Positions 1 through 64,000 of a stretch of 64,000 nucleotides of DNA are shown piece after piece. The notes below the pieces were generated by a model, which saw only the letters and a list, made by a program, of their open reading frames with translations, did not search any database and was not told the origin of the DNA. Position numbers and translations under genes: made by a program. The stretch is from Kordiimonas lipolytica (GTDB lineage: Bacteria > Pseudomonadota > Alphaproteobacteria > Sphingomonadales > Kordiimonadaceae), in NCBI RefSeq assembly GCF_001550065.1, contig NZ_LRUB01000012.1, positions 124,001-188,000 of the forward strand, given 5' to 3'. Within the stretch, counting starts at the first letter, position 1; the number at the start of each line of letters is the position of its first letter.

Positions 1-1
1 G

Positions 2-2098
2 GGCACTGACTATGCCCTCCTGCTGTTCCGCGAGTGGACAGACAGGGCCATTGTCCAGATCCACTATGGCGACGGGCACATGATCAGCTATGACGTCGCA
101 GACCCGGGCTTTGACGACTATTGGTCTGTCGGCAATTTCCTGCGTTTTGACGCGCCTGCGCGCACCGCGCCTGTGAGCCACGTTCTGGTTGGGCTTGAAA
201 ATACTGCGTCGATCAGAACTTTCCGGCAGATCAATTTCGTGGCCGCCCAGGACTGGGCAATGTCGGAAACTGACGGGCGGCTTCTGGCGGGGCTGATCAT
301 CGGCATCCTGATGGCTATGCTGTTCTACAACATCACCCTGGCGGCGGTGTTGCGGTTCGATTTTCATGTGCATTACTGCATTTTCGTGTTTGCCGTGGTT
401 CTTTATAACTTCACTGCCTATGGGATGATGTCCCATTTCTTCCCCGGGGCCGTGGGGATCAGTGCGCAGATGAACCTCACGATCCTGACGCTGGGGCTGA
501 TCGGATTTTCCGGGCTGCAGTTCCTTGTCAGCTTCATTGAAAAAGGCATCCTGGGGGACCGTTGGCGCACGTCCGCCCACGTCCTGGCCTATGCCTTCAT
601 GGCCAGCGCCATTCTCTATGCCGCCACCCGCGGCTGGCACACAGACACCATCGACCTGATCTTCAACCTGATGTCCGGCCTTGGCGTGCTGTTCATCCTG
701 GCAACACTGATCAAGTCGCTCATGGCGGGCAGCCGGGCCGCCATTTTCTATGCCGTGGGCTGGCTGCTTCCCATTGTCGGTGTGGCGCTTCGGGTCATGC
801 GCGGGTTCGATGTCATCCCGCATTCTTCGCTGGTGGAATACAGCATGTCGATCGGAATGGCGCTTGAGACAATCGTGCTATCGATCGGTATCGCAGACCG
901 GATCAGCACAATCCGGAAAGACCGGGACGAAGCCAAAGTGGCAGAAGAAAAAGCCCGGGCCGCGAGCCAGGCGAAATCCGATTTTCTGGCCCATATCAGC
1001 CATGAAATCCGCACGCCCATGAATGCTATCATCGGCATGACGGAACTTGTCGCCACCACCGAACTGACAGACAAACAGCGCGACTATGTCGGCAACATCC
1101 AGATTTCCGGCAATGTGCTGATGGCGCTCCTGAATGACATTCTCGACCTCTCGAAGATCGAAGCTGGCAAGGTGGACCTGGAGCATATCCCCTTCAGCCC
1201 CGCAGACATATTCAGGAATGTTCAGGCAATCGCCGCCCCGAAGGCGGAAGAAAAGGGCCTGACCTTCAGCCTTGAAGGCGTGGACGCCTTGCCTGACCAA
1301 CTGGTGGGTGATCCAACACGGCTGAGCCAGATTCTAATCAACCTGTCGAACAATGCCGTCAAATTCACCGAAGAAGGCAGCGTAACCATCAGTGTTGCAG
1401 CGCGGGGCAAACGCGCAGACACACTGACCCTGACCTGCGACGTCAGGGATACCGGCATCGGCATGACGCCAGAGCAGCAGGGGAAGCTCTTCAAGGCCTT
1501 CAACCAGGCGGATGAGACTGTCACCCGCCGCTATGGCGGCACCGGCCTGGGCCTTGCCATCTGCAAGCAGCTCGTGGGCCTGATGGGCGGCAACATTGCG
1601 GTTGAAAGCACGCCGGGCAAGGGAAGCTGTTTCCGTTTCAGCCTACCGTTCACCAAGGTGCCAGAACAGGCAGAAAGCAAGGCAAAGGCTGCCCCGAATG
1701 CGATTGAGAAGGCGCACTATAAGGGCCGGCGCATTCTTGTGGCGGAAGACAATGAGATCAACCAGCTCTTGGCCCGGCGCGCGCTTGAGCCCACAGGGCT
1801 TGAGATCGATATCGCCTCGAACGGCACGGAGGCCTTGAAACTTGCTGACAAGCATGCCTATGACCTGATCTTCATGGACCTCAACATGCCGGATATGGAC
1901 GGCATAACCGTCACCCGCACCATCCGGGAAAAGAATGGCGGCACAGTGGTGCCAATCATTGCCCTGACAGCCAGTGTCGCCGCCAAAGACATCGAAGCCT
2001 GCATCAGCGCAGGCATGAACGACCATGTCTCCAAGCCCTTCAAACCTGACGCGCTGCATCAGGCCCTGTCCCGCTGGCTGCCTGCCGCCAGCCAATAA
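2..2098 (+). CDS. Hybrid sensor histidine kinase with 7TMR-DISM input and receiver domain (5' end outside window)
   Basis: The reading frame is open to the first base of the window, so the 5' end is missing; the in-frame ATG at 80 is internal and is used here for numbering. Visible order: end of a periplasmic DISMED2-like sensor, seven hydrophobic helices (about residues 68-280), a short coiled coil, HisKA with His308 in [13 protein letters not shown], HATPase_c with an N box (NLSNNAVKF), DTGIGM and GGTGLGLAI, then a receiver (about 553-668) with phosphoacceptor Asp600 in [11 protein letters not shown]. By family this is an inner-membrane kinase that binds a ligand, often a carbohydrate, outside the membrane, autophosphorylates on His and passes the phosphate to its own Asp. 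There is no partner response regulator in view and no output domain, so phosphate probably goes on to an HPt protein elsewhere. The signal is unknown. Confidence 0.9.
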
Positions 2099-2143
2099 AC
2101 CTTTTGCCTGTTTGCCCAGCCGGACCGGGGTGCTAGAACCATC

Positions 2144-2160
2144 CTGACACTTTTTGTCAG
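2144..2160. promoter_or_regulatory. Inverted repeat in front of the WYL regulator
   Basis: CTGACA and TGTCAG form a perfect 6-bp inverted repeat with a 5-base spacer, 24 bases before the likely start of the WYL-domain gene and 46 bases after the kinase stop. Position and size fit an autoregulatory operator. A weak terminator for the kinase is the alternative, but no T-run follows the second arm. Confidence 0.35.
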
Positions 2161-2183
2161 CATGGTGATATAGGGTGGCTGCT

Positions 2184-2882
2184 ATGAAGCGCGCAGACCG
2201 ACTTTTTCAGATCGTGAGTTTCCTGCAGGGCCGCCGCATGGCGGTGACGGCGGAACGCATCGCGGACGAGTTTGATATCTCTGTCCGCACGGTTTACCGC
2301 GACATCCAGGATCTGATCACCACCGGCGTTCCCATCAATGGCGAGGCGGGCGTGGGCTATATGCTCGACAAAAGCTATTACCTGCCGCCCATGACCTTCG
2401 ATGTGGAGGAACTTGAGGTGCTGATGCTGGGGGCCGCGATGGTTTCCAGCTGGACCGACCATGACATGAGCGTCTCCGCCCAGACGCTGATCAGGAAGGT
2501 CAGGAACGCGCTTTCGGAACGCGACCGCGAAACGTTTGAGGGCATCGCGCTGTTCGCCCCACCCTCACGCGCGCGCGTGCCCTGGAACATCAATTTCTCC
2601 GCCATCCGCCGGGCCGTCAGGAAGAAAGAAAAAATCCATCTGGACTATTCGGACGAACAAGACCGGTCGACAGAGCGCACCATCCGGCCGCTGTCTCTCG
2701 TGTTCATGGGTCCGATCTGGATGATGCTGGGCTGGTGTGAACTAAGGCGTGATTTCCGCAATTTCCGGCTGGACCGGATCAAGGAAGCCACCTTCACCGG
2801 CGAGTATTTTGAGGATACGCCAGAGACGTCGCTGCAAACATACCTCGATAGCCTTGGTTACTGCGACGGCCTTAGGCCCTAA
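2184..2882 (+). CDS. YafY-type transcriptional regulator (HTH + WYL domain)
   Basis: A 232-residue DNA-binding protein. The N-terminus (MKRADRLFQIVSFLQ) is a DeoR/HTH_11-type winged helix with recognition segment FDISVRTVYRDIQDL; the C-terminal half (about 130-205) is a WYL domain with IRPLSLVF and the FRNFRLDRI end. The ATG at 2184 is preferred over the in-frame GTG at 2175 because family members start exactly there and AGGGTGG lies just upstream. WYL domains bind ligands or nucleic acid and often tie transcription to stress or small molecules; target genes cannot be told from the sequence. The stop overlaps the stop of the convergent methyltransferase gene by 4 bases, so the two transcripts must overlap. 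Confidence 0.9.
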   Translation: MKRADRLFQIVSFLQGRRMAVTAERIADEFDISVRTVYRDIQDLITTGVPINGEAGVGYMLDKSYYLPPMTFDVEELEVLMLGAAMVSSWTDHDMSVSAQTLIRKVRNALSERDRETFEGIALFAPPSRARVPWNINFSAIRRAVRKKEKIHLDYSDEQDRSTERTIRPLSLVFMGPIWMMLGWCELRRDFRNFRLDRIKEATFTGEYFEDTPETSLQTYLDSLGYCDGLRP

Positions 2883-3496
2883 CTTCGTTTCCGCACCAAA
2901 AAGCAGGCGAAGGCCTGAGTGCTGCCCCATGGGGTGGTGTGTTCCTCGCGGTGTTCCTCCAGAAGCTCATAGCCATCTCCGAGCAACTCCATCAGGCGCG
3001 TGGCATCATATTGCCTGACCGGCAGGCCGCTGCATTTATCCGGCCCACCCAAGGCGAAGGTGGCGATGATGGCATGGCCACCCGGCTTCAGGTGGGCGTC
3101 AAGCACGGCTTTGTATCGGGCGCGCTCCTCCGTATCCGTCAGGAAATGCAGCACCGCCCTGTCGTGCCACAGATCCACTTCACGCCCTAGGTCAAGCTTC
3201 GTCACATCGTTTGTGATAAACCGAACATCCGCCGCCCCTGCGCCAAGGCGTTCGCGTGTGTGCGCCAGTGCGGCATCCGCCACATCAACCAGCGTCAGGT
3301 CGGTGAAACCGCGGTCTAGCAGACGGTCGGCGAGCACGGAAGCCCCCGCCCCTACATCCACAATCGCGGCATCAGACGGCAACTTGAGACCGTCAATGAG
3401 CTTAAGAGACAGGGCAGGGTCAGCCTGATACCAGGACACCGCATTCGGGTTCTTGGTTTCATAAACAGTCTGCCAATGATGTTCGCGTGTTGTCAT
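2879..3496 (-). CDS. Class I SAM-dependent methyltransferase
   Basis: A 205-residue single-domain Rossmann methyltransferase. Motif I is VDVGAGASVL (about residues 46-55), followed by an acidic end of strand 2 (LTLVDVADAAL) and a later FLTDTEERARYKAVLDAH segment typical of the UbiE/Methyltransf_25 group. The N-terminal HHWQTVYETKNPNAVSWYQ signature is seen in small methyltransferases often annotated as tellurite- or thiol-type, but no substrate can be assigned. The gene lies alone between the kor operon terminator and the convergent WYL regulator, sharing a 4-base stop-codon overlap with the latter. Cytoplasmic, since no signal or membrane segment is present. Confidence 0.85.
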   Translation of the reverse strand: MTTREHHWQTVYETKNPNAVSWYQADPALSLKLIDGLKLPSDAAIVDVGAGASVLADRLLDRGFTDLTLVDVADAALAHTRERLGAGAADVRFITNDVTKLDLGREVDLWHDRAVLHFLTDTEERARYKAVLDAHLKPGGHAIIATFALGGPDKCSGLPVRQYDATRLMELLGDGYELLEEHREEHTTPWGSTQAFACFLVRKRS

Positions 3497-3500
3497 GACT

Positions 3501-3537
3501 TACAAAAAGCAAAGCCCGGCCAAAAAGGCCAGGCTTT
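3501..3537 (-). terminator. Rho-independent terminator of korAB
   Basis: Arms 3511-3521 and 3527-3537 form an 11-bp stem with a 5-base loop. Read on the minus strand the single mismatch becomes a U-G wobble, so the stem is unbroken, and a U-rich tail follows (CTTTTTG). It lies 31 bases beyond the korB stop and before the start of the methyltransferase. Confidence 0.85.
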
Positions 3538-3567
3538 TATCTCGTTCCCACAGGTCCGGAGAAACGC

Positions 3568-4593
3568 TTATTTCACTTCCCAGGTTTGGCCCGCATACAT
3601 CAGGTCCTTGAGCGTCGATTTGCCCTTGGCCGCCTTCACCTGCCCCAGCACCGCGTCAGTATAGCAGTGGTCAGCCTGTTTGGCGTAAAGCACACCCATG
3701 GCCACCGGCTCGCCCGGGTTCGCGCCCAGTTCGCCCAGCATCTGCGCCATGCGGCGGTTGGTCTCATCGTGGGTCAGGATATCATCTTCGGTGATGCCGT
3801 TCTCGCCAATCACCACCACTTCAAGGCTGAAGGTATCCAGGTTGAAGCGGATGCCTTTGTTGCCTTCCGCACCGAAGATCATCTTCTCGCCGTGCTCCAG
3901 CAGCAGCTGGCGATCAGGCGCGGCTTTCTTGTCCGTGATATCCGACCAGGCACTGTCGTTATAAACGATACAGTTCTGCAGGATTTCAACAAAGGACGCA
4001 CCGCGGAATTCATGCGCGCGGGTGAACACGCCCGGCATATGCTTCTGCGCGGTATCGACCGTGCGGGCCACAAAATGCGCGCCCGAGCCCAGCGCGAAGC
4101 TGATCGGGTTAAGGGCCGGATCAACCGAGCCCTGCGGCGTGGACGGTGAGCGCGTGCCCACATCTGACGTTGGCGAATATTGCCCTTTCGTCAGGCCGTA
4201 AATCTTGTTGTTGAACAGAAGGATGTTCAGGTTCACATCACGGCGGAGTGCGTGCAGCAAGTGGTTGCCGCCGATCGACAGGCCGTCACCATCACCGGTG
4301 ATCACCCACACGTCCAGGTCTGGGTTCGCGAGCTTGAGGCCCGTCGCAACCGCCGGCGCACGGCCGTGGATTGTGTGGAAGCCGTATGTGTTCATATAGT
4401 ATGGGAAGCGGCTGGAGCAGCCGATGCCCGATACAAACACCGTGTTCTCACGCGTGACGCCCATTTCAGGCAGCGTGCGCTGCATGCATTTAAGGATCGC
4501 ATAGTCACCACAGCCGGGGCACCAGCGCACTTCCTGGTCGCTGGTGAAATCCTTGATGGTGAGCTTCTCTTTAGGGGTGCTGAGGTCGTTCAT
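3568..4593 (-). CDS. korB: 2-oxoacid:ferredoxin oxidoreductase, beta subunit
   Basis: A 341-residue TPP-binding subunit. It catalyses oxidative decarboxylation of a 2-oxoacid (2-oxoglutarate is most likely for this architecture) to the acyl-CoA with reduction of ferredoxin, together with the alpha subunit encoded upstream. Four cysteines expected to hold the [4Fe-4S] cluster are visible: Cys25 and Cys28 in WCPGCGDY, the one in GIGCSSRF and the one in LQNCIVYND. The TPP/Mg motif is GDGDGLSIGGNH followed by LFNNKIYGLTKGQYS. korA ends 11 bases upstream, so they are co-transcribed, and a terminator follows. Substrate choice between 2-oxoglutarate and pyruvate is inference; the fused gamma-alpha partner is the usual KorA form. 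Confidence 0.93.
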   Translation of the reverse strand: MNDLSTPKEKLTIKDFTSDQEVRWCPGCGDYAILKCMQRTLPEMGVTRENTVFVSGIGCSSRFPYYMNTYGFHTIHGRAPAVATGLKLANPDLDVWVITGDGDGLSIGGNHLLHALRRDVNLNILLFNNKIYGLTKGQYSPTSDVGTRSPSTPQGSVDPALNPISFALGSGAHFVARTVDTAQKHMPGVFTRAHEFRGASFVEILQNCIVYNDSAWSDITDKKAAPDRQLLLEHGEKMIFGAEGNKGIRFNLDTFSLEVVVIGENGITEDDILTHDETNRRMAQMLGELGANPGEPVAMGVLYAKQADHCYTDAVLGQVKAAKGKSTLKDLMYAGQTWEVK

Positions 4594-4604
4594 GGCACCT
4601 GCTC

Positions 4605-6455
4605 CTAAACTGCCAGTTCAGCGCGGATCGCATCCAGGACTTCCTGGATTTTGAACGGCTGACCGGAAACTTTATTGAACGGCTTGGCATCGATCAGAAA
4701 CTTGTCGCGCAAGACGGTCTTCAACTGGCCCGCATTCATTTCCGGCACCAGAACCTTATCATACCCCTTCAGAAGGGCTTCAAGGTTGGTCGGGAACGGG
4801 CTGATGTAACGGATATGAATGTGGCTGACATTCAGGCCTTCTGCGCGCGCGCATTTCACGGCCTCGGAAATCGGGCCATAGGTCGAGCCCCAGCCCACAA
4901 CCGCAAGCGTGCCGCTTTCCTCACCCTGGTCCACATCCTGAAGCGGAATGTCGTTCGCGATGCCATTGATCTTGGCGGCGCGAAGGTCCGTCATCTTCTG
5001 GTGGTTTTCCGGGTCATAGGAAATATGGCCTGACTTATAGTCTTTCTCGATCCCGCCGATGCGGTGCTCGGTGCCCGGCGTGCCCGGTTTCGGCCAGTGG
5101 CGCGCCAGCGTCGTCTCATCGCGCACGAACGGGCTGAATTCCTCTTCGCCTTCAGGCGCTTTGGCGAACTCGACCTTGAACGGCTCCAGCGCATCCAGAT
5201 CAGGCAGCTTCCATGGCTCTGCCGCGTTGGCGATAAAGCCGTCGGTCAGCAGCATCACAGGCGTCATGTACTTGACAGCCAGACGGCAGGCCTCAATGGC
5301 CACTTCGAAACAGTCGCCGGGTGAGCGGGTGGCGATCACCGGCATCGGCGCGTCACCGTTGCGGCCATAAACGGCCTGATACAGGTCAGACTGCTCTGTC
5401 TTGGTTGGCAGGCCGGTAGACGGGCCGCCACGCTGGCTGTTGATCACAACAACCGGCAGTTCCGTGGAAATCGCAAGGCCAAGTGCCTCACCCTTCAGGG
5501 CAATGCCCGGGCCGGAGGAGCTGGTAACACCCAAAGCCCCGCCATAGGAGGCGCCAATGGCAGCACAGATGGCGGCGATCTCGTCTTCCGCCTGGAAGGT
5601 CACGATGCCCTGCTCTTTCATGGTGGAAAGCGCATGCAAAATAGGTGACGCAGGCGTGATCGGGTATGAGCCCAGAACGATATCAAGGCCAGCAAGCTCA
5701 CCGCCCGCGGCAATGCCCCAGCTAAGCGCCTGGCTGCCGGTTACGGTTTTATAGGTGCCTGGCTCGCTGTGCACAGTGCCAATCTGATAGCGCTTGAAGG
5801 CGGCCGAAAGCTCCGCGGTCTCACCAAAGGCGTGACCGGCATTGAGCGCTGCAACGTTGGCGGCGGCCACGTCCGGCAGCTTGGCGAATTTCTTCTCAAG
5901 CCAGCTGATCACAGGCTCGCGCTTGCGGCTGAACATCCAAAGCATCAGCCCCAGCGTCCACATATTCTTACACCTGAGCGCTTCCTTGTTCCCCAGGCCG
6001 ATGTCCTTGACCGCCTCAAGCGTCATCTTGGAGATATCAAGCTCGATCACCTGATAGGCATCAAGCTCGTGGGAGCCGATCGGGCTATCTTCATAGCCGG
6101 CCTTCTGCAGGTTCCGCTTGTTGAAGGTGCCAGTATCGACAACCAAAAGGCCGCCGGGCCGAAGTGTCTTCAGGTTCACCTTCAGGGCTGCCGGGTTCAT
6201 GGCCACCAGAACGTCCGGGCGGTCGCCCACGGTCTTGATCGCCTTGGCGCCGAAGTTGATCTGGAAGGCCGACACGCCGAAGGTGGTGCCAACGGGCGCG
6301 CGGATTTCAGCCGGGAAGTCCGGGAAGGTGGAAAGGTCGCTGCCCGAAAGCGCGGTGGATGATGTGAACTGGCTGCCGGTAAGCTGCATACCGTCACCGC
6401 TGTCGCCCGCGAAACGGACAACCGCAGATTCCAGAACCTGAACGTCAGAAGTCAT
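4605..6455 (-). CDS. korA: 2-oxoacid:ferredoxin oxidoreductase, alpha subunit (gamma-alpha fusion)
   Basis: A 616-residue subunit that joins the CoA-binding gamma domain (about 1-195, starting VVRFAGDSGDGMQLTG) to the pyrimidine-binding alpha domain (about 230-600, with LGSYPITPASPILH and TSSSGPGIALKGEALG). This fused layout is typical of two-subunit 2-oxoglutarate:ferredoxin oxidoreductases in aerobic bacteria. The enzyme is cytoplasmic and needs ferredoxin; no ferredoxin gene is in view. First gene of the korAB operon; the 182-base upstream gap to the glutathione reductase stop must hold its promoter. In an aerobe this enzyme may replace or supplement 2-oxoglutarate dehydrogenase; whether the latter also exists cannot be seen here. 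Confidence 0.93.
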   Translation of the reverse strand: MTSDVQVLESAVVRFAGDSGDGMQLTGSQFTSSTALSGSDLSTFPDFPAEIRAPVGTTFGVSAFQINFGAKAIKTVGDRPDVLVAMNPAALKVNLKTLRPGGLLVVDTGTFNKRNLQKAGYEDSPIGSHELDAYQVIELDISKMTLEAVKDIGLGNKEALRCKNMWTLGLMLWMFSRKREPVISWLEKKFAKLPDVAAANVAALNAGHAFGETAELSAAFKRYQIGTVHSEPGTYKTVTGSQALSWGIAAGGELAGLDIVLGSYPITPASPILHALSTMKEQGIVTFQAEDEIAAICAAIGASYGGALGVTSSSGPGIALKGEALGLAISTELPVVVINSQRGGPSTGLPTKTEQSDLYQAVYGRNGDAPMPVIATRSPGDCFEVAIEACRLAVKYMTPVMLLTDGFIANAAEPWKLPDLDALEPFKVEFAKAPEGEEEFSPFVRDETTLARHWPKPGTPGTEHRIGGIEKDYKSGHISYDPENHQKMTDLRAAKINGIANDIPLQDVDQGEESGTLAVVGWGSTYGPISEAVKCARAEGLNVSHIHIRYISPFPTNLEALLKGYDKVLVPEMNAGQLKTVLRDKFLIDAKPFNKVSGQPFKIQEVLDAIRAELAV

Positions 6456-6595
6456 CTAACTTAATTCCTCTGTCACGCAGACCTTCGCTTATTTTGGCCC
6501 GCTGTCAATGCTCACATATATATGCGCGCAACCATTACACCGCATCAAGCCCTAAGGCGACGTAAATTTTCTATCATCAGGGTGAAATCGATCTA

Positions 6596-6617
6596 TTGTG
6601 AGAATTTCATTCTACAA
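6596..6617. promoter_or_regulatory. Imperfect inverted repeat upstream of korA
   Basis: AGAAT-ttc-ATTCT is flanked by TTGT and ACAA (one extra G on the left), giving a nearly symmetrical 22-base element in the 182-base gap between the glutathione reductase stop and korA. It is AT-rich and could be an operator or part of a weak end signal for gor. No regulator is assigned. Confidence 0.3.
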
Positions 6618-6637
6618 TAATTTCAAAAACAACCTGA

Positions 6638-7990
6638 TCAATCTGCCCTTGGCGTCCGCATCAGGACAAATTCTTCCGCACTGGATGGATGTACCGCAAC
6701 CGTGGCGTCGAACTGGGCTTTTGTCAGCCCTGCCTTCACGGCGATTCCGACACCCTGGATGATCTCGGCGGCATCCATGCCAATCATGTGCGCACCAACC
6801 ACTTTGTCGCTCTCTTTGTCAACGATCAATTTGGTATAGGCGCGTTCTGACGCACCGCCCAAAGTATGCTTCATCGGGCGGAAGTCTGACTCATATATGT
6901 CGATTTCGCCAAAAGTCTCGCGCGCCTCGGCCTCAGACATGCCCACGGTGCCAATCGGTGGCTGGCTGAAAACGGCGGAAGGAATGGCGTCATGCTCCGG
7001 CGATGTGGGTGTATTGCCGTACAGCGTCAGCGCAAAGGCATGGCCCTCCTTGATGGCCACCGGCGTCAGTTGAACGCGGTCGGTCACATCACCCACGGCA
7101 TAGATGCTGTCCACATTGGTCTTGCCGTAAGCATCCACTTTAACGGCACCTGAGGCATCCAGTTCAACGCCTGCTGTGTCGAGTCCCAGCCCCTTGGTGT
7201 TGGGCACCCGGCCCGTGGCATACATGACAGCATCAGCATCCAGCGTGCTGCCGTCCGTGAGCGTCAGGCGCACGCCGTCGTCTGTTTTCTCAATGTTCGT
7301 GACATTGGTGTTGGTGCGCAGGTCAACGCCCTTTTTGCGCATCTCGTCGGCGAGGCGGCTCCGCAGGTCGTCATCAAAACCGCGCAGAATCTGCTCGCTG
7401 CGGTAAAGCTGCGTGACCTCCGCGCCCATGCCATGAAAGATGCCCGCGAACTCAACAGCGATATAGCCACCACCCACAATGACGATACGCTTAGGAAATT
7501 TTTCCAAATGAAGAGCTTCATTGGATGTGATGGCGTGCTCGATACCGGGCACATCCGGCATCTGCGGCCAACCACCCACTGCCACCAGAATGGTTTTGGC
7601 AGTGTAGGTCTTGTCACCCACGCGAACCTCGTTCGGCCCGGTGACGACTGCACGCCCATCAATGATTTCCACGCCCGCGCCCTTTAGCGTCTGGATATAG
7701 AGCCCGTTCAGCCTGTCGATCTCAGCGTCCTTCCTGGCAATCAGGGTGTTCCAGTCAAAACTGGTGTCGCCGACCGTCCAGCCAAAGCCTTTGGCTGTTT
7801 CGAAATCCTCAGAGAAATGGGAAGCATAGACCAGAAGCTTTTTGGGAACGCAGCCACGGATCACGCAGGTGCCGCCCACGCGGAACTCTTCCGCCACAGC
7901 AACGCGCGCACCTAAGCCCGACGCGATACGGCTGGCGCGCACACCGCCCGAGCCTGCGCCAATTACAAAAAGATCATAGTCGAATGTCAT
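6638..7990 (-). CDS. gor: Glutathione-disulfide reductase
   Basis: A 450-residue pyridine nucleotide-disulfide oxidoreductase. FAD motif GAGSGGVRASR (residues 11-21), redox-active pair Cys42/Cys47 in GGTCVIRGCVPKKLL, NADPH-type second Rossmann motif GGGYIAVEFAG followed by basic YRSEQILRGF, and the C-terminal HPSSAEEFV with the catalytic His. It reduces GSSG with NADPH in the cytoplasm. The start is the ATG at 7990, behind GGAGG with a 6-base spacer and exactly at the family N-terminus (MTFDYDLFVIGAG); an open frame reaches 8077 but adds nothing family-like. The NADPH could come from the Zwf encoded in this window. Trypanothione and mercuric reductases are excluded by the overall motif set. 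Confidence 0.93.
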   Translation of the reverse strand: MTFDYDLFVIGAGSGGVRASRIASGLGARVAVAEEFRVGGTCVIRGCVPKKLLVYASHFSEDFETAKGFGWTVGDTSFDWNTLIARKDAEIDRLNGLYIQTLKGAGVEIIDGRAVVTGPNEVRVGDKTYTAKTILVAVGGWPQMPDVPGIEHAITSNEALHLEKFPKRIVIVGGGYIAVEFAGIFHGMGAEVTQLYRSEQILRGFDDDLRSRLADEMRKKGVDLRTNTNVTNIEKTDDGVRLTLTDGSTLDADAVMYATGRVPNTKGLGLDTAGVELDASGAVKVDAYGKTNVDSIYAVGDVTDRVQLTPVAIKEGHAFALTLYGNTPTSPEHDAIPSAVFSQPPIGTVGMSEAEARETFGEIDIYESDFRPMKHTLGGASERAYTKLIVDKESDKVVGAHMIGMDAAEIIQGVGIAVKAGLTKAQFDATVAVHPSSAEEFVLMRTPRAD

Positions 7991-8148
7991 AAATGCCTCC
8001 GGCCCAAAGGGGCCCAAACTGAAATCATGTTCTGGCAATATGGGCACCCACTCGGAGAATCCAAGGCAAAGCGCCAACGCGGGGCATCACAATAATATGA
8101 TCGGGCTCAAGGTCCAGCCCTGATTGACCAGAGAAAGCAGGAAGAAAG

Positions 8149-9012
8149 TTATTCCACCAACTCCAGAGACAGAGCGACGTCTTCAAGCTGCTTGAAATCG
8201 GAAACCTCAGCCTTCAGGAACCGCCCGGCCCTGACAGAGCTCAGGACAGCGGCATGGCTTTCATTGGCGGGATCAAGGCTGAGAAATGCGGCCACAAGCT
8301 GATCCTGCCTCGCGGCGGGCATGTCGCGCTGCACCGCCCAGACATAGTCGGCATAGGGCGGCGTTTCCCAAACAACACGAGTCTTTCCTTCACGTAGGCG
8401 GCCATCCGCCAGCATCTGTCGGTAAATCAGGGAGTTTGCAGCACCCAGCGCCACACGCCCTGCTTCCACATTCTGGATCGTCTTGTCGTGCGCACCGGCA
8501 TATTCCACCCGGCTGAAAAAGTTTTCCGGGTCAATAAATTGCGCCAACAGGAAATGTCGCGGCATCAAATGCCCGGATGTTGACCGCTCGCTGCCGAAGG
8601 AGAAGCTGAGCCCAACAAAATGCTTCAGCTCCGTCCCCACGGTATCAGGGCCTGCAAGAAAAACACTGGTGAACGCCCGGTCCACATCTCGGCTTGCAAG
8701 CGGCACGGCGCCGCTTTGACGATGCGCGTTTACATACGAAAGCCCACCGAAATAAGCCATGTCTATGGCACGGTCAGCAAAGAGGGCCTCAAGCGCCTCA
8801 TAGCTTTTCGGCACTGTGATCTCAAACCGCAGGCCGGTTTCTTTTTCAAGGAATTTAAAAAGCGGCTTATGGCGCGCCATCACTTTCGAGGGCTTTTCAT
8901 CCGGCAGCAGGCCAACACGGATGGTTCCAGGCGATGCTTCTGGCGGCTTGTCACATGCTGCCAGCAATAGGGCCAACACGGCCAGACAAACCAAGGGGAA
9001 AGATCCCAGCAT
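8149..9012 (-). CDS. PhnD-like phosphate/phosphonate-type substrate-binding lipoprotein
   Basis: A 287-residue periplasmic binding protein of the PhnD/phosphite family. The N-terminus has a hydrophobic stretch ending in lipobox LLAAC, so it should be lipid-anchored. Family features: TIRVGLLPDEKPSKV near the start, LFADRAIDMAYFGGLSYV, FGSERSTSGHLMPRHFL and GRVALGAANSLIY. The start is placed at the ATG at 9012, which gives a normal signal peptide; longer starts up to 9093 are open. No ABC permease or ATPase is next to it, so it may act as a stand-alone ligand-sensing protein, as PhnD-like proteins sometimes do beside sensor kinases, or serve a transporter encoded elsewhere. The ligand is not determined. 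Confidence 0.8.
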   Translation of the reverse strand: MLGSFPLVCLAVLALLLAACDKPPEASPGTIRVGLLPDEKPSKVMARHKPLFKFLEKETGLRFEITVPKSYEALEALFADRAIDMAYFGGLSYVNAHRQSGAVPLASRDVDRAFTSVFLAGPDTVGTELKHFVGLSFSFGSERSTSGHLMPRHFLLAQFIDPENFFSRVEYAGAHDKTIQNVEAGRVALGAANSLIYRQMLADGRLREGKTRVVWETPPYADYVWAVQRDMPAARQDQLVAAFLSLDPANESHAAVLSSVRAGRFLKAEVSDFKQLEDVALSLELVE

Positions 9013-9243
9013 GCGCAGAACCACCCTGCCACCCCATGCGACAGTCGGTTCCCCCATCAGGGATAGCCCAGACCTTGTCAATCCATCCTGCATTTGTCAC
9101 CACTTTACTTCTTTTTTACGGCGCAGGACACCCATTGGATTTCCGGCCCAGGCTTGCGCGTTGCGTGCATGTCTCTGCTTTCCCAAACCACAGCTGCGTG
9201 CTATGGGTTGGCCAAACAAAAACAGACAGCAGGAAACAAGATC

Positions 9244-9747
9244 ATGATTCTGGAAACAGAACGCCTTCGGCTGCGCGAAGCTAACCTGGACGACGCAGCC
9301 TTCGCCCTTGCCATATACAATAGCCCTGGCTTTATCGAATTTGTTGGCGACCGCGGCCTCAGGACCATTGAGGACGCCGAAGCTTACATTGAGAAGAATG
9401 TGATGGGGAGCTACCGCGACAACGGCTTTGGCCTTTATATCGTGGAACTCAAAGATAGCGGCGAAGCTGTCGGCATGTGCGGCCTTGTGGACCGCCCGGG
9501 CCTGGACGCCCCGGATATCGGCTTCACCTTCCTGCCCGACCATATGCGCATGGGGTACGGTTTCGAGTCTGCCGCCGCTGTGCTGAAATTCGGCCGCGAG
9601 ACACTGGGCATGGAGCGTATCCTGGCGATCGTGAACCCGGAAAACGCCAAATCCATCGGCCTGATTGAAAAGCTCGGGCTGGTGTTCGACCGCATGATCC
9701 AACTGCCGGGCGACGAGAAGCGCATCAACCAATATACCACCCCATAA
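9244..9747 (+). CDS. GNAT-family N-acetyltransferase (RimJ/RimL type)
   Basis: A 167-residue acetyltransferase starting MILETERLRLREANLDDAAF, the usual RimJ/RimL-like opening (Acetyltransf_3). Acetyl-CoA is expected to bind around the TFLPDHMRMGYGFESAAAVL segment, and RILAIVNPENAKSIGLIEKL is the conserved closing strand and helix. The start at 9244 is behind AGGAAAC with suitable spacing; the open frame upstream to 9094 has no family similarity. Substrate may be a protein N-terminus or a small amine and cannot be assigned. It is divergent from the PhnD-like gene and separate from the downstream SDR gene. Confidence 0.88.
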   Translation: MILETERLRLREANLDDAAFALAIYNSPGFIEFVGDRGLRTIEDAEAYIEKNVMGSYRDNGFGLYIVELKDSGEAVGMCGLVDRPGLDAPDIGFTFLPDHMRMGYGFESAAAVLKFGRETLGMERILAIVNPENAKSIGLIEKLGLVFDRMIQLPGDEKRINQYTTP

Positions 9748-9824
9748 TCAGCCGTCTCCAAACTTGATTTCGCATATGCGAGGCCCTATGCTGCACCGCA
9801 ACATTTCAGGTTTGGAGATTTCTC

Positions 9825-10595
9825 ATGGAATTTAAGGGTAAAACCGCAATCGTGACGGGCGGCGCATCCGGCCTTGGCCGCGCCACGGTGGAATATTTCG
9901 TATCCAAGGGCGCGAATGCCGTGATCCTTGACCTCAATGACGAGATGGGCAACGAGCTCGCAGGCAAGCTAGGCGCAGCCGCTACGTATGTGAAAACGGA
10001 CGTTACAAACGAAGACGATGTGGCGAACGCCATTGCCACTGCCAAAAGCACATACGGCAGCGTTGATATCGCTGTGAACTGCGCGGGGATCGGCACACCG
10101 CAGAAAGTGCTGGACCGCGAAGGCAACCGCTATGGGATGGCGCACTTCAATAAAGTGATCGCCGTTAACCTGATCGGCAGCTTCAACGTGCTGGCACAGG
10201 CCGCAGAAGCCATGCAGCATAACGAACCGGGTGAAGACGGCGAACGCGGCGTGATCATCAACACGGCGTCGGTCGCGGCCTATGAGGGCCAGATCGGCCA
10301 GGCGGCATACTCTGCTTCCAAAGGCGGCATCGTTGGCATGACCCTGCCGACCGCACGTGAATTCGCCCGCCAGGGTGTGCGTGTGATGACCATCGCGCCT
10401 GGCTTTATCCATACACCGCTGTTCGACGGCCTGCCGGAAGCTGCCGTCGAAAGCCTCACGCAACAGGTTGTCTTCCCCAAGCGCCTTGGCAAACCACAGG
10501 AATATGCCAAACTGGCTGGTCATATCGTGGAAAACACCTACCTTAATGGTGAAGTGATCCGCATGGACGCCGCCGCACGGATGGCGCCGAAGTAA
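9825..10595 (+). CDS. Short-chain dehydrogenase, 3-hydroxyacyl-CoA dehydrogenase type II-like
   Basis: A 256-residue classical SDR. The NAD(H) motif [10 protein letters not shown], the NNAG-equivalent NCAGIG, and the catalytic Ser149, Tyr162 and Lys166 (in YSASKGG) are all present. The pattern, including an acidic residue after strand 2 (ILDLNDEMG, favouring NAD), resembles HSD17B10-type 3-hydroxyacyl-CoA/2-methyl-3-hydroxybutyryl-CoA dehydrogenases. It starts behind GGAG. Only 27 bases separate it from the alpha-methylacyl-CoA racemase gene, so both probably serve oxidation of branched acyl-CoA. Substrate is inferred from family and neighbour. Confidence 0.85.
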
Positions 10596-10622
10596 GCGGG
10601 AGACACCATCAAGGGGGAAAAT

Positions 10623-11708
10623 ATGGGGCCGTTAGCTGGCGTACGCATTCTGGAACTTGTTGGCATCGGGCCCGGCCCGTTCGCCGGTATGATGCTCGCG
10701 GACATGGGCGCGGAGGTGATCGCCATCGACCGCCCAGGCCATTCCCCCCTTGATATGAAGGGTGATATTAACCGGCGCGGCAAACGCTCTATCGCCCTCG
10801 ACTTGAAGAGCGAGGAAGACCGTAAGATCTTCCTCAAGCTCTGCACCACCGCAGATGCCCTCTTTGAGGGCTTCCGCCCCGGCGTGATGGAAAAGCTCGA
10901 CCTTGGGCCCGACGAGGTGCTGAAAGCCAACCCGAAAATCGTTTATGGTCGCATGACCGGCTGGGGCCAGACCGGGCCGCTGGCGCACGCTGCAGGCCAC
11001 GATATCAACTATATCTCGCTCTCCGGCGCCCTGCACGCCATGGGCCCGAAGGACGGGCCACCAAGCGCGCCGCTGAATCTGGTCGGCGACTATGGCGGCG
11101 GCGGCATGATGCTGGCGTTCGGGCTTGTATGCGGCATCCTGGAGGCCCGCACATCCGGCAAGGGACAAGCCATTGATGTCAGCATGGTCGAAGGCTCATC
11201 GGCGCTCATGGGCATTTTCCACACGTTGATGGCCAACCACCGCTGGGCACCGATGCGCGGGGTGAACCTTCTGGACGGTGGCGCGCATTTCTACGGCACG
11301 TTTGAGACCAAAGACGGCAAGTATGCGAGCTTGGGCGCGATTGAGCCCCAGTTCATGCAGGCTTTCATTGATAAGACCGGCCTTGATGAGACATGGATGC
11401 AAAAGCACCTCAACCCCGGTGAATGGGGCGCACTGAAGGAAGAGCTGAAGGTCTTGTTCAAAACCAAAACACTGGATGAATGGAATGACCTGTTGGGCGG
11501 CACTGACGCCTGCTTCGCGCCCATTCTGCCGTTCTGGGAAGCACACACCCACCCACATAATGTAGCGCGCGAAAGCTTCATTGAAGTGGACGGCACACGC
11601 CAACCCGCGCCCACGCCGAAATTTTCCCGCACCGCCCCCGAGGTGCGTCATGGCCCGATTGAGAAAGACGCCGACCGCGACGCGATCCTCGAAGAACTGG
11701 GAATGTAA
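10623..11708 (+). CDS. Alpha-methylacyl-CoA racemase (CaiB/BaiF family III CoA-transferase fold)
   Basis: A 361-residue protein opening LAGVRILELVGIGPGPFAGM. The three residues known to act in Mycobacterium alpha-methylacyl-CoA racemase, His126, Asp156 and Glu241, fall at exactly those numbers here (AAGHDINY, VGDYGGGG and AIEPQF). This favours racemase over CoA-transferase. The enzyme interconverts (R)- and (S)-2-methylacyl-CoA so that branched fatty or sterol side chains can enter beta-oxidation. It is translated from an ATG behind AAGGGGG and is probably co-transcribed with the upstream dehydrogenase. Cytoplasmic. Confidence 0.92.
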   Translation: MGPLAGVRILELVGIGPGPFAGMMLADMGAEVIAIDRPGHSPLDMKGDINRRGKRSIALDLKSEEDRKIFLKLCTTADALFEGFRPGVMEKLDLGPDEVLKANPKIVYGRMTGWGQTGPLAHAAGHDINYISLSGALHAMGPKDGPPSAPLNLVGDYGGGGMMLAFGLVCGILEARTSGKGQAIDVSMVEGSSALMGIFHTLMANHRWAPMRGVNLLDGGAHFYGTFETKDGKYASLGAIEPQFMQAFIDKTGLDETWMQKHLNPGEWGALKEELKVLFKTKTLDEWNDLLGGTDACFAPILPFWEAHTHPHNVARESFIEVDGTRQPAPTPKFSRTAPEVRHGPIEKDADRDAILEELGM

Positions 11709-11811
11709 CATTATAACGCAAGCGAAGAACGGTTCGTCGCTGCTGCATTGAAGGCGCCCGTGCCGCTTCCTATATGCCAGCCATCAATCAAGGCGTTCTA
11801 TGGGGGACAAT

Positions 11812-12693
11812 ATGAAACGCATCCTTAAACCACTTTTGGCGCTGGCTTCTTCACTGGCTTTCGGCACGACAGCTGGAACGGCTGCGGACTTTCCCGTCAT
11901 CGAAGGGCCGCTGATGGGCCAGACACCGCCCGGTAAGGTCGCGGAAGTATTCGCGCCCGGCCTGATCTCCAGAGACGGCTGGGAGCTTGAAGGCGTCTTT
12001 GCGCCCGGCATGGAAGAATTTTATTTCGTGACATCCAAAGGCTATGAAAAGCCGCATGTGGTCGGGTTCCGTTACCAGAACGGCCAGTGGCATAAATTTT
12101 CTGAATTTGTGCGTACGGGCGAGCCCTTCATCACATCCGACGGCAAGACCATGCATCTGGCAAAAGGCTACCGTACACGCACGGCAGAAGGCTGGTCTGA
12201 AAAGAAGAGCCTGGGCCCGATGTTCGACCGCAAGGATTGGGGCATCATGCGCCTGACGGCGTCAGACGCCGGCACCTATGTGTTTGATGACTACAAGAGC
12301 GGCGATGTGATCCGCATATCGCGTGTCGCCGGTGGCGTGCGGCAGGAGCCGGAACTGATGGGCGACCAGTTCAATTCGGGCAAGATGACAGCCCACCCCT
12401 TCATCGCACCGGATGAAAGCTACCTGATCTGGGATAGCGAGCGCGAGGGCGGCTTTGGCGAGTCTGATCTTTACATCAGCTTCCGGCAGAAAGATGGGTC
12501 CTGGGGCCCTGCCATCAACATGGGGCCGGAAGTCAATTCAGAGAAAGACGATTTCTGGGCCAGCGTCACGCCAGACGGCAAATACATCATGTTTGACCGT
12601 ACCATCGGCGGTGAATGGCCCAACCTGAATGTGGATATCTACTGGGCAGACGCCGGAATCATCGAAGACCTGAGGCGGAAGCACGCCAAATAG
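11812..12693 (+). CDS. Secreted protein with PD40/WD40-like beta-propeller repeats
   Basis: A 293-residue protein with a Sec signal peptide (MKRILKPLLALASSLAFG, cleavage after TAGTAA or close by). Several blade-like repeats carry the PD40 signature, for example DESYLIWDSEREGGFGESDLY and TPDGKYIMFDRTI. Such domains occur in TolB-like periplasmic proteins and in exported proteins of marine Proteobacteria; no enzyme motif is visible. The ATG at 11812 follows GGGGGAC; the in-frame ATG at 11800 overlaps that ribosome-binding site and is less likely. Stands alone; a convergent DUF748 gene begins 13 bases after its stop. Confidence 0.75.
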   Translation: MKRILKPLLALASSLAFGTTAGTAADFPVIEGPLMGQTPPGKVAEVFAPGLISRDGWELEGVFAPGMEEFYFVTSKGYEKPHVVGFRYQNGQWHKFSEFVRTGEPFITSDGKTMHLAKGYRTRTAEGWSEKKSLGPMFDRKDWGIMRLTASDAGTYVFDDYKSGDVIRISRVAGGVRQEPELMGDQFNSGKMTAHPFIAPDESYLIWDSEREGGFGESDLYISFRQKDGSWGPAINMGPEVNSEKDDFWASVTPDGKYIMFDRTIGGEWPNLNVDIYWADAGIIEDLRRKHAK

Positions 12694-12706
12694 ACTTGCC
12701 TGCCTC

Positions 12707-14668
12707 CTAGTCTTTCAACAGCTCAAGCCGGACGATGGGTTTCTTGCCGTCCGGCTTTTCCATGAGCGGCAGCACCACTTTCACCAAACGGTTCGGGGCC
12801 ACGCCCTCGGCCACCAGATATTGGTAGACCGCATCGGCCCGCATGTTGGCAAGCTTCGTCAGCCCCTGCTGGTTCACCGGCGCTTCGCCTTCCGTTGGCT
12901 CTGTCGGCGCAAGGTCTACCCCTTCCACGGCCACACCGTCGATCTGCAAACGAATTTTCGGCCGCTCATTCAGCGCCGTCGCAAGAGCTGTCAGCCGCGC
13001 CTTTTCAAGCGGCGCCAGTTCGGCACTTGAAGGCTCGAACCGCACCTTGTCGAGGTCGATATCATCTTTCTTGCCGCCCGGGATCAGCTTGCCGATCAGG
13101 CGGAAAGGCGTGGTGATCAGGTTGCCGACAAATTTGTTGGTCGCCCGGCGCACCAGGCCGTCCACTCGGAAATTCGGGTCCAGATATTCGCCGTCAACCG
13201 GGATTTCCATTTCAACCCGGCCGCCCTTGCCTTCCAGAAGGTTAAAGGCTTTCTTCAGCGGAATGCTCTCGCCCTCATAATCCGGGTTCTTGTCGCCCCA
13301 TTCCCAGCGGTCGAACAGGAAACTGTTGGTGCCGTCCAGCTGGTTGTCCTCGATATAATAATCGAACTGCAGGTAGGCCTCCCCGGCGCTGCTGGCACGG
13401 CCAAGCGTGCGGTACAGGTAGGGCTGCAGCACGCTGTGATCCAGCTTGTTGATCTCAAGCGATACTGTCGCGCCAACCGTGTCGCGAATGTCAAAATAGC
13501 CTGCCGTACGCACCGGACTGTTCTGGCCCAAATAGCCGTCACCCTGGAAGGCAAACTCCAGCGCGTCCGTCATGCTGAAATCAGAGATCACAGCGCCAAT
13601 GCCGTCGATAGCGATTACCGGCGGTGTCTCAAACGTCCGGTCCTCGAACACCAGTTTGCCGCCGCTTAGAAGCGCCTGATTGATGACAAGGCCTGTGCCG
13701 GTTTGGGCTTCCACTTCACCCGTTGCTTCCGGCGCCTCTGCCGCGGTCGCCCGCACGATCTCGGCCACCCCGCCGTTCAACCTCAAGGCTTCCAGCGACA
13801 CCTGGTCGCTTGCGCGGTCATAATCAAACCCTGTGAGGTTCGCGTACGGCACCTGTATGCGGCGCACAATGCTCTGTTCCGTCTCGGCGGCGAAATCCGC
13901 CACACTGAAATCACCTTTCAGCGTCAGATCATCCGCAAGTGACAGGGTCGCTGGCCCGGTCGCAAGGCCACCGGTTACCGTCAGGTCATCAAGCGGGATA
14001 AAGCCCATGATGGCCTTCAGCGGCACCCTTTTGAAATCCAGCTTCAGCTCCGCCGACAGCGGCGAACGGCCAAGCTCGCCTGTCGCGGTCACCTTGCCGC
14101 CACCAAGCGCGAAGGTGAATTCCTTGAAGCCGATGGCGTGCCCTTCCGCGGTTGAGAAACCGTCAAGCGCCAGGTCAAGCGGGCCAACAGATACCTCATG
14201 CCCAGTATGGTTCAAAAGCGCCACCGTCAGGCCTTTTGTCGCCAGCTTGTCGATGCGGACATTGCCGCCACCACCACCCTCGCCTGAGGCGGGCTTGATC
14301 ATAGCCTCCAGGGACGTGCGTCCGGCTTCATCAATCGCCATATCAAGCGACGGATTTTCAAGTGTCACCGACTGCAGGTGCAACCGGCCAGACCATATCG
14401 TCCGCCACGACATATTCAGGTGTGCGGCGTCCATTTTCAAAACTGGTTTACCTGCCGCATCTTCCACATTAACGTCGCGCACAAGAAGCGTCAGGCTGAT
14501 GGGGTTGAAGGCAATATGACTAAAGCTCACCGTGCCGTCGATGCGCTCCGCAAAAACCACGCGCACCTTCTTCTGCACGTACCAGGGCACAACAAAAGGC
14601 GAGGCTATGAAATACACCCCGGTCAGGACCAGAAGAATAACAAGGATACGCCGGGTGTTTTTGGACAT
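12707..14668 (-). CDS. DUF748/AsmA-like envelope protein
   Basis: A 653-residue protein with one N-terminal membrane segment (RILVILLVLTGVYFIASPF) and a long periplasmic part. The body is the DUF748 repeat fold (HIAFNPISLTLLVRDVNVED near the start; YLGQNSPVRTAGYFDIRDTV later), related to AsmA/TamB-type lipid-transfer or outer-membrane biogenesis proteins. The C-terminal region (RLQIDGVAVEGVDLAPTEPT, then LTKLANMRADAVYQYLVAEG) resembles an OmpA-type peptidoglycan-binding domain, as is common in this family. Start chosen at 14668, directly before the membrane segment; an open frame reaches 14740. It follows the photolyase gene on the same strand after 84 bases. Confidence 0.85.
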   Translation of the reverse strand: MSKNTRRILVILLVLTGVYFIASPFVVPWYVQKKVRVVFAERIDGTVSFSHIAFNPISLTLLVRDVNVEDAAGKPVLKMDAAHLNMSWRTIWSGRLHLQSVTLENPSLDMAIDEAGRTSLEAMIKPASGEGGGGGNVRIDKLATKGLTVALLNHTGHEVSVGPLDLALDGFSTAEGHAIGFKEFTFALGGGKVTATGELGRSPLSAELKLDFKRVPLKAIMGFIPLDDLTVTGGLATGPATLSLADDLTLKGDFSVADFAAETEQSIVRRIQVPYANLTGFDYDRASDQVSLEALRLNGGVAEIVRATAAEAPEATGEVEAQTGTGLVINQALLSGGKLVFEDRTFETPPVIAIDGIGAVISDFSMTDALEFAFQGDGYLGQNSPVRTAGYFDIRDTVGATVSLEINKLDHSVLQPYLYRTLGRASSAGEAYLQFDYYIEDNQLDGTNSFLFDRWEWGDKNPDYEGESIPLKKAFNLLEGKGGRVEMEIPVDGEYLDPNFRVDGLVRRATNKFVGNLITTPFRLIGKLIPGGKKDDIDLDKVRFEPSSAELAPLEKARLTALATALNERPKIRLQIDGVAVEGVDLAPTEPTEGEAPVNQQGLTKLANMRADAVYQYLVAEGVAPNRLVKVVLPLMEKPDGKKPIVRLELLKD

Positions 14669-14704
14669 GGGAAATCTGCCGCTGATGGTTTGCCTTCTAT
14701 ATAT

Positions 14705-14720
14705 GGGGAGCCTACTCCCC
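14705..14720. repeat. Small perfect inverted repeat between photolyase and DUF748 genes
   Basis: GGGGAG-ccta-CTCCCC is a 6-bp GC-rich inverted repeat in the gap between the photolyase stop and the DUF748 start (both minus strand). No U-run follows on the minus strand, so it is more likely an operator or mRNA hairpin than a terminator. Confidence 0.3.
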
Positions 14721-14752
14721 AGCGCAATAAAAGGCCACAAGTGCGGCAGATT

Positions 14753-16198
14753 TTAGGCTGCCTTTTTGATGCTCGCGAGTGCGGCCAAAGCCCGTTCGCG
14801 ACAAGCCTTACGGTCCAGGATCGGCTTTGGGTAAGTCTCGCCAAGGCTGATGCCGGCCATCTTCAGCACACCCGCCGGCGCTTCGAACGGCTTGTGGATA
14901 TAGTCATTCGGCAGGTCCGACAGCTCCGGCACATAGGTACGGATATAATCACCCTCCGGGTCAAACTTCTCACCTTGCGTGATGGGGTTGAAGATGCGGA
15001 AATAGGGGGCAGCGTCCGCGCCGCAACCCGCCACCCACTGCCAGCTTGCCGCATTGTTTGCCAGATCAGCGTCCACTAGCGTGTCCCAGAACCAGTCCTC
15101 ACCCGTGCGCCAGTGCCACAGCATGTCCTTGACCAGAAAAGACGCCACAATCATGCGCACCCGGTTATGCATCCAGCCCGTTTGCCAAAGCTGGCGCATG
15201 CCCGCGTCCACAATCGGAAAGCCAGTGCGCCCCTGCTGCCATGCCTCGACCTTGTCGTCCATGCCTTCGCGCCAGGGGAAGTCCTCAAACTGGGCCTTCA
15301 GCGGCCTTACCGGTAGCGTGGGGTTGTTGAACAGCAGATGGGTGGAAAACTCGCGCCAGCCCAGTTCGCGCAGGAACCAGTCGCCGCCCGTTCGGTCCTG
15401 CTCATTTGTCATCACATGAAGCTGGGTTTCGGCCCAGATGCGGCGCGGGCTGATCTCCCCATTCGCCAGATAGGGCGACAGGCGCGATGTGGCCTCCACC
15501 CCCGGCACGTCTCTCTTTGCCTTATAGTCACGCGCCGCTTCCGCCAGGAACTTCGCGAGCATATCGTGGGCCGCGTCTTCGCCCGGCACCCAGGTGGCCG
15601 CGATCGGTTCAGCCCAGTGCGCGGGCTTTGGGTCCAGCTTGAGGTCGTCAAGGTCGTCACTTTCAGGCCAGGCGTCCGGCGCGGGGATACGGTCGGGTGC
15701 GCCCAGGGGCGGTGACCCGTCAATCAGTTCCAGCGCCCGGCGCCAGAAGGGGGAAAAGACCTCATATATGCCACCGGTTTTGGTGCGCACGTCTTCAGGC
15801 TCGAGCAACAGGTTGCCTGCAAAACGGCGACAGTCCACATCATGCACTGTGCACTGCTGATGGATTTCCTCCTGCACCCGCCGACCGATTGGACTATAGG
15901 ACCGGGTCATGTAAACCGCGCTCACATCCCCAAGAAGGCCCGATACCATTTCTGCGGTGTTTCCTGAGCGCAGGATAAGGCGGCTGCCTTTCGCTTGCAG
16001 GCTCTTTTCAAGCCGCTTGAGGCTTTCCCGAAGCCACCAGCGCCGCGCACCACCCAGCTTCCAGTCGCCCGCGCCCGCGTCGTCCAGAATGAAAAGGGGG
16101 ATGACCGGCGCGCCGGACTCGCAAGCAGACACCAGCGCCATGTGATCATCCAGCCTGAGCGTTTCGTTCATCAACAGCAATATGGGCTTCAAGGGCAC
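14753..16198 (-). CDS. phr: Deoxyribodipyrimidine photolyase (class I CPD photolyase/cryptochrome family)
   Basis: A 481-residue flavoprotein that uses blue light to split cyclobutane pyrimidine dimers. The N-terminal antenna domain opens with ILLLMNETLRLDDHMALV; the FAD domain shows SRLSPYLANGEISPRRIW, WREFSTHLLFNNP, GFPIVDAGMRQLWQTGWMHN and the closing FDPEGDYIRTYVPEL, which holds the class I arrangement. NNAASWQWVAGCGADAAPYF contains the Trp-rich electron-transfer and FAD region. The start is a GTG at 16198, needed because the first beta strand begins before the next Met (residue 10). Family members include (6-4) and cryptochrome-like enzymes, but this length and pattern favour CPD repair. 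Confidence 0.93.
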   Translation of the reverse strand: MPLKPILLLMNETLRLDDHMALVSACESGAPVIPLFILDDAGAGDWKLGGARRWWLRESLKRLEKSLQAKGSRLILRSGNTAEMVSGLLGDVSAVYMTRSYSPIGRRVQEEIHQQCTVHDVDCRRFAGNLLLEPEDVRTKTGGIYEVFSPFWRRALELIDGSPPLGAPDRIPAPDAWPESDDLDDLKLDPKPAHWAEPIAATWVPGEDAAHDMLAKFLAEAARDYKAKRDVPGVEATSRLSPYLANGEISPRRIWAETQLHVMTNEQDRTGGDWFLRELGWREFSTHLLFNNPTLPVRPLKAQFEDFPWREGMDDKVEAWQQGRTGFPIVDAGMRQLWQTGWMHNRVRMIVASFLVKDMLWHWRTGEDWFWDTLVDADLANNAASWQWVAGCGADAAPYFRIFNPITQGEKFDPEGDYIRTYVPELSDLPNDYIHKPFEAPAGVLKMAGISLGETYPKPILDRKACRERALAALASIKKAA

Positions 16199-16229
16199 AC
16201 TCCAAAACCATGGTTTTGAAGTCTATACG

Positions 16230-17714
16230 CTAGAGATCCATCACCCGATCAATATCCTTGGGCAGCGGCTTCTGCTTTTCCATCATGGACACCACGATAA
16301 ACAGGATCATGGAGGTCAGCATCGCCAGGAATCCACCGGACATCTTGTATGGGATTTGTATCTGCCAAAGCTGGATCGCGAAATTGATGGCAAGCGATGA
16401 CGTGATCGCCACAATTGCCGCACGGGCCGTCGCGCCCTTCCAGTTAAGGCCGATAATCACAACAGGCACCAGGGCCGCCGCGAAGGTGCCCCAACCGAAC
16501 GCCCCCAGAAGGCCGACGAGCTTATCCGAATAAAGCGCAATAGCGGCCGCAACCACAGACAGTATGATCGTGGCCGTTCGCGCCCAGAAAAGCTCATTAT
16601 TGAGCGACCGGCCCCGGATGGCCTTCGGGATATCATGGATGATCGCCGCCGCGCCAATGTTCAGGAACCCGTCGGCTGTTGACATGATGGCGGCAAACAG
16701 CCCCGCGAACACAATGCCCGCAAGAAGAGGATGCGCATAGGTTGACAGGAAGGCCGGTGCGGCCTCATCCGCAGCGCCAAGCGGCAGCGCGATATCGCCG
16801 ATCACAAGCGCGCGCATGATCACGCCAATCGACACCCACAGCATGGCCGCCACCACATAGCCCAGCACCGTCATAGGCAGGATCACCCGGTTATCCGCCA
16901 GCTTCCGGTTCATCATCATCTTGGTGGCCACATGCGGCTGGCCCGCAAGGCCAAGACCAAAAAGGAAATACCAGCTGAGCGACGCCATGGACCCCAAGGT
17001 GCCGAACGGCATGACATCTTCACCGTCATTGGCCAAGAGGATGCCGGTGGCTTCCGCAAAGCCGCCGTCGAACACACTGGCCGCCGTGATCACCACCAGG
17101 GCGCCAGCGAGGATCATCACAATGCCCTGCACCAGGTCCGTGTATACAGACGCCAATATGCCGCCGGTGACACAGTAGAAAATCAACACAGCGGAGGAGA
17201 TCACCACACTTGCCAAAAGGCTGATATCCGCGAACATCTCGGTCGCAGACAGGATCGACTGCAGCACCAGCGCCATCGCCAGAATCTGCGTCGCCAGATA
17301 GCCAAGTACGCCGAGTAAGATCGTCCCGGCCGTCAAAAGCCTTGCTGTTTCGCTTCCGTAACGAGCGAACACGACATCAGGCAGGCTCATGGTGTCCCTA
17401 ACTTCCGCGACCATACGGATGCGTTTGGCCACCAGGTAAAAGCCCGTGGCATAGCCAAGCGCGGAACAGACCGCCATCCAGATGGAGGACATGCCGGTGG
17501 CATACACAAGGCCCGGGCCGCCCACGAAGCCGAAGCCCGAAAGGGTTGAGGAAAAGACAGCAAGGCTGACAACCACAGGCCCCAAGCCGCGCCCGGCAAC
17601 GAAAAAGTCACCGGCGGATTTGGTGCGCCGCATGGCCCAGATACCTACCCAGATGCAAAGGCCCATATAGGCCGCCACGCAGCCAAGGATGATTGGTTGG
17701 CGAAGCTCTTCCAT
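16230..17714 (-). CDS. Sodium:solute symporter (SSS family)
   Basis: A 494-residue integral membrane protein with about 13 hydrophobic helices, beginning IILGCVAAYMGLCIWVGIWA and containing the SSS segment FVAGRGLGPVVVSLAVFSST and GLFAAIMSTADGFLNIGAAA (the family's sodium-site serine region). It carries an organic solute, most likely a carboxylate or amino compound, inward with sodium; the substrate cannot be read from sequence. Its start codon overlaps the stop of the upstream small membrane protein (TGATG), so the two are translationally coupled and probably work as one system. Confidence 0.9.
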   Translation of the reverse strand: MEELRQPIILGCVAAYMGLCIWVGIWAMRRTKSAGDFFVAGRGLGPVVVSLAVFSSTLSGFGFVGGPGLVYATGMSSIWMAVCSALGYATGFYLVAKRIRMVAEVRDTMSLPDVVFARYGSETARLLTAGTILLGVLGYLATQILAMALVLQSILSATEMFADISLLASVVISSAVLIFYCVTGGILASVYTDLVQGIVMILAGALVVITAASVFDGGFAEATGILLANDGEDVMPFGTLGSMASLSWYFLFGLGLAGQPHVATKMMMNRKLADNRVILPMTVLGYVVAAMLWVSIGVIMRALVIGDIALPLGAADEAAPAFLSTYAHPLLAGIVFAGLFAAIMSTADGFLNIGAAAIIHDIPKAIRGRSLNNELFWARTATIILSVVAAAIALYSDKLVGLLGAFGWGTFAAALVPVVIIGLNWKGATARAAIVAITSSLAINFAIQLWQIQIPYKMSGGFLAMLTSMILFIVVSMMEKQKPLPKDIDRVMDL

Positions 17715-18262
17715 CAGGCGTCTCCCCGCTCTGACTTCAGCTCTTCCACAAGCGCGTCGAACTCTGCCTCTTCATCAGGCGTGAAGAAATAGCGGCGAAA
17801 GAAGATCACATAGAAAAGGTCAAAGGCGGCGAAACTGCCCCAGATGCCCCAGAACATCCAGTTGGTTGGCATTGGGAAGCCCAGGAACACGGTGGTCTCG
17901 CCCGTCAGGATATAATGCTCATAGCCTGTGAACAGCATCACCCACACGAAAAGCGCGAAGCCAACGCCGCCGGCGAAAAACAGCAGCAGGGTCCTGTCCC
18001 GCTTGTGGGGCGCGACGCCCATGTATAGAAGCGCACCGGCCAAAAGGATCACCGCAATCTGGAAATAGAAGGGCGCCTTGCCAATGGTGGCCAGTTTGGA
18101 GGCCCCGTCCCCGCCCACGGACATGGCCGGGATGGTTGCGTGCGCAACACCTGTGGCGTCCACAGGTGGCTCGCTCATCAGCACAAAGCCGGTGATGCCC
18201 GCAATCACAAGCAGCAACAGCAGGACGATATGAATCGGCTCCACCGATTTCAGGAATTTCAT
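17714..18262 (-). CDS. Small four-helix membrane protein coupled to the symporter
   Basis: A 182-residue protein with four predicted membrane segments: IVLLLLLVIAGITGFVL near the N-terminus, FQIAVILLAGALLYMGVA, LLLFFAGGVGFALFVWVMLF and WMFWGIWGSFAAFDLFYVIF. It ends in an acidic tail (FTPDEEAEFDALVEELKSE). I do not recognise a named family. The start at 18262 sits behind GGAGGGGAGG; the frame is open to 18301. The TGATG overlap with the symporter gene strongly suggests an accessory subunit, comparable in principle to the small subunits that accompany some SSS and TRAP carriers, but this is inference from layout. Confidence 0.75.
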   Translation of the reverse strand: MKFLKSVEPIHIVLLLLLVIAGITGFVLMSEPPVDATGVAHATIPAMSVGGDGASKLATIGKAPFYFQIAVILLAGALLYMGVAPHKRDRTLLLFFAGGVGFALFVWVMLFTGYEHYILTGETTVFLGFPMPTNWMFWGIWGSFAAFDLFYVIFFRRYFFTPDEEAEFDALVEELKSERGDA

Positions 18263-18399
18263 GGGCGGCCTCCCCTCCGCTTTCAGGTGCGGAGCCCGCA
18301 CCAGTTTGGGAGGGAGCCTAGTGGCCTTTGACCTGATCGGTCAAGAGACCAAAACCAGGGCATTCAACATTCGTTGAACCTAAAAGGGCGTCCTGTGCG

Positions 18400-19026
18400 C
18401 TATCCGGTGATTGCTGCCGCACGCGCCAGTTCACGCACCACGTCCAGATGGATTTTGCCGTCACGCCCGCGCGGGGTTATCCAGCTGCCGCCTACTGTCG
18501 CGACGTTTTTCAGCGCGCGATACTCGGGCGCTGTATTTGCGGAAATGCCACCTGTTGGGCAGAAGGTCAGGTCCGGCAGCACGCTGCCCACGGCCTTGAG
18601 GAACCCGGGCCCGCCAGAGATGGAGGCCGGGAAAAACTTGAGCGCCAAAAAGCCCCACTCGCGCGCCTGCATGGCTTCACTGAGCGTGGCGATACCGGGC
18701 AGGAACGCCCAATCCAGCGCCTTTACGGCACCCGCAAGCTCTTCCGTCAGACCCGGGCTGACACCGAATTCAGCGCCCGCGTCCTTGGCGGCCTTCGCCA
18801 ACGCTGGCGTGATCACCGTGCCCGCGCCCACGATAGCATCCGTCGGCAGGTCCTTGCGGACAGCCGCGATGGCATCCAGCGCACTCTCATGACGGAGCGT
18901 GATTTCCAGCACCTTCAGGCCTTCTTCGAAAATCGCGCGGCAGACATCCACCGCTTCTTCAGCACTTTCGAACGCGAGCACCGGAATGACCGGCGAGGTT
19001 TCAAGAACTTTCAAAACATCAGACAT
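18400..19026 (-). CDS. eda: 2-dehydro-3-deoxy-phosphogluconate aldolase (KDPG aldolase)
   Basis: A 208-residue class I aldolase, last step of the Entner-Doudoroff pathway: KDPG to pyruvate plus glyceraldehyde 3-phosphate. The catalytic Glu lies in VLEITLRHESAL, the Schiff-base Lys in LALKFFPASISGGPGFLKA, and the phosphate-binding turn is CPTGGI. Length is normal. The ATG at 19026 matches the family start (MSDVLKVLETSPVIPVL); the longer frame to 19203 lies inside edd in another frame. Fourth gene of the zwf-pgl-edd-eda operon, 28 bases after edd. Confidence 0.96.
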   Translation of the reverse strand: MSDVLKVLETSPVIPVLAFESAEEAVDVCRAIFEEGLKVLEITLRHESALDAIAAVRKDLPTDAIVGAGTVITPALAKAAKDAGAEFGVSPGLTEELAGAVKALDWAFLPGIATLSEAMQAREWGFLALKFFPASISGGPGFLKAVGSVLPDLTFCPTGGISANTAPEYRALKNVATVGGSWITPRGRDGKIHLDVVRELARAAAITG

Positions 19027-19054
19027 GGTATCGACCCCTGAAAACTTACTGGAA

Positions 19055-20854
19055 TTAAATAAACGATCCGCCCAGCCCCGCCGGGCCGACAATGCCGCGC
19101 ACACCAGCAAACAGGTTGCGGCCGAAAGTATCTGGCACCACGGGGCCAATTGAGGCCTCGCGGGCTTTGAACTCGGCCTCGTCCACCAGCACCAACAATT
19201 CACCCGTTGTGGCGTCCACGCGGACGATATCGCCGTCTTTCACACGCGCAATCGGGCCGCCGCTCGCGGCCTCGGGCGTTACGTGGATGGCGGCAGGCAC
19301 CTTGCCCGATGCGCCGGACATGCGCCCGTCTGTCACCAGCGCCACCTTGAAGCCCTTGTCCTGCAGCACGCCCAAGCTTGGCGTCAGCTTATGCAGCTCC
19401 GGCATGCCGTTCGCCTTCGGCCCCTGGAAGCGGATCACCGCGACAAAATCTTTTTCAAGCTCGCCTGCTTTGTAGGCCTTCAGGAGATCATCCTGATCTT
19501 CGAACACCACGGCAGGCGCTTCGATCACCTGATGCTGCGGCTTGACCGCAGAGGTTTTCATCACCGCTTCGCCCAGCGTACCGTTGAACACCGTCAGGCC
19601 GCCTGTTGGCTGGAACGGATTGTCGATCTTCCGCAGGATCATATCATCGCCCGGCACGTCGGGGGATAGGCGCCAGACTGCCTGACCTTCCACCAGCGCA
19701 GGCATCTCGGTGAACGGTTTGAGGCCCTCGCCCATGATGGTGTGAACCTCTTCATTGAGGAGCCCACCCGCCAGCAGTTCCTTGATGACAAAAGGCGTGC
19801 CGCCTGCATCCTGGAAGGCATTCACATCTGCCGTGCCGTTCGGGTAAACGCGCGCCAGCAGCGGCACAGCGTCAGAAAGGTCTGAGAAATCCTGCCATGT
19901 CACCCGGTAGCCCGCCGCAGCCGCAATGGCGACAATATGCAGCGTGTGGTTGGTGGACCCGCCCGTGGCCAGAAGGCCGACAATGCCGTTCACGATGGCT
20001 TCCGCCGTGACCATCTCAGCCATGCCGATGTCATTTTTGGCTTCAGCAAGTTTCACCACCTGCTTCGCCGCAGCCGCGTCTAACTTGCCGCGCAGGCCGT
20101 CAGATGGGTTCACAAAGCTGCTGCCCGGCAGCTGGAGGCCCATCATTTCCAGCATCATCTGGTTGGTATTGGCCGTGCCATAGAATGTGCAGGTGCCTGG
20201 GCTGTGGTAGGCGCGGCTTTCGCTTTGCAGCAGTTCCTTCTTGCCCACCTCGCCGGTGGCGAACTGCTGCCGCACCTTGGCTTTTTCGCTGTTCGATATC
20301 CCGGTCGGCATCGGCCCCGCGGGCACAAACACGAACGGCAAATGGCCAAACGCCAGCGCGCCGATAAGAAGGCCCGGCACGATCTTGTCGCAGATGCCGA
20401 ACAGCAGGCCGCCGTCGAACACATTGTGGCTCATGGCGATGCCGGTGGCCTGCGCGATCACATCGCGGCTGAAAAGAGACATCTCCATGCCCGGCTGGCC
20501 TTGGGTTACCCCGTCGCACATGGCTGGCACACCGCCCGCCATCTGGGCCACGCCGCCCGCGTCCACCACCGCCGCCTTCACTTCATCCAGCTTCTGGTGA
20601 TAGGGCTGGTGGGCGCTGAGCATATCATTATAGGCGCTGACAATGCCGATATTGACCATGCCGGCCTGCATCAGCTTCTGCTTTTCAGCTTCCGAGCAGG
20701 CCGCGATGGCGTGCGCAAGGTTGCCGCAACTGAGGTGCGGGCGCGCTGGCCCCGCATCGCGCATGGCTTTCACGCGCGCTTCATAGGCCGCGCGACTATC
20801 TTTTGATCGCGCCTTGATGCGGTTGGTGACTTCAAGAAGCCTTGGATGGGTCAT
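19055..20854 (-). CDS. edd: 6-phosphogluconate dehydratase
   Basis: A 599-residue IlvD/Edd-family dehydratase that converts 6-phosphogluconate to KDPG. Cluster-binding cysteines expected in this family are visible in [16 protein letters not shown] and in [19 protein letters not shown]. The C-terminal [19 protein letters not shown] is the family signature. Length is as in E. coli Edd. Third gene of the ED operon, between pgl (39-base gap) and eda (28-base gap). Dihydroxyacid dehydratase is excluded by length and by the operon. Confidence 0.96.
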
Positions 20855-20893
20855 GATACGCTCCCATGCATAAAGTTGGGGCTGCCCGAAACG

Positions 20894-21631
20894 TCAGGGC
20901 GCCCAGTAAACTGTGATAGTGACATGCTCAGCCAGCTTTGCTATCGGCAGGTGGGTATCCACCGCAAGGGCGCGTTCGAGCACCGCCTTTTTCTCATCGC
21001 CCGTAATCATCAACACCACATGCGGCGCCTTGGCGATGGCGCTAGCGGAGATGCTCATGCGGTCGACCTCGTCGCCTGTCACATCGCTTCTCTTGGCCCT
21101 CAAGGCCACGCAGGTCTTGTCGCCATTGATATCAAGCGCGGCGTCAAGGCCTTCTGCGTCCGGGAAGAAGGAAGCGGTGTGGCCGTCAGAGCCCAACCCC
21201 AGCAGTACACTGTCGAACGGCTGCTTTACCTGGGCGTAGCGCGCGTTCACTGCCTCCACCGCTTCGAACGGCGTCGCATGCGGGGTTTTCATGCCGATAT
21301 ACATGGCCTCAGCCGCATGGCCTTTCTGGAGTGCCGCGCGCATGAAGGCTTCATTGGAGCGCGGGTGACCCAAGTCCACCCAGCGTTCATCCACCAGCGC
21401 CACCTGGATATTCTCCCAGTCGATTTCGGCCTGGCTCATCGCGTCAAACAGCGGCTTGGGCGTGGACCCGCCGGAAACCGCCCAGCTGGCTGTGCCGCGC
21501 TTCCGGATGCCGCGCATCAGCGCCTCGCAGCAGGCTTCCGCCAGTTCATCCACCATCTGCTCGCGCGTCTCAAAACAGCGCCACTTGATCTTATGGGCAG
21601 CCTTGTGTGCCTTTGCCATCACCGCGCTCAT
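20894..21631 (-). CDS. pgl: 6-phosphogluconolactonase
   Basis: A 245-residue DevB/SOL-type lactonase that hydrolyses 6-phosphogluconolactone to 6-phosphogluconate. Signatures include TASWAVSGGSTPKPLFDAMS near the N-terminus, VALVDERWVDLGHPRSNEAF and LLGLGSDGHTASFFPDAEGL. Its start codon overlaps the zwf stop (ATGA), so translation is coupled and lactone formed by Zwf is handled by a co-produced enzyme. Confidence 0.95.
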   Translation of the reverse strand: MSAVMAKAHKAAHKIKWRCFETREQMVDELAEACCEALMRGIRKRGTASWAVSGGSTPKPLFDAMSQAEIDWENIQVALVDERWVDLGHPRSNEAFMRAALQKGHAAEAMYIGMKTPHATPFEAVEAVNARYAQVKQPFDSVLLGLGSDGHTASFFPDAEGLDAALDINGDKTCVALRAKRSDVTGDEVDRMSISASAIAKAPHVVLMITGDEKKAVLERALAVDTHLPIAKLAEHVTITVYWAP

Positions 21632-23109
21632 TTGCCGCTCCGCTTGCCGCTGGTTTCATGGAACCATTCGCGGCGGTCGCGCGTCATGAGGTCATGGGCC
21701 TCATATGGGCCCCAAGTGCCTGCCTGATAACTTTCAGGCGGCTCGCTCGAGGTTTCCCAATGGCCGATGATGCGGTCCACCCAGCGCCAGGCGTGCTCAA
21801 CCTCATCGCGGTGCACAAACAGGCTCTGGTCGCCGCGCACGGCATCCAGGATCAGGCGCAGGTATGGGCCAATCCGCAACGCGTCGTCACCCGCCACATC
21901 CAGATTCATCTCTACTTCCTTCAGCTTTTCGTCAGCCGAGGAATGGTTCTTCACCATCATGCGAAGCGCCAGATGGTCTTCCGGCTGCATGCGGATGATG
22001 AAGCGGTTCGGGTTAATGTTGGTACCCCAGCCCGGGTGCGGCGAATGCGGGATCTGCTTGAACTGGATCACGATTTCGGCGAAGCGGTCCGGCAGGCGTT
22101 TGCCTGTACGCAGGTAAAAGGGCACACCCGCCCAGCGCCAATTTTCAATGTGCGCCTTCAGCGCCACGAAAGTTTCGGTGTTTGACGGGCTGTCGAGCTC
22201 AAGGTCATCGGCATAGCCCTTCACTGCTTCCCCAAACATGGCGCCTGCCTGATACTGGCCGCGCACCACATTGCGGTCGATCTCCGCGCCTTCAAGCGGC
22301 TTCAAGGACTTCAGCACCTTCAGCTTTTCTTCGCGAATGCTGTCTGCCTCAAGCCGCGCGGGCGGCTCCATCGCGACCAGACACAGAAGCTGAAGCAAGT
22401 GGTTCTGCACCATGTCGCGCATCGCCCCGGTGCCTTCATAAAAGCCCTTACGGCCCTGCAGGCCCTGGTTTTCGGCGATGGTGATCTGGATATGGTCGAT
22501 GGTGCGGCCGCTCCAGAGCTCTTCGAACAGAATGTTGGAAAAGCGGAGCGCCAGCAGGTTCTGCACCGCTTCCTTGCCCAGATAATGATCAATCCGGAAA
22601 GTCTGGCTTTCCTTGAAGAAACGCCCCACGTCAGCGTTGATCGCCTGCGCGGTCGCCAGGTCGTGGCCAAGCGGCTTTTCAAGCACCACGCGGGCGCGGT
22701 CGTTATTGAGGCCATAGGCGCCCAGAAGCTCACAGGTGCTGGTGAAAAGGCTGGGTGGGATCGCCAGGAAATGCACCAGTGGACGGTTTTCATCATCTGC
22801 CGCAAGCGCACCCTTGAGGGCTTCCCAGTCCGCGCCGCCTTCAACAAGGCCGAGCTCGACCACATGTACCATGCCTGCGAAGTCCTTGAGCGACTTGGCG
22901 TCCATGTCGCACGCGGGCGGCGTTTCCTTGAACACGTCTTTCAGCCATGGTTCGGTGCTGCCCTCAAGACCCTTCCGGCTGGTCAGGAAGATACGGCTGT
23001 CCTTTGAGACTCGCCCTGCCACAAAGCCGGAAAACAAGGCCGGCAACAGCTTCCGCCGCGACAGATCCCCGCCGCCACCAAAAATGACCAAATCGAACAC
23101 ATCTTGCAT
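21628..23109 (-). CDS. zwf: Glucose-6-phosphate 1-dehydrogenase
   Basis: A 493-residue enzyme producing 6-phosphogluconolactone and NADPH, first step of the ED branch. The nucleotide fold starts DLVIFGGGGDLSRRKLLPAL; VVLEKPLGHDLATAQ is the substrate-binding Lys region, and FRIDHYLGKEAVQNLLALRF holds the catalytic His. Length is typical. First gene of zwf-pgl-edd-eda. The promoter region carries the palindrome TTGACAGCGGTGTCAA 44 bases before the start codon, shared with ppc and, in close variants, with glk and the symporter/esterase region, which suggests control by a LacI-family protein. Confidence 0.97.
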   Translation of the reverse strand: MQDVFDLVIFGGGGDLSRRKLLPALFSGFVAGRVSKDSRIFLTSRKGLEGSTEPWLKDVFKETPPACDMDAKSLKDFAGMVHVVELGLVEGGADWEALKGALAADDENRPLVHFLAIPPSLFTSTCELLGAYGLNNDRARVVLEKPLGHDLATAQAINADVGRFFKESQTFRIDHYLGKEAVQNLLALRFSNILFEELWSGRTIDHIQITIAENQGLQGRKGFYEGTGAMRDMVQNHLLQLLCLVAMEPPARLEADSIREEKLKVLKSLKPLEGAEIDRNVVRGQYQAGAMFGEAVKGYADDLELDSPSNTETFVALKAHIENWRWAGVPFYLRTGKRLPDRFAEIVIQFKQIPHSPHPGWGTNINPNRFIIRMQPEDHLALRMMVKNHSSADEKLKEVEMNLDVAGDDALRIGPYLRLILDAVRGDQSLFVHRDEVEHAWRWVDRIIGHWETSSEPPESYQAGTWGPYEAHDLMTRDRREWFHETSGKRSGK

Positions 23110-23152
23110 GGTTTTCTTCCCATAAATTACTTGCCTCGGACCCTACGCCCAA

Positions 23153-23168
23153 TTGACAGCGGTGTCAA
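23153..23168. promoter_or_regulatory. LacI-type operator candidate in front of zwf
   Basis: TTGACAGCGGTGTCAA: 6-bp arms TTGACA and TGTCAA around GCGG. It is the exact reverse complement of the site in front of ppc and differs by one or two bases from those near glk and between the symporter and esterase genes. The centre is 51 bases upstream of the zwf ATG, as expected for an operator at or near the promoter. Confidence 0.7.
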
Positions 23169-23236
23169 ATCGAATAGAAAAATGATTGGAGCTATATTTT
23201 TAATGTTTATTTTCAGTGTATTATGATAATTAAATG

Positions 23237-23276
23237 AATTACAGGTATGTAATTGGCATTATATAAAAATACCAAT
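23237..23276. promoter_or_regulatory. Two inverted repeats in front of the GntR/UTRA gene
   Basis: AATTACA-ggta-TGTAATT (23237-23254) is a perfect 7-bp-arm palindrome. It is followed at once by ATTGGCATT-7-AATACCAAT (23252-23276, 8 of 9 positions symmetrical). Both lie 28-68 bases before the GntR start, the usual place for autoregulation by this family. They are distinct from the zwf palindrome in the same divergent region. Confidence 0.5.
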
Positions 23277-23304
23277 ATGAACCATCGCCCAGGAAGGCCC
23301 CCAC

Positions 23305-24039
23305 ATGCAGCTTTCAGACATCATTGGCCCGCTGGATACCAAAGCGACTGCCCCAAAATACCAGCTGCTGTCGAACGCCATCAGGCAGGCGGTGGAGCGC
23401 GGCGCGCTCAAGAGCGGGCAGCCCCTGCCCGCCGAACGCGACATCGCCGAAGACATGGGCGTCTCCCGCGTGACCGTACGAAAGGCGCTCGACAGCCTTG
23501 CTCAAGACGGATTTCTGGAGCGTAGGCGCGGCGCGGGCACTTTCGTTTCCGGCCCGGTTTCCCTACCCACTGCCAGGCTGGCATCTTTTTCTGAAACCAT
23601 GGCCGGTCGTGGCCGGAAGGTGCGGAGCGAGTGGATCGACCGGGCCGAGGGCGTCGCCACGCCGGAAGAATGCATGGGGCTTGGGCTGGCACCCGGTGCG
23701 CGAGTGTATCGGCTGACCCGCATCCGCTATGCAGACGACAGCCCCATGGCACTTGAGACTGCCACGGTGCCCGCTTTTGCCCTTGCGGGCGCAGGGCCCG
23801 TGGCCGGGTCGCTCTATCAGGCGCTTGAGGAAACTGGCCACCGCCCTGTGCGGGCGCTTGAACGTCTTCGCGCCGTCAACCTGAACGCAGAGCAGGCCGC
23901 GCGACTGGGTGTGCCTGTTGGCGACGCCGGCCTGTTGGCTGAGCGCCGCGGCTTTCTGGCAAACGGAAAGACCGTGGAGATGACCCGGTCATACTATCGC
24001 GGCGACGCCTATGATTTCATCGCTGAACTGAAGACGTGA
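23305..24039 (+). CDS. GntR-family transcriptional regulator with UTRA (HutC-type) domain
   Basis: A 244-residue regulator. Residues about 18-80 form the GntR winged helix (LPAERDIAEDMGVSRVTVRK, then DGFLERRRGAGTFV). The rest is a UTRA ligand domain with the YRLTRIRYADDSPMALETAT and final MTRSYYRGDAYDFIAEL signatures shared with NagR/YvoA-type and HutC-type proteins. Ligands of that group include amino-sugar phosphates and urocanate. It is divergent from zwf with inverted repeats directly upstream of itself, so autoregulation is likely; a role in the ED operon is possible but the zwf palindrome looks LacI-like rather than GntR-like. Confidence 0.88.
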   Translation: MQLSDIIGPLDTKATAPKYQLLSNAIRQAVERGALKSGQPLPAERDIAEDMGVSRVTVRKALDSLAQDGFLERRRGAGTFVSGPVSLPTARLASFSETMAGRGRKVRSEWIDRAEGVATPEECMGLGLAPGARVYRLTRIRYADDSPMALETATVPAFALAGAGPVAGSLYQALEETGHRPVRALERLRAVNLNAEQAARLGVPVGDAGLLAERRGFLANGKTVEMTRSYYRGDAYDFIAELKT

Positions 24040-24063
24040 GGGTTCAAAAGACGCCAGTGTAAG

Positions 24064-24378
24064 CTATTTTGCAGCCTTCCCCATCCGCCGGACCAGGAAA
24101 CCAGTTGCCAAAAGAACAACAGCAGACAAGAAAATCGCTACCTGCCCGACAAAAATAGGTCCCACAATAAATGGCAACGCGCCACAGATCATCAGACCAG
24201 ACAACCAGTCATATCCACTGGGGGACTGACCTTTTTCGCGATCAGTCAAAACCATACAAGCGGTGTGGGCCAGCACCAAAGCTATGGATGCCCCAATCCA
24301 AGCTGCGTCACGTATGAAATAGGCATAGAAATAGACATAAAGCCCTATCGTACCCACCAATGTTTCCAACCACCCCAT
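24064..24378 (-). CDS. Small membrane protein of unknown function
   Basis: A 104-residue protein with about four hydrophobic segments (LVGTIGLYVYFYAYFIRDAA; ASIALVLAHTACMVL; GLMICGALPFIVGPIFV; VAIFLSAVVLLATGFLV) and a basic C-terminus. I recognise no family. It lies between the convergent GntR gene and the phnA/yjdM-like gene, with 51 bases to the latter's stop, and may be expressed from that transcript. Coding is supported by the regular helix pattern and by codon use like its neighbours. Confidence 0.6.
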   Translation of the reverse strand: MGWLETLVGTIGLYVYFYAYFIRDAAWIGASIALVLAHTACMVLTDREKGQSPSGYDWLSGLMICGALPFIVGPIFVGQVAIFLSAVVLLATGFLVRRMGKAAK

Positions 24379-24429
24379 AGCAATCTCCTAAACTACCATC
24401 TGGGGCTTGGGGGCCAGCCTGCAAGGTCT

Positions 24430-24768
24430 TTAAGTCTTCTTCACGAACTGGGACTTCAGCCCCATCTGGCCGATGCCGGGGATTTTGCAGTCGATGTCAT
24501 GATCGCCGTCCACCAGGCGGATGCCCTTGACCTTGGTGCCCACTTTCACAACGGAAGACGAGCCCTTTACTTTCAGATCCTTGATCACCGTCACGTCGTC
24601 ACCGTCCTGAAGGATGTTGCCCACGCTGTCACGCACTGCTGCGGCCTGAGCGGCTTCCGCATCCGCGCCCGGCGACCATTCGTGTGCGCATTCAGGGCAT
24701 ATCAGCAGCGCGCCGTCCTCATAGGCATAGGGGCTGCTGCATTTCGGGCAGGGTGGCAATTCGCTCAT
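24430..24768 (-). CDS. yjdM: Zinc-ribbon PhnA/YjdM-family protein
   Basis: A 112-residue protein with an N-terminal zinc ribbon (CPKC and CPEC pairs within the first 30 residues) and the conserved PhnA C-terminal domain ([20 protein letters not shown], then [20 protein letters not shown]). Despite the old name PhnA, the family is not required for phosphonate breakdown and its function is unsettled. Length and sequence are normal for it. No phosphonate gene is nearby; the PhnD-like lipoprotein gene is 15 kb away and unrelated in layout. Confidence 0.92.
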
Positions 24769-24825
24769 GGTGGTAATCCTTAAACTAGAAAGGCCTTTCT
24801 ATAAGCCCCTGAACTGGAAACCCCA

Positions 24826-24858
24826 AGAAAAAAGGCCGCCTCACACGAGGCAGCCTTT
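24826..24858 (-). terminator. Rho-independent terminator of sapC
   Basis: Arms 24831-24842 and 24847-24858 give a 12-bp stem with a 4-base loop. One A-C mismatch on the plus strand becomes a G-U pair on the minus strand, where a run of Us also follows. It lies 28 bases beyond the sapC stop. Confidence 0.85.
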
Positions 24859-24886
24859 TCCTGAGCTTCAAATCGCGTCAGCAGGC

Positions 24887-25600
24887 TTATGCTGCGGCTT
24901 CGCCCTGCTCGCTCTTGAGCTTGCCGAGGCGACGGATCTGACTGATGGAGTTCAGGTGCGCATAAATCACGGCCAGGACGCCACGCTTCCTGAGATCGAG
25001 GAACTTCTCGTCATCAAGCTCGTTCAGCTTCTGCTCGTCCACCAGATAGAGACCGTTGAGGTTGATTTTCTGGTCACCTACTTCAACCGTCAGGTTCCGC
25101 TCAACCAGCAGATCAAGCTCGGACAAAAGCTGCACAAAACCCTGGGTGACCTGGCTGTGCTCGAAATAGGCTGTGATGGCGTTCTTGCGATTTGCGAGAT
25201 ATTCGGATTCCGCACCGTCCTGGAAAAGTGCCATGCCTTCGTCTGTGCCAACCTGCTTGGCATCGGTATCAAGCGCGAGAACGAGCTGTTGCTGGTCCTG
25301 ATCGGCTGGCATCAGGCGGAACGGGAAGGTCGCAATAATGCCCGGGATATACATGCCCTGCCATTTGCCGTCTTTCACCAGCAGGTTTTCGCCCGGCTGC
25401 AGGCCCAGCATGGCCACAGGCTGGAACTGGCCGGTTTCGGCATGCTTAACGAAAACAACAGGGACATCGCTCGCCACCTGCGTAAATTCGTGCGCTACAA
25501 TCGGCACAACATGCTGGTTGGAAACATGGTCGAAGCCGACGTTGTCGTTGACTTTGAGGTCAGCGTGTTGCTCAACACTCAGGGCTACAAGATTGGTCAC
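24887..25600 (-). CDS. SapC-family protein
   Basis: A 237-residue SapC-like protein. Family features: HVVPIVAHEFTQVASDVPVV near the N-terminus, GENLLVKDGKWQGMYIPGII, and the C-terminal part with NGLYLVDEQKLNELDDEKFL. SapC homologues in marine and aquatic Proteobacteria often accompany TonB-dependent receptors and tryptophan halogenase-like genes in polysaccharide-use loci; none is next to it here. The start is GTG at 25600 behind GGAG with an 8-base spacer. No signal peptide is obvious. Molecular function is not established; the original S-layer annotation should not be taken literally. Confidence 0.88.
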   Translation of the reverse strand: MTNLVALSVEQHADLKVNDNVGFDHVSNQHVVPIVAHEFTQVASDVPVVFVKHAETGQFQPVAMLGLQPGENLLVKDGKWQGMYIPGIIATFPFRLMPADQDQQQLVLALDTDAKQVGTDEGMALFQDGAESEYLANRKNAITAYFEHSQVTQGFVQLLSELDLLVERNLTVEVGDQKINLNGLYLVDEQKLNELDDEKFLDLRKRGVLAVIYAHLNSISQIRRLGKLKSEQGEAAA

Positions 25601-25660
25601 GTGTTACGCTCCACAATTAAATGCAATTAAACGATTCGGCCCCTTATATCGCATTTGCGG

Positions 25661-25687
25661 AAAAAGGGGAGAAAGACTCCCCTTTTT
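25661..25687 (-). terminator. Rho-independent terminator of ppc
   Basis: A perfect 11-bp stem (AAAAAGGGGAG and CTCCCCTTTTT, loop of 5) whose arms carry A- and T-runs on both sides, so it can work in both directions. On the minus strand it lies 85 bases past the ppc stop. No plus-strand gene ends here. Confidence 0.8.
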
Positions 25688-25771
25688 TGTGATTTTTTCC
25701 TCTGACCAGTGCCTTAACGGCACCAACACACCATCTTGATACACGCCGACAGTGTCAACCAGCACCTGGCC

Positions 25772-28603
25772 TTAGCCGAACGCGCCCGCCTTTAAGGCAA
25801 TCAGGCCGCTGATTTCCAGCACCTGGGCATAGGCCTGCTCGATCTTGTCGAAGATATTGCGGTGCGCGTCCTCATAGCCTGACGAGGCGCTGCCTTCATA
25901 GGTGGTCTCTTCGCCGAACTGCTCATCGTCGTTCCGGACCGGCGATTCCGGGAAGATTTTCCTCAGCTGCGTGACTGTATCGTCCACCTCAAGGTGCAAC
26001 AGTTCCACCAGCACATCTTCAAGCGACACATCGAAGCGGCTGCTGAAGCGCGGGATTTCCATGGCCTTGAGGAAGATATACTGGATGAGCCCGATCCTGA
26101 TCTGGTGCAACTCGAACAGTTCCGCGTCCGGCGAGGCGCTATCAAACGCGGCCATCACGCCTTCGTCCTGCACGCAGTCCGTGAGCGTGCCGGCATCACG
26201 CCTGAGCTTGCGGATACAGGCGTCAACGCTGTCGCTTTCGAACAGCCCTTCCAGAAGGCGGGACAGGCGGCGAAGCTGCTCGCGCCTGCCCACATCCGCC
26301 ACTTCATCAGCGCGGTCAAGCCAATAGCCAGGGCTGAGGAGCTTGGCATAAGCCTCGATCACCCCAACATCTGACCGCGCGAGCGCGTTCACAGCCAGGC
26401 TTGTAACCATCTTGAGGCGGTCGGATTTGTTGTAGATTGCCTCAAACAGGTCAGGCGAGCGCGCGATAGCCGTGCCGAAACCGCCACAGCTGTTGGCCAG
26501 ATATCCCAGTTGCTGCAGAACCGCATTGTTCGGAATGGCCCTGATCTGGCTGATGCGCTCAAGCCGCTGGTGCACCGCCCCGCCGCCTTGCCGCCTCAAG
26601 GACCGCGACCCGGTCGGGAACAACAGGCTTCGGCCGATGCTGTCGATCAGGCGCACATAGCCTTTATGGTCCGTCAGATGGTTTTGGTATTCCACCAGCG
26701 TCAGGAAGAAATCTAGCGCCCAGCCCTTTTCTTCATAAAGCTTGTCATCGCTGGCGTCATAATCCGCGAAGCGTACTTCAAGGAAATCGGTGAAGGAGGC
26801 CAGCGCCGTGTCTTCGGCCAGGAACCACAGATAGCCCTCCCCGCCCTGGAAGCTGACTTCATGCTTTTCAGGACGGTTCAGCGTAGCCAGCTGTTCGCGC
26901 ACCCGTGGCGGGTGGGTATAAAGGAAGCGCTTCTTCAGGCTTTCAGGGTATGCCCCCCGGCCCACGCTTTCGCCGTGGGTATCGAAAAACAGAAGCTGCA
27001 CGTCCTCAAGGCCGCGCGCCTTCCAAAGCCGGATCAGGCGAAGCTTGAAACGCTCAATCGCCAGCGTCGCGGCAGGCTGGCCGATATAACGGCCACTATC
27101 CGAGAAACCAAGCTGCAGGCAGAAGCGTCCCTGCCGGCGGATATAGGCCAGGAAATGCGGGTTATCAACCAGTTCCGCGATCACCCGGTCGCCGCGCTCC
27201 AGCCCCACGGCAGTTTCAAACAGCGGGCTGATTTCCACATGGTCTTCCACGCCAAACAGTTTGGCATAGTAAAGCGCCGTCAACAGCGTGAACGGCGTGT
27301 CCGATTCCGCCACCAGCATGCGAATGGGGGTGGTGGCATCAAAGTGCTTCTGGAACTGGGCCGCCAGCATGAACACGCGCCGCGCTGTGGTCTGCTCGCG
27401 CGACAGCGTCCCATAGTGGATAGTCTTGGTTTCCACCTTGTCGAGCTTGTCGGAAATCGCGGCCAGGAAATGGCGGCGCATGGCCGACTGGTCAGGCGAT
27501 TTTGTCAGCTGGATTTCGGCCGAGATGGCGTTATGGAGCTGCGCCGCGTTCAGGCGGAAATGAATGTGCGACAGGCCCATGCCGATCGCGCGCCATTCGC
27601 TATAAAGCGTTGCGGCACCGCACCAGGCATCGTCCGCCAGATCAAGCGCCAGAAGGGCTTCGAACGCCTCGCCGATACGCGCCACAGCCGCTTCCTTGCG
27701 GGAGTGATTTTCAACCGCCAACTGGTTCAGCTTGCCCAGGCCCTTGCTGCTGCCCTCGGGATTGCTTTGGTGTTCCTCCAGCGTGCGGGCGCCCAGTTCA
27801 AAACAGGCGCGCAAGTCTTCAAAACCGGCACGGATGGTTGTCCAATGTTCGACCGCCCCACCCTCAAAGCTTACCCCACTAGTTTGCCCAAGGCAGGCAT
27901 CAAGCCCGGCCAGCGCCGAGCGGTAGCGGAACAACAGCCCCAGTGACCAGTCAATGTCGGTGCGACCATCAAGGTCAAACCCCACCCAACTGGCGATAGT
28001 GGCAAGGCGCGGGCGCAAGCTCCGGTACTCGCCCGGGTAAAGCTTGGCCGCTTCAGTGAAAATAACGCGGTACAGCGTGCGCACAGACCGGCGCATGTTG
28101 CCAACCGCAAGGCCCGCATAATCCAGCTCCTGATGCAGCGTCGGTGATTTGGTCGGATGCACAATGCCAACATCCATATTGGCCGTGGCAGTTTTCACGG
28201 CCTGTTCGCCGTCCGCCACCGCGCCCATATAGGCCTTGGCATAGGTCCAGGCGGTATCTGAAAGGGAGAAGGTCGGGTGCGCAGTCACGACAAAGCCTGC
28301 CACCTCGTCTTCCACCAGCGCGCGAAACTCGCTGAACGGTTTTCGGCTACCGTCAGCGTTCGTTGCGATTTTCTCCACGAGTGCCGCCAGCCGCGCCAGA
28401 TTGTCTTTCCTGGGCACCGCTGACCACTGGCGGGCGAGCCCCGCAAGCCGACCGTCCAGGCAGCGCTTGCCGCGCGCCGACAGGTCTGCGGATAGGTCTT
28501 CCAGTGTCTGCTGTCCTTCAAGCAAGGAACCGGCAATTTCGAACGCCGCAGAAAGGTGTTCCCGTCTTGCTTCGCCCTTACCCTTGGATGGATGATCAAA
28601 CAT
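25772..28603 (-). CDS. ppc: Phosphoenolpyruvate carboxylase, divergent type
   Basis: A 943-residue PEPC-family protein; the classical enzyme makes oxaloacetate from PEP and bicarbonate. Family marks: FVVTAHPTFSLSDTAWTYA with His109 (the catalytic His of VLTAHPT), LQLGFSDSGRYIGQPAATLA, FEAIYNKSDRLKMVTSLAVN and the helical C-terminal third. It departs from the textbook enzyme in three places: the Glu after AHPT is Phe, the FHGRGGSIGRGG loop reads FDTHGESVGRGA (541-551, keeping the second Arg but not the first His-Gly-Arg), and the usual RNTG C-terminus is absent (ends KAGAFG). It may be a separate PEPC clade or a paralogue with changed activity. A palindrome identical to that of zwf lies 25 bases upstream; a strong terminator follows. 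Confidence 0.8.
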   Translation of the reverse strand: MFDHPSKGKGEARREHLSAAFEIAGSLLEGQQTLEDLSADLSARGKRCLDGRLAGLARQWSAVPRKDNLARLAALVEKIATNADGSRKPFSEFRALVEDEVAGFVVTAHPTFSLSDTAWTYAKAYMGAVADGEQAVKTATANMDVGIVHPTKSPTLHQELDYAGLAVGNMRRSVRTLYRVIFTEAAKLYPGEYRSLRPRLATIASWVGFDLDGRTDIDWSLGLLFRYRSALAGLDACLGQTSGVSFEGGAVEHWTTIRAGFEDLRACFELGARTLEEHQSNPEGSSKGLGKLNQLAVENHSRKEAAVARIGEAFEALLALDLADDAWCGAATLYSEWRAIGMGLSHIHFRLNAAQLHNAISAEIQLTKSPDQSAMRRHFLAAISDKLDKVETKTIHYGTLSREQTTARRVFMLAAQFQKHFDATTPIRMLVAESDTPFTLLTALYYAKLFGVEDHVEISPLFETAVGLERGDRVIAELVDNPHFLAYIRRQGRFCLQLGFSDSGRYIGQPAATLAIERFKLRLIRLWKARGLEDVQLLFFDTHGESVGRGAYPESLKKRFLYTHPPRVREQLATLNRPEKHEVSFQGGEGYLWFLAEDTALASFTDFLEVRFADYDASDDKLYEEKGWALDFFLTLVEYQNHLTDHKGYVRLIDSIGRSLLFPTGSRSLRRQGGGAVHQRLERISQIRAIPNNAVLQQLGYLANSCGGFGTAIARSPDLFEAIYNKSDRLKMVTSLAVNALARSDVGVIEAYAKLLSPGYWLDRADEVADVGRREQLRRLSRLLEGLFESDSVDACIRKLRRDAGTLTDCVQDEGVMAAFDSASPDAELFELHQIRIGLIQYIFLKAMEIPRFSSRFDVSLEDVLVELLHLEVDDTVTQLRKIFPESPVRNDDEQFGEETTYEGSASSGYEDAHRNIFDKIEQAYAQVLEISGLIALKAGAFG

Positions 28604-28627
28604 GCTGAAATCCTCGTTTTTGAATTT

Positions 28628-28643
28628 TTGACACCGCTGTCAA
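28628..28643. promoter_or_regulatory. LacI-type operator candidate in front of ppc
   Basis: TTGACACCGCTGTCAA, the exact reverse complement of the zwf site, 25 bases before the ppc start codon. Placement would block transcription or its start, as for a repressor. Confidence 0.7.
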
Positions 28644-28809
28644 TTGCCGCCTTTGTAACAGAATTGGCCGGAAAGTCACGCCACAAAGTGTCCGAAACAG
28701 AACCCGTTTAGCAAACTTTATTACAAGCCGTTGTTCCGCAGTACGAATTCAGGTCGGGCTCAACGCCTCTGCCTGCCGACCAGAACCAGCCGGGCGGCAG
28801 GCGCTCTCC

Positions 28810-31800
28810 CTACTCCTCTTTGTGGAACAGGAGGAAATAGGCTGCGGGCACAAAGAAGAGCGTCAGCACAGACGCGAACGCCAACCCGAACATCATCACA
28901 GCTGCCAGCGGTTCCCACAGCGGCCCACCGAACAGGTAAAGCGGCACAAGGCCGATCACCGTTGTGATGGACGTCAGCAGAATGGGCCTCAGCCGCATGC
29001 CGGACGCCTTGATGATGGCGTCCATCAGGCCCTTGTCCGCGCGTTCGATATCAATCTGGTCCACCAGCACAATCGAGTTGTTGATCACGATCCCCGCGAG
29101 GCTGATGAGCCCCAGCATGGCGAAGAAGGAAATCGGCTGGCCCAGGACCAGAAGCCCGATGGGCACGCCCACCAGCACCAGTGGCACGCTCATGAAAATG
29201 ATGGCGGTGCGGCGCACGCTGTTGAACTGGAACATCACGGCCAGCACCATCAGAAGACCGGCGTATGGCAGGCCCGCGCCAAGGTCGCCGTATATTTCCT
29301 GGCTTTCCTCAATCTCGCCGCCGACCTTCATTTTATAGTCGCCGCTGATGCCCAGCTTGGCGATATCGTCCTTCACATAGTCATACAGATGACCAGCGGT
29401 GAACTGGGCGCTTTTGCCGGTCACGGTGATGGTGCGCTCCTGATCCTTGCGCCATGTCTGGCTGTATTCCAGCGTGGGGCGAAGGACCGCCGTCTGCTCC
29501 AGCGGCACCACATTGCCGCCTGCCGGCAGGATGATGTTCAACAGGTCTTCAAGGCTGTCGCGGTCTTCCTTCAAGGCGCGCAGCATGATCGGGATCGTGC
29601 TGTCCTCATCGCGGAAGGTGGAGACTTCAAAGCCGTCAAAATAGGCATTGAGGTTCTGGGCCAGCGTCTGGGACGACATGCCTAGGCGGCGCGCCTTGTC
29701 CTGGTCCACATCGATGACCATTTTTACCAGCTTTTCGCCCCAGTCGGTCTCATTCTGCATGATGCCGGGCACGCGGGCGAAAATCTCCTCAACGCTGCGC
29801 CCAAGCCCCAAGAGCCTCTCATGGTCAGGGCCGGAAATTTCAATATCCACAAGGCCGCTTTCGCTGGCGCCCATCGCAAGCCGCTTGATGGTAAAGCGCG
29901 CGTCCGGGACATTTTCAAAGAAATAGCGCTTGGCCCTTTCGGCGAATTTGATCGACTGATCCGGCGTATGCGCATTGACCAGGATGAAAGCTTTTGAAGG
30001 CGACGGATTGATCGGGTTCAGGCTCAGGTAAAAGCGCGGGCCACCTTCGCCAATATAGGCGATCTGGTCTTTCACTTCCGGGTTGACGCTTTCGTCCGCG
30101 ATCCAGTCGGTCACTTCAAGCGCGATATGCTCCGTGGCATCGAAATGCGCACTTTTCGGCATATCCAGATAGATCAGCACCTCAGACCGGTCGCTTTCCG
30201 GGAACATCTCATTCGGCAGCGTGGCAAAGAGCTGCATCATGACAAAGACAAGGCCGTACACACCAATCATCACCAGCGCCGACCCCCTGAGCACAGGCCC
30301 TAAAAGCTTTTCATAGAAGCGCGCATAGCCGGGAATGACTTCATCGACCTCAATAGGTTCGCCTTCCGGGCCTTCGGTGCGTTTCTTCAGGAACTTGGCG
30401 GAAATGAGCGGCAGGAAATACATGGCCGAAATCCAGGAACCAATCAGCGTCAGCGCCAGCACAGCACCGAGCGAAAAGGCATATTCACCCTTGGCCCCGT
30501 CGATCAGGAAGAAAGGCGTGAAGGCGAAAATGGTGGTCAGCGACGAGACCATCAGCGGCACGGCATATTGCTTGCCCGCCTCAAGTGCGGCATCGCGGCG
30601 CCGGGCGCCCGCGTCCACGCGGGTCAGGATGTCTTCCACAATCACCACGCCGTTATCCACCAGAAGACCGAGCGAGATGATCACCGCCGCGATCGACACT
30701 TGCTCGAGCGAGATATCCAGAACGCTCATGCCCAGAAGCGCGAACATGACCGCAAACGGCACGATGGAGGCGATCACCATGCCGGACCGGAACCCCAGGA
30801 ACAGCAGCACCACCAGAAGCACAACGGCGAAGGTTTGCCCCACGTTCGAAAGCGCGCCTGCGACCGTTTTTTCCACCTCTTCCGGCTGGTAGGTGGCAAA
30901 GTTCAGCTCATAGCCGATGGGCAGGCTGTCCTCAAACGCCTGCACGGTTTCCTGCAGCCGCTCGCCCACATCGCCGATGTCATAGCCGGGCTGCATCTGC
31001 ACGCTCACAACAAGCGCCGGGCGGCCATTATAGTAGGTCTTGCTGCTGGCCGGGCTTTCATACCCGCGCCGGACCTTCACCATGTCTTTGAGGCGCACAA
31101 AATCTTCCGACCCCTGCGCGCGGGTCAACATATTCTCAATCTCTTCAACGCTTTTGAAATCGCCCGTGGCTTCAAGAAGGATCGACGAGCCTTCGGCGTT
31201 GATCTCACCCGCCGGCAGCACCACATTCTGGTTCTGAAGGTCATCAATCAGCACGTTGATCTGGCCGCCGATGGCGCGCAGGCGGCGGCTGTCCAGCTCC
31301 AACCAGATGCGCTCTTCCTGGACCCCAAAAAGCTCCGCCTTCGAAATGCCGTCCACGGTATAGAGCCGCCGCTGCAGTTCCTTGGCGCTTTCTTCCATCT
31401 CGCGGTAGCTGAAGCCTTCCGCCGTCATGGCGATGGAGGCGATCGATACTTCGCCGAATTCCGTATTCACGAATGGGCCATAGGCGCCTTCGGGCAGATC
31501 ACGGCTGACATCTTCCATCTTGTCGCGGAGCGACTGCCAGATGGGTTCAAGGTTGGTGACCTCATCCTTCAGGTCCACATAGGTGCGCATGCGCCCGGTT
31601 GTCAGCACCGTGCGGATTTCGTCCACCTCCGCGATTTCACGGATTTTGCGCTCCACCTTTTCGGCGATCAGGTTTTCAACGCGGATGGGTGACATGCCGG
31701 GATAAAGCGCCTCAACGATCGCAGTGCGGATGGTAATTTCCGGCGCTTCCCGCTTGGAAAAATCCACATAAAGGAGGATGCCGGAAGCCACCAGCGCCAG

Positions 31801-31857
31801 CATCAGAAGGGCGGTGAAGCGGCTTCGGGTCAGGCCGAATTTGGTCAGGAATGACAT
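28810..31857 (-). CDS. RND-family efflux permease
   Basis: A 1015-residue inner-membrane pump of the AcrB/HAE1 superfamily. It has the N-terminal helix (FTALLMLALVASGILLYVDF), two large periplasmic loops and two sets of membrane helices. LLVDNGVVIVEDILTRVDAG holds the central helix-4 acidic residue used for proton transfer, and VPLVLVGVPIGLLVLG with VINNSIVLVDQIDIE form the second half. Its adaptor gene lies 9 bases upstream. The N-terminal DFSKREAPEITIRTAIVEA resembles the shorter RND type rather than AcrB proper. Substrates may be drugs, bile-type compounds or lipids. No outer-membrane factor gene is adjacent, so the pump probably borrows a TolC protein. Confidence 0.93.
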   Translation of the reverse strand: MSFLTKFGLTRSRFTALLMLALVASGILLYVDFSKREAPEITIRTAIVEALYPGMSPIRVENLIAEKVERKIREIAEVDEIRTVLTTGRMRTYVDLKDEVTNLEPIWQSLRDKMEDVSRDLPEGAYGPFVNTEFGEVSIASIAMTAEGFSYREMEESAKELQRRLYTVDGISKAELFGVQEERIWLELDSRRLRAIGGQINVLIDDLQNQNVVLPAGEINAEGSSILLEATGDFKSVEEIENMLTRAQGSEDFVRLKDMVKVRRGYESPASSKTYYNGRPALVVSVQMQPGYDIGDVGERLQETVQAFEDSLPIGYELNFATYQPEEVEKTVAGALSNVGQTFAVVLLVVLLFLGFRSGMVIASIVPFAVMFALLGMSVLDISLEQVSIAAVIISLGLLVDNGVVIVEDILTRVDAGARRRDAALEAGKQYAVPLMVSSLTTIFAFTPFFLIDGAKGEYAFSLGAVLALTLIGSWISAMYFLPLISAKFLKKRTEGPEGEPIEVDEVIPGYARFYEKLLGPVLRGSALVMIGVYGLVFVMMQLFATLPNEMFPESDRSEVLIYLDMPKSAHFDATEHIALEVTDWIADESVNPEVKDQIAYIGEGGPRFYLSLNPINPSPSKAFILVNAHTPDQSIKFAERAKRYFFENVPDARFTIKRLAMGASESGLVDIEISGPDHERLLGLGRSVEEIFARVPGIMQNETDWGEKLVKMVIDVDQDKARRLGMSSQTLAQNLNAYFDGFEVSTFRDEDSTIPIMLRALKEDRDSLEDLLNIILPAGGNVVPLEQTAVLRPTLEYSQTWRKDQERTITVTGKSAQFTAGHLYDYVKDDIAKLGISGDYKMKVGGEIEESQEIYGDLGAGLPYAGLLMVLAVMFQFNSVRRTAIIFMSVPLVLVGVPIGLLVLGQPISFFAMLGLISLAGIVINNSIVLVDQIDIERADKGLMDAIIKASGMRLRPILLTSITTVIGLVPLYLFGGPLWEPLAAVMMFGLAFASVLTLFFVPAAYFLLFHKEE

Positions 31858-31866
31858 GGCCGCCCC

Positions 31867-33021
31867 CTAGTTTTTGTGATTTTCAAGAAGCCGGACTTTC
31901 TGCCCGTCATGCAAATAGGAAACGCCAGCCGCTGCGATGATATCACCCGCCTCAAGCCCATCGATCACGATGATCATATTCTCGCGCACGCCGGCTGTCT
32001 GAACCCGGCGGGTATGCACGGTGGAGGTTTCGCTGTCAAACACGAACACCTGGGCAAAGCCGCCCCGGTGATCCTGGATCGATTCCCCGCGCTTGAGCGT
32101 CTCAGACCCTTCAAGCACGAAACAGTGGACCGGCACCAGGAAGCCTTCTTCTCCGATCAACAGGCTGATATCCAGCGCCACCTCCGCCGCCATACCAGCC
32201 TTCAGGCCCGGATGGCTCTCCTCAAGCTGCACAACAGCCGGGAAGGCAGACACCTGCCCCGCGCGGGAGCCCAGTTCCTTGATCCGCCCCTTTAGAAAGG
32301 TATCGGGGATATCGGTGATTTCCACCGTCGCTTCGTCGCCGGTATGCAGCGCATTGATCACGGTGGCAGGCACGCTGAACTCAACCTCAAACGCATTTTC
32401 GCTATAGAGCGACAGCACGGTCTGGCCCGGCGAGATATTGGAATAGGATTTGGCATCCACGCTGGAGATCACGCCGTCAAACGGCGCTTTCAACACCGCC
32501 TTATCGAGCCGTTCCTGGCTGATGGCATATTGCTGGCGCGACTGTTCGGCCTGGGCCTCCGCGCTCTTGAGGTTGGTCTCCGACGAATCATACGCCGCCT
32601 TGGTCACATTGCCGCTTTTAAGGAGCTCTTCCTTGCGGGAAAAATCCGTGCGGGCGTTCTTGAGCGATGCTTCGGCTTGCTCCAGCGCGGCGCGCGATTG
32701 CTGCAACTCATACTGCAGCGTTGTTGGGTCAAGCTTCAATAGCGTGTCACCAGCCTTCGCCTGCTGCCCCACCTCCAGCGTCACTTCCGTGAGCTGGCCG
32801 GAGATTTCAAACGACAGTGGCGTCTCGTCTGCGGGCTGCACCACGGATGGGTAGCGACGGGTCATGGTGGCCGCGCTTTCCGTTACCTCGAAAACCTTCA
32901 GGCCGCGTACCGGCGGATCGCGTTCTTCCGTCGCAGCGTCACCGCAGGACACGAGAAGAAGCGAGGCGGCAACAAGGCCAGCAAGGGAAGCGGGGCGGTT
33001 CAGGGCAGCGCGGATAAGCAT
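31867..33021 (-). CDS. RND periplasmic adaptor (membrane fusion) lipoprotein
   Basis: A 384-residue adaptor. It has a signal peptide with lipobox LLLVSCGD, then barrel-sandwich and hairpin (QAKAGDTLLKLDPTTLQYEL; helical hairpin about 90-160), the second lipoyl half (VLKAPFDGVISSVDAKSYSN) and beta-barrel domains. It links the inner-membrane pump encoded 9 bases downstream to an outer-membrane channel. Start chosen at 33021, which gives a proper lipoprotein signal; an open frame reaches 33093. A 28-base palindrome lies 75 bases upstream and a TetR gene follows beyond it, fitting repression of this operon. Confidence 0.92.
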   Translation of the reverse strand: MLIRAALNRPASLAGLVAASLLLVSCGDAATEERDPPVRGLKVFEVTESAATMTRRYPSVVQPADETPLSFEISGQLTEVTLEVGQQAKAGDTLLKLDPTTLQYELQQSRAALEQAEASLKNARTDFSRKEELLKSGNVTKAAYDSSETNLKSAEAQAEQSRQQYAISQERLDKAVLKAPFDGVISSVDAKSYSNISPGQTVLSLYSENAFEVEFSVPATVINALHTGDEATVEITDIPDTFLKGRIKELGSRAGQVSAFPAVVQLEESHPGLKAGMAAEVALDISLLIGEEGFLVPVHCFVLEGSETLKRGESIQDHRGGFAQVFVFDSETSTVHTRRVQTAGVRENMIIVIDGLEAGDIIAAAGVSYLHDGQKVRLLENHKN

Positions 33022-33095
33022 GGGCCGGACCTTCTTTAAAGCGTGAATCCAACGGCAGGCGACATCATAGCACACCCGCATGACAGCTCTCATAT

Positions 33096-33123
33096 AATTA
33101 CTGGACCCACAAGTCCAGTAATT
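33096..33123. promoter_or_regulatory. Perfect palindrome upstream of the efflux operon (TetR operator candidate)
   Basis: AATTACTGGAC and GTCCAGTAATT are perfect 11-bp arms separated by 6 bases. The site is 75-102 bases in front of the adaptor start and within the 254-base gap to the TetR gene. Size and symmetry fit a TetR-family dimer site. Being AT-rich outside and GC-rich inside with no following T-run, it is not a terminator. Confidence 0.75.
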
Positions 33124-33275
33124 GATTCAATTAATTTCCCGGGGAACGCACGCACTAGACACAGGGGCCGGAAACCCAAGCGCCGGAAACCACAACCAAC
33201 CATGAAGGGGCCTACCGATCAAGAATGAAAACCTGCGGCAGCTGCAGGGACACGGGCACTGACCAAGCTGCCTTG

Positions 33276-33836
33276 TCAGTTTCCCAGAAGCACCAATTCC
33301 AGCCTTTGACGGAAAACATCAATCGACAGCGCGGGCTGTATAAGAACTTCGAGCTCCAGCCCGCGAATGAGGCTGATCACAACCCTTGCCGTCAAGTTAG
33401 GCTTTGCATATCCTAAACGCTCGAGTGCTTGCGCGAGCTGAGCCTGGGCCTTGAATTCCCAATCAGAAAACAGCCTTGCCAGTTCTCTGTCCTTACGGGC
33501 GTATAATATCAGCTCATATTCGGCTGGGATGCAAATGGGGTCGTCCATGTCACGCTGAACAATTTCAAGCAGCAGGTCGATCAGGTCTTGCCGCGTATTC
33601 ACCCCTTCAATTCGATGAGAAAAGTCCGGGTGAAGCTCTTCAACTTCGCCCAGATGATATTTGAAGGCTTCCTGTATCAATGCCTCACGCGTTTTGAAGT
33701 GATAGCTTGCAACACCGTTGGAAACACCCGCTTCCCGCGCAACACATCGATGGGTGACTGCATCTACGCCACTGCGGGCGATCACCTTTAGCGCAGCTTC
33801 CAAAACCTTGACCCGAGTGGACGCACTTTCACCCAT
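33276..33836 (-). CDS. TetR-family transcriptional regulator
   Basis: A 186-residue regulator with the TetR helix-turn-helix at residues about 8-55 (VLEAALKVIARSGVDAVTHR, then EAGVSNGVASYHFKTREAL). The C-terminal ligand domain is helical and unassigned. It stands between the efflux operon (same strand, downstream) and the flavoprotein gene (divergent). Palindromes occur on both sides, so it may control pump, flavoprotein and itself. If the flavoprotein does oxidise polyamines, a polyamine or aldehyde ligand is a reasonable guess but no more than that. Confidence 0.9.
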   Translation of the reverse strand: MGESASTRVKVLEAALKVIARSGVDAVTHRCVAREAGVSNGVASYHFKTREALIQEAFKYHLGEVEELHPDFSHRIEGVNTRQDLIDLLLEIVQRDMDDPICIPAEYELILYARKDRELARLFSDWEFKAQAQLAQALERLGYAKPNLTARVVISLIRGLELEVLIQPALSIDVFRQRLELVLLGN

Positions 33837-33920
33837 AAATCACCTTAACGCTCTGAATAACAGAGCCTGCATTTAGCACATAAGGGCACAGCCATCATAG
33901 AACAAAATATCTAATTTTCT

Positions 33921-33932
33921 TTGACATATGTC
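33921..33932. promoter_or_regulatory. TTGACA box overlapping GACATATGTC palindrome
   Basis: A consensus -35 hexamer TTGACA (33921-33926) is overlapped by the 10-bp perfect palindrome GACATATGTC (33923-33932) in the divergent region between the TetR gene and the flavoprotein gene. A repressor here would block the flavoprotein promoter. The matching -10 is weak, so the promoter call is tentative. Confidence 0.45.
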
Positions 33933-33977
33933 CAATTTATGTGTTTTCTGCGTCTAGCACCATCAAGGAGAAGACTT

Positions 33978-35885
33978 TTGAAAAAGCCCATAAGCAGGCG
34001 GGATTTCATGGGAGGTGTTGCAGTATCGGCTGTGGGGCTTGGCGTTATGGCTTCCCCTGCGTCCGCCGCTTTCTCAGCCAGCTCAAGGCCGGAATCCCCA
34101 CCCCAAAAAGCCTATCCGCCAACAAAAACAGGCATGCGCGGCAATCATGCCGGCTCATTTGAAGTTGCCCACCAATTGGCCTGGGACGGGGAAAAACCAG
34201 CCAGCTACAAATATGTCGACGATGTCTATGACCTGATTGTGGTCGGTGGCGGCATCAGCGGTCTGGCAGCAGCATACCTGTTCGACAAACATTCGGCCGG
34301 CAACCAAAGAATGCTAATCCTGGACAACCACGACGATTTCGGCGGGCACGCTAAACGCAACGAGTTTCACTATAAGGGTAAAACCTATCTGGGATTTGGC
34401 GGCGCCATCAACCTTGAACGTCCATCCGAATATAGCGAAACGACGGTTCGGTTGCTTGAAGAGATCGGCGTCGACTTCAGCGCCCTCGCAGATTCGGTAC
34501 AGGGAAACTATCTTCTGGCTGGCGCGGGAGACAAGACGGCTGGGCTGTATCTACCGCACGACCAATATGACCACGCGTGCATTGTCCCAACCAAATTCAT
34601 TCATGATTTTTCCGGCACAGGAGACTATCAGTCATTCGTTGAGGCTCTCCCCCTGACACAAGAGGAAAAAGCCGTCCTGGTATCCTTCATCGGTGGAGAA
34701 AGGGACTTCCTGGAAGGGATGTCACCAGGCCAAAAATATGACTATCTCAGCTCCACGCCCTACCGAGATTTTCTGGAACAGAAAGTTGGATTGTCGCGCC
34801 GGTGCACAGCCTTGTTCGAGCCTGCGATAAAAGTAAATGAAGGGCTGGGCATAGACAGTGTGTCGGTTATCGCGGCCTGGGCGCAGGGTGCGCCCGGCCT
34901 TGCTGCCGTGGGCACCCTTGGTCGCTGGGCTAACGACCTGTTTCTGAGCAGCGCGGACTATAAGGCCAATGTATTCGCCGATGGCAACAGCAGCATCGCG
35001 CGTCTGTTGGTGGCTGCGCTCATTCCTGGCGTTGCAGGCGCGCTGTCGACCGGTTCAGTAACCTCAGCACGCTTTCATTACGACCGACTGGACAGACCAG
35101 AGAATACTGCACGCATCCGCCTGAACAGCACGGCCGTTGGCGCACGCAACACCGACAGCGGCATTGAAATAGACTATGTGCAAGATGGCCTGGCACGCAG
35201 GGTCAAAGGCAAACGGTGCATCCTGGCCTGCAACAATGAAATCATTGCCCATATGTGCGATGAGCTTCCGCCACACCAGAAAGAGGCGCTGTTGTTTCCC
35301 GAAAAGACCCCTCTGGTCTGGGCCAATGTCCTGCTCAGAACCGGTGAGGCTTTCTATCAGGGCGGTTCAGAAACCTACCTGTGTCCCGGAAGTTTCTTTT
35401 CTCTGGTGTGCTGTGCACCGCCTGTGGCCATGCCTGATTTTGTCGTCTCAAGAAATCCTGCCGACCCAATGGTGGTCTTCATGGCTCATGCTGCAGCGCC
35501 CGAGAACGACGGCGACCAGAGCGCACGGGATCTGTTCCGCACTGGCCGACACGGCATCTATGCAGCCTCGTTTGATGACTACGAACAACAGATCAGGGAG
35601 CAACTGGATGGCATGTTCGCACGCTTTGGATTTGATAACAGCAAGGACATAGAAGCCATCACCGTAAATCGGTGGCCCCACGGCTATGCATATACTTATC
35701 GCGATCTCTACGACCCTGCATGGCCCAAGGGTGAAGCCCCGCATGAAATCGGCCGTAAACGGTTTGGCCGAATCTCTATCGCCAACTCAGATTCAGAAGT
35801 AACGCCCTATATCAACGGGGCGATCGATGCAGCATGGCGGGCTGTAAAAGAACAGCTTTTTTTGATCGGAAGGGAGGGAGCATGA
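33978..35885 (+). CDS. Tat-exported FAD oxidoreductase, spermidine dehydrogenase-like
   Basis: A 635-residue flavoprotein. The N-terminus carries a twin-arginine signal (SRRDFMGGVAVSAVGLGVM, then an Ala-rich cleavage region), so it is exported folded. The segment GMRGNHAGSFEVAHQLA just before the FAD motif (VVGGGISGLAAAYLF) and LILDNHDDFGGHAKRNEF after it are the pattern I know from Pseudomonas SpdH-type spermidine dehydrogenases. FAD-dependent oxidation of a polyamine in the periplasm is therefore the best guess. The start is judged to be TTG at 33978, with AAGGAG 7 bases before it and the Tat motif directly after. It is coupled by an ATGA overlap to a small membrane protein that could pass electrons on or anchor it. 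Confidence 0.75.
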   Translation: MKKPISRRDFMGGVAVSAVGLGVMASPASAAFSASSRPESPPQKAYPPTKTGMRGNHAGSFEVAHQLAWDGEKPASYKYVDDVYDLIVVGGGISGLAAAYLFDKHSAGNQRMLILDNHDDFGGHAKRNEFHYKGKTYLGFGGAINLERPSEYSETTVRLLEEIGVDFSALADSVQGNYLLAGAGDKTAGLYLPHDQYDHACIVPTKFIHDFSGTGDYQSFVEALPLTQEEKAVLVSFIGGERDFLEGMSPGQKYDYLSSTPYRDFLEQKVGLSRRCTALFEPAIKVNEGLGIDSVSVIAAWAQGAPGLAAVGTLGRWANDLFLSSADYKANVFADGNSSIARLLVAALIPGVAGALSTGSVTSARFHYDRLDRPENTARIRLNSTAVGARNTDSGIEIDYVQDGLARRVKGKRCILACNNEIIAHMCDELPPHQKEALLFPEKTPLVWANVLLRTGEAFYQGGSETYLCPGSFFSLVCCAPPVAMPDFVVSRNPADPMVVFMAHAAAPENDGDQSARDLFRTGRHGIYAASFDDYEQQIREQLDGMFARFGFDNSKDIEAITVNRWPHGYAYTYRDLYDPAWPKGEAPHEIGRKRFGRISIANSDSEVTPYINGAIDAAWRAVKEQLFLIGREGA

Positions 35886-36298
35886 AAGGCTTCTTTACCA
35901 GTGCAATCCTCATTGGCTGGCCGTTAGCCAACGTCCTTTATTTCGTCAATCTTGGGCTGGAAGCAGCCGCAATCAGCCCCGAACAGGCTATTGGCGCAGG
36001 CGTCGCCCCGGCGGTTTATTCAGGCCTCATTTATACAAAGGCGTCCATGGCGTTTTGCTGGGCGGTTATTGGATGGAGCGCCTGGAAGGGCAATAAGTTG
36101 AGCTGCCTATCCAGCAGCTGGCTGTTTGTCGGACTTTTCACATCTGACTTTGCAATATCACACAGGATGGCGATCGAAGCCAACGACCCACTTTTCCTCC
36201 CCGTTGCCGTCTCTTTGGCCATCCTTGATACGTGGTACCTGATATGGGCAGTGCGAAACAGCTATCCAAAAGGGCCAATGACCTGGCGCGAAAGCTAG
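35882..36298 (+). CDS. Small membrane protein coupled to the spermidine dehydrogenase-like gene
   Basis: A 138-residue protein with about four hydrophobic segments (FFTSAILIGWPLANVLYFV at the start, MAFCWAVIGWSAW, WLFVGLFTSDFAI, LFLPVAVSLAILDTWYLIW at the end). Not recognised. The ATG at 35882 lies behind GGGAGGGAG and overlaps the flavoprotein stop (ATGA), so the pair is translated together. There is no heme- or quinone-binding motif that I can point to; a membrane anchor or electron partner for the exported flavoenzyme is possible. Its stop faces that of the lacI gene across 3 bases. Confidence 0.7.
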   Translation: MKGFFTSAILIGWPLANVLYFVNLGLEAAAISPEQAIGAGVAPAVYSGLIYTKASMAFCWAVIGWSAWKGNKLSCLSSSWLFVGLFTSDFAISHRMAIEANDPLFLPVAVSLAILDTWYLIWAVRNSYPKGPMTWRES

Positions 36299-36301
36299 GG
36301 C

Positions 36302-37318
36302 CTAGCGCGCGGTGGAGCCGCGGAGCTGCAGCTCAAAATCGATAACCGTTTCGCCCGCTTCCGCGAGCTTTTCGCGACCTTCGGGATTCATGGCATCCAT
36401 CAGGGCTTCAGCGGCCTGACGGCCCATGGCGCGGATTGGCTGCCTGACCGTGGTCATGCCCGGCCACACCTGGCGCGACAGCGGGGTATCGTCAAAGCCC
36501 GCGACGGCCAGGTCACCCGGCACATTCAGCTTGCGGCTGTGAGCTTCATAGATGGCAGCGGCGGCCATATCGTCGTTCGAAGCAAAGATTGCCGTTGGCG
36601 GCACTGGCAGCGACAGCAAGTCAGACGCCGCCTTGCGGCCTGACGCGAAATCGAAATAGCCCTGGGCGAGATAGCCGTCCAGGATATCCAGGTCCGCTTC
36701 CTTCATGGCCTTGAGGAAGCCTTCCTCGCGGCACTTGCTGGAATAGTGGTCCGGGTGCCCCTTGATCAGCGCCACGCGGGTATGGCCCATCCCGATGAGG
36801 TGACGGGTCATCTGGAAGGCGGCCTCGACTTCATCGATCAGCACGGCGGGCGTGCCGAGCGTGCTTCTGGACGACAGGATCACCACCGGGATGTCCTGCG
36901 CCTTAAGGGCTTCAAGAAGCGGTTTGCTGTCTGTGAGCGGGGGCGTCAGCACCACGCCGTCCAGGAATGCCTGCCGAGCCCAGTGGATAACCTGATCCAC
37001 CATGTCAGGGGCGTGATAGGAAACGGGATTGAGCGCCATGCCGTAATGGCTTTCGCGGCAGGCTTCGATCATACCCGCCTGCAGGTTCGCCAGATAGTTG
37101 GGGCTGGGGCTATCGTATACCAACCCGATCATATAAGAGCGGCGCGAGGCAAGCCCGCGCGCGCTTTGGTTCGGGCGGTAGTTCAGTTCCTTGATGGCCG
37201 CATCGACCTTGTCCTTGGTTGCCGCCCGTACGTTTGGCTCCCTGTTCACCACCCGTGAAACAGTTTTGATCGAAACGCCCGCCGCTTTCGCAACGTCATC
37301 AATGGTAACTGACCGCAT
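36302..37318 (-). CDS. LacI-family transcriptional regulator of sugar metabolism
   Basis: A 338-residue LacI/GalR protein. Helix-turn-helix VTIDDVAKAAGVSIKTVSRV with the hinge YRPNQSARGLASRRSYMIG, then a periplasmic-binding-like effector domain (SNDDMAAAAIYEA; VAGFDDTPLSRQVWPGMTTV). The ATG at 37318 has AGGA at good spacing; the ATG at 37327 is too close to it. It follows the symporter gene on the same strand after a 64-base gap, so it is probably part of that operon. Two near-perfect TGACAGCGCTGTCA palindromes lie in front of the operon, and variants occur at zwf, ppc and glk; this protein is the only LacI member in view and the best candidate to bind them. Confidence 0.92.
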   Translation of the reverse strand: MRSVTIDDVAKAAGVSIKTVSRVVNREPNVRAATKDKVDAAIKELNYRPNQSARGLASRRSYMIGLVYDSPSPNYLANLQAGMIEACRESHYGMALNPVSYHAPDMVDQVIHWARQAFLDGVVLTPPLTDSKPLLEALKAQDIPVVILSSRSTLGTPAVLIDEVEAAFQMTRHLIGMGHTRVALIKGHPDHYSSKCREEGFLKAMKEADLDILDGYLAQGYFDFASGRKAASDLLSLPVPPTAIFASNDDMAAAAIYEAHSRKLNVPGDLAVAGFDDTPLSRQVWPGMTTVRQPIRAMGRQAAEALMDAMNPEGREKLAEAGETVIDFELQLRGSTAR

Positions 37319-37382
37319 CTTCAACATCCTAAGCTGTAGCTCCGGTCACGAGTGTTTGTCCAAACGTCATGCCGGCAGCTCC

Positions 37383-38942
37383 CTACCACCATGTTCCATA
37401 GAGCGCTGCAAGGATCAGCACAACAAGAAATGCCGCAAAGTTGAAGCCCTTGGTGGTGTGGAATTCCACGTCATGCAGCTCAACCGCGCCCTCCTGGTCA
37501 TGGCCGTTACCCATAACAGAGAAGACCACAGCAAGGCCAACACACAAGAGGAACACAATGCCAACCCGGTCGATAAACGGCAGTTCAGGCCAGACCTGCA
37601 TAAAGAGGAACGACAGCACGGCAGAGCCGATCGCGGCCGCCAGCGCGCCTGTTGCCGTTGTCTTTTTCCAAAAGATACCCATCAGGAAGATCACAACAAT
37701 GCCTGGCGTGAAAAAGCCGGTGAATTCCTGGATATACTGGAAGGCCTGGTCGAAGTTGCCCAGAAGCGGCTTGGCCGTGATCATGGCCGTGATCATGGCC
37801 AGAAGCGCCACCACCCGGCCCACGATAACCGGGTCCTTGCGGTTCTCTTCCTTCACAAAACTTGGGTAGATATCCATGGTGAAGATGGTGGAGATGGAGT
37901 TGGTCATGGACCCCAGCGACGATACAATCGCCGCGATGAGTGCCGCGAACACAAGGCCCAGAAGGCCAGACGGCAGCAGCTTCATGGCAGATGGGTATGC
38001 CTGGTCAGGCGCGGCCAGATTTGGCTCCAGCACGAAAATGGCGATACCCGGCAGCACAACGATGATTGGCATCACCAGCTTCAGGAATGCCGCGAAAACG
38101 ATACCCTTCTGGGCTTCCTGCAGGCTTTTGGCCGCCAGCGCGCGCTGGATGATATATTGGTTGAAGCCCCAGTAGGACACATTCATGATCCACATGCCGC
38201 CCACAAGCACCGAAATGCCGGGCAGCGCGTCATAGAATGGGTTGTCAGGCGTGAAGATCATGTCGAACTTCTCAGGCGCACGCTCGACCAGCATATCGAA
38301 GCCTGCAATCACGCCCGCGCCATCAGACACTTTGTTAAGCATGATGTAGGCAATCACAAGGCCACCGAACACCAGAAGCACCACCTGGATAATGTCAGTA
38401 AAGGCTACTGCCTTCAGCCCGCCATAAAGCGAATAACCCGCCGCGAAGATGCCAAGGGCCACAAGGCCGTAGACAAGATCAAAGCCCGTTACGGCTTCGA
38501 TCGCAAGCGCACCCAGCCACAGGATGGACGTGAGGTTCACGAACACATAAACGCCCATCCAGAAGAAGGCCATCACCATACGCACCCGGTGGTCATAGCG
38601 CTGCTCCAGGAACTGCGGCATGGTGTAGATGCCGCGCTTCAGGAACACCGGCAGCAGGTATTTGCCCACAATAATAAGCGTGATCGCCGCCATCCATTCA
38701 TAGGATGCGATCGCAAGTCCCATGGCATAGCCCGAACCGGACATGCCGATAATCTGCTCGGCCGAAATATTGGACGCGATCAGCGAGGCACCGATGGCCC
38801 ACCAAGGCAGAGTCTTGCCCGCGAGGAAATAGTCAGATGCGTCTTTGTCGTGGCCAGCGCGTTCGCGCGAAACCCACTGGGCCAAAGAAAACAGCGTGAC
38901 GGCATAGATGGCCACAACGGCAAAATCGAGTGTGCTAAACAA
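37383..38942 (-). CDS. Sodium:sugar symporter (SSS family, SGLT/vSGLT-like)
   Basis: A 519-residue membrane protein with about 14 helices. Family marks: FLAGKTLPWWAIGASLIASN, SAEQIIGMSGSGYAMGLAIA and FAALIAAIVSSLGSMTNSIS (sodium-site serines). The SASNISAEQ-type N-terminal part is as in Vibrio sodium/galactose transporters, so a sugar, plausibly glucose, is the likely cargo. Two starts are possible: TTG at 38942, with GGGGAGGG directly before it and giving the usual short N-terminus, or ATG at 38981 without a good ribosome-binding site; I prefer the TTG. It heads an operon with lacI and lies opposite the esterase with two operator-like palindromes between them. Confidence 0.88.
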   Translation of the reverse strand: MFSTLDFAVVAIYAVTLFSLAQWVSRERAGHDKDASDYFLAGKTLPWWAIGASLIASNISAEQIIGMSGSGYAMGLAIASYEWMAAITLIIVGKYLLPVFLKRGIYTMPQFLEQRYDHRVRMVMAFFWMGVYVFVNLTSILWLGALAIEAVTGFDLVYGLVALGIFAAGYSLYGGLKAVAFTDIIQVVLLVFGGLVIAYIMLNKVSDGAGVIAGFDMLVERAPEKFDMIFTPDNPFYDALPGISVLVGGMWIMNVSYWGFNQYIIQRALAAKSLQEAQKGIVFAAFLKLVMPIIVVLPGIAIFVLEPNLAAPDQAYPSAMKLLPSGLLGLVFAALIAAIVSSLGSMTNSISTIFTMDIYPSFVKEENRKDPVIVGRVVALLAMITAMITAKPLLGNFDQAFQYIQEFTGFFTPGIVVIFLMGIFWKKTTATGALAAAIGSAVLSFLFMQVWPELPFIDRVGIVFLLCVGLAVVFSVMGNGHDQEGAVELHDVEFHTTKGFNFAAFLVVLILAALYGTWW

Positions 38943-39055
38943 GTGTCCCTCCCCAGATACAGAACGATCGGGTCCATTCATTCAAATTTGAAAAGCCAGA
39001 CGCCCTTCCCGACGTCATGGCATTCCCTTTCCCAGTTTGGACCATAGGCGCAATG

Positions 39056-39069
39056 TGACAGCGCTGTCA
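39056..39069. promoter_or_regulatory. LacI-type operator candidate 1 between symporter and esterase
   Basis: TGACAGCGCTGTCA is a perfect 14-bp palindrome and looks like the consensus for the sites at zwf, ppc and glk. It is 113 bases in front of the symporter's TTG start. Confidence 0.72.
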
Positions 39070-39110
39070 ACAGACAAGACAGTGCCGAGGCAACCAATCA
39101 GGGCAAAAAT

Positions 39111-39124
39111 TGACAGCGCTGTCG
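39111..39124. promoter_or_regulatory. LacI-type operator candidate 2 between symporter and esterase
   Basis: TGACAGCGCTGTCG, one mismatch from the perfect palindrome, starting 55 bases after the start of site 1 and 52 bases before the esterase start. The 55-base spacing of two sites would allow cooperative binding or looping across the divergent promoters. Confidence 0.7.
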
Positions 39125-39176
39125 AATGGCGCTACCGCTTCTGAAGGGAAAAACAAAAAACAAGAAGGGAGAGAGC

Positions 39177-40109
39177 ATGCGGGGGATCAAACCAGCCCTG
39201 ATGGCTGCCACAGTATTCCTATCGGCCTGCGGCGGCCCGGCACCAACCGGCGAGGAACGCGGCGCCAAGGTTTCCACTGGAACGCTGGAAACATATGAAG
39301 ATTTCAAAGCCACAGGGCTAACAAGCCGTGACCTGCAGGTGTGGCTGCCGGACGGGTACGCGGAAAATGCCGCAAACGGCCACAAATATGCTGTTCTTTA
39401 TATGCATGACGGGCAGATGCTCTATGACGCGTCTGTCACATGGAACAGCCAAGAATGGGGCGTGGATGAAGTGGCTGGCAAGCTGATGGCAGAGGGTAAA
39501 GTGCGCAACTTTATCGTTGTGGGCGTTTTCAATGGCGGTGACACGCGCCACGCCGACTATCTGCCTGAAAAGCCCTATCATTTGCTGCCTGAAAATGTGC
39601 GCCAAGGCTATTACGGCACCCATGCCCCGGATCTGAAGGCCGACGAATATATCGCCTTCCTTGCCGATGAGCTAAAGCCCTTTATCGATAGCAAGTACGC
39701 CACCCTGACCGGGCCTGAGGACACCGCGGTAATGGGCTCGAGTATGGGTGGGCTCATTTCCATGTATGCGATTGGCGAACGGCCAGACGTGTTTGGCATG
39801 GCTGCCTGCATGTCCACCCACTGGCCGGGGTTCGACCCTGGCAAAACCCCGGAAATGCCGGACACTTTCATTGCTTACATGCGTGAAAACCTGCCCCCGC
39901 CGGAAGGCCACAGGATCTATTTCGATTACGGCGACCAGACGCTGGATGCCCACTATCCACCACTGCAGAAAAGGGTGGACGCCGTGATGACAGAGCTTGG
40001 GTATACCGCGAGCAATTGGCTGACGGTCTATGACCCAGGCGCCAACCACAGCGAAGACGCATGGAACAAGCGCCTGCCCGGCGTGTTTATGTTTCTGTTT
40101 GGGAAATAG
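39177..40109 (+). CDS. Lipoprotein esterase of the alpha/beta-hydrolase (Fes/esterase D-like) family
   Basis: A 310-residue exported protein with signal and lipobox FLSACGGP, so it is lipid-anchored. The hydrolase core shows YAVLYMHDGQMLYD, the nucleophile elbow GSSMGG with Ser189, and His291 in PGANHSEDAW; the Asp is probably in FDYGDQTLDAHY. Putative_esterase members include enterobactin esterases and carbohydrate deacetylases or feruloyl esterases. Given the operators shared with sugar genes, deacylation of a carbohydrate is a sensible guess. The start at 39177 follows AAGGGAGAGA. Divergent from the sugar symporter. Confidence 0.85.
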   Translation: MRGIKPALMAATVFLSACGGPAPTGEERGAKVSTGTLETYEDFKATGLTSRDLQVWLPDGYAENAANGHKYAVLYMHDGQMLYDASVTWNSQEWGVDEVAGKLMAEGKVRNFIVVGVFNGGDTRHADYLPEKPYHLLPENVRQGYYGTHAPDLKADEYIAFLADELKPFIDSKYATLTGPEDTAVMGSSMGGLISMYAIGERPDVFGMAACMSTHWPGFDPGKTPEMPDTFIAYMRENLPPPEGHRIYFDYGDQTLDAHYPPLQKRVDAVMTELGYTASNWLTVYDPGANHSEDAWNKRLPGVFMFLFGK

Positions 40110-40120
40110 GCTATCCGGCA

Positions 40121-40148
40121 TCAAAAAAGCGGGCCTGAAAGCCCGCTT
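40121..40148 (-). terminator. Terminator of the pentapeptide-repeat gene (possibly bidirectional)
   Basis: AAGCGGGC-6-GCCCGCTT with a six-A run before the stem, which reads as a U-run on the minus strand. It lies 25 bases after the minus-strand pentapeptide gene stop. It is also 17 bases past the esterase stop on the plus strand, where the T-run is short. Confidence 0.8.
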
Positions 40149-40173
40149 GCATACAACCGGCCTGACCTTCAGA

Positions 40174-40845
40174 TCAGGCGTCTTCGTTTTTCTCGGTTTT
40201 GCTTGGGACGCGGTGTGGTTCGCCCAGAACCTGCCTGACGGCCTCACGCCCCACAGACTGTTCCAGCTCATGCACGCAGGTGACAGCGCTTCTATAGGGC
40301 TCTTCCACATGTGGCAGGTCTTCCGGCGTTACGGTAACGCGGATGCCTTCGCCGTGCACACGCCAGGCATTCGGCGTGCAGAAAATCTGCAGCGGCCGCT
40401 TGGGTGTGGACACGGAATAATAGGGCACGCTTGAGACAATCGGGATATGGCGCGAATACCGCGGGCTCACAAAGCTGCAGCTTTCAAAGTCACGCGGGCC
40501 AACCATGCCACCGATGATACAATCGGAAAAATTGCTGTCCTGGACGCAGGAGCCTTCAAAGTCCGTGCAGGTCATGTTGCAGGCAACAAATTCGGTGCCG
40601 TCGATATCGCAGGCGGTAAACACCGCACCGGCAAAATCGCATTTGAAGAAAATCGCCCCCTGCAGCATCAGAAGATGAAATTTTGTCTCAGAGAAATCGC
40701 AGTTCACAAAGATGGTATCGGACCAGCGCAGGACGCTTTTGACCTTAAGGGCACTTACGCTTTCCTGGGCAAACTGTTCACCCATCACAAGTTTGTGCGA
40801 CGGGAACATATTTGTCAGCGTCTTTAGGTCCATATTGCCAGTCAC
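40174..40845 (-). CDS. Pentapeptide-repeat protein
   Basis: A 223-residue protein. Residues about 40-125 hold A(D/N)LXX-like pentapeptides (SDTIFVNCDFSETKFHLLML, AIFFKCDFAGAVFTACDIDG and following), expected to fold as a right-handed quadrilateral beta-helix; Cys is frequent at one repeat position. The last 90 residues are not repeated (YSRHIPIVSSVPYYSVST, then a helical end VHELEQSVGREAVRQVLGE). Start is GTG at 40845 or ATG at 40833; neither has a strong ribosome-binding site. Some such proteins shield DNA gyrase, but nothing here points to that role. Single gene with its own terminator. Confidence 0.8.
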   Translation of the reverse strand: MTGNMDLKTLTNMFPSHKLVMGEQFAQESVSALKVKSVLRWSDTIFVNCDFSETKFHLLMLQGAIFFKCDFAGAVFTACDIDGTEFVACNMTCTDFEGSCVQDSNFSDCIIGGMVGPRDFESCSFVSPRYSRHIPIVSSVPYYSVSTPKRPLQIFCTPNAWRVHGEGIRVTVTPEDLPHVEEPYRSAVTCVHELEQSVGREAVRQVLGEPHRVPSKTEKNEDA

Positions 40846-41178
40846 TTCTGCGTCTCAAAAGAAGGGTAATTCATGATTCGTTGAAATCATAATGAGCCGG
40901 AATGATGAATCGGTAAACATTTGCATCAAATTTTAATTAATATTTTCCTCTGGCCCACTTCCTGGTCCAGCTCGCCCCCCAGACAAGGCGCCTAGATGGC
41001 TTTGGCAAGCCAATTGTGCAGTGCATGGATTGCTGCCAGCCCCCTGTCTGAAAAAGATATTTTTCTAAATTTCATACAAATGCGTGCGATTGCACATTGG
41101 ATACAGTATAAACCGAAACATATACCGGCCCAGGATGCCTTCGGGGGCTGACAGCAGTAAATTTGGGAAGATATTTTT
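40846..41178. other. 333-base intergenic region between pentapeptide and GntR genes
   Basis: AT-rich near 40880-40950, with no open frame having coding character. It holds the divergent promoters for the pentapeptide gene and the GntR/FCD gene, and the operator-like site at 41094-41109. I see no RNA gene or repeat beyond that. Confidence 0.6.
41094..41109. promoter_or_regulatory. GntR/FCD operator candidate in its own promoter
   Basis: ACATTGGATACAGTAT matches the perfect palindrome in the hydroxyproline promoter (ATATTGTATACAATAT, 49533-49548) at 13 of 16 positions, including the central ATAC. It lies 69 bases before the GntR start, fitting autoregulation. Confidence 0.5.
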
Positions 41179-41835
41179 ATGGCAAAGGTGCAGGCGGTAA
41201 AACGAAAATCGCTGGCGATACAGGTAGCGGATGCGCTGAGAGACTTGATCCTTTCTGGCGATTACGCACAAGGTGAACAACTCAGGCAAGATGACGTGGC
41301 CAAGAAACTAGGGGTCAGCCGTATTCCGGTGCGCGAAGCGTTCCAGCAGCTTGAGGCGGAAGGCCTGGTGGTGAACGTGCCCTACAAGGGAGCCATCGTC
41401 TCGCGCCTTTCGATTGAGGAAATTGACGAATATTTCGACATTCGCACATCGCTCGAGGGTGACCTTTTAGCCCGCGCCATTGATCATATGACGCCTGAAG
41501 TCATCGCCCGCGCCCGCAAGATCATTGATCGCATGGATAGCGCAAGCCCCACCAAATGGGGGGAAATAAACTGGCAGCTCCACGCCGAGATTTACGCAAT
41601 TGCAGGCCGCCCGATCACGCTTGAGATGGTCAAGAAAATCCATGACAACCTGGACCGCTATGTGCGTACCCAACTGAGCTTGAGCGAAGAAAACCGCGAA
41701 CGCGCCAACCAAGAACACCGCCACCTGGTGGACCTGTGCGAAAAAGGCCGCAAGGATGAAGCCATCGGTTTGCTGCATGACCATATCAACGGCGCGCGGC
41801 ACGACCTGATCAAGCACATGCAAGAAAACGACTAG
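41179..41835 (+). CDS. GntR-family regulator, FadR/FCD type
   Basis: A 218-residue regulator. The winged helix covers residues about 8-75 (LRQDDVAKKLGVSRIPVREA and FQQLEAEGLVVNVPYKGAIV); the FCD effector domain follows with FDIRTSLEGDLLARAIDHM and HRHLVDLCEKGRKDEAIGLL, whose acidic and His residues usually hold a metal. FCD proteins typically sense organic acids or amino-acid-derived compounds and bind TNGTNNNACNA-like palindromes. The Xaa-Pro aminopeptidase gene starts 18 bases downstream, so the two form an operon. Shared operator-like sites suggest it also controls the hydroxyproline cluster at 46-51 kb. Confidence 0.9.
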   Translation: MAKVQAVKRKSLAIQVADALRDLILSGDYAQGEQLRQDDVAKKLGVSRIPVREAFQQLEAEGLVVNVPYKGAIVSRLSIEEIDEYFDIRTSLEGDLLARAIDHMTPEVIARARKIIDRMDSASPTKWGEINWQLHAEIYAIAGRPITLEMVKKIHDNLDRYVRTQLSLSEENRERANQEHRHLVDLCEKGRKDEAIGLLHDHINGARHDLIKHMQEND

Positions 41836-41853
41836 TTCAGAGGAAACACCACG

Positions 41854-43635
41854 ATGCTTGCCACCAGCCCCCTTGCCGCCCTGCGCGCAGAAATGGAAAA
41901 AGAAGGCGTGGATGCCTTCCTTGTGCCGCTCGCAGATGTCCATCAGGGCGAATATATCGCTGAACGCGACAAGCGGCTGAAGTGGCTGACAGGTTTCACA
42001 GGCTCTGCCGGCATGGCGATTGTGCGCAGGCATGACGCCGCCATCTTCGTTGATGGCCGCTACACGGTTCAGGTGGCCCGGCAGGTAGACCTGGAGACTT
42101 TCTCCCACCAGCATCTGCATGACCACCCACCCGCCAAGTGGCTGGGTGAAAAGGCATCAAAGGGCGACCGCATCGCCTATGACCCTTGGCTTCACACGTC
42201 CGCCCAGGTTGACGCGATCGCGGGCAAGCTTGAAGGCACGGGTGCGGAGCTGGTGCCAGTTCAGGAAAACCTGATCGACCGGGCGTGGGATGACCAGCCA
42301 GCCGCCCCCCTTGGCCGTGTTATCGCCTACCCGGAAGACATGGCGGGCGAAAGCGCGAGCGACCGGCGCGCAAAGATCGCGAAGCTGCTGAAAGCCGCAG
42401 GTGCAGACGCGCTGGCGATCACCCTGCCGGACAATATCGCCTGGCTGATGAATGTGCGCGGCGCGGACGTGCCCTATAACCCCATGCCGCATAGCTTTGT
42501 TCTGCTTCGCGCAGACGGCCGCGCCGACTGGTTCATCGACGACCGCAAGTTCGGGCCAGACCGTGCAGACATCGACATGAAAGGCGTCACGGTGCGCAGC
42601 ATGGACAGTCTCAGTGATGCCCTGAAGGCAGCGGGCAGCGCGCGAAAAACCGTGTGGATCGACCCGAACTGGAGCCCGGTTGCGGCAAACCAGATCGTGG
42701 AAGCCGCAGGCGGCAAAGTGCACAAGGCGGCAGACCCGGTGACCCTTGCGAAAGCACACAAGAACACGCACGAGCGCCAGGCCATGCGCGCCGCCAACAA
42801 GCGCGACAGCGTGGCCTGGGTGAAGTTCCTTTCGTGGCTTGACGCCAACGCCCACAAACGCGCCAAGGCCGGCAACCCGATCAGCGAGATCGAAGCTGCC
42901 GACAAGATCCTGGAGCATAGGAAGGAAGCCAACCAGTTTATGGAGCCATCGTTCGAGAGCATCTCGGCCGCCGACGGCAACGCCGCCCTGTGCCACTATG
43001 CGCCCGAGCCGGGCAAGGAAGGCAAGCTTGAAGCAAACACCATTTACCTGCTGGACTGCGGCGGCCAGTATCTGGACGGCACGACGGACACCACGCGCAC
43101 CATCGCCATCGGGGATGTTTCAGACGAAGTGAAAGACCGCTATACCCGCGTGCTCAAGGGCCATATCGCCCTTGCCACCGCGCGTTTCCCCAAGGGTACA
43201 AAGGGCCACCAGCTGGACGCGCTGGCGCGCATGCCGCTGTGGCAAGTGGGGCTGGATTATGACCACGGCACCGGCCACGGCGTGGGCGTGGGGCTTTCGG
43301 TTCACGAGCACCCGCAGCGTATCGCCAAACAGGTGAATGATATTGAACTGGTAGCAGGCATGACGATTACCAACGAGCCCGGCTATTATGAAGCCGACCG
43401 CTTCGGTATCCGCATTGAAAACCTGTGCGAGATTGTGGAGGGCGAGGACGGCTTCCTGGAGCTGCACGACCTGACGCTCGCACCCATCGATACACGCCTG
43501 ATTGACTTCAGCCTGCTGACGAAAGCAGAAGTTGACTGGCTAAACGCTTACCACGCCCGCGTGCGCACCGAGATGGCGCCGCAGGTGGACGGCGAGGTAA
43601 AGGACTGGCTGATGAAGGCAACCGAGGCGGTTTAG
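41854..43635 (+). CDS. pepP: Xaa-Pro aminopeptidase (M24B, aminopeptidase P family)
   Basis: A 593-residue metallopeptidase that removes the N-terminal residue in front of proline. Two creatinase-like N-terminal domains are followed by the pita-bread catalytic domain. Metal ligands are visible as the two Asp in LDGTTDTTRTI, His in GVGLSVHEHPQR, Glu in MTITNEPGYYEADR and Glu in IENLCEIVEG. The long three-domain form resembles eukaryotic and alphaproteobacterial APP1 rather than short E. coli PepP. No signal peptide, so it is cytoplasmic. Co-transcribed with the FCD regulator; release of proline or hydroxyproline from peptides fits the link to the hydroxyproline cluster. Confidence 0.93.
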   Translation: MLATSPLAALRAEMEKEGVDAFLVPLADVHQGEYIAERDKRLKWLTGFTGSAGMAIVRRHDAAIFVDGRYTVQVARQVDLETFSHQHLHDHPPAKWLGEKASKGDRIAYDPWLHTSAQVDAIAGKLEGTGAELVPVQENLIDRAWDDQPAAPLGRVIAYPEDMAGESASDRRAKIAKLLKAAGADALAITLPDNIAWLMNVRGADVPYNPMPHSFVLLRADGRADWFIDDRKFGPDRADIDMKGVTVRSMDSLSDALKAAGSARKTVWIDPNWSPVAANQIVEAAGGKVHKAADPVTLAKAHKNTHERQAMRAANKRDSVAWVKFLSWLDANAHKRAKAGNPISEIEAADKILEHRKEANQFMEPSFESISAADGNAALCHYAPEPGKEGKLEANTIYLLDCGGQYLDGTTDTTRTIAIGDVSDEVKDRYTRVLKGHIALATARFPKGTKGHQLDALARMPLWQVGLDYDHGTGHGVGVGLSVHEHPQRIAKQVNDIELVAGMTITNEPGYYEADRFGIRIENLCEIVEGEDGFLELHDLTLAPIDTRLIDFSLLTKAEVDWLNAYHARVRTEMAPQVDGEVKDWLMKATEAV

Positions 43636-43889
43636 CCCGCTCGCCGCCGGACCCAGGCCAAAAACTCAAAAAGGGTGGCAGCCCCGAAGGCAATTGCCAC
43701 CCCCAAAAATACCGCGAAATAATCCAGTGCGTCCGTGGCTAACAGATCCACCATCAAATATCCGGCCAGGGTCCCCAAAAGAGTGCCCAAGAAGGCACGA
43801 AAGATTGGATTCAGGTGCCGAAATGGCCCCGTCAGCCAAAGCATAGCCTGCGAACCCGCACAAGCCAAAATTAAAAGCAAAAGCCCCAT
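43632..43889 (-). CDS. Small hydrophobic protein of unknown function
   Basis: An 85-residue protein with about three hydrophobic segments (MGLLLLILACAGSQAMLWL, AFLGTLLGTLAGYLMVDLL, YFAVFLGVAIAFGAATLF) and a basic end. Not recognised. Its stop overlaps the pepP stop by 4 bases, convergent. The first segment could also be a cleavable signal. Coding is plausible from the membrane-helix pattern but unproven. Confidence 0.5.
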   Translation of the reverse strand: MGLLLLILACAGSQAMLWLTGPFRHLNPIFRAFLGTLLGTLAGYLMVDLLATDALDYFAVFLGVAIAFGAATLFEFLAWVRRRAG

Positions 43890-43951
43890 CTATGCCCCAA
43901 ACAAACTGACAGCCTCCAACTGCATCACAAATCCGAAATAAAGTGAATAAC

Positions 43952-45358
43952 CTAATTCAACTTTTTGGTTGCCACAGCGCCCCATAGCTCAAGCGAGACC
44001 GCCCCATCATCGCCGCGAAGAAGCTTCATCGGCTGCCCGTCCTCGCGGAAGATGAAACTGCCGTCGCCCGTGGGGTAGGCCAGATAGCGGGAGCCGCGGC
44101 CTGTGGTGACCACATAACCGTCGCCTACTTGTTTGAGCGTGAAACCGAAGCCGTATTTCTCGATCCAATAGTTGCCCTCAATCACCGCCGCGTCGGCGTT
44201 TGTCAGGGCCGCCATATCGGCTGTCTTGGGCGCCATATCAGGCCAGCCAAAGTGGGCTGCAAGCGCCCGGCCCACTTCAAGCTGCAAATGCGTGCCGCCG
44301 TCACCGTTAGTCATCAACACAAAGCCCTGATCGCGGTCCGGATAGGCGAACATAAGCGCCTTGAAGCCCTTGTTCGATCCACCATGCGACAGGCGCAGGT
44401 TTTCGCCCTCCCCGTCTGAGGCGAAGCCAAGCCCCATGCCTTCCGTTTGCTGTTTGGCCATCTCAGTCGCCGCCTCTGACGTCAGGATACCCTTTTCCCC
44501 ACGCACCGACGCCATCACATCAATCAGAAGGCGCGAAAGCTCGGTCGGTGTGGTCCACAGGCCCGCCGGTGCTTCTTCCGGATAAACATGCGTCGGTCGT
44601 TCACGCCCTAAATGGTCATGCGCCTTGGCCTGCAGCTGCTGCTTAGGCGCGGGAAGCAGCTGGGCGAAGCTGCTGCCGGTCATGCCTGCCGGGCTCAGCA
44701 CTTCCGCCTGCATCAGTGCACTGAAGTTCTCGCCAGTCACATCTTCAAGCAGTTGCTGCAGCACCACATAACCGCCCCCTGAATAACGCCAGCTTTCGCC
44801 CGGCGTCTTGTCGATGAGTATTGCGCCAGAGTTGGCAGGTGCAACGCCGGACAATATCTGAACCATTGTCGGCACCGGCTCACCGGGGGCATAGCCGTCA
44901 AATCCATGCACCGTAAAGCCCGCCGTATGGGCCAGAATGCCGCGAATCGTCGCCGGTTTTTCCGCCGACTGGACACCGCCCGGTAAGGTCCAGGATGTGA
45001 GGTAGCGCGTGATATCCGTGTCGAGATCAAGCTTGCCCTGGTCAACAAGACGCATCACACCCACGGCCGTAACAGGCTTGGAAAGCGACGCGGACTGGAA
45101 AAGCGTATCTGTGGTCACGCTGTCACCATAGGCCCGGGCGAACACCACCTTCCCGCCATCGATCACCGCCAGAGAAAGTGCGGGCACATGGTACCAATCC
45201 ATGCGGTCTATCAGGTCAAAACGCTGAGGCGTACCGCTTACATGGACCGCAGGGACCAGGCCATATTCCACTGCCTGTTCAAGTGTTTCCGCCTGGGCAG
45301 GAAGGATAGACAAAAAGAGCGCGCAGCCAATGGCTGCGAGGCGTGACAAACATGGCAT
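43952..45358 (-). CDS. Secreted serine hydrolase, beta-lactamase/D-Ala-D-Ala carboxypeptidase family
   Basis: A 468-residue exported protein with signal peptide (LAAIGCALFLSILPAQAE). The class C-like domain has the SxxK motif in FQSASLSKPVTAVGVMRLVD, the Tyr motif in WRYSGGGYVVLQQLLED and a HGGSNKGFKALMFAYPD segment in place of KTG. The last 90 residues form an added beta domain (YWIEKYGFGFTLKQVGDGYV). Such proteins act as esterases, peptidases or lactonases more often than as antibiotic-resistance enzymes. Start at 45358 behind GGGGGAAG gives the signal peptide; the frame is open to 45400. Stands alone. Confidence 0.88.
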   Translation of the reverse strand: MPCLSRLAAIGCALFLSILPAQAETLEQAVEYGLVPAVHVSGTPQRFDLIDRMDWYHVPALSLAVIDGGKVVFARAYGDSVTTDTLFQSASLSKPVTAVGVMRLVDQGKLDLDTDITRYLTSWTLPGGVQSAEKPATIRGILAHTAGFTVHGFDGYAPGEPVPTMVQILSGVAPANSGAILIDKTPGESWRYSGGGYVVLQQLLEDVTGENFSALMQAEVLSPAGMTGSSFAQLLPAPKQQLQAKAHDHLGRERPTHVYPEEAPAGLWTTPTELSRLLIDVMASVRGEKGILTSEAATEMAKQQTEGMGLGFASDGEGENLRLSHGGSNKGFKALMFAYPDRDQGFVLMTNGDGGTHLQLEVGRALAAHFGWPDMAPKTADMAALTNADAAVIEGNYWIEKYGFGFTLKQVGDGYVVTTGRGSRYLAYPTGDGSFIFREDGQPMKLLRGDDGAVSLELWGAVATKKLN

Positions 45359-45449
45359 AAGGCTTCCCCCATCATTCTTGGACGCGGGGACCCTAGCCAT
45401 AGTGGGCCGCCATTACTACAGCCTGTGCGCACATGTCGCACAAAAATCT

Positions 45450-45788
45450 TTATGCTGCAGAAATCAGATCGTCATAGAAGCCGCGCCAGTCTTGGGGTTC
45501 CGGGTGAGCGCTCATGAATGCCTGACGTGTTTCGTCGTCGAGCTCTTTGAACCAGCTCGTGAACCGGTGCCAGTATTCGGCACCCGTGCCCATGACCCAG
45601 CCAATGCTGTTCCTGGGCGTATCGGGTTCCTGTTCCCATGGCGGGACTTGGCTGTCGGTTGATTTCGGCTGTTGGATGCTGGCCGAAATTTTGGCCATGA
45701 CATCGTCAAGACGTTCTTCTTCTGGACTGGTGCCTACTGGCGCATTTGGCACCGTGCAAACGGATTTGATAAAATCGACATCGGTCAT
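45450..45788 (-). CDS. Hypothetical 112-residue acidic protein
   Basis: Starts MTDVDFIKSVCTVPNAPVG and is rich in Asp, Glu, Trp and Pro; the end (WFKELDDETRQAFMSAHPEP, then a short helix) looks like a compact helical domain. No signal, membrane segment or known motif. Monocistronic, between the serine hydrolase and the terminator of the hydroxyproline operon. Codon use is like its neighbours; function unknown. Confidence 0.55.
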   Translation of the reverse strand: MTDVDFIKSVCTVPNAPVGTSPEEERLDDVMAKISASIQQPKSTDSQVPPWEQEPDTPRNSIGWVMGTGAEYWHRFTSWFKELDDETRQAFMSAHPEPQDWRGFYDDLISAA

Positions 45789-45936
45789 TTTCCACCCCCT
45801 GGTTTTGACCGTTTCCCCGAATCGATAAAATTTTATCTATCACATGTGACGCGGGAATGACAGCGGCAGACAAGGGACCGACAGCGCGAGACCGACAGGC
45901 GGTTGCATTTGTCCTGCGCGTCCAATGCGTTGGCTA

Positions 45937-45995
45937 AAAAGAAAAAACAGCTGCCAGCCCCAAGAATACTCAAAACATATGGGGCATGGCAGCTG
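45937..45995 (-). terminator. Terminator of the hydroxyproline operon
   Basis: CAGCTGCCA-GCCCC (45948-45961) pairs with GGGGC-a-TGGCAGCTG (45981-45995): a 14-bp stem with one bulged base and a 19-base loop. On the minus strand the stem is followed by TTTTTTCTTTTT. It lies 63 bases after the dehydrogenase stop. The rest of the 45789-46058 gap shows nothing else I can support. Confidence 0.85.
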
Positions 45996-46058
45996 AGTCA
46001 GCTCAGAGAGGCCCCGCTATGTGACCGGCAGGGCTGCTCTGGGGTTCTGAGTCGGTTA

Positions 46059-47498
46059 TCAGGCCGACCGCGTGTAAGCGGTCTTGACCGTGGTATAAAA
46101 CTCCTTGGCGTAAGCGCCCTGTTCGCGGCTGCCGTAGCTTGAGCCTTTCGTGCCGCCAAACGGCACGTGATAGTCCACGCCCGCGGTTGGCAGGTTCACC
46201 ATCACCATCCCGGCTTCGGACCGGCGCTTGAAATCGGTCGCGTACTTGAGCGAGCTGGTGCAGATACCGGAGGACAAACCAAACTGGCTGTCATTCGCGA
46301 CTTTGAGCGCCTCCTCATAATCCTTCACCTTCACCACGCTGGCGACCGGGCCAAAGACTTCCTCGCGGTTGATCGTCATCTCTGGCCTCGTGTCGGTGAT
46401 CAGCGCCGGGGCCATATAGAAGCCCTCGGGTTTGTCCTTAATTCGGTCGCCGCCGCACACAAGCGTGCCGCCCTCGACCAACGCCTGCTCGACATATTTG
46501 AGGTTGCTCTCAAGCTGGCCCACGTCGACCACTGGCCCGATCTGGGTCGAGCTGTCGCGCGCGTCACCCACCTTCAGCGCCTTTGTTGCTGCGGCCAGGG
46601 CATCAACGAACGCGTCATGGATGCCTTCGGTCACGATAATCCGGCTGGAAGCGGTGCAGCGCTGGCCGGTGGAAAAGAAGGCGCCTTGAAGCGCGCAATC
46701 CACCGCGATATCAAGGTCTGCGTCATCCAGCACCACCAGGGGGTTCTTGCCGCCCATTTCCATCTGTACCTTGGCGCCGCGCGCCACCGCCCGGTTGCGG
46801 ATGTCACACCCCGTCGGCACACTGCCGGTGAAGCTGATGGCTTGCACATCATCCGACATGACAATGGTCTCACCTACTTCGCGGCCGGAGCCATTTACCA
46901 AATTGAAGGTGCCTGCGGGCAAGCCAGCGCGGGAGATGATCTCCGCAAGCGCCCAGGCGGACCCCGGCACCAGCCCCGCGGGCTTGAACACCACCGTGTT
47001 GCCATACGCAAGCGCCGGCGCAATCTTCCAGGCCGGGATGGCGATGGGGAAGTTCCACGGCGTGATCATGCCGATGACACCCACGGGTTCGCGCGTCACT
47101 TCCACGCCGAACCCGGGCCGGGTGGACGGCAGCACGTCGCCCGTGATCCTGAGCGTCTCGCCCGCGAAATATTTAAAAATCTGCCCGGCCCGCGCCACTT
47201 CGCCAATGCCTTCAGCGAGCGTCTTGCCCTCTTCGCGGGACAGAAGCTCACCCAGCTCTTGTTTGCGTGCCAGCAGTTCGGTGGCGATGAAATCAAGCGC
47301 ATCGAACCGCGCCTGGATGCCGCTCATGCCCCAACCGGGCGCCGCGTCCTTGGCGACCTTGATAGCCTCCAGCGCCTGGGCGCGGTCCGCCACCGCATAG
47401 TCGCCGATGATGTCGCTGGTGTTTGACGGGTTGACGTTCGGCGCATAGCTCGCGCCCGCCACCCATTCGCCACCGATGAAATTATCAAATTTTGTCAT
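46059..47498 (-). CDS. 2,5-dioxovalerate (alpha-ketoglutarate semialdehyde) dehydrogenase
   Basis: A 479-residue aldehyde dehydrogenase. Catalytic Cys lies in FFSTGQRCTASSRIIV and the general-base Glu in VQMEMGGKNPLVVLDDADL; the NAD(P) site is in FTGSVPTGCDIRN. In the hydroxyproline pathway this enzyme oxidises alpha-ketoglutarate semialdehyde to 2-oxoglutarate, and its position as third gene after the deaminase and epimerase supports that substrate. The start at 47498 follows GGGAGGG. General aldehyde dehydrogenase sequence alone would not fix the substrate; operon context does. Confidence 0.9.
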   Translation of the reverse strand: MTKFDNFIGGEWVAGASYAPNVNPSNTSDIIGDYAVADRAQALEAIKVAKDAAPGWGMSGIQARFDALDFIATELLARKQELGELLSREEGKTLAEGIGEVARAGQIFKYFAGETLRITGDVLPSTRPGFGVEVTREPVGVIGMITPWNFPIAIPAWKIAPALAYGNTVVFKPAGLVPGSAWALAEIISRAGLPAGTFNLVNGSGREVGETIVMSDDVQAISFTGSVPTGCDIRNRAVARGAKVQMEMGGKNPLVVLDDADLDIAVDCALQGAFFSTGQRCTASSRIIVTEGIHDAFVDALAAATKALKVGDARDSSTQIGPVVDVGQLESNLKYVEQALVEGGTLVCGGDRIKDKPEGFYMAPALITDTRPEMTINREEVFGPVASVVKVKDYEEALKVANDSQFGLSSGICTSSLKYATDFKRRSEAGMVMVNLPTAGVDYHVPFGGTKGSSYGSREQGAYAKEFYTTVKTAYTRSA

Positions 47499-47514
47499 AT
47501 GTCCCTCCCGATAC

Positions 47515-48510
47515 TCAGACCAGCTGGAACCCTTCTGGGAAGGGGTCCTGCTCATCTACAAAAATTGTGTTCAGCCCCGTCACAAAGGCCCGGCCTTCTA
47601 TAGACGGGATGATGCCCGGATTGCCACCCACATCTGTCAGCTTTTCAACCCGCCCGGTGAAACGGCTGTGGATGATGCTTTCGTGAATGAAAGTGTCGCC
47701 CGCCTTCAGCTTGCCGCGCGCCACCAGCTGAGCCATGCGGGCTGACGTTCCGGTGCCGCAGGGCGACCGGTCAATCGCCTTGTCGCCATAGAAAACGGCG
47801 TTCCTGCCGTCCGCTCCCGCACTCGGCGCGCCAGTCCACAGCACATGGCTGCAGCCCCTGACAGTCGTATCAATTGGATGCACAATATCGACAGCCTTAT
47901 TCACCGCTTCGCGCACCAGCGGACTGAAGCGAATGATGTCTGCTGGCGACATGCCTTCAAGCCCCTTGAAACCCGGCTGCGGATCGACGATGGCATAGAA
48001 ATTCCCGCCATAGGCCACATCCACCATGAGCGGCCCAAGCCCCTCAACCTCAATCGCCACATCCCTGTGCGCAAGGTAGGACCCGATATTGCGGAGACGC
48101 ACGCTGGTGACCTTGCCCCCCGCGCGGGTGTAGCTGACACTCACACGTCCTGCTGGCACGTCCAATTCCAGCTGCCCTTCCCCCCGCGGCGTGATCAAAC
48201 CATGCTCCAGTCCAATCGTTACAGTTCCGATAAGACCGTGACCACACATGGGCAAAGCGCCTGATGTCTCAATGAACAGGATGGCTGCGTCGGCATCGTC
48301 CGAGCAGGGCGGATAAATGATCGCGCCGGACATCATATCGTGCCCGCGCGGTTCAAACATCAGCGCCTTCCTGATCCAGTCATGGTTCCTCAGGAAATCC
48401 TGGCGCTTTTCGCTCATGGTCCGGCCCTTAAGCACAGGGACCGCGCCATGCACCACACGGACGGGATTACCGCCCGTGTGGCCGTCGATGCACAGAAACG
48501 TGCGCCGCAT
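47515..48510 (-). CDS. 4-hydroxyproline 2-epimerase (proline racemase family)
   Basis: A 331-residue member of the proline racemase superfamily. Both catalytic cysteines of racemases/epimerases are present: Cys89 in PMCGHGLIG and Cys251 in DRSPCGTGTSARMA. Trans-3-hydroxyproline dehydratases have Thr at the second position, so this is an epimerase, turning trans-4-hydroxy-L-proline into cis-4-hydroxy-D-proline. The opening CIDGHTGGNPVRVV is typical of hydroxyproline epimerases. It sits between the deaminase (5-base gap) and the semialdehyde dehydrogenase (16-base gap). Confidence 0.93.
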   Translation of the reverse strand: MRRTFLCIDGHTGGNPVRVVHGAVPVLKGRTMSEKRQDFLRNHDWIRKALMFEPRGHDMMSGAIIYPPCSDDADAAILFIETSGALPMCGHGLIGTVTIGLEHGLITPRGEGQLELDVPAGRVSVSYTRAGGKVTSVRLRNIGSYLAHRDVAIEVEGLGPLMVDVAYGGNFYAIVDPQPGFKGLEGMSPADIIRFSPLVREAVNKAVDIVHPIDTTVRGCSHVLWTGAPSAGADGRNAVFYGDKAIDRSPCGTGTSARMAQLVARGKLKAGDTFIHESIIHSRFTGRVEKLTDVGGNPGIIPSIEGRAFVTGLNTIFVDEQDPFPEGFQLV

Positions 48511-48515
48511 GGGTA

Positions 48516-49433
48516 TTACGCCGCGGCCTGCAGGTCGGCGGGTAAAGCCGGGCGTGTCTCAAGCGCCCGCCGGGTCACGGCTTCAACATAGGCACGCTCG
48601 TCGCCTGTCAGCTTCAGGCGCGGCGCCCGCACCATCTCACTGCCGCGGCCCATGATCTCCTCCACCAGCTTGATGCACTGCACCAGCGTCGGGATGGTAT
48701 CCAGGTCCAGAAGCGGCATGAACCAGCGGTAAATCTCAAGCGCCTCTTCGGTGCGGCCCGCTTTCATCAGCTTGTAGATAGCAACCGATTCCGCCGGGAA
48801 TGCGTTCGTCAATCCTGACACCCAGCCCTGTGCGCCGAGCGCCAGCGCCTCAAGCGCGATATCGTCCACACCGCCAAAAATGGCGAAGCGGTCCCCGAAG
48901 GCATTCTGCAGGTCGATAATGCGGCGGGTGTCCTCGGAGCTTTCCTTGATCGCCACCAGATTATCGATCTTGGCTAGATGCTTCATCGCCTCCACACTGA
49001 TGTCGATCTTGTAGGACACTGGGTTGTTATAGATCATGATCGGCAACTCGGTCGCCGCCGCAACTGTCTGGTAATGAGTGATCACCTCCCGCGGCTGCGC
49101 CTGATAAACCATGGCCGGGAGCAACATAAGGCCATCAATGCCGATACGCTCCACATCCCGGGCATAACCCGCCGCCAGCTTCGATGTATATTCCGCTGTA
49201 CCGGACAATAGCGGCACGCGGCCATCCACAACTTCTTTCGCCGCTGCGATTACCTGGCGCTTTTCATCTGCAGAAAGCGATACATTCTCACCCACGGTAC
49301 CAAGCGCGATAATGCCGTGAACGCCGTCCTTGATAAGGCCATCGATCACGCGCTGCGTGCTTTCGATATCCAGGCTTTCGTCATCTTTGAACTGAGTGGT
49401 TGTTGCAGGGAATACTCCAGACCAATCAATCAT
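48516..49433 (-). CDS. 1-pyrroline-4-hydroxy-2-carboxylate deaminase (DapA family)
   Basis: A 305-residue class I aldolase-fold lyase. Schiff-base Lys163 lies in LVAIKESSEDTRR; the proton-relay Tyr in IMIYNNPVSYKID and the GTVGENVSLS loop complete the active site. In this cluster the reaction should be deamination and dehydration of pyrroline-4-hydroxy-2-carboxylate to alpha-ketoglutarate semialdehyde. It is the first gene of the minus-strand operon and divergent from the oxidase gene that makes its substrate. Lysine biosynthesis DapA is unlikely given the neighbours. Confidence 0.9.
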   Translation of the reverse strand: MIDWSGVFPATTTQFKDDESLDIESTQRVIDGLIKDGVHGIIALGTVGENVSLSADEKRQVIAAAKEVVDGRVPLLSGTAEYTSKLAAGYARDVERIGIDGLMLLPAMVYQAQPREVITHYQTVAAATELPIMIYNNPVSYKIDISVEAMKHLAKIDNLVAIKESSEDTRRIIDLQNAFGDRFAIFGGVDDIALEALALGAQGWVSGLTNAFPAESVAIYKLMKAGRTEEALEIYRWFMPLLDLDTIPTLVQCIKLVEEIMGRGSEMVRAPRLKLTGDERAYVEAVTRRALETRPALPADLQAAA

Positions 49434-49532
49434 CTTCTTGTCTCCAGACTAGGGAACGCCTGCATTTCGGCGTTCTATAGGGTTTTGTTGACGGCCGGTT
49501 TTTATGCGGCCTGTTTCAGATTTGAATTGTGT

Positions 49533-49548
49533 ATATTGTATACAATAT
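49533..49548. promoter_or_regulatory. Perfect 16-bp palindrome in the hydroxyproline divergent promoter
   Basis: ATATTGTATACAATAT, centred between the deaminase (start 100 bases to the left) and the D-hydroxyproline oxidase (start 54 bases to the right). TTGTATACAA cores are typical of FCD-type GntR regulators. A 13/16 match is found in front of the GntR/FCD gene at 41179. Confidence 0.75.
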
Positions 49549-49601
49549 GCTATTTCAAGCCTGTTTCTTATGCCCTGGTATGTTTTTTCGAAAGGCCTCC
49601 G

Positions 49602-50888
49602 ATGGACAATCCCGCCCCCCTTAGCCAAAAGGTACTCACCCACACGTATGGGCTTGATTGCGAAATTGCCGTCATCGGTGCCGGGATCATTGGCGTATGC
49701 ATAGCCATTGAGCTGCAGGCGGCAGGCCATGATGTCTGGCTTATTGACCGCAAAGGCGTGGCCGAGGAATGCTCCTATGGGAACGCGGGCCATATTGCGG
49801 TCGAACATATCTTTCCGCTGTCTTCCCCCGCCACGCTCATGCAAGTGCCGAAAATGCTACTTCAGCCCAACGGGCCGCTTTCTATTCGAGCTGCCTACCT
49901 GCCACAGCTGATGCCGTGGCTGATGCGCTTCCTTTGGGCGGGGCGACCTGTGCAGGTGCGGCGGGGCACAGAGGCCATCGCGGCCTTGAACGCCCGCGCA
50001 CTGCCGGCATACAGAAGCCTGGACGCACGCTTTGATCTGGGTGGCCTGCTGGTTGAGGACGGCACGCTTGTGGTATTTGAAAGTGAAAAAAACCTCTCAG
50101 CCGCCTCACGCGAACAACGCCTACTGACGGATTTCGGCGTGGAAACGGCGCTGATGGACGCCACAGAGCTCAAGGCCTTTGACCCGTCACTAAGCCCTGC
50201 GCTGAAGGGCGCCGTATGCTTCCCCGCCTCTGCGCACGTTACCGATCCGGCGGCGCTGGTGCGCATGCTGGCGAGCCGCTTCACCCAAAGGGGCGGGCAT
50301 ATTGAAAGGCAGGCCGTTACCGGCATGGACCACAGCCCCACCCATTTGGGGCTGACCACAAGCAGGGACCGGGTGCGCGCGCAGAAAGTGGTGATTGCGG
50401 CAGGCGCCTGGTCCCACCAGCTGGCGCGCATGCTGGGGTACAAGGTCCCCCTGGAGACCGAACGCGGCTATCACCTGATGCTGGACGAGCCCACTGTGAT
50501 GCCGCGGGTGCCCACCACCTATCACGAGCGCCGCTTTGTCGCGACCCCGATGGACGCGCGGCTTCGCCTTGCCGGACGGGTGGAGCTTGGCGGGCTCCAG
50601 CTGCCGCCCAATATTAGGCAGGCTCATGCGCTGATGCCGCAGGGACAAGACTTGCTGCCGGACCTTCAGGCCCAAGGCGCCACGCCCTGGATGGGCTTTC
50701 GCCCCACGTTGCCGGACAGTCTTCCGGTAATCGGGCCTGCGCCTAGGCATAAAGGCGTCTATTTCGCCTTCGGCCATAACCATATGGGGCTGACCCACGG
50801 GGCGATTACAGGGGAGTTGATGCGGGACTTGATTGGCGGAAAGGTACCAGGAATTGACCTGACGCCCTACCGGATAGACCGGTTCTAG
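49602..50888 (+). CDS. FAD-dependent D-hydroxyproline dehydrogenase (DAO family)
   Basis: A 428-residue flavoprotein of the DadA/DAO family. FAD motif VIGAGIIGVCIAIELQAAG with LIDRKGVAEECSYGNAGHIA, and a C-terminal second FAD strand (MGFRPTLPDSLPVIGPAPRH, then YFAFGHNHMGLTHGAITGE). In the pathway it oxidises cis-4-hydroxy-D-proline, made by the epimerase, to pyrroline-4-hydroxy-2-carboxylate. The start at 49602 has AAAGG before it; an open frame extends back to 49317 inside the opposite deaminase gene and is not needed. Single-subunit form, with no separate ferredoxin-like partners. Confidence 0.9.
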   Translation: MDNPAPLSQKVLTHTYGLDCEIAVIGAGIIGVCIAIELQAAGHDVWLIDRKGVAEECSYGNAGHIAVEHIFPLSSPATLMQVPKMLLQPNGPLSIRAAYLPQLMPWLMRFLWAGRPVQVRRGTEAIAALNARALPAYRSLDARFDLGGLLVEDGTLVVFESEKNLSAASREQRLLTDFGVETALMDATELKAFDPSLSPALKGAVCFPASAHVTDPAALVRMLASRFTQRGGHIERQAVTGMDHSPTHLGLTTSRDRVRAQKVVIAAGAWSHQLARMLGYKVPLETERGYHLMLDEPTVMPRVPTTYHERRFVATPMDARLRLAGRVELGGLQLPPNIRQAHALMPQGQDLLPDLQAQGATPWMGFRPTLPDSLPVIGPAPRHKGVYFAFGHNHMGLTHGAITGELMRDLIGGKVPGIDLTPYRIDRF

Positions 50889-50891
50889 AGG

Positions 50892-51959
50892 CTATTCTTC
50901 CGCCACAACAGGGTCGACATAATCGCCTTCGCCCAGGCCTTCGAGCGAACTTGCGAAGCGTTCCACGGTCTTGCCCGCCTTTTCAGCATTGTCGAATTCG
51001 GCTACATGGAAAAGCGCGTCGCCTTCATTGACAATCGGTAGGTTGGTGCGCCCGATGACAACACCTTCTTTGGTGGCCTTGATTTCGCTTTCCTCATCCC
51101 CCAGCCAGTCACTCAGGTGCGCCAGCCGGTCGCCTTTTTCAACATGACTGCCGAGCGCGATCGGGTTCCTGATCAGGCCCGAACGTTTCGCCCGCACCCA
51201 GTGGGAGGTCTCTGCCTCCACCGTCACATGCGGGCGGCGCTTGATCGCACGCTTGATCATGCCCACAGCCCCCAGAACGTTCAGAATGCCGCGCACACCG
51301 GCAGAGACTGCCAGCTTTTCAAACCGCAGCGCTTCGCCTGCCTCATAGAGAAGCACAGGCACGCCTTGCTCCACCGCGTGGCCGCGCAACGACCCGTCCC
51401 GAAGCGTGGCATTCACGATCACGGCCGTGTTGAACGCGCGCGCCAAACGGGCGGTTTCCGCGTCCTCCATGTTGGCGCGGATATGCGGATAGTTGGTGCG
51501 GTGATTGGCGCCGGTATGCAGGTCGATGCCATAGTCGGCGCGCTCAAGAATTTCTGTGTTGAACACATGGGCCACGCGGGCCGCAAGCGAGCCGTGCTCA
51601 GAGCCGGGGAACGACCGGTTCAAATCGCGCCGGTCAGGCATATAGCGGGTATGGTTGAGGAACCCGTATACATTGACCACCGGCACACAAATGAGCGTGC
51701 CGCGCAGGCGATTGAGCGCCTTCTGTTTCAGAAGCTGGCGAACGATCTCGATCCCGCCGATCTCGTCGCCGTGGATGGCCGCCGAGATGAACATGGTGGG
51801 GCCATCTTTCCTGCCATGCACGATGTGAACCGGCATGGAAAGCGGTGTGTAACGGCTTTGGCCCGGCAGCTCCAGCGCCAATGACGCCCGACTGCCCGGC
51901 TGAACCTTATGCTTCCCGAACGTAAAAGGCGCACGGCGCGCGGCGCGCTCGCCGCTCAT
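50892..51959 (-). CDS. Succinylglutamate desuccinylase/aspartoacylase-family zinc deacylase
   Basis: A 355-residue M14-like metal hydrolase. Zinc ligands are in SAAIHGDEIGGIEIV (His and Glu) and YGIDLHTGANHRT (His); the DLNRSFPG Arg motif is present. A C-terminal 90-residue beta domain (RSGLIRNPIALGSHVEKGDR, biotinyl/lipoyl-like) follows. Third gene of rimB-rimK-deacylase, 4 bases after rimK. Deacylases of this family remove acyl groups from amino acids or peptides; next to RimK the likely target is a glutamylated or N-acylated product, but that is inference. Start at 51959; an open frame to 52070 lies inside rimK. Confidence 0.88.
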   Translation of the reverse strand: MSGERAARRAPFTFGKHKVQPGSRASLALELPGQSRYTPLSMPVHIVHGRKDGPTMFISAAIHGDEIGGIEIVRQLLKQKALNRLRGTLICVPVVNVYGFLNHTRYMPDRRDLNRSFPGSEHGSLAARVAHVFNTEILERADYGIDLHTGANHRTNYPHIRANMEDAETARLARAFNTAVIVNATLRDGSLRGHAVEQGVPVLLYEAGEALRFEKLAVSAGVRGILNVLGAVGMIKRAIKRRPHVTVEAETSHWVRAKRSGLIRNPIALGSHVEKGDRLAHLSDWLGDEESEIKATKEGVVIGRTNLPIVNEGDALFHVAEFDNAEKAGKTVERFASSLEGLGEGDYVDPVVAEE

Positions 51960-51963
51960 GGGC

Positions 51964-52869
51964 TTAGCCCTTCCCTTTGGTTTGGGTACGGTTCGGGCCT
52001 GCCTTCTTCTCGATGCACTCGATGATCTTGCCCGCAACATCAATGCCCGTGGCTTTCTCAATGCCCTCAAGCCCCGGCGAGCTGTTCACTTCCATGATCA
52101 CCGGCCCGTGGTTGGACCGCAGCATGTCCACGCCCGCGACATTCAGGCCCATGATTTTGGCCGCGCGCACAGCGGTGGACCGCTCTTCCGGCGTGATCTT
52201 AATGGTGCGCGAGCTGCCGCCCCGGTGGAGGTTAGACCGGAACTCACCCTCTGCGCCCTTGCGCATCATTGACGCCACAACCTTGCCGTCGATCACCAGG
52301 CAGCGAATATCAGACGCGCCTGCTTCCTTGATATATTCCTGCACCAGAATGTGCGCCTTCAGCTTGCCGAACGCCTGGATCATGGACCGCGCCGCATCAC
52401 GCGTATCTGCCAGCACAACACCCACGCCCTGCGTGCCTTCAAGAAGCTTAATCACCACAGGTGTGCCGCCAACCATATCGATCAGGTCATCCGCTTCGCT
52501 GGTGCCGTTTGCAAATGCTGTTACCGGCAGGCCAACGCCGCGACGCGACAGCAGCTGAAAACTCCTGAGCTTGTCGCGCGAACGGGTAATCGCCACTGAT
52601 TCGTTGAGCGGATAAACACCCGCCATTTCAAACTGGCGAAGAACTGCAGTCCCGAAGAAGGTAACCGATGCGCCAATCCGCGGGATCACGGCATCATAGC
52701 CCTTAAGAATATCGCCTTTATAGCGCATCTCAGGCCGGTGCGAGGCGATATTGATATAGACCTTCATTGTGTCGATGGGGTCCATCTCATGTCCGCGTTC
52801 CTTTGCTGCCTCCATCAGGCGCTGGTGCGAATAAAGATCAGGGTTACGGGTCAGAAGTGCGATACGCAT
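51964..52869 (-). CDS. rimK: RimK-family ATP-grasp alpha-L-glutamate ligase
   Basis: A 301-residue ATP-grasp ligase starting [20 protein letters not shown]. Nucleotide and metal sites are in [40 protein letters not shown] and [20 protein letters not shown] (Mg-binding Glu and Asn). Family members add glutamates to the C-terminus of ribosomal protein S6 or make poly-alpha-glutamate. Length matches E. coli RimK. Start chosen at 52869; the frame is open to 52929 within rimB. The middle position in a three-gene operon with the retropepsin-like RimB and a deacylase suggests addition and removal of glutamate tags. Confidence 0.93.
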
Positions 52870-52888
52870 GATTTCTTCTTCCTTGGCA

Positions 52889-53341
52889 TTAGCAATTAAA
52901 GTTCGGGTCGTCCGGCTCTCCGAGCCCATAGGACAGACCGCTGTCTACTAGACAAAATCCCTTGAGCGCCTGGCGCCCGATCAGCATCCTGAAACCCATG
53001 TCGTCCCGGTTGGTGAGCGTCAGCTCAACCTTGCGGGAGATCGGTCCCAGTTTCAAAAGCGTCTTCACAACATAGCGAATCTCTTCATGCCCGCTTGAGC
53101 TTCTAACCGCCCGCTCATCAACAATCGGCGCTTCACAGCGGATTTCAGGCCGTTTGTGTTTCTGCACGGGGTGCAGGCGAAATTCCGCCCAAGGGGCGCC
53201 ATCCTTCATGAATTTCTTCACGCGGTAGGCATGGATGGCGCTTGTCTTGGCACCTGTATCGATCTTGGCCTTGATACGGTCCACGCCCAGATCCGGAAGG
53301 GTCGCCCATTCGCGCCAACCGATGATCAGTTTGCTTCGCAT
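52889..53341 (-). CDS. rimB: RimB-like retropepsin-fold protease
   Basis: A 150-residue protein of the RimB/Slr0534-type family (often labelled ATP-dependent zinc protease). The aspartic-protease-like motif [16 protein letters not shown] is clear, with conserved [14 protein letters not shown] and the closing [16 protein letters not shown]. In Pseudomonas RimB works with RimK and limits S6 glutamylation, so the same relation is expected here. First gene of the operon, 19 bases before rimK; start at 53341, though the frame is open to 53377. Cytoplasmic. Confidence 0.9.
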
Positions 53342-53428
53342 TCCCGTGCCTCCACGCATGCCCCGAGGGTGGGACATCCGCCCCGCTCAATCAATGGGAA
53401 ATTCAAAAATTCAATTTTTGGAAAACTC

Positions 53429-53488
53429 GAAACAGATGGGACCGTTTGGTCTGGTCACCTTTTCACGCCCCCATTATCCGAAACAGAT
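53429..53488 (+). repeat. Short direct repeat upstream of the fusion gene
   Basis: CGAAACAGAT occurs at 53429-53438 and again at 53479-53488, 50 bases apart, each followed by a G-rich and T-rich stretch. The spacing is close to five DNA turns, so tandem regulator sites are possible. No protein is assigned. Confidence 0.35.
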
Positions 53489-53587
53489 AGGGTTTGGAAA
53501 GGGAAAATTACCAAGTGAGGGGGAAAAGGCGACGACGAGTACGGATCTCTATTCCCTGAGGCCTTTTTCTGGCGTATGAAATTCTTT

Positions 53588-53659
53588 GGTGCCTGTGGGT
53601 CGCACAGCACCTTTTGGGGCTGCCTAGCGGCAGGAAATAGCGCTGAGAGGCGCTTTTTT
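53588..53659 (+). ncRNA. Structured leader or small RNA ending in a terminator-like hairpin
   Basis: Three hairpins follow each other: GGTG-c-CTGTG with CACAG-CACC (53588-53611 region), CTGCC-tagc-GGCAG (53620-53633) and AGCGC-6-GCGCT (53639-53654), the last running into six Ts (53654-53659). The ATG of the next gene is 14 bases on. This is either an attenuator-type leader of the oxygenase fusion gene or the 3' end of an independent small RNA. I could not match it to a known family by eye. Confidence 0.4.
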
Positions 53660-53673
53660 GAGAGTTACACACT

Positions 53674-54777
53674 ATGCAGAATGGGTCCTTCATCGAATGG
53701 GGCAGACCTGTACCTTGGTTTCACGCACCGACAGCCACAAACTCAAGGTTCAATTTTTCCAGCTTGGGCGGGCGCTTTGTAATGCTGGCTTTCATTGGCG
53801 ACAGCAGCGACCCGAAGGGGCGTGCTTTCTCCAATGCCCTGACAGAAGCAAACTTGCCGAAGAATGAAAATGAACTGGTCCTGTTTGCCGTCAGCCGCGA
53901 GGAACAAGACCTGCATAGCGACAGCCTGAAGCCCCTGTTCAAACGGGGCCGCGTTTTCCATGACCCGGACATGGAAATTGCAAAATCATACGGCACGACG
54001 CAGGAAACGGAAGAAGGCCTGGCGTTCACAGGCGCCTGGTATCTTCTTGACCCAACACTGCGCGTCTATGGCAGGGGCGCGCTGGAAGAAGTCGACAGGC
54101 TTATCGGCATGATCAGGTCCCTGCCCCGGGCCAATGACCATGCGGCGACAAACCAGGAACCCTGGGCACCGGTTTTGCTGGTACCCCGCGTGCTGACACC
54201 CAAGTTTTGCAGACACCTGATTGACCTTTACCGACAAGGCAACCCGAACCAGTCAGGTTTCATGCGCGAGATAGAAGGACGCACCGTGCCGGTGATGGAT
54301 TCGAGCTTCAAGCGCCGCAGTGACGCGCACATCACGGACGCAAAAACACGCAACACAATCAATCGCGCCATCGCGCTAAGGCTGAAACCGGAAATCCAGA
54401 AAGCCTTTCAGTTCAACGCCACTCGGATCGAACGTTACATTGTCTCGCGCTACGCTGAGGAAGACAAAGGCTTCTTCAAGCGCCACCGCGACAATACCAC
54501 AAGCGGCACAGCGCACCGACGCTTTGCCGTCAGCATCAATTTGAACGCGGAAGACTATGAAGGCGGCGAACTGATGTTCCCTGAATTCGGCACCCGCACC
54601 TATAAGCCGCCAACCGGGGGGGCTGTGGTCTTTTCCTGTTCGCTCCTTCATGAGGCGACACCGGTCACAAAGGGGGAGCGCTTCGCCACATTGCCATTCC
54701 TTTATGACGACGCGGCAGCGGAAATCCGCGATCAGAACCGCGACAAGATCGAGAGTGAAACATTGGTTGTGGGTTAG
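53674..54777 (+). CDS. Redoxin-fold/2-oxoglutarate-Fe(II) oxygenase fusion protein
   Basis: A 367-residue two-domain protein. Residues about 12-155 look like a peroxiredoxin/thioredoxin fold (VPWFHAPTATNSRFNFSSLG, FVMLAFIGDSSDPKGRAF, then a GAWYLLDPTLRVYGRG strand) but contain no cysteine, so peroxide reduction is excluded. Residues about 175-345 are a prolyl-4-hydroxylase-type domain: iron ligands His271 and Asp273 (FFKRHRDNTT) and His326 (LLHEATPV), with Arg336 (KGERFA) for 2-oxoglutarate. The oxygenase half should be active; its substrate could be a protein side chain recognised by the redoxin-like half. A structured leader precedes it. Single gene; the hydroxyproline cluster is 3 kb away. 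Confidence 0.85.
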   Translation: MQNGSFIEWGRPVPWFHAPTATNSRFNFSSLGGRFVMLAFIGDSSDPKGRAFSNALTEANLPKNENELVLFAVSREEQDLHSDSLKPLFKRGRVFHDPDMEIAKSYGTTQETEEGLAFTGAWYLLDPTLRVYGRGALEEVDRLIGMIRSLPRANDHAATNQEPWAPVLLVPRVLTPKFCRHLIDLYRQGNPNQSGFMREIEGRTVPVMDSSFKRRSDAHITDAKTRNTINRAIALRLKPEIQKAFQFNATRIERYIVSRYAEEDKGFFKRHRDNTTSGTAHRRFAVSINLNAEDYEGGELMFPEFGTRTYKPPTGGAVVFSCSLLHEATPVTKGERFATLPFLYDDAAAEIRDQNRDKIESETLVVG

Positions 54778-54810
54778 GATGAGGGCGGACAAAACCCCGC
54801 CCGAACTTCC

Positions 54811-56448
54811 CTAAAAAATGCAGGCGCCGAAGGCGGGGAGACGCTCGCCCGGCGCGGCGCCATTGAGGCTGAAGCGTGCGCCACCTGACACACCTGCTAC
54901 CGGCCAGTCCTGTGGCTTTCCTGAAAGATTGAAGACGCACATGAGGGTTTCTCCCTCATGGGTGCGTTCAAAAGCCAGCACGGGCTCGGGGGCCTCCAGG
55001 AACCTGATCCCCCCTTTGATCAACGCAGGTTCGCCCTTGCGGTATTTGAGGAACGCCCGAAGGGCATTCAGCACTGAGGCTTCATCGCCTTCCTGAACAC
55101 TCACCGCACGCGCCGCGTGGCGTGGGTCCACCGGCAGCCAGGGCTCGTGACTAGAGAAACCTGCATGATCGGCATTTGCTTCCCACGGCATGGGGGTCCG
55201 CGTGCCGTCACGGCCAAGCGTTGATGGCCAGTTGGCAATGGCTTCCGGATCTGTCAGGCGCTCGAACGGCACATGGGCCTGTGGCAGCCCGAGCTCCTCC
55301 CCCTGATAGAGGCATACACTGCCACGCAAGCTGAGGATCAGCATATTCAGCATTTTGGCAAACGCCGGATTGTCTTCGATTGCTGTCTCAGTCGCCCAAC
55401 GGGAGACCGCGCGCGGCCTGTCATGATTACTGAAGGTGAAAGACGGCCAGCCCATGCCCGGCGCGTCCGGCCAGGCCTCAACCGCCTCGCGGATCACCTT
55501 CGCTGATAGGGTGTCTGCCTCAAGAAATTCGAAGCTGTAAGCTGTGTTAAGGCCCGTTTCCCCGCGGGTGAACAGTTGCATCTCTTCCAGCGCGCGCTCG
55601 CCGCCCACCTCGGCCACGGTGAAGGTGCCTGGATATTCATTCATCAGCGCGCGCACGCGCTCAAGGAATTTGGGGATGTCTGCGTGGCTCTGATTATAAA
55701 GATGCTCCTGCAGGTCAAACGGCTTGTCCCCCCGATATTCATAGGCCTTCGGGTTGTCCCGAAGTTCCGGGTCATGCATCATGAAATTGACCGCATCCAT
55801 GCGAAAACCGTCCACACCGCGATCAAGCCAGAAACGCCCGGCTTCCAGAAGCGCATCCTGCACGTCTGGATTATGCACATTCAGGTCTGGCTGGCTTTCA
55901 AGGAAATTATGCAAGTAATACTGGCCCCGGCCCTCGTCCCATGTCCAGCTAGAGCCCATGAAAACAGACATCCAGTTGGACGGCGGGCCACCGTCAGCCT
56001 TGGCATCAGCCCAGACATACCAGTCAGCCTTGTCGCCCGTGCGCGCCTTGCGGCTTTCCTGGAACCAGGGGTGCTGGTCCGACGTGTGGCTATAGACCTG
56101 GTCGATGATTACCTTCAGGCCAAGGGCGTGCGCGCGGGCAAGCAGCGCGTCAAAATCCGCCAATGTGCCAAAGATTGGGTCGACATCGCAGAAATCGGCA
56201 ACGTCATAGCCAAAATCTTTCATGGGCGAGGTGAAGAAAGGCGACAGCCAGATGCCGTCGACCCCCAGCGACGCGATATGATCCAGCTTGTCAGTGATAC
56301 CCTTCAGGTCACCGACGCCGTCACCGCTCGCGTCCATGAAACTGCGCGGATACACTTGATAAATTACCGCCCCGCGCCACCAATCGGTGTCCGCCTGAGC
56401 TGCCTGGTTCACGCCATTATCACTTTTATTATGCTGCGCCAAAGCCAT
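54811..56448 (-). CDS. Alpha-glucosidase, GH13 (oligo-1,6-glucosidase/maltase type)
   Basis: A 545-residue glycoside hydrolase releasing glucose from short alpha-glucans. TIM-barrel motifs: VIYQVYPRSFMDASGDGVGD at the N-terminus, then catalytic nucleophile Asp218 (GFRMDAVNF), acid/base Glu280 (TVAEVGGE) and Asp343 (FSNHDRPRA). The small C-terminal beta domain ends the protein. The true start is ATG at 56448 (TTG just before it is unnecessary). No signal peptide, so it works on imported oligosaccharides. The gene is alone, upstream of a long AT-rich region with TTGCAA boxes; the TGACA-GCGS-TGTCA palindrome of the glucose genes is not seen here. Confidence 0.93.
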   Translation of the reverse strand: MALAQHNKSDNGVNQAAQADTDWWRGAVIYQVYPRSFMDASGDGVGDLKGITDKLDHIASLGVDGIWLSPFFTSPMKDFGYDVADFCDVDPIFGTLADFDALLARAHALGLKVIIDQVYSHTSDQHPWFQESRKARTGDKADWYVWADAKADGGPPSNWMSVFMGSSWTWDEGRGQYYLHNFLESQPDLNVHNPDVQDALLEAGRFWLDRGVDGFRMDAVNFMMHDPELRDNPKAYEYRGDKPFDLQEHLYNQSHADIPKFLERVRALMNEYPGTFTVAEVGGERALEEMQLFTRGETGLNTAYSFEFLEADTLSAKVIREAVEAWPDAPGMGWPSFTFSNHDRPRAVSRWATETAIEDNPAFAKMLNMLILSLRGSVCLYQGEELGLPQAHVPFERLTDPEAIANWPSTLGRDGTRTPMPWEANADHAGFSSHEPWLPVDPRHAARAVSVQEGDEASVLNALRAFLKYRKGEPALIKGGIRFLEAPEPVLAFERTHEGETLMCVFNLSGKPQDWPVAGVSGGARFSLNGAAPGERLPAFGACIF

Positions 56449-56451
56449 CAA

Positions 56452-56765
56452 CCAAACTATCCCGTTACTTCCCTACCCTGCCGGGCTGCCTTCCTGGGCC
56501 TACTCGTCCTTCTCGCGTAGGATCGACATAAACATATATTTGCACATTTTTGCAATCTATTTTCAAATTTTTTCACAAAAAATTCGACATTCACAATGAG
56601 GGATAGTAGCCAGAAGTCCGCATATCTCCATTATAAACAATAGTTTACATAAATTCCGCACCTAAACCCTGCTAAAGCACACCGCTGCGGAGCTGCCCAG
56701 AACATCGAGCATCTTTGCAATTTTTGTTGCAATTTTCATTTTTTGCTTTATTTTGCAAAAAAGAT
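56452..56765. promoter_or_regulatory. AT-rich 5' region of the GH13 gene with TTGCAA boxes
   Basis: This gene-free stretch contains TTTGCACATTTTTGCAA (56539-56555) about 95 bases before the GH13 start. Further on are TTGCAA at 56715, 56727 and 56753, the last inside an inverted repeat TTTTTTGC-8-GCAAAAAA (56739-56762). CATCTTT (56710-56716) and AAAGATG (56760-56766) also face each other. These look like binding sites for a regulator of the GH13 gene or of the structured stretch that follows. Confidence 0.4.
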
Positions 56766-57008
56766 GGAATCAGGGGCAGCCGCTTGGCACCTTCCACGTG
56801 CTTCCTCCCCTCCCTTGGCACCCCTGGTTCCGCCAATCGTTTCGTTTCCTCGGAAGCTGATGGCCCTGCTGTCCCGGGCATAGGCTTCCAACAGTTTAGG
56901 GGCCTCTTTGTGGGCCACAGGCTTGGGGCAGGTGACCTCCCACTCCATGCCTACCACAAGGAGCACATCTTCACCCCGGCAGCGCAGGCTGACCGGGGTG
57001 CTTTTTTT
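56766..57008 (+). ncRNA. Candidate non-coding RNA with strong 3' terminator
   Basis: About 243 bases with no supportable gene but much pairing. GGAATCAGGGG (56766-56776) and CCCCTGGTTCC (56821-56831) make an 11-bp stem whose only non-Watson-Crick pair is a U-G wobble on the plus strand; GGAAGC and GCTTCC near 56851-56891 enclose ATG-CCC/GGG-CAT pairing. The terminator CACCCCGG-13-CCGGGGTG (56972-57000) runs into CTTTTTTT (57001-57008). No plus-strand protein gene ends here, so something non-coding appears to be transcribed. A short unrecognised peptide gene cannot be excluded. Confidence 0.45.
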
Positions 57009-57030
57009 CAGCAACAGAATGTTTGAAGAG

Positions 57031-57993
57031 CTACGCCACAGCGGCGCCGACAAGCGCCGCATATTCGGCTGTGATCAGGTGCACCGGAATGGTTTCCACA
57101 TAGGCTGACTGTGCGCCCTTGGCGACAAAGCGGCGCAGAAGATCGCTTGGTCCGACCATGTCGGCAATCTTCGGCAGGATGCCGCCGCCCAGGAACACGC
57201 CGCCCCTGGCGCCATGCACCAGCGCAATATCACCGGCCGTCGACCCGACGATAGACAGGAAAAGCTGCACAGCGCGCGTGCAGGCAGGCGCCCCGCCTTC
57301 AGCGGCGAGCTTTGTGATTTCCGCAGGACTCAGGTTGCGGTCTCCGCCGCCGCCATAATCCACCAGGAATCGGTATATACGAGCGATGCCTTCGCCGCAC
57401 AGGAAGCTTTCGACAGACACATAGCCAAGCTCGGCCCGCAGGTGCTCGGTCAGGTCATGCTCAAGGCGTGACCCAGGGGCGAAAGCCATGAAGCCGCCTT
57501 CGGTGGACACAGTGTGATAACCCTTGCCGTTCGGCACCAGAAGCGCCACACCAAAACCGGTACCCGGCCCCATGACAGATATGGGGGCATCCGGGTCTGC
57601 CTCACCATTCTTGAGCGTGACATAATCCACACCCTCCTCAAGGAACGGACAGGCGCGGGCAAGCGCACCGAAGTCGTTGACAAACTTGACCACCTCCAGG
57701 CCGTGGGTGCTCTCAATTTGATCGGCATCCACTTCCCAACCCAGGTTGGTCAGTCGGCCCTTCTTTTCCGTGGTTGGCCCTGCAATGGCCAGTTTGGCCT
57801 CGCGCGGGACAGGCGATTCGATTTTTGCGATATAGGCACCCAGCATCTGGCTGAGGCTGCCAAATTCGCGGCAAGAGAAGACAATCACCTGGTCGATATC
57901 CGGCTTGACCTGCCCTTCACGGAAGGTCGCAATGCCGAACCGGCCATTGGTGCCACCGATATCGGCAACAATACATCTTTTGGTCTCTGTCAT
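57031..57993 (-). CDS. glk: Glucokinase
   Basis: A 320-residue E. coli-type glucokinase that phosphorylates glucose to glucose-6-phosphate with ATP. ATP motif IVADIGGTNGRFGIA at the N-terminus, sugar site around VVKFVNDFGALARACPF, and MGPGTGFGVALLVPNG then YHTVSTEGGFMAFAP. Glucose arriving unphosphorylated, as expected with a sodium symporter instead of a PTS, needs this enzyme to reach Zwf. A LacI-type operator lies 126 bases upstream. Single gene; its 3' side faces the plus-strand terminator of the candidate RNA. Confidence 0.95.
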   Translation of the reverse strand: MTETKRCIVADIGGTNGRFGIATFREGQVKPDIDQVIVFSCREFGSLSQMLGAYIAKIESPVPREAKLAIAGPTTEKKGRLTNLGWEVDADQIESTHGLEVVKFVNDFGALARACPFLEEGVDYVTLKNGEADPDAPISVMGPGTGFGVALLVPNGKGYHTVSTEGGFMAFAPGSRLEHDLTEHLRAELGYVSVESFLCGEGIARIYRFLVDYGGGGDRNLSPAEITKLAAEGGAPACTRAVQLFLSIVGSTAGDIALVHGARGGVFLGGGILPKIADMVGPSDLLRRFVAKGAQSAYVETIPVHLITAEYAALVGAAVA

Positions 57994-58118
57994 ACCCCTT
58001 CCCTTTCGGGTGCGGCATCGACACCAATCGCCACCGCAAAAACACCGCGCATCAACAGCCCTTTCCCATCAGCCGGGATGCAAAAAATCAAAACTGAACC
58101 TTCACTAGTAGCCAGAAA

Positions 58119-58132
58119 AGACAGCGCTGTCA
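58119..58132. promoter_or_regulatory. LacI-type operator candidate in front of glk
   Basis: AGACAGCGCTGTCA differs from the perfect palindrome at 39056 by its first base only and is followed by A like the other sites. It is 126 bases upstream of the glk start, farther than at zwf or ppc; the glk promoter must then lie some distance from the gene. Confidence 0.6.
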
Positions 58133-58250
58133 ATCACAGGTGTTCTCTTTAAATTTATGGGGTTGAGGCAGGCGAACTTCCCAGAACGGCCTTCTAGCGA
58201 AAGCATAGAAACTGCAGTGGTCAGCTTGGGCACCCTGAGCGGGGCACTTA

Positions 58251-58356
58251 AGGGCACTACCGGTGGCCGAAAGCGCGAAAAAGGGCACTATGGCCTGTGC
58301 CCTTTTGAACCATGCCGTACGAAAATGGGCACTATGGCGCGACAAAATGTGCCCAT
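58251..58356. repeat. Repeated GGGCACTATGG units forming two hairpins
   Basis: AGGGCACTA (58251), AGGGCACTATGG (58282) and TGGGCACTATGG (58326) are direct repeats. The second and third are each followed by an inverted GTGCCC copy: AAAAGGGCAC-8-GTGCCCTTTT (58279-58306, 10-bp arms) and ATGGGCAC-16-GTGCCCAT (58325-58356, 8-bp arms). The first hairpin ends in TTTT and may stop transcription. The 200 or so bases between glk and the lipoprotein gene hold no gene I can support. Confidence 0.55.
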
Positions 58357-58459
58357 ATGCCTCAAGGGGCTTGATCTTGTGCCCAGCCTTTGCTCATGTT
58401 GCCTACATCAGATAGAGGTGGCACCACAACTTCAGGCCGCCCAAGGGGAGACAGTTTCA

Positions 58460-58918
58460 GTGCGGTCGGTGTCAATCTTGTTGGTTTTGATGCTTGCGGG
58501 GTGCGGCGCATACGGCGCCAAACCGCTTCAGACGCCCGAGGCGCAGGCACTGAATGCCGGCAGCCTGAACGCCTATCATCTCTCGCTCTGGCCTGGCCAG
58601 TGCGCTTTGGTGTTGCGGCCGCGCACGGAAGATGGCACCCCTGCACAAGCCCCGATATTTGCCCAGACAGAGGACAATGTCACCATGGTTGTGGAAGGCC
58701 GCCAAATGACACTCAGGCGTTCCGAAACTTCTGAGGAACGTGTGGCTGATATCCCGCGTGGGCAAACCTTCACTGCCCCAACCCTGAAGGCAAAACTTAT
58801 GCTTCGCCAGAGTGTTAGCGAAACAGGCGCCCCCCTTCAGGGTGTCCTCTCCCTGACCAAGCCGAACGGTTGGTCCACTGTGATACCGGTGGATGGTGGA
58901 AGGCAGTGCAGGCAATGA
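58460..58918 (+). CDS. Small lipoprotein of unknown function upstream of glpD
   Basis: A 152-residue exported protein with signal and lipobox LVLMLAGCGAYG. The start is GTG at 58460 with AGGGGAG nine bases before it; frames opening earlier lack any signal. The mature part is beta-rich (QCALVLRPRTEDGTPAQAPI, VTMVVEGRQMTLRRSETSEE) with one Cys pair candidate (GQCALV and the final GGRQCRQ). I recognise no family. Its stop overlaps the glpD start (ATGA), so the two are co-translated, though no functional tie is obvious. Confidence 0.7.
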   Translation: MRSVSILLVLMLAGCGAYGAKPLQTPEAQALNAGSLNAYHLSLWPGQCALVLRPRTEDGTPAQAPIFAQTEDNVTMVVEGRQMTLRRSETSEERVADIPRGQTFTAPTLKAKLMLRQSVSETGAPLQGVLSLTKPNGWSTVIPVDGGRQCRQ

Positions 58919-60444
58919 TGGCGGATGTTGATCCAATCAGGTGCGACCTGTTTGTCATTGGCGGCGGCATCAATGGCACCGGCATCGCGCGCGACGCCGC
59001 GGGGCGCGGACTGAAGACCGTTCTGGTAGAACAGACCGACTTCGCGGCAGGAACATCGTCGGCCAGCTCCAAACTGATCCATGGTGGCCTCAGGTACTTG
59101 GAACATTACGAATTCCGCCTGGTTCGGGAGTCCCTCAAGGAGCGGGAAACACTGTGGCGTATGGCCCCCCATCTGGTGCGGCCGCTCAGGTTCATCCTGC
59201 CGCACCATAGGGGCCTGAGGCCGGCATTCATCCTGCGCCTGGGGCTTTTTCTCTATGACCACCTGGGCGGTCGGAAGCTGCTCAGGAAAACCAAAAGCCT
59301 GAACCTCAGGAAAGACCCAAAGGGCACGCCGCTCAAAAGCCGATTCAAAAAGGGGTTCGAATACTCCGATTGCTGGGTGGATGACGCCCGGCTTGTGATT
59401 GCCAACGCGCTCGCCGCCAAGCGCCGGGGGGCTACGCTTCTCAACGGCCACCGCTTCCTTGATGCTGTGCGGGAAGACCGGGATTGGCGCATCCGCGTTG
59501 AGGCGCCAGGCGGAAAAGTTATTGAATTTCAAGCAGATGCACTTGTAAACGCAGCCGGTCCGTGGGTTGAAAAAACGCTGCGTGACTGTATCATGTCTGA
59601 AGACGCACACAGCCACGCGCGGCTGGTGAAAGGCAGTCACATTGTGGTTCCGGCGTTTTATGACGGGCCGCGGTGCTATACCTTCCAGAATCCGGACAAG
59701 AGGGTCATTTTCGCGATCCCCTATGAGGAAAAATATACACTTTTGGGCACAACCGATGTGCCCTTTTCCGGCGACCCGGCAAAAGTGGAAGCCAGCGAGG
59801 CTGAGATCAATTATCTGTGCGCTGCGGCCAGCGAATATTTCGAAAAAAGCGTGCAGCCTGAGGACGTTATCTGGTCCTATGCCGGCATCCGACCGCTTTA
59901 TGACGACGGCGAGGTGAACCCTTCCGCCACCACCCGCGACTATCACCTTGACCTGGACACCCGCGAAGACACGCTGCCCCTGCTGTCTGTCTTTGGCGGC
60001 AAGATCACCACCTATCGCTGCCTGGCGGAAGAGGCGATGGAAAAGCTTTCGCCCTTCCTGACGTTCTCCCTGGATGACTGGACGGGCTATACACCCCTTC
60101 CCGGCGGCAGCCTGCCAGAAGACGTCACCCCCGCCAAAGCGCTCAAGCATTTCAAGGCGGAGATGCGCACCCGCTTCAGCTGGCTTGAGGGCGAAACCGT
60201 CGACCGCATGTGCAATGCCTACGGCAGCCGCATCCGGACAGTCCTGGAAGGCACCGAAAGCCTTGACGGCATGGGCACCCATTTTGGCGCCGGGCTCTAT
60301 GAAGCCGAGGTGCGCTATCTGATGCGCGAGGAATGGGCCCGCACCGCAGAGGATATCCTGTGGCGCCGGTCAAAGCTGGGCTTGCGCCTGAGCAAGAACG
60401 AGCAAGCCGCGCTTGCAGCCTGGATGTCCGCAAACACGGACTAG
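58915..60444 (+). CDS. glpD: Aerobic glycerol-3-phosphate dehydrogenase
   Basis: A 509-residue FAD enzyme that oxidises sn-glycerol-3-phosphate to dihydroxyacetone phosphate and reduces quinone at the inner membrane. FAD motif FVIGGGINGTGIARDAAGRG, then ASGTSSASSKLIHGGLRYLE (here FAAGTSSASSKLIHGG) and PYEEKYTLLGTTDVPFSGD; the C-terminal DAO_C domain ends the protein. Start ATG at 58915 overlaps the lipoprotein stop. It converges with glpK, the stops being 3 bases apart, which places glycerol kinase and dehydrogenase on separate transcripts. Confidence 0.95.
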   Translation: MMADVDPIRCDLFVIGGGINGTGIARDAAGRGLKTVLVEQTDFAAGTSSASSKLIHGGLRYLEHYEFRLVRESLKERETLWRMAPHLVRPLRFILPHHRGLRPAFILRLGLFLYDHLGGRKLLRKTKSLNLRKDPKGTPLKSRFKKGFEYSDCWVDDARLVIANALAAKRRGATLLNGHRFLDAVREDRDWRIRVEAPGGKVIEFQADALVNAAGPWVEKTLRDCIMSEDAHSHARLVKGSHIVVPAFYDGPRCYTFQNPDKRVIFAIPYEEKYTLLGTTDVPFSGDPAKVEASEAEINYLCAAASEYFEKSVQPEDVIWSYAGIRPLYDDGEVNPSATTRDYHLDLDTREDTLPLLSVFGGKITTYRCLAEEAMEKLSPFLTFSLDDWTGYTPLPGGSLPEDVTPAKALKHFKAEMRTRFSWLEGETVDRMCNAYGSRIRTVLEGTESLDGMGTHFGAGLYEAEVRYLMREEWARTAEDILWRRSKLGLRLSKNEQAALAAWMSANTD

Positions 60445-60447
60445 GTA

Positions 60448-61932
60448 CTAGGCAAACGACCGAGCGGCGGCCACAGCCTTATACCACTTGCCGAGCATCG
60501 CCTCCCGCTGGCCGAAGCCGCCTGCTGGAACAAAACGCCTCTCGCGCTGCCACTGGGCTGTGAGATCACTGAAACCTGAATAGAGCCCGGCCTGCAATCC
60601 CGCCAGATAGGCAGCCCCCAGCGCTGTGGTTTCCATCACCTTTGGCCTGTCCACCGGGAGCGCCAGCAGGTTTGCCAGCATCTGCGCCAGCCAGTCATTG
60701 GCCACCATGCCGCCATCAACCCTGAGAACCTTTGGGCTGATGCCGTCTTCCGCCATGGCGCTAAACAGGTCATGCGTTTGGAAGCACACGCTTTCAAGCG
60801 TCGCCCGCACGATCTCTGCCCGGCCGGTCGCGCGGGTCATGCCGAAAAGGGCGGCGCGCACATGCGGGTCCCAGTGAGGCGCGCCGAGGCCCGTGAAGGC
60901 CGGCACCATATAGACGCCGTGATCATCCCCGGCCTGCCGCGCCAATGCTTCACTGTCGCGCGCATGGTCCAAAACCTTGATACCATCCCTGAGCCACTGC
61001 ACGGCTGCGCCCGCGATGAAGATGGAGCCCTCAAGCGCGTATGTTGCCTTGCCCCCTATCCGGTAAGCGACAGTGGTCAGCAACCGGTTCTTCGACGGCA
61101 CAAGATTTTCGCCTGTATTCATCAGCACGAAGCACCCGGTGCCGTAGGTGCTTTTGATCGCGCCCTCCTCGAAACAGCATTGCCCCACGGTTGCTGCCTG
61201 CTGGTCCCCCGCCACCCCCAGGATGGGAATAGACCGCCCAAACAGGTCGGCCGTCGTCTCGCCAAAATCGGCGCAGCTGTCCAGCACCTCAGGCAACACA
61301 TTTTCGGGCACACCGAATATTCGCAACAGACTTTCGTCCCACTCTTGCGTGCGGATGTTGAAAAGGCTGGTGCGGCTGGCGTTGGTGGCATCGGTGACAT
61401 GGCGTTTGCCGCCAGTCAGTTTTGCAATCAGGAAACTGTCAATGGTGCCCCAGGCGAGCTTGCCTGCGGCAGCGTGTGCGCGCACGCCGTGCTCATTTTC
61501 CAGCAGCCAAGCAAGCTTTGTGGCGGAAAAATACGGGTCCAGCAGCAGGCCCGTTTTGTCCTGCACTTCGAACTCATGGCCTTCGTCCTTCAGCCTTTGA
61601 CACACGCCTGCTGTACGCCGGTCCTGCCAGACAATTGCATTGTGAACCGGCTTTACACCGTCCCGTTCCCACAAGACGGATGTCTCGCGCTGGTTGGTGA
61701 TGCCGATGGCCTTGACCGTAAAGCCTTTGGCTTCCGCCTCATTAAACGCGGCTTGTGCTGTCTTGATGCTGGTGTCCCAGATCTCATTCGCGTCATGTTC
61801 TACCCAGCCGTCAGCCGGGAAAATCTGGCGGAATTCCTGCTGGGCCACGGCGACAATATCGCCATTCAGGTCAAACACGATGGCACGGCTGCTGGTCGTG
61901 CCCTGATCCATCGCCAAAATACAATCCGGCAT
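60448..61932 (-). CDS. glpK: Glycerol kinase
   Basis: A 494-residue FGGY kinase that makes glycerol-3-phosphate from glycerol and ATP. N-terminal ATP/substrate motif [28 protein letters not shown] with the substrate Arg-Glu pair, [15 protein letters not shown] and the second FGGY signature [19 protein letters not shown]. Length matches E. coli GlpK. No GlpF facilitator or GlpR regulator gene is adjacent. Convergent with glpD. The upstream gap to the GH97 gene holds that gene's terminator and glpK's promoter. Confidence 0.96.
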
Positions 61933-61963
61933 ATGCCCCCCCTAAACAAAGTCTTCAACGGCC

Positions 61964-62014
61964 AAAAGAAAACCGGCCCCTGCCTCCACTGGACTGCAGT
62001 GTGGCAGAAGCCGG
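61964..62014 (-). terminator. Long imperfect terminator of the GH97 gene
   Basis: Nested arms CCGGC/GCCGG, CTGCC/GGCAG and CACTG/CAGTG stack into one long hairpin (61973-62014). On the minus strand it is followed by TTTTCTTTT. It starts 30 bases beyond the GH97 stop and precedes glpK. Confidence 0.75.
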
Positions 62015-62043
62015 CTTTCGCATCAATATGATGCTGTTTGGCC

Positions 62044-64000
62044 TTAAAGCGCCTTGAAACGAATGGCGATGCCGCCACCTGCCGCCATCGGCAGTTTCAG
62101 GCTGTCAGCCGCCGTGACGCGCTTCTTCTCGATCACCATGGCGTATGGGTTGGTATCCCAGTCTGCGTCATCACCATCGCGGTAAATCTGCGCCTCATAG
62201 GCCCGGTCCGCATCAAGGAAGTCGAGCGAAACATCCAGCGTGCGCGCGTCCTCATTGGTGACGCTGCCAAGGAACCAATCATCCCCGCCGCGCTGTTTGC
62301 GGGCAAAGGTAGCATGCTTGCCAATGTCACCCGTGAGCGCCTTGCTCTCTGACCAGTCCGTTGGCACGTCGCGGATAAACTGGAAGGCATCCATGCGCGC
62401 TTCATAGTTTTCAGGCAGGTCAGCTGCCATCTGGATCGGGCTGTAGATCACCACATAAAGCGCCAACTGTTTGGCAAGCGTGGTCTGCACCCGGTTGTCC
62501 GGCTGTTCTTTTTCATAGTGCAGGTCGAAAATACCAGGCGTGAAATCCATCGGGCCGGACAGCATGCGCGTGAACGGAATAACAGCCGTGTGTGAAGGCG
62601 GGTTCGGCGGGCTGCCCCAGGCGTTATACTCCATGCCGCGCGCACCTTCGCGCGAAATCCAGTTCGGATAGGTGCGGCGAAGGCCTGTGTCCTTGATCGG
62701 TTCATGCGAGTTGATGGAAATCTTGCGCTTGGCGGCTTCCACCAGAACCTTTTCATGATGGCGCGACATCCACTGGCCGTCATGCCATTCATAGAAGACC
62801 TTGCCGCCTTCTTCGCGGGCAATTTCACCCGCATCGGCCACATAACCGGTTTTCACCTGGCGAACGCCCATCTTTTCGTAAAGATCGAACGCCTCTTCCA
62901 ACTGGTTTTCATAGTTGGTAACACCGCCGGAGGTTTCGTGGTGGCCGATGATGCGAACGCCGCGTTCCTTGGCGTAGGCCGCAAGTTTCGGAAAATCGAA
63001 ATCCGGATAGGCTTCGGTGAAATTCATCAGGTTCCAGTTATTGAACCAGTCACCGTCCCAGCCGATGTTCCAGCCTTCAACCAGCACGCCCTTGAAGCCG
63101 TATTTCGACGCGAAATCGAGATACTTCATTGTCTCTTCGGTGGTTGCGCCATGCTTGGGGCCAGAGCCCCAGGTGTTGATCGCCAGGTGCATGCCCCACC
63201 AGATGCCGACATACTTGCCGGGCTCCACCCATGACACATCACCAAGCTTGTTGGGTTCATTAAGGTTCAGGATCAGGTTCGAATCCAGAAGGCCGGTTGC
63301 AGCTTCTGTGATCTGCAGCGTCCGCCAGGGCGTTTTAAATGCGCCGCTTAGCTTCACTTTGGCGCCGTCCGCCCAAGGGGAAAGGTCCGCCTTGAAAGTC
63401 TGGCCTTCGGTGCGCAACAGCGACATGCCGGAATAATCAACCAGCGCTGCTTCATGCAGGCTGACATGCAGGCCTGATTCTGTGCGGAACGTCATCGGCG
63501 TATGCGCGATGGTTACCTCAGAAAGCGGGGTTTCATTGTAGATATATTCATACCGGTTGAACTCGCGGGACGGTATCCACCACGCAGTCGCCGCTTCGGC
63601 CACTGAAATTTCAGTCAGCTCGTCCATGATCTCGGCCTTGCCGAAATCGCCTTCATAGCGAAAGCCGACGCCGTCGTCATAGAGGCGGAACACCACGGTG
63701 GCGCTGCGGCCATTCCCTGCCGCTTCGGCGACCGTGGCCCGCATTTCATTAAAATGGTTGCGAATGAACTGACGCTCACCCCATGGCTGCTCCCATGTTT
63801 CATCCGAACTGCTGGCGGTGACGCTCTTGATCTCCAGATCATCTGCAAACGGCGCCTGGGTGCGGAACTTGAAACCAAGCCTGGACGGCGCGATGACGGG
63901 CTGGCCGTCACGTTCGATGCTGTAGAAAGCGCCCTCGGGGCCTGCCTCCAGAAGAACGGTCAGCTTGCCGTCCGGGGATGAAACGCTTGCAGGACTTGCA
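62044..64000 (-). CDS. Alpha-glucosidase, GH97 (SusB-like; 5' end outside window)
   Basis: At least 652 residues; the frame continues to the window edge. The N-terminal GH97 beta-sandwich is visible upstream of the first in-frame ATG at 63744 (SSPDGKLTVLLEAGPEGAFY, then PSRLGFKFRTQAPFADDLEI), so that ATG is internal. The catalytic barrel has VEGWNIGWDGDWFNNWN, KTGYVADAGEIAREEGG, ISINSHEPIKDTGLRRTYPN and EGARGMEYNAWG, which hold the conserved Glu residues of the inverting (SusB-type) branch; a C-terminal beta domain closes it. It releases glucose from starch-type oligosaccharides, normally in the periplasm. The signal peptide would lie outside the window. Confidence 0.93.
   Translation of the reverse strand, partial: ASPASVSSPDGKLTVLLEAGPEGAFYSIERDGQPVIAPSRLGFKFRTQAPFADDLEIKSVTASSSDETWEQPWGERQFIRNHFNEMRATVAEAAGNGRSATVVFRLYDDGVGFRYEGDFGKAEIMDELTEISVAEAATAWWIPSREFNRYEYIYNETPLSEVTIAHTPMTFRTESGLHVSLHEAALVDYSGMSLLRTEGQTFKADLSPWADGAKVKLSGAFKTPWRTLQITEAATGLLDSNLILNLNEPNKLGDVSWVEPGKYVGIWWGMHLAINTWGSGPKHGATTEETMKYLDFASKYGFKGVLVEGWNIGWDGDWFNNWNLMNFTEAYPDFDFPKLAAYAKERGVRIIGHHETSGGVTNYENQLEEAFDLYEKMGVRQVKTGYVADAGEIAREEGGKVFYEWHDGQWMSRHHEKVLVEAAKRKISINSHEPIKDTGLRRTYPNWISREGARGMEYNAWGSPPNPPSHTAVIPFTRMLSGPMDFTPGIFDLHYEKEQPDNRVQTTLAKQLALYVVIYSPIQMAADLPENYEARMDAFQFIRDVPTDWSESKALTGDIGKHATFARKQRGGDDWFLGSVTNEDARTLDVSLDFLDADRAYEAQIYRDGDDADWDTNPYAMVIEKKRVTAADSLKLPMAAGGGIAIRFKAL

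Follow-up and report, generated by a model that had tools for sequence, protein, structure and literature searches.

A LacI-family regulator and a shared palindrome at putative glucose-import, Entner-Doudoroff and PEP carboxylase-like genes of Kordiimonas-type bacteria

Genes and palindromes of the window

The window, the whole stretch of DNA that we analysed, spans 64,000 nt and carries the following genes.

18400..19203, - strand: eda, KDPG aldolase
19055..20854, - strand: edd, phosphogluconate dehydratase
20894..21631, - strand: pgl, 6-phosphogluconolactonase
21628..23109, - strand: zwf, glucose-6-phosphate dehydrogenase
25772..28603, - strand: ppcL, divergent PEP carboxylase (PEPC)-like protein (PF00311), full PEPC fold predicted
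36302..37327, - strand: LacI-family regulator (PF00356 at residues 8-53, with PF13377/PF00532)
37383..38981, - strand: SSS symporter of the sodium/glucose-galactose type, vSGLT-like (2xq2, E 7.8e-160 over 12-532)
39126..40109, + strand: putative esterase; the likelier start is ATG 39177, behind a promoter-like pair
57031..57993, - strand: glk, glucokinase
62047..63993, - strand: GH97 glycosidase, 80% identical to that of relative G004, running off the window end

The gene at 36302-37327 encodes a protein with LacI/GalR family architecture, an N-terminal LacI HTH followed by a periplasmic-binding-protein-like sensor domain. As predicted, it is the sole LacI-family gene in view, since tblastn of ten LacI queries against the window returned this one gene only. 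The symporter encoded beside it resembles vSGLT over its full length. Homologues of the GH97 gene in three relatives have an upstream palindrome of the kind described below, so that the GH97 gene of the window, should it have kept its site, would have it past 64000.

Five palindromes had been predicted in promoter positions, and all of them lie where they had been placed. We list them as putative operators with the promoter-like elements around them.

23154..23167, - strand: putative operator of zwf-pgl-edd-eda; TTGACA at 23168-23163 and, 17 bp downstream on the - strand, TAGGGT at 23145-23140
28629..28642, - strand: putative operator of ppcL, just downstream of promoter-like GTGACT (28679-28674) and TACAAA (28657-28652)
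39056..39069, - strand: putative operator of the symporter-lacI operon; TTGACA, then TATGGT 18 bp on
39111..39124, + strand: second putative operator, in line with the divergent esterase gene; TTGACA at 39110-39115, TACCGC at 39133-39138
58119..58132, - strand: putative operator of glk; TTGACA, with TACTAG 17 bp on (58110-58105)

The letters at 23153-23168, ahead of zwf, are TTGACAGCGGTGTCAA, and the ppc site at 28628-28643 is their exact reverse complement, as had been noted. Allowing two mismatches to TGACAGCGSTGTCA, we obtained 10 strand matches (five sites) in the window where 0.95 were expected, and none of 100 shuffled sequences reached 10, and we reject a chance origin of the five palindromes. 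All five fall between coding regions; by our own gene list, non-coding DNA makes up 16% of 17714-61932. Both zwf and the symporter-lacI operon have a palindrome upstream, and the centre is GCGC or GCGG.

Conservation and promoter geometry in relatives

The original prediction had named conservation in relatives and a genome-wide scan as checks. The palindrome precedes symporter-lacI, zwf, ppcL and glk in all four of the closest relatives. Scanning the relatives' genomes, we found the motif enriched over its reversed control in these four (41 versus 2 in G001, 34 versus 7 in G002, 24 versus 3 in G003 and 31 versus 7 in G004), the control being 4 to 20 times rarer. In G005, which has a LacI of the same clade as the window's, the motif was at control level (14 versus 12), suggesting that the regulon is small there.

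Genes of the window's LacI clade occur in 23 of 29 family genomes, and the sites accompany them. A site at glk was present in 21 of 22 LacI-clade genomes with a glk match (G072 has none) compared to 0 of 3 without the clade (Fisher p 5e-4, kinship ignored). Directly or via an operon, a site lies ahead of zwf in 20 of the 23 genomes (unlinked in G049, G066 and G067) and ahead of ppcL in 17 (unlinked in G011, G025, G040, G049, G066 and G067). These counts include G018, which has two zwf genes, the scanned copy without a site and the other 71 bp from one, and G069, whose ppcL site at 561 bp upstream falls outside the 450-bp scan. In seven genomes, the set is fused, with one strict palindrome between divergent glk and lacI-ppcL-zwf-pgl-edd-eda. 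A site also precedes the PEPC gene of G074, a fragmentary assembly in which we found no clade LacI.

An additional target, pckA, had a site in 13 of 22 LacI-clade genomes and in 0 of 4 without the clade (p 0.048, kinship ignored; G004 excluded because of a contig end), leaving nine of the 22 with pckA but no site. This gene is located outside the window, beyond the view on which the original prediction was based. We rejected pykA as a conserved target, as it has a site in just 1 of 28 genomes. Further sites were seen, in one or two genomes each, at fba and an aldo/keto reductase gene (both G001 and G004), pgi (G004) and a GH13 gene (G003).

The positions of the sites relative to promoter elements recur as well. 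At zwf, the site is at -58 to -61, with TAGNNT at equal spacing, in five relatives (G072, G004, G001, G002 and G003). The symporter-lacI site is in the equivalent place in four relatives, the symporter of G001 being a different one (36% identical), and the GTGACT/TACAAA pair at ppcL recurs in five close relatives. Taking one site per gene, the nearest to the start, TTGACA read in the gene's direction was found at glk in 20/21, zwf in 8/9, lacI in 13/15, ppcL in 5/9 (G074 included) and pckA in 2/13. For glk, zwf and lacI together, the palindrome thus provides a TTGACA -35 box in 41 of 45 pairs of gene and site. These pairs are not independent, as each of the 12 palindromes that separate glk from a divergent lacI enters the count once per gene, and as an extended palindrome yields TTGACA in both directions. 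Measured against the E. coli consensus, the -10 boxes are weak, with at least four of six positions matched in 9/21 at glk, 0/9 at zwf, 7/15 at lacI, 2/9 at ppcL and 2/13 at pckA, compared to 12-14% of random places. At pckA, the palindrome ends about 23 bp ahead of a conserved TTGATT block in 11 of 13 sites.

Since TTGACA lies inside the palindrome in most glk, zwf and lacI promoters, one might suppose that no regulator is involved and that the palindrome is just a strong -35 element common to these promoters, or a repeat due to chance. We find this scarcely credible, since the second half, TGTCA, is also conserved; the pckA copies, and the ppcL copies in close relatives, misfit a -35 box; and the reversed control is so much rarer in the four closest genomes.

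The PEPC-like product and the descent of the regulator

The PEP carboxylase gene had been read as ppc and predicted to be under the same control. Its own site and the operons it shares uphold it as a target, but its product is a divergent member of PF00311, matched at 57 bits over residues 333-553 only, and this weak, partial match led us to drop the reading as an ordinary PEPC. Because it scores 62.5 bits against a curated NCBIfam cut-off of 815 (PRK00009), we call it PEPC-like. A PEPC fold is predicted over the whole chain. When aligned by hhalign with seven canonical PEPCs, ppcL keeps seven of ten residues that we take to be catalytic (H109, R350, E463, D502, R549, R667 and R688), the changes being K to R505, H to D541 and R to H543. 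The product may carboxylate PEP. The similarity search for ppcL scored the 7993 candidates sharing most words and listed 120 of its 553 matches. The gene is joined repeatedly to sugar genes, as zwf-edd-glk(-eda)-ppcL, lacI-ppcL-zwf and further genes, or palindrome-gapA-ppcL. A good many of the proteins that currently carry the name phosphoenolpyruvate carboxylase in these bacteria belong to this divergent subfamily of putative activity, for which our literature searches found no activity test, and the regulation of ppcL provides a direct hypothesis on the subfamily's job.

The palindrome TGACANCGNTGTCA, even and CG-centred, co-occurs with the clade lacI gene, whose product is predicted to bind it. 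However, K. gwangyangensis and relatives have further LacI paralogs that adjoin an identical palindrome and possess near-identical recognition helices. As the palindrome is common to several paralogs, we base its assignment to the clade LacI on genomes in which no close paralog is seen. It is conceivable, though quite improbable, that the palindromes are bound mainly by another paralog, such as that of the GH3 beta-glucosidase/TonB receptor/MFS locus (identified by Pfam; GH3 and TonB on G004, MFS on G001), and that the symporter-linked LacI acts only locally. In G001, G002 and G004, TGACAGCGCTGTCT, TGATAGCGCTGTCA and strict copies lie close to the lacI gene of that paralog locus, and the recognition helices differ from those of the clade by one or two residues. 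Yet nine LacI-clade genomes (G003, G005, G055, G067, G069, G072, G073, G075 and G076) have no second LacI at E<=1e-60, a threshold that the paralog passes in G001, G002 and G004, and each still carries the palindrome before at least one target; moreover, the clade lacI itself heads the target operon in the seven genomes with the fused set. Conservation, co-occurrence and operon fusion strongly support the predicted LacI regulon over glucose import, glk, the ED operon and the PEPC gene, and the palindromes beside other paralogs qualify it. We favour the clade LacI as the protein that would act at these sites.

A second alternative is that this is simply Caulobacter's GluR regulon as it occurs in a different order, with an orthologous regulator, the same core targets and lineage-specific extras. 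The recognition helix, SIKTVSR, is identical in the window LacI and GluR. Zwf sites are also found elsewhere, TGACAACGTTGTCA at 69-88 bp upstream in 6/6 Caulobacter loci and a TGACAGCGCTGTCA-like site in 9/9 Hyphomonad-type loci; outside these counts are L020 (zwf site at -395) and the Emcibacter-type L043 and L049 (no site). In a careful tree of 79 rows, however, the 24 LacIs of Kordiimonas type group together as a single clade (97/97); GluR and several paralogs fall into another clade, of 47 rows (99/95), to which the Kordiimonas-type proteins do not belong. The AU test rejected a clade of the window group with Caulobacter alone (p 0.013) and did not reject one that joins both with the Hyphomonad group (p 0.073). 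Rows were picked by similarity to the window, with a midpoint root and groups named after a first tree of 117 rows, from which the careful tree omitted 10 long-branch or off-clade rows and 28 by thinning. The clade LacI may be orthologous to GluR, but we regard this alternative as rather unlikely. The alternative is a matter of name and descent; the mechanism would be unchanged. A rule by which the hinge sets the palindrome's centre (ARGLA with GCGC, ARSLA with ACGT) was discarded, as the L268 paralog (L114:1422-2492) has ARSLA near a GCGC site.

Proposed regulation and known systems

We consider it likely that the LacI encoded at 36302-37327 regulates central carbon metabolism in Kordiimonas-type bacteria, repressing glucose entry, the ED pathway and ppcL and activating pckA; very probably, one regulator switches the uptake, glucose-burning and carbon-refill genes together. 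In the scheme that we infer from sequence for binding by the clade LacI, its mode at each promoter and its effector, a LacI dimer would bind TGACA-NCGN-TGTCA. When glucose, or an early glucose product, is absent, LacI would occupy the symporter-lacI, glk, zwf-pgl-edd-eda and ppcL promoters and block RNA polymerase there, since at the symporter, glk and zwf the -35 box is part of the palindrome, and at ppcL, in the window and close relatives, the palindrome sits immediately downstream of the -10 box. Arrival of the sugar would release LacI, and uptake, phosphorylation, the ED pathway and refilling of oxaloacetate from PEP would begin together. By repressing its own operon, LacI would exert negative autoregulation. 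Elsewhere in the genome, as in relatives, it would sit upstream of the pckA promoter, where the position of the site suggests that it probably aids transcription. With ppcL repressed and pckA aided, conversion of PEP to oxaloacetate and the reverse would be switched oppositely.

A bolder and tentative reading, possible but doubtful, is that this LacI is non-orthologous to GluR, PckR and CceR and forms a two-way PEP-oxaloacetate switch, with ppcL a hitherto unrecognised, ED-dedicated PEPC subfamily that has a remodelled active-site loop and is co-induced with the ED pathway, and pckA activated by this LacI from upstream. If true, the recurrent linkage of ppcL with sugar genes would signify the evolution, in Alphaproteobacteria that use the ED pathway, of a form of PEPC tuned to ED flux. 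Three kinds of evidence link the ED pathway to this anaplerotic-type enzyme: its own putative operator, an operon with lacI and zwf, and gene order in more distant genomes. Under the proposal, central metabolism would also be under LacI-type control in a lineage with its own regulator clade and target set, for which our literature searches (titles and abstract starts) gave nothing of the kind and no match on this regulon; a search for "phosphoenolpyruvate carboxylase" with "Kordiimonas" returned 0 papers.

LacI control of ED genes has been published for GluR, PckR and GapR/CceR, as the text of PMC4052901 describes. The word ppc is absent from the main texts, figures aside, of PMC4052901, PMC5507952, PMC11323563 and PMC5343134. 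By description, PckR of Rhizobiales is a predicted dual LacI regulator that represses glk and zwf-pgl-edd and activates pckA, with a motif called distinct from those of GapR and GluR and a gene mostly unclustered with its targets (PMC4052901). Repression of glk and zwf-pgl-edd with activation of pckA is what we propose for the Kordiimonas-type LacI.

GapR and CceR are the same protein. In Rhodobacteraceae, it is described as repressing ED and glycolytic enzymes and supporting gluconeogenesis, including PckA, with proteomics in Paracoccus (PMC4052901, PMC5507952, PMC11323563). Compared by description, it differs in that the targets given in the text include pycA and no PEPC gene and that the regulator is mostly unlinked.

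The HexR motif differs from the palindrome. In Gammaproteobacteria, HexR is described as coordinating zwf, edd, eda, glk and, in some lineages, pckA, and differs as an RpiR-family, KDPG-responsive regulator (PMC5343134, PMC5507952).

GluR is described as a LacI-family regulator of zwf-pgl-edd-glk, pykA, gnl-gfo, ppdK and sucABCD in three Caulobacter genomes, with predicted autoregulation and release by sugar (PMC4052901). The Caulobacter loci that we scanned also share the TGACA half-site at zwf. In contrast, the Kordiimonas-type set has ppcL, pckA and an SGLT-type symporter and all but lacks the pykA site; its sites mostly have a GCGC centre where those of Caulobacter have ACGT; and GluR sits in another part of the LacI tree. 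Similar LacI switches are known in relatives, and LacI control of ED genes is in itself nothing new; what goes beyond the text of the papers compared is the PEPC gene, the refill gene, as a regular member of the regulon.

Conserved palindromes in front of sugar and central carbon genes

The predicted LacI-type operator network is real and conserved as judged from sequence, and it extends beyond the original prediction to include pckA. All five palindromes of that prediction were present at the stated positions:

23154..23167, before zwf
28629..28642, before ppcL, a divergent PEPC-like gene (PF00311; 25772-28603, minus strand)
39056..39069, before the symporter-lacI operon, in which a sodium/glucose-type symporter gene (vSGLT match, E 7.8e-160) precedes lacI (36302..37327, minus strand)
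39111..39124, on the side of the divergently oriented esterase gene
58119..58132, before glk

Downstream genes include zwf, pgl, edd, eda and glk. With two or fewer mismatches, TGACAGCGSTGTCA matched five sites in the window (10 strand matches versus 0.95 expected), a count reached by 0 of 100 shuffles. All five palindromes are intergenic, in a region that is 16% non-coding by our own gene list. As claimed, lacI is the lone gene of its family in view; a tblastn search of the window with 10 LacI queries found no second one.

We scanned four relatives whose LacI proteins are 81% (MAG HF-Din21, G004), 70% (Kordiimonas gwangyangensis, G001), 64% (MAG M2405, G002) and 62% (K. marina, G003) identical to that of the window. 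At one mismatch or fewer, TGACANCGNTGTCA was commoner than its reversed control in all four genomes (31 versus 7, 41 versus 2, 34 versus 7 and 24 versus 3, respectively). Sites before the symporter-lacI operon, zwf, the PEPC gene and glk were kept in all four; the symporter of this operon in K. gwangyangensis differs (36% identical). The proposed regulon of sugar import, glk, the ED genes and ppc therefore stands as to its conserved sites, but its "ppc" is a divergent PEPC. Among the matches listed, a protein named from K. lacus shares 95% identity with the PEPC protein of the window. Together with the LacI identities, this marks the window as Kordiimonas-like.

Window-type LacI proteins were found in 23 of the 29 family genomes. 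Counting sites within 450 bp of glk, we found one in 21 of the 22 such genomes with a glk match, the sole miss (G073) being at a contig end, and in none of three genomes lacking this LacI. A site preceded zwf, directly or via an operon, in 20 of the 23 genomes and the PEPC gene in 17. Neither gene was site-linked in G049, G066 and G067, and the PEPC gene alone lacked a link in G011, G025 and G040. The fragmentary assembly G074 has the PEPC-gene site and no clade LacI. G005 carries a window-type LacI and a strict site, yet the motif is not enriched genome-wide (14 versus 12 in the control).

Other genes of the window were also noted. A GH97 glycosidase gene (62047-63993), which extends past the window end and in three relatives is preceded by the palindrome, lies upstream of the FGGY kinase gene at 60448-61932. 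A GH13 alpha-amylase family gene (54811-56451) has no upstream palindrome at two or fewer mismatches. A block of aldehyde dehydrogenase, proline racemase family, DHDPS family, AstE/AspA and RimK-type ATP-grasp genes (46059-52929) is mostly kept in G004, on the contig that carries lacI.

Operon fusion and promoter geometry

In seven genomes (G005, G055, G058, G071, G075, G076 and G077), the genes are arranged as glk <- TGACAGCGCTGTCA -> lacI-ppcL-zwf-pgl-edd-eda, with gaps of <100 bp between adjacent genes of the fused array as aligned. Divergent zwf and ppcL share one strict palindrome in G018; in G064 and G031, one site heads glk-zwf-pgl-edd-eda and a separate site heads ppcL. Our strongest argument for co-regulation is that genes forming a single operon in some genomes stand elsewhere as separate units that carry copies of one operator. 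The divergent putative PEPC is a recurrent predicted partner of the ED genes.

Two further arrangements were seen elsewhere. In four more distant genomes (loci L364-L367), a ppcL gene of this divergent PEPC-like subfamily and zwf-edd-glk(-eda) follow one another on the same strand, and these loci have no palindrome. In three genomes with a GluR-type LacI (L379, L380 and L381), a strict palindrome precedes the pair gapA-ppcL, of which gapA is a GAPDH gene by TIGR01534.

The palindrome, read in the gene direction, supplies TTGACA at glk (20/21), zwf (8/9), lacI (13/15) and ppcL (5/9). At many sites, a TA-starting hexamer follows 16-18 bp later (TAGGGT at zwf; TATAAT at lacI in G071 and G077), although the -10 boxes are mostly weak when scored against the strict E. 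coli consensus. In the window and five close relatives, ppcL has a GTGACW...TACAAR pair followed by the palindrome. At ppcL and the sugar genes, this geometry would be consistent with occlusion of the promoter.

PEP carboxykinase (pckA), encoded outside the window, differs. A palindrome occurs at pckA in 13 of 22 LacI-clade genomes (G004, where a contig ends, is outside this count), is missing in the other nine, and was found in none of four genomes without the clade. It lies about 145-210 bp upstream of the start codon, with a conserved TTGATT block about 23 bp after it in 11 of 13, and supplies TTGACA in only 2 of 13, compared to 41 of 45 for glk, zwf and lacI combined (Fisher p 4e-7, an optimistic value that ignores kinship and in which 12 palindromes are counted twice, once for glk and once for the divergent lacI). 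These features would fit activation of pckA, or at minimum another role.

The LacI protein and known regulators

That a single LacI governs these sites was only partly borne out: the sites favor the clade LacI, but the palindrome is common to other LacI paralogs. The same motif accompanies a second LacI, which lies near a GH3/TonB/MFS locus in G001, G002 and G004, and an ACGT-centered version accompanies a third, next to a glucokinase paralog. Recognition helices are nearly identical among the clade LacI and paralogs. Because nine LacI-clade genomes keep the sites with no other LacI at E<=1e-60, the clade LacI is favored as their binder.

Two loci (L097:16241-17419 and L110:5561-6598) encode a LacI paralog that is transcribed divergently from a glucokinase paralog; it has the hinge ARNLRG in place of ARGLA and adjoins ACGT-centered or similar palindromes (GGACAACGTTGTCA, TGATAACGATGTCA). 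In the paralog locus (L112, L133 and L100), palindromes at the genes for GH3 and the TonB receptor recur as pairs 55-61 bp apart, resembling the 55-bp pair at 39056/39111 in the window.

Among published regulators, GapR corresponds to the protein called CceR in later work. PckR, GapR and GluR were predicted, in the main text of the comparative study, as three non-orthologous LacI regulators of alphaproteobacterial central carbon metabolism (Ravcheev et al. 2014, PMC4052901), and CceR has proteomic support in Paracoccus (main text of PMC11323563). For PckR, a combination of glycolytic repression and activation of pckA has already been predicted (PMC4052901). The main texts of PMC4052901, PMC5507952, PMC11323563 and PMC5343134 do not name ppc as a target.

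By architecture, the nearest known system is GluR. Caulobacter zwf is preceded by TGACAACGTTGTCA in 6 of 6 loci and Hyphomonad-type zwf by a TGACAGCGCTGTCA-like site in 9 of 9. In the tree, the 24 Kordiimonas-type LacI proteins form one clade (97/97) separate from GluR; grouping them with Caulobacter GluR was rejected (p 0.013), and grouping them with both Caulobacter and Hyphomonad proteins was not (p 0.073). The predicted network is ordinary in kind, and its membership and wiring are new relative to the literature examined.
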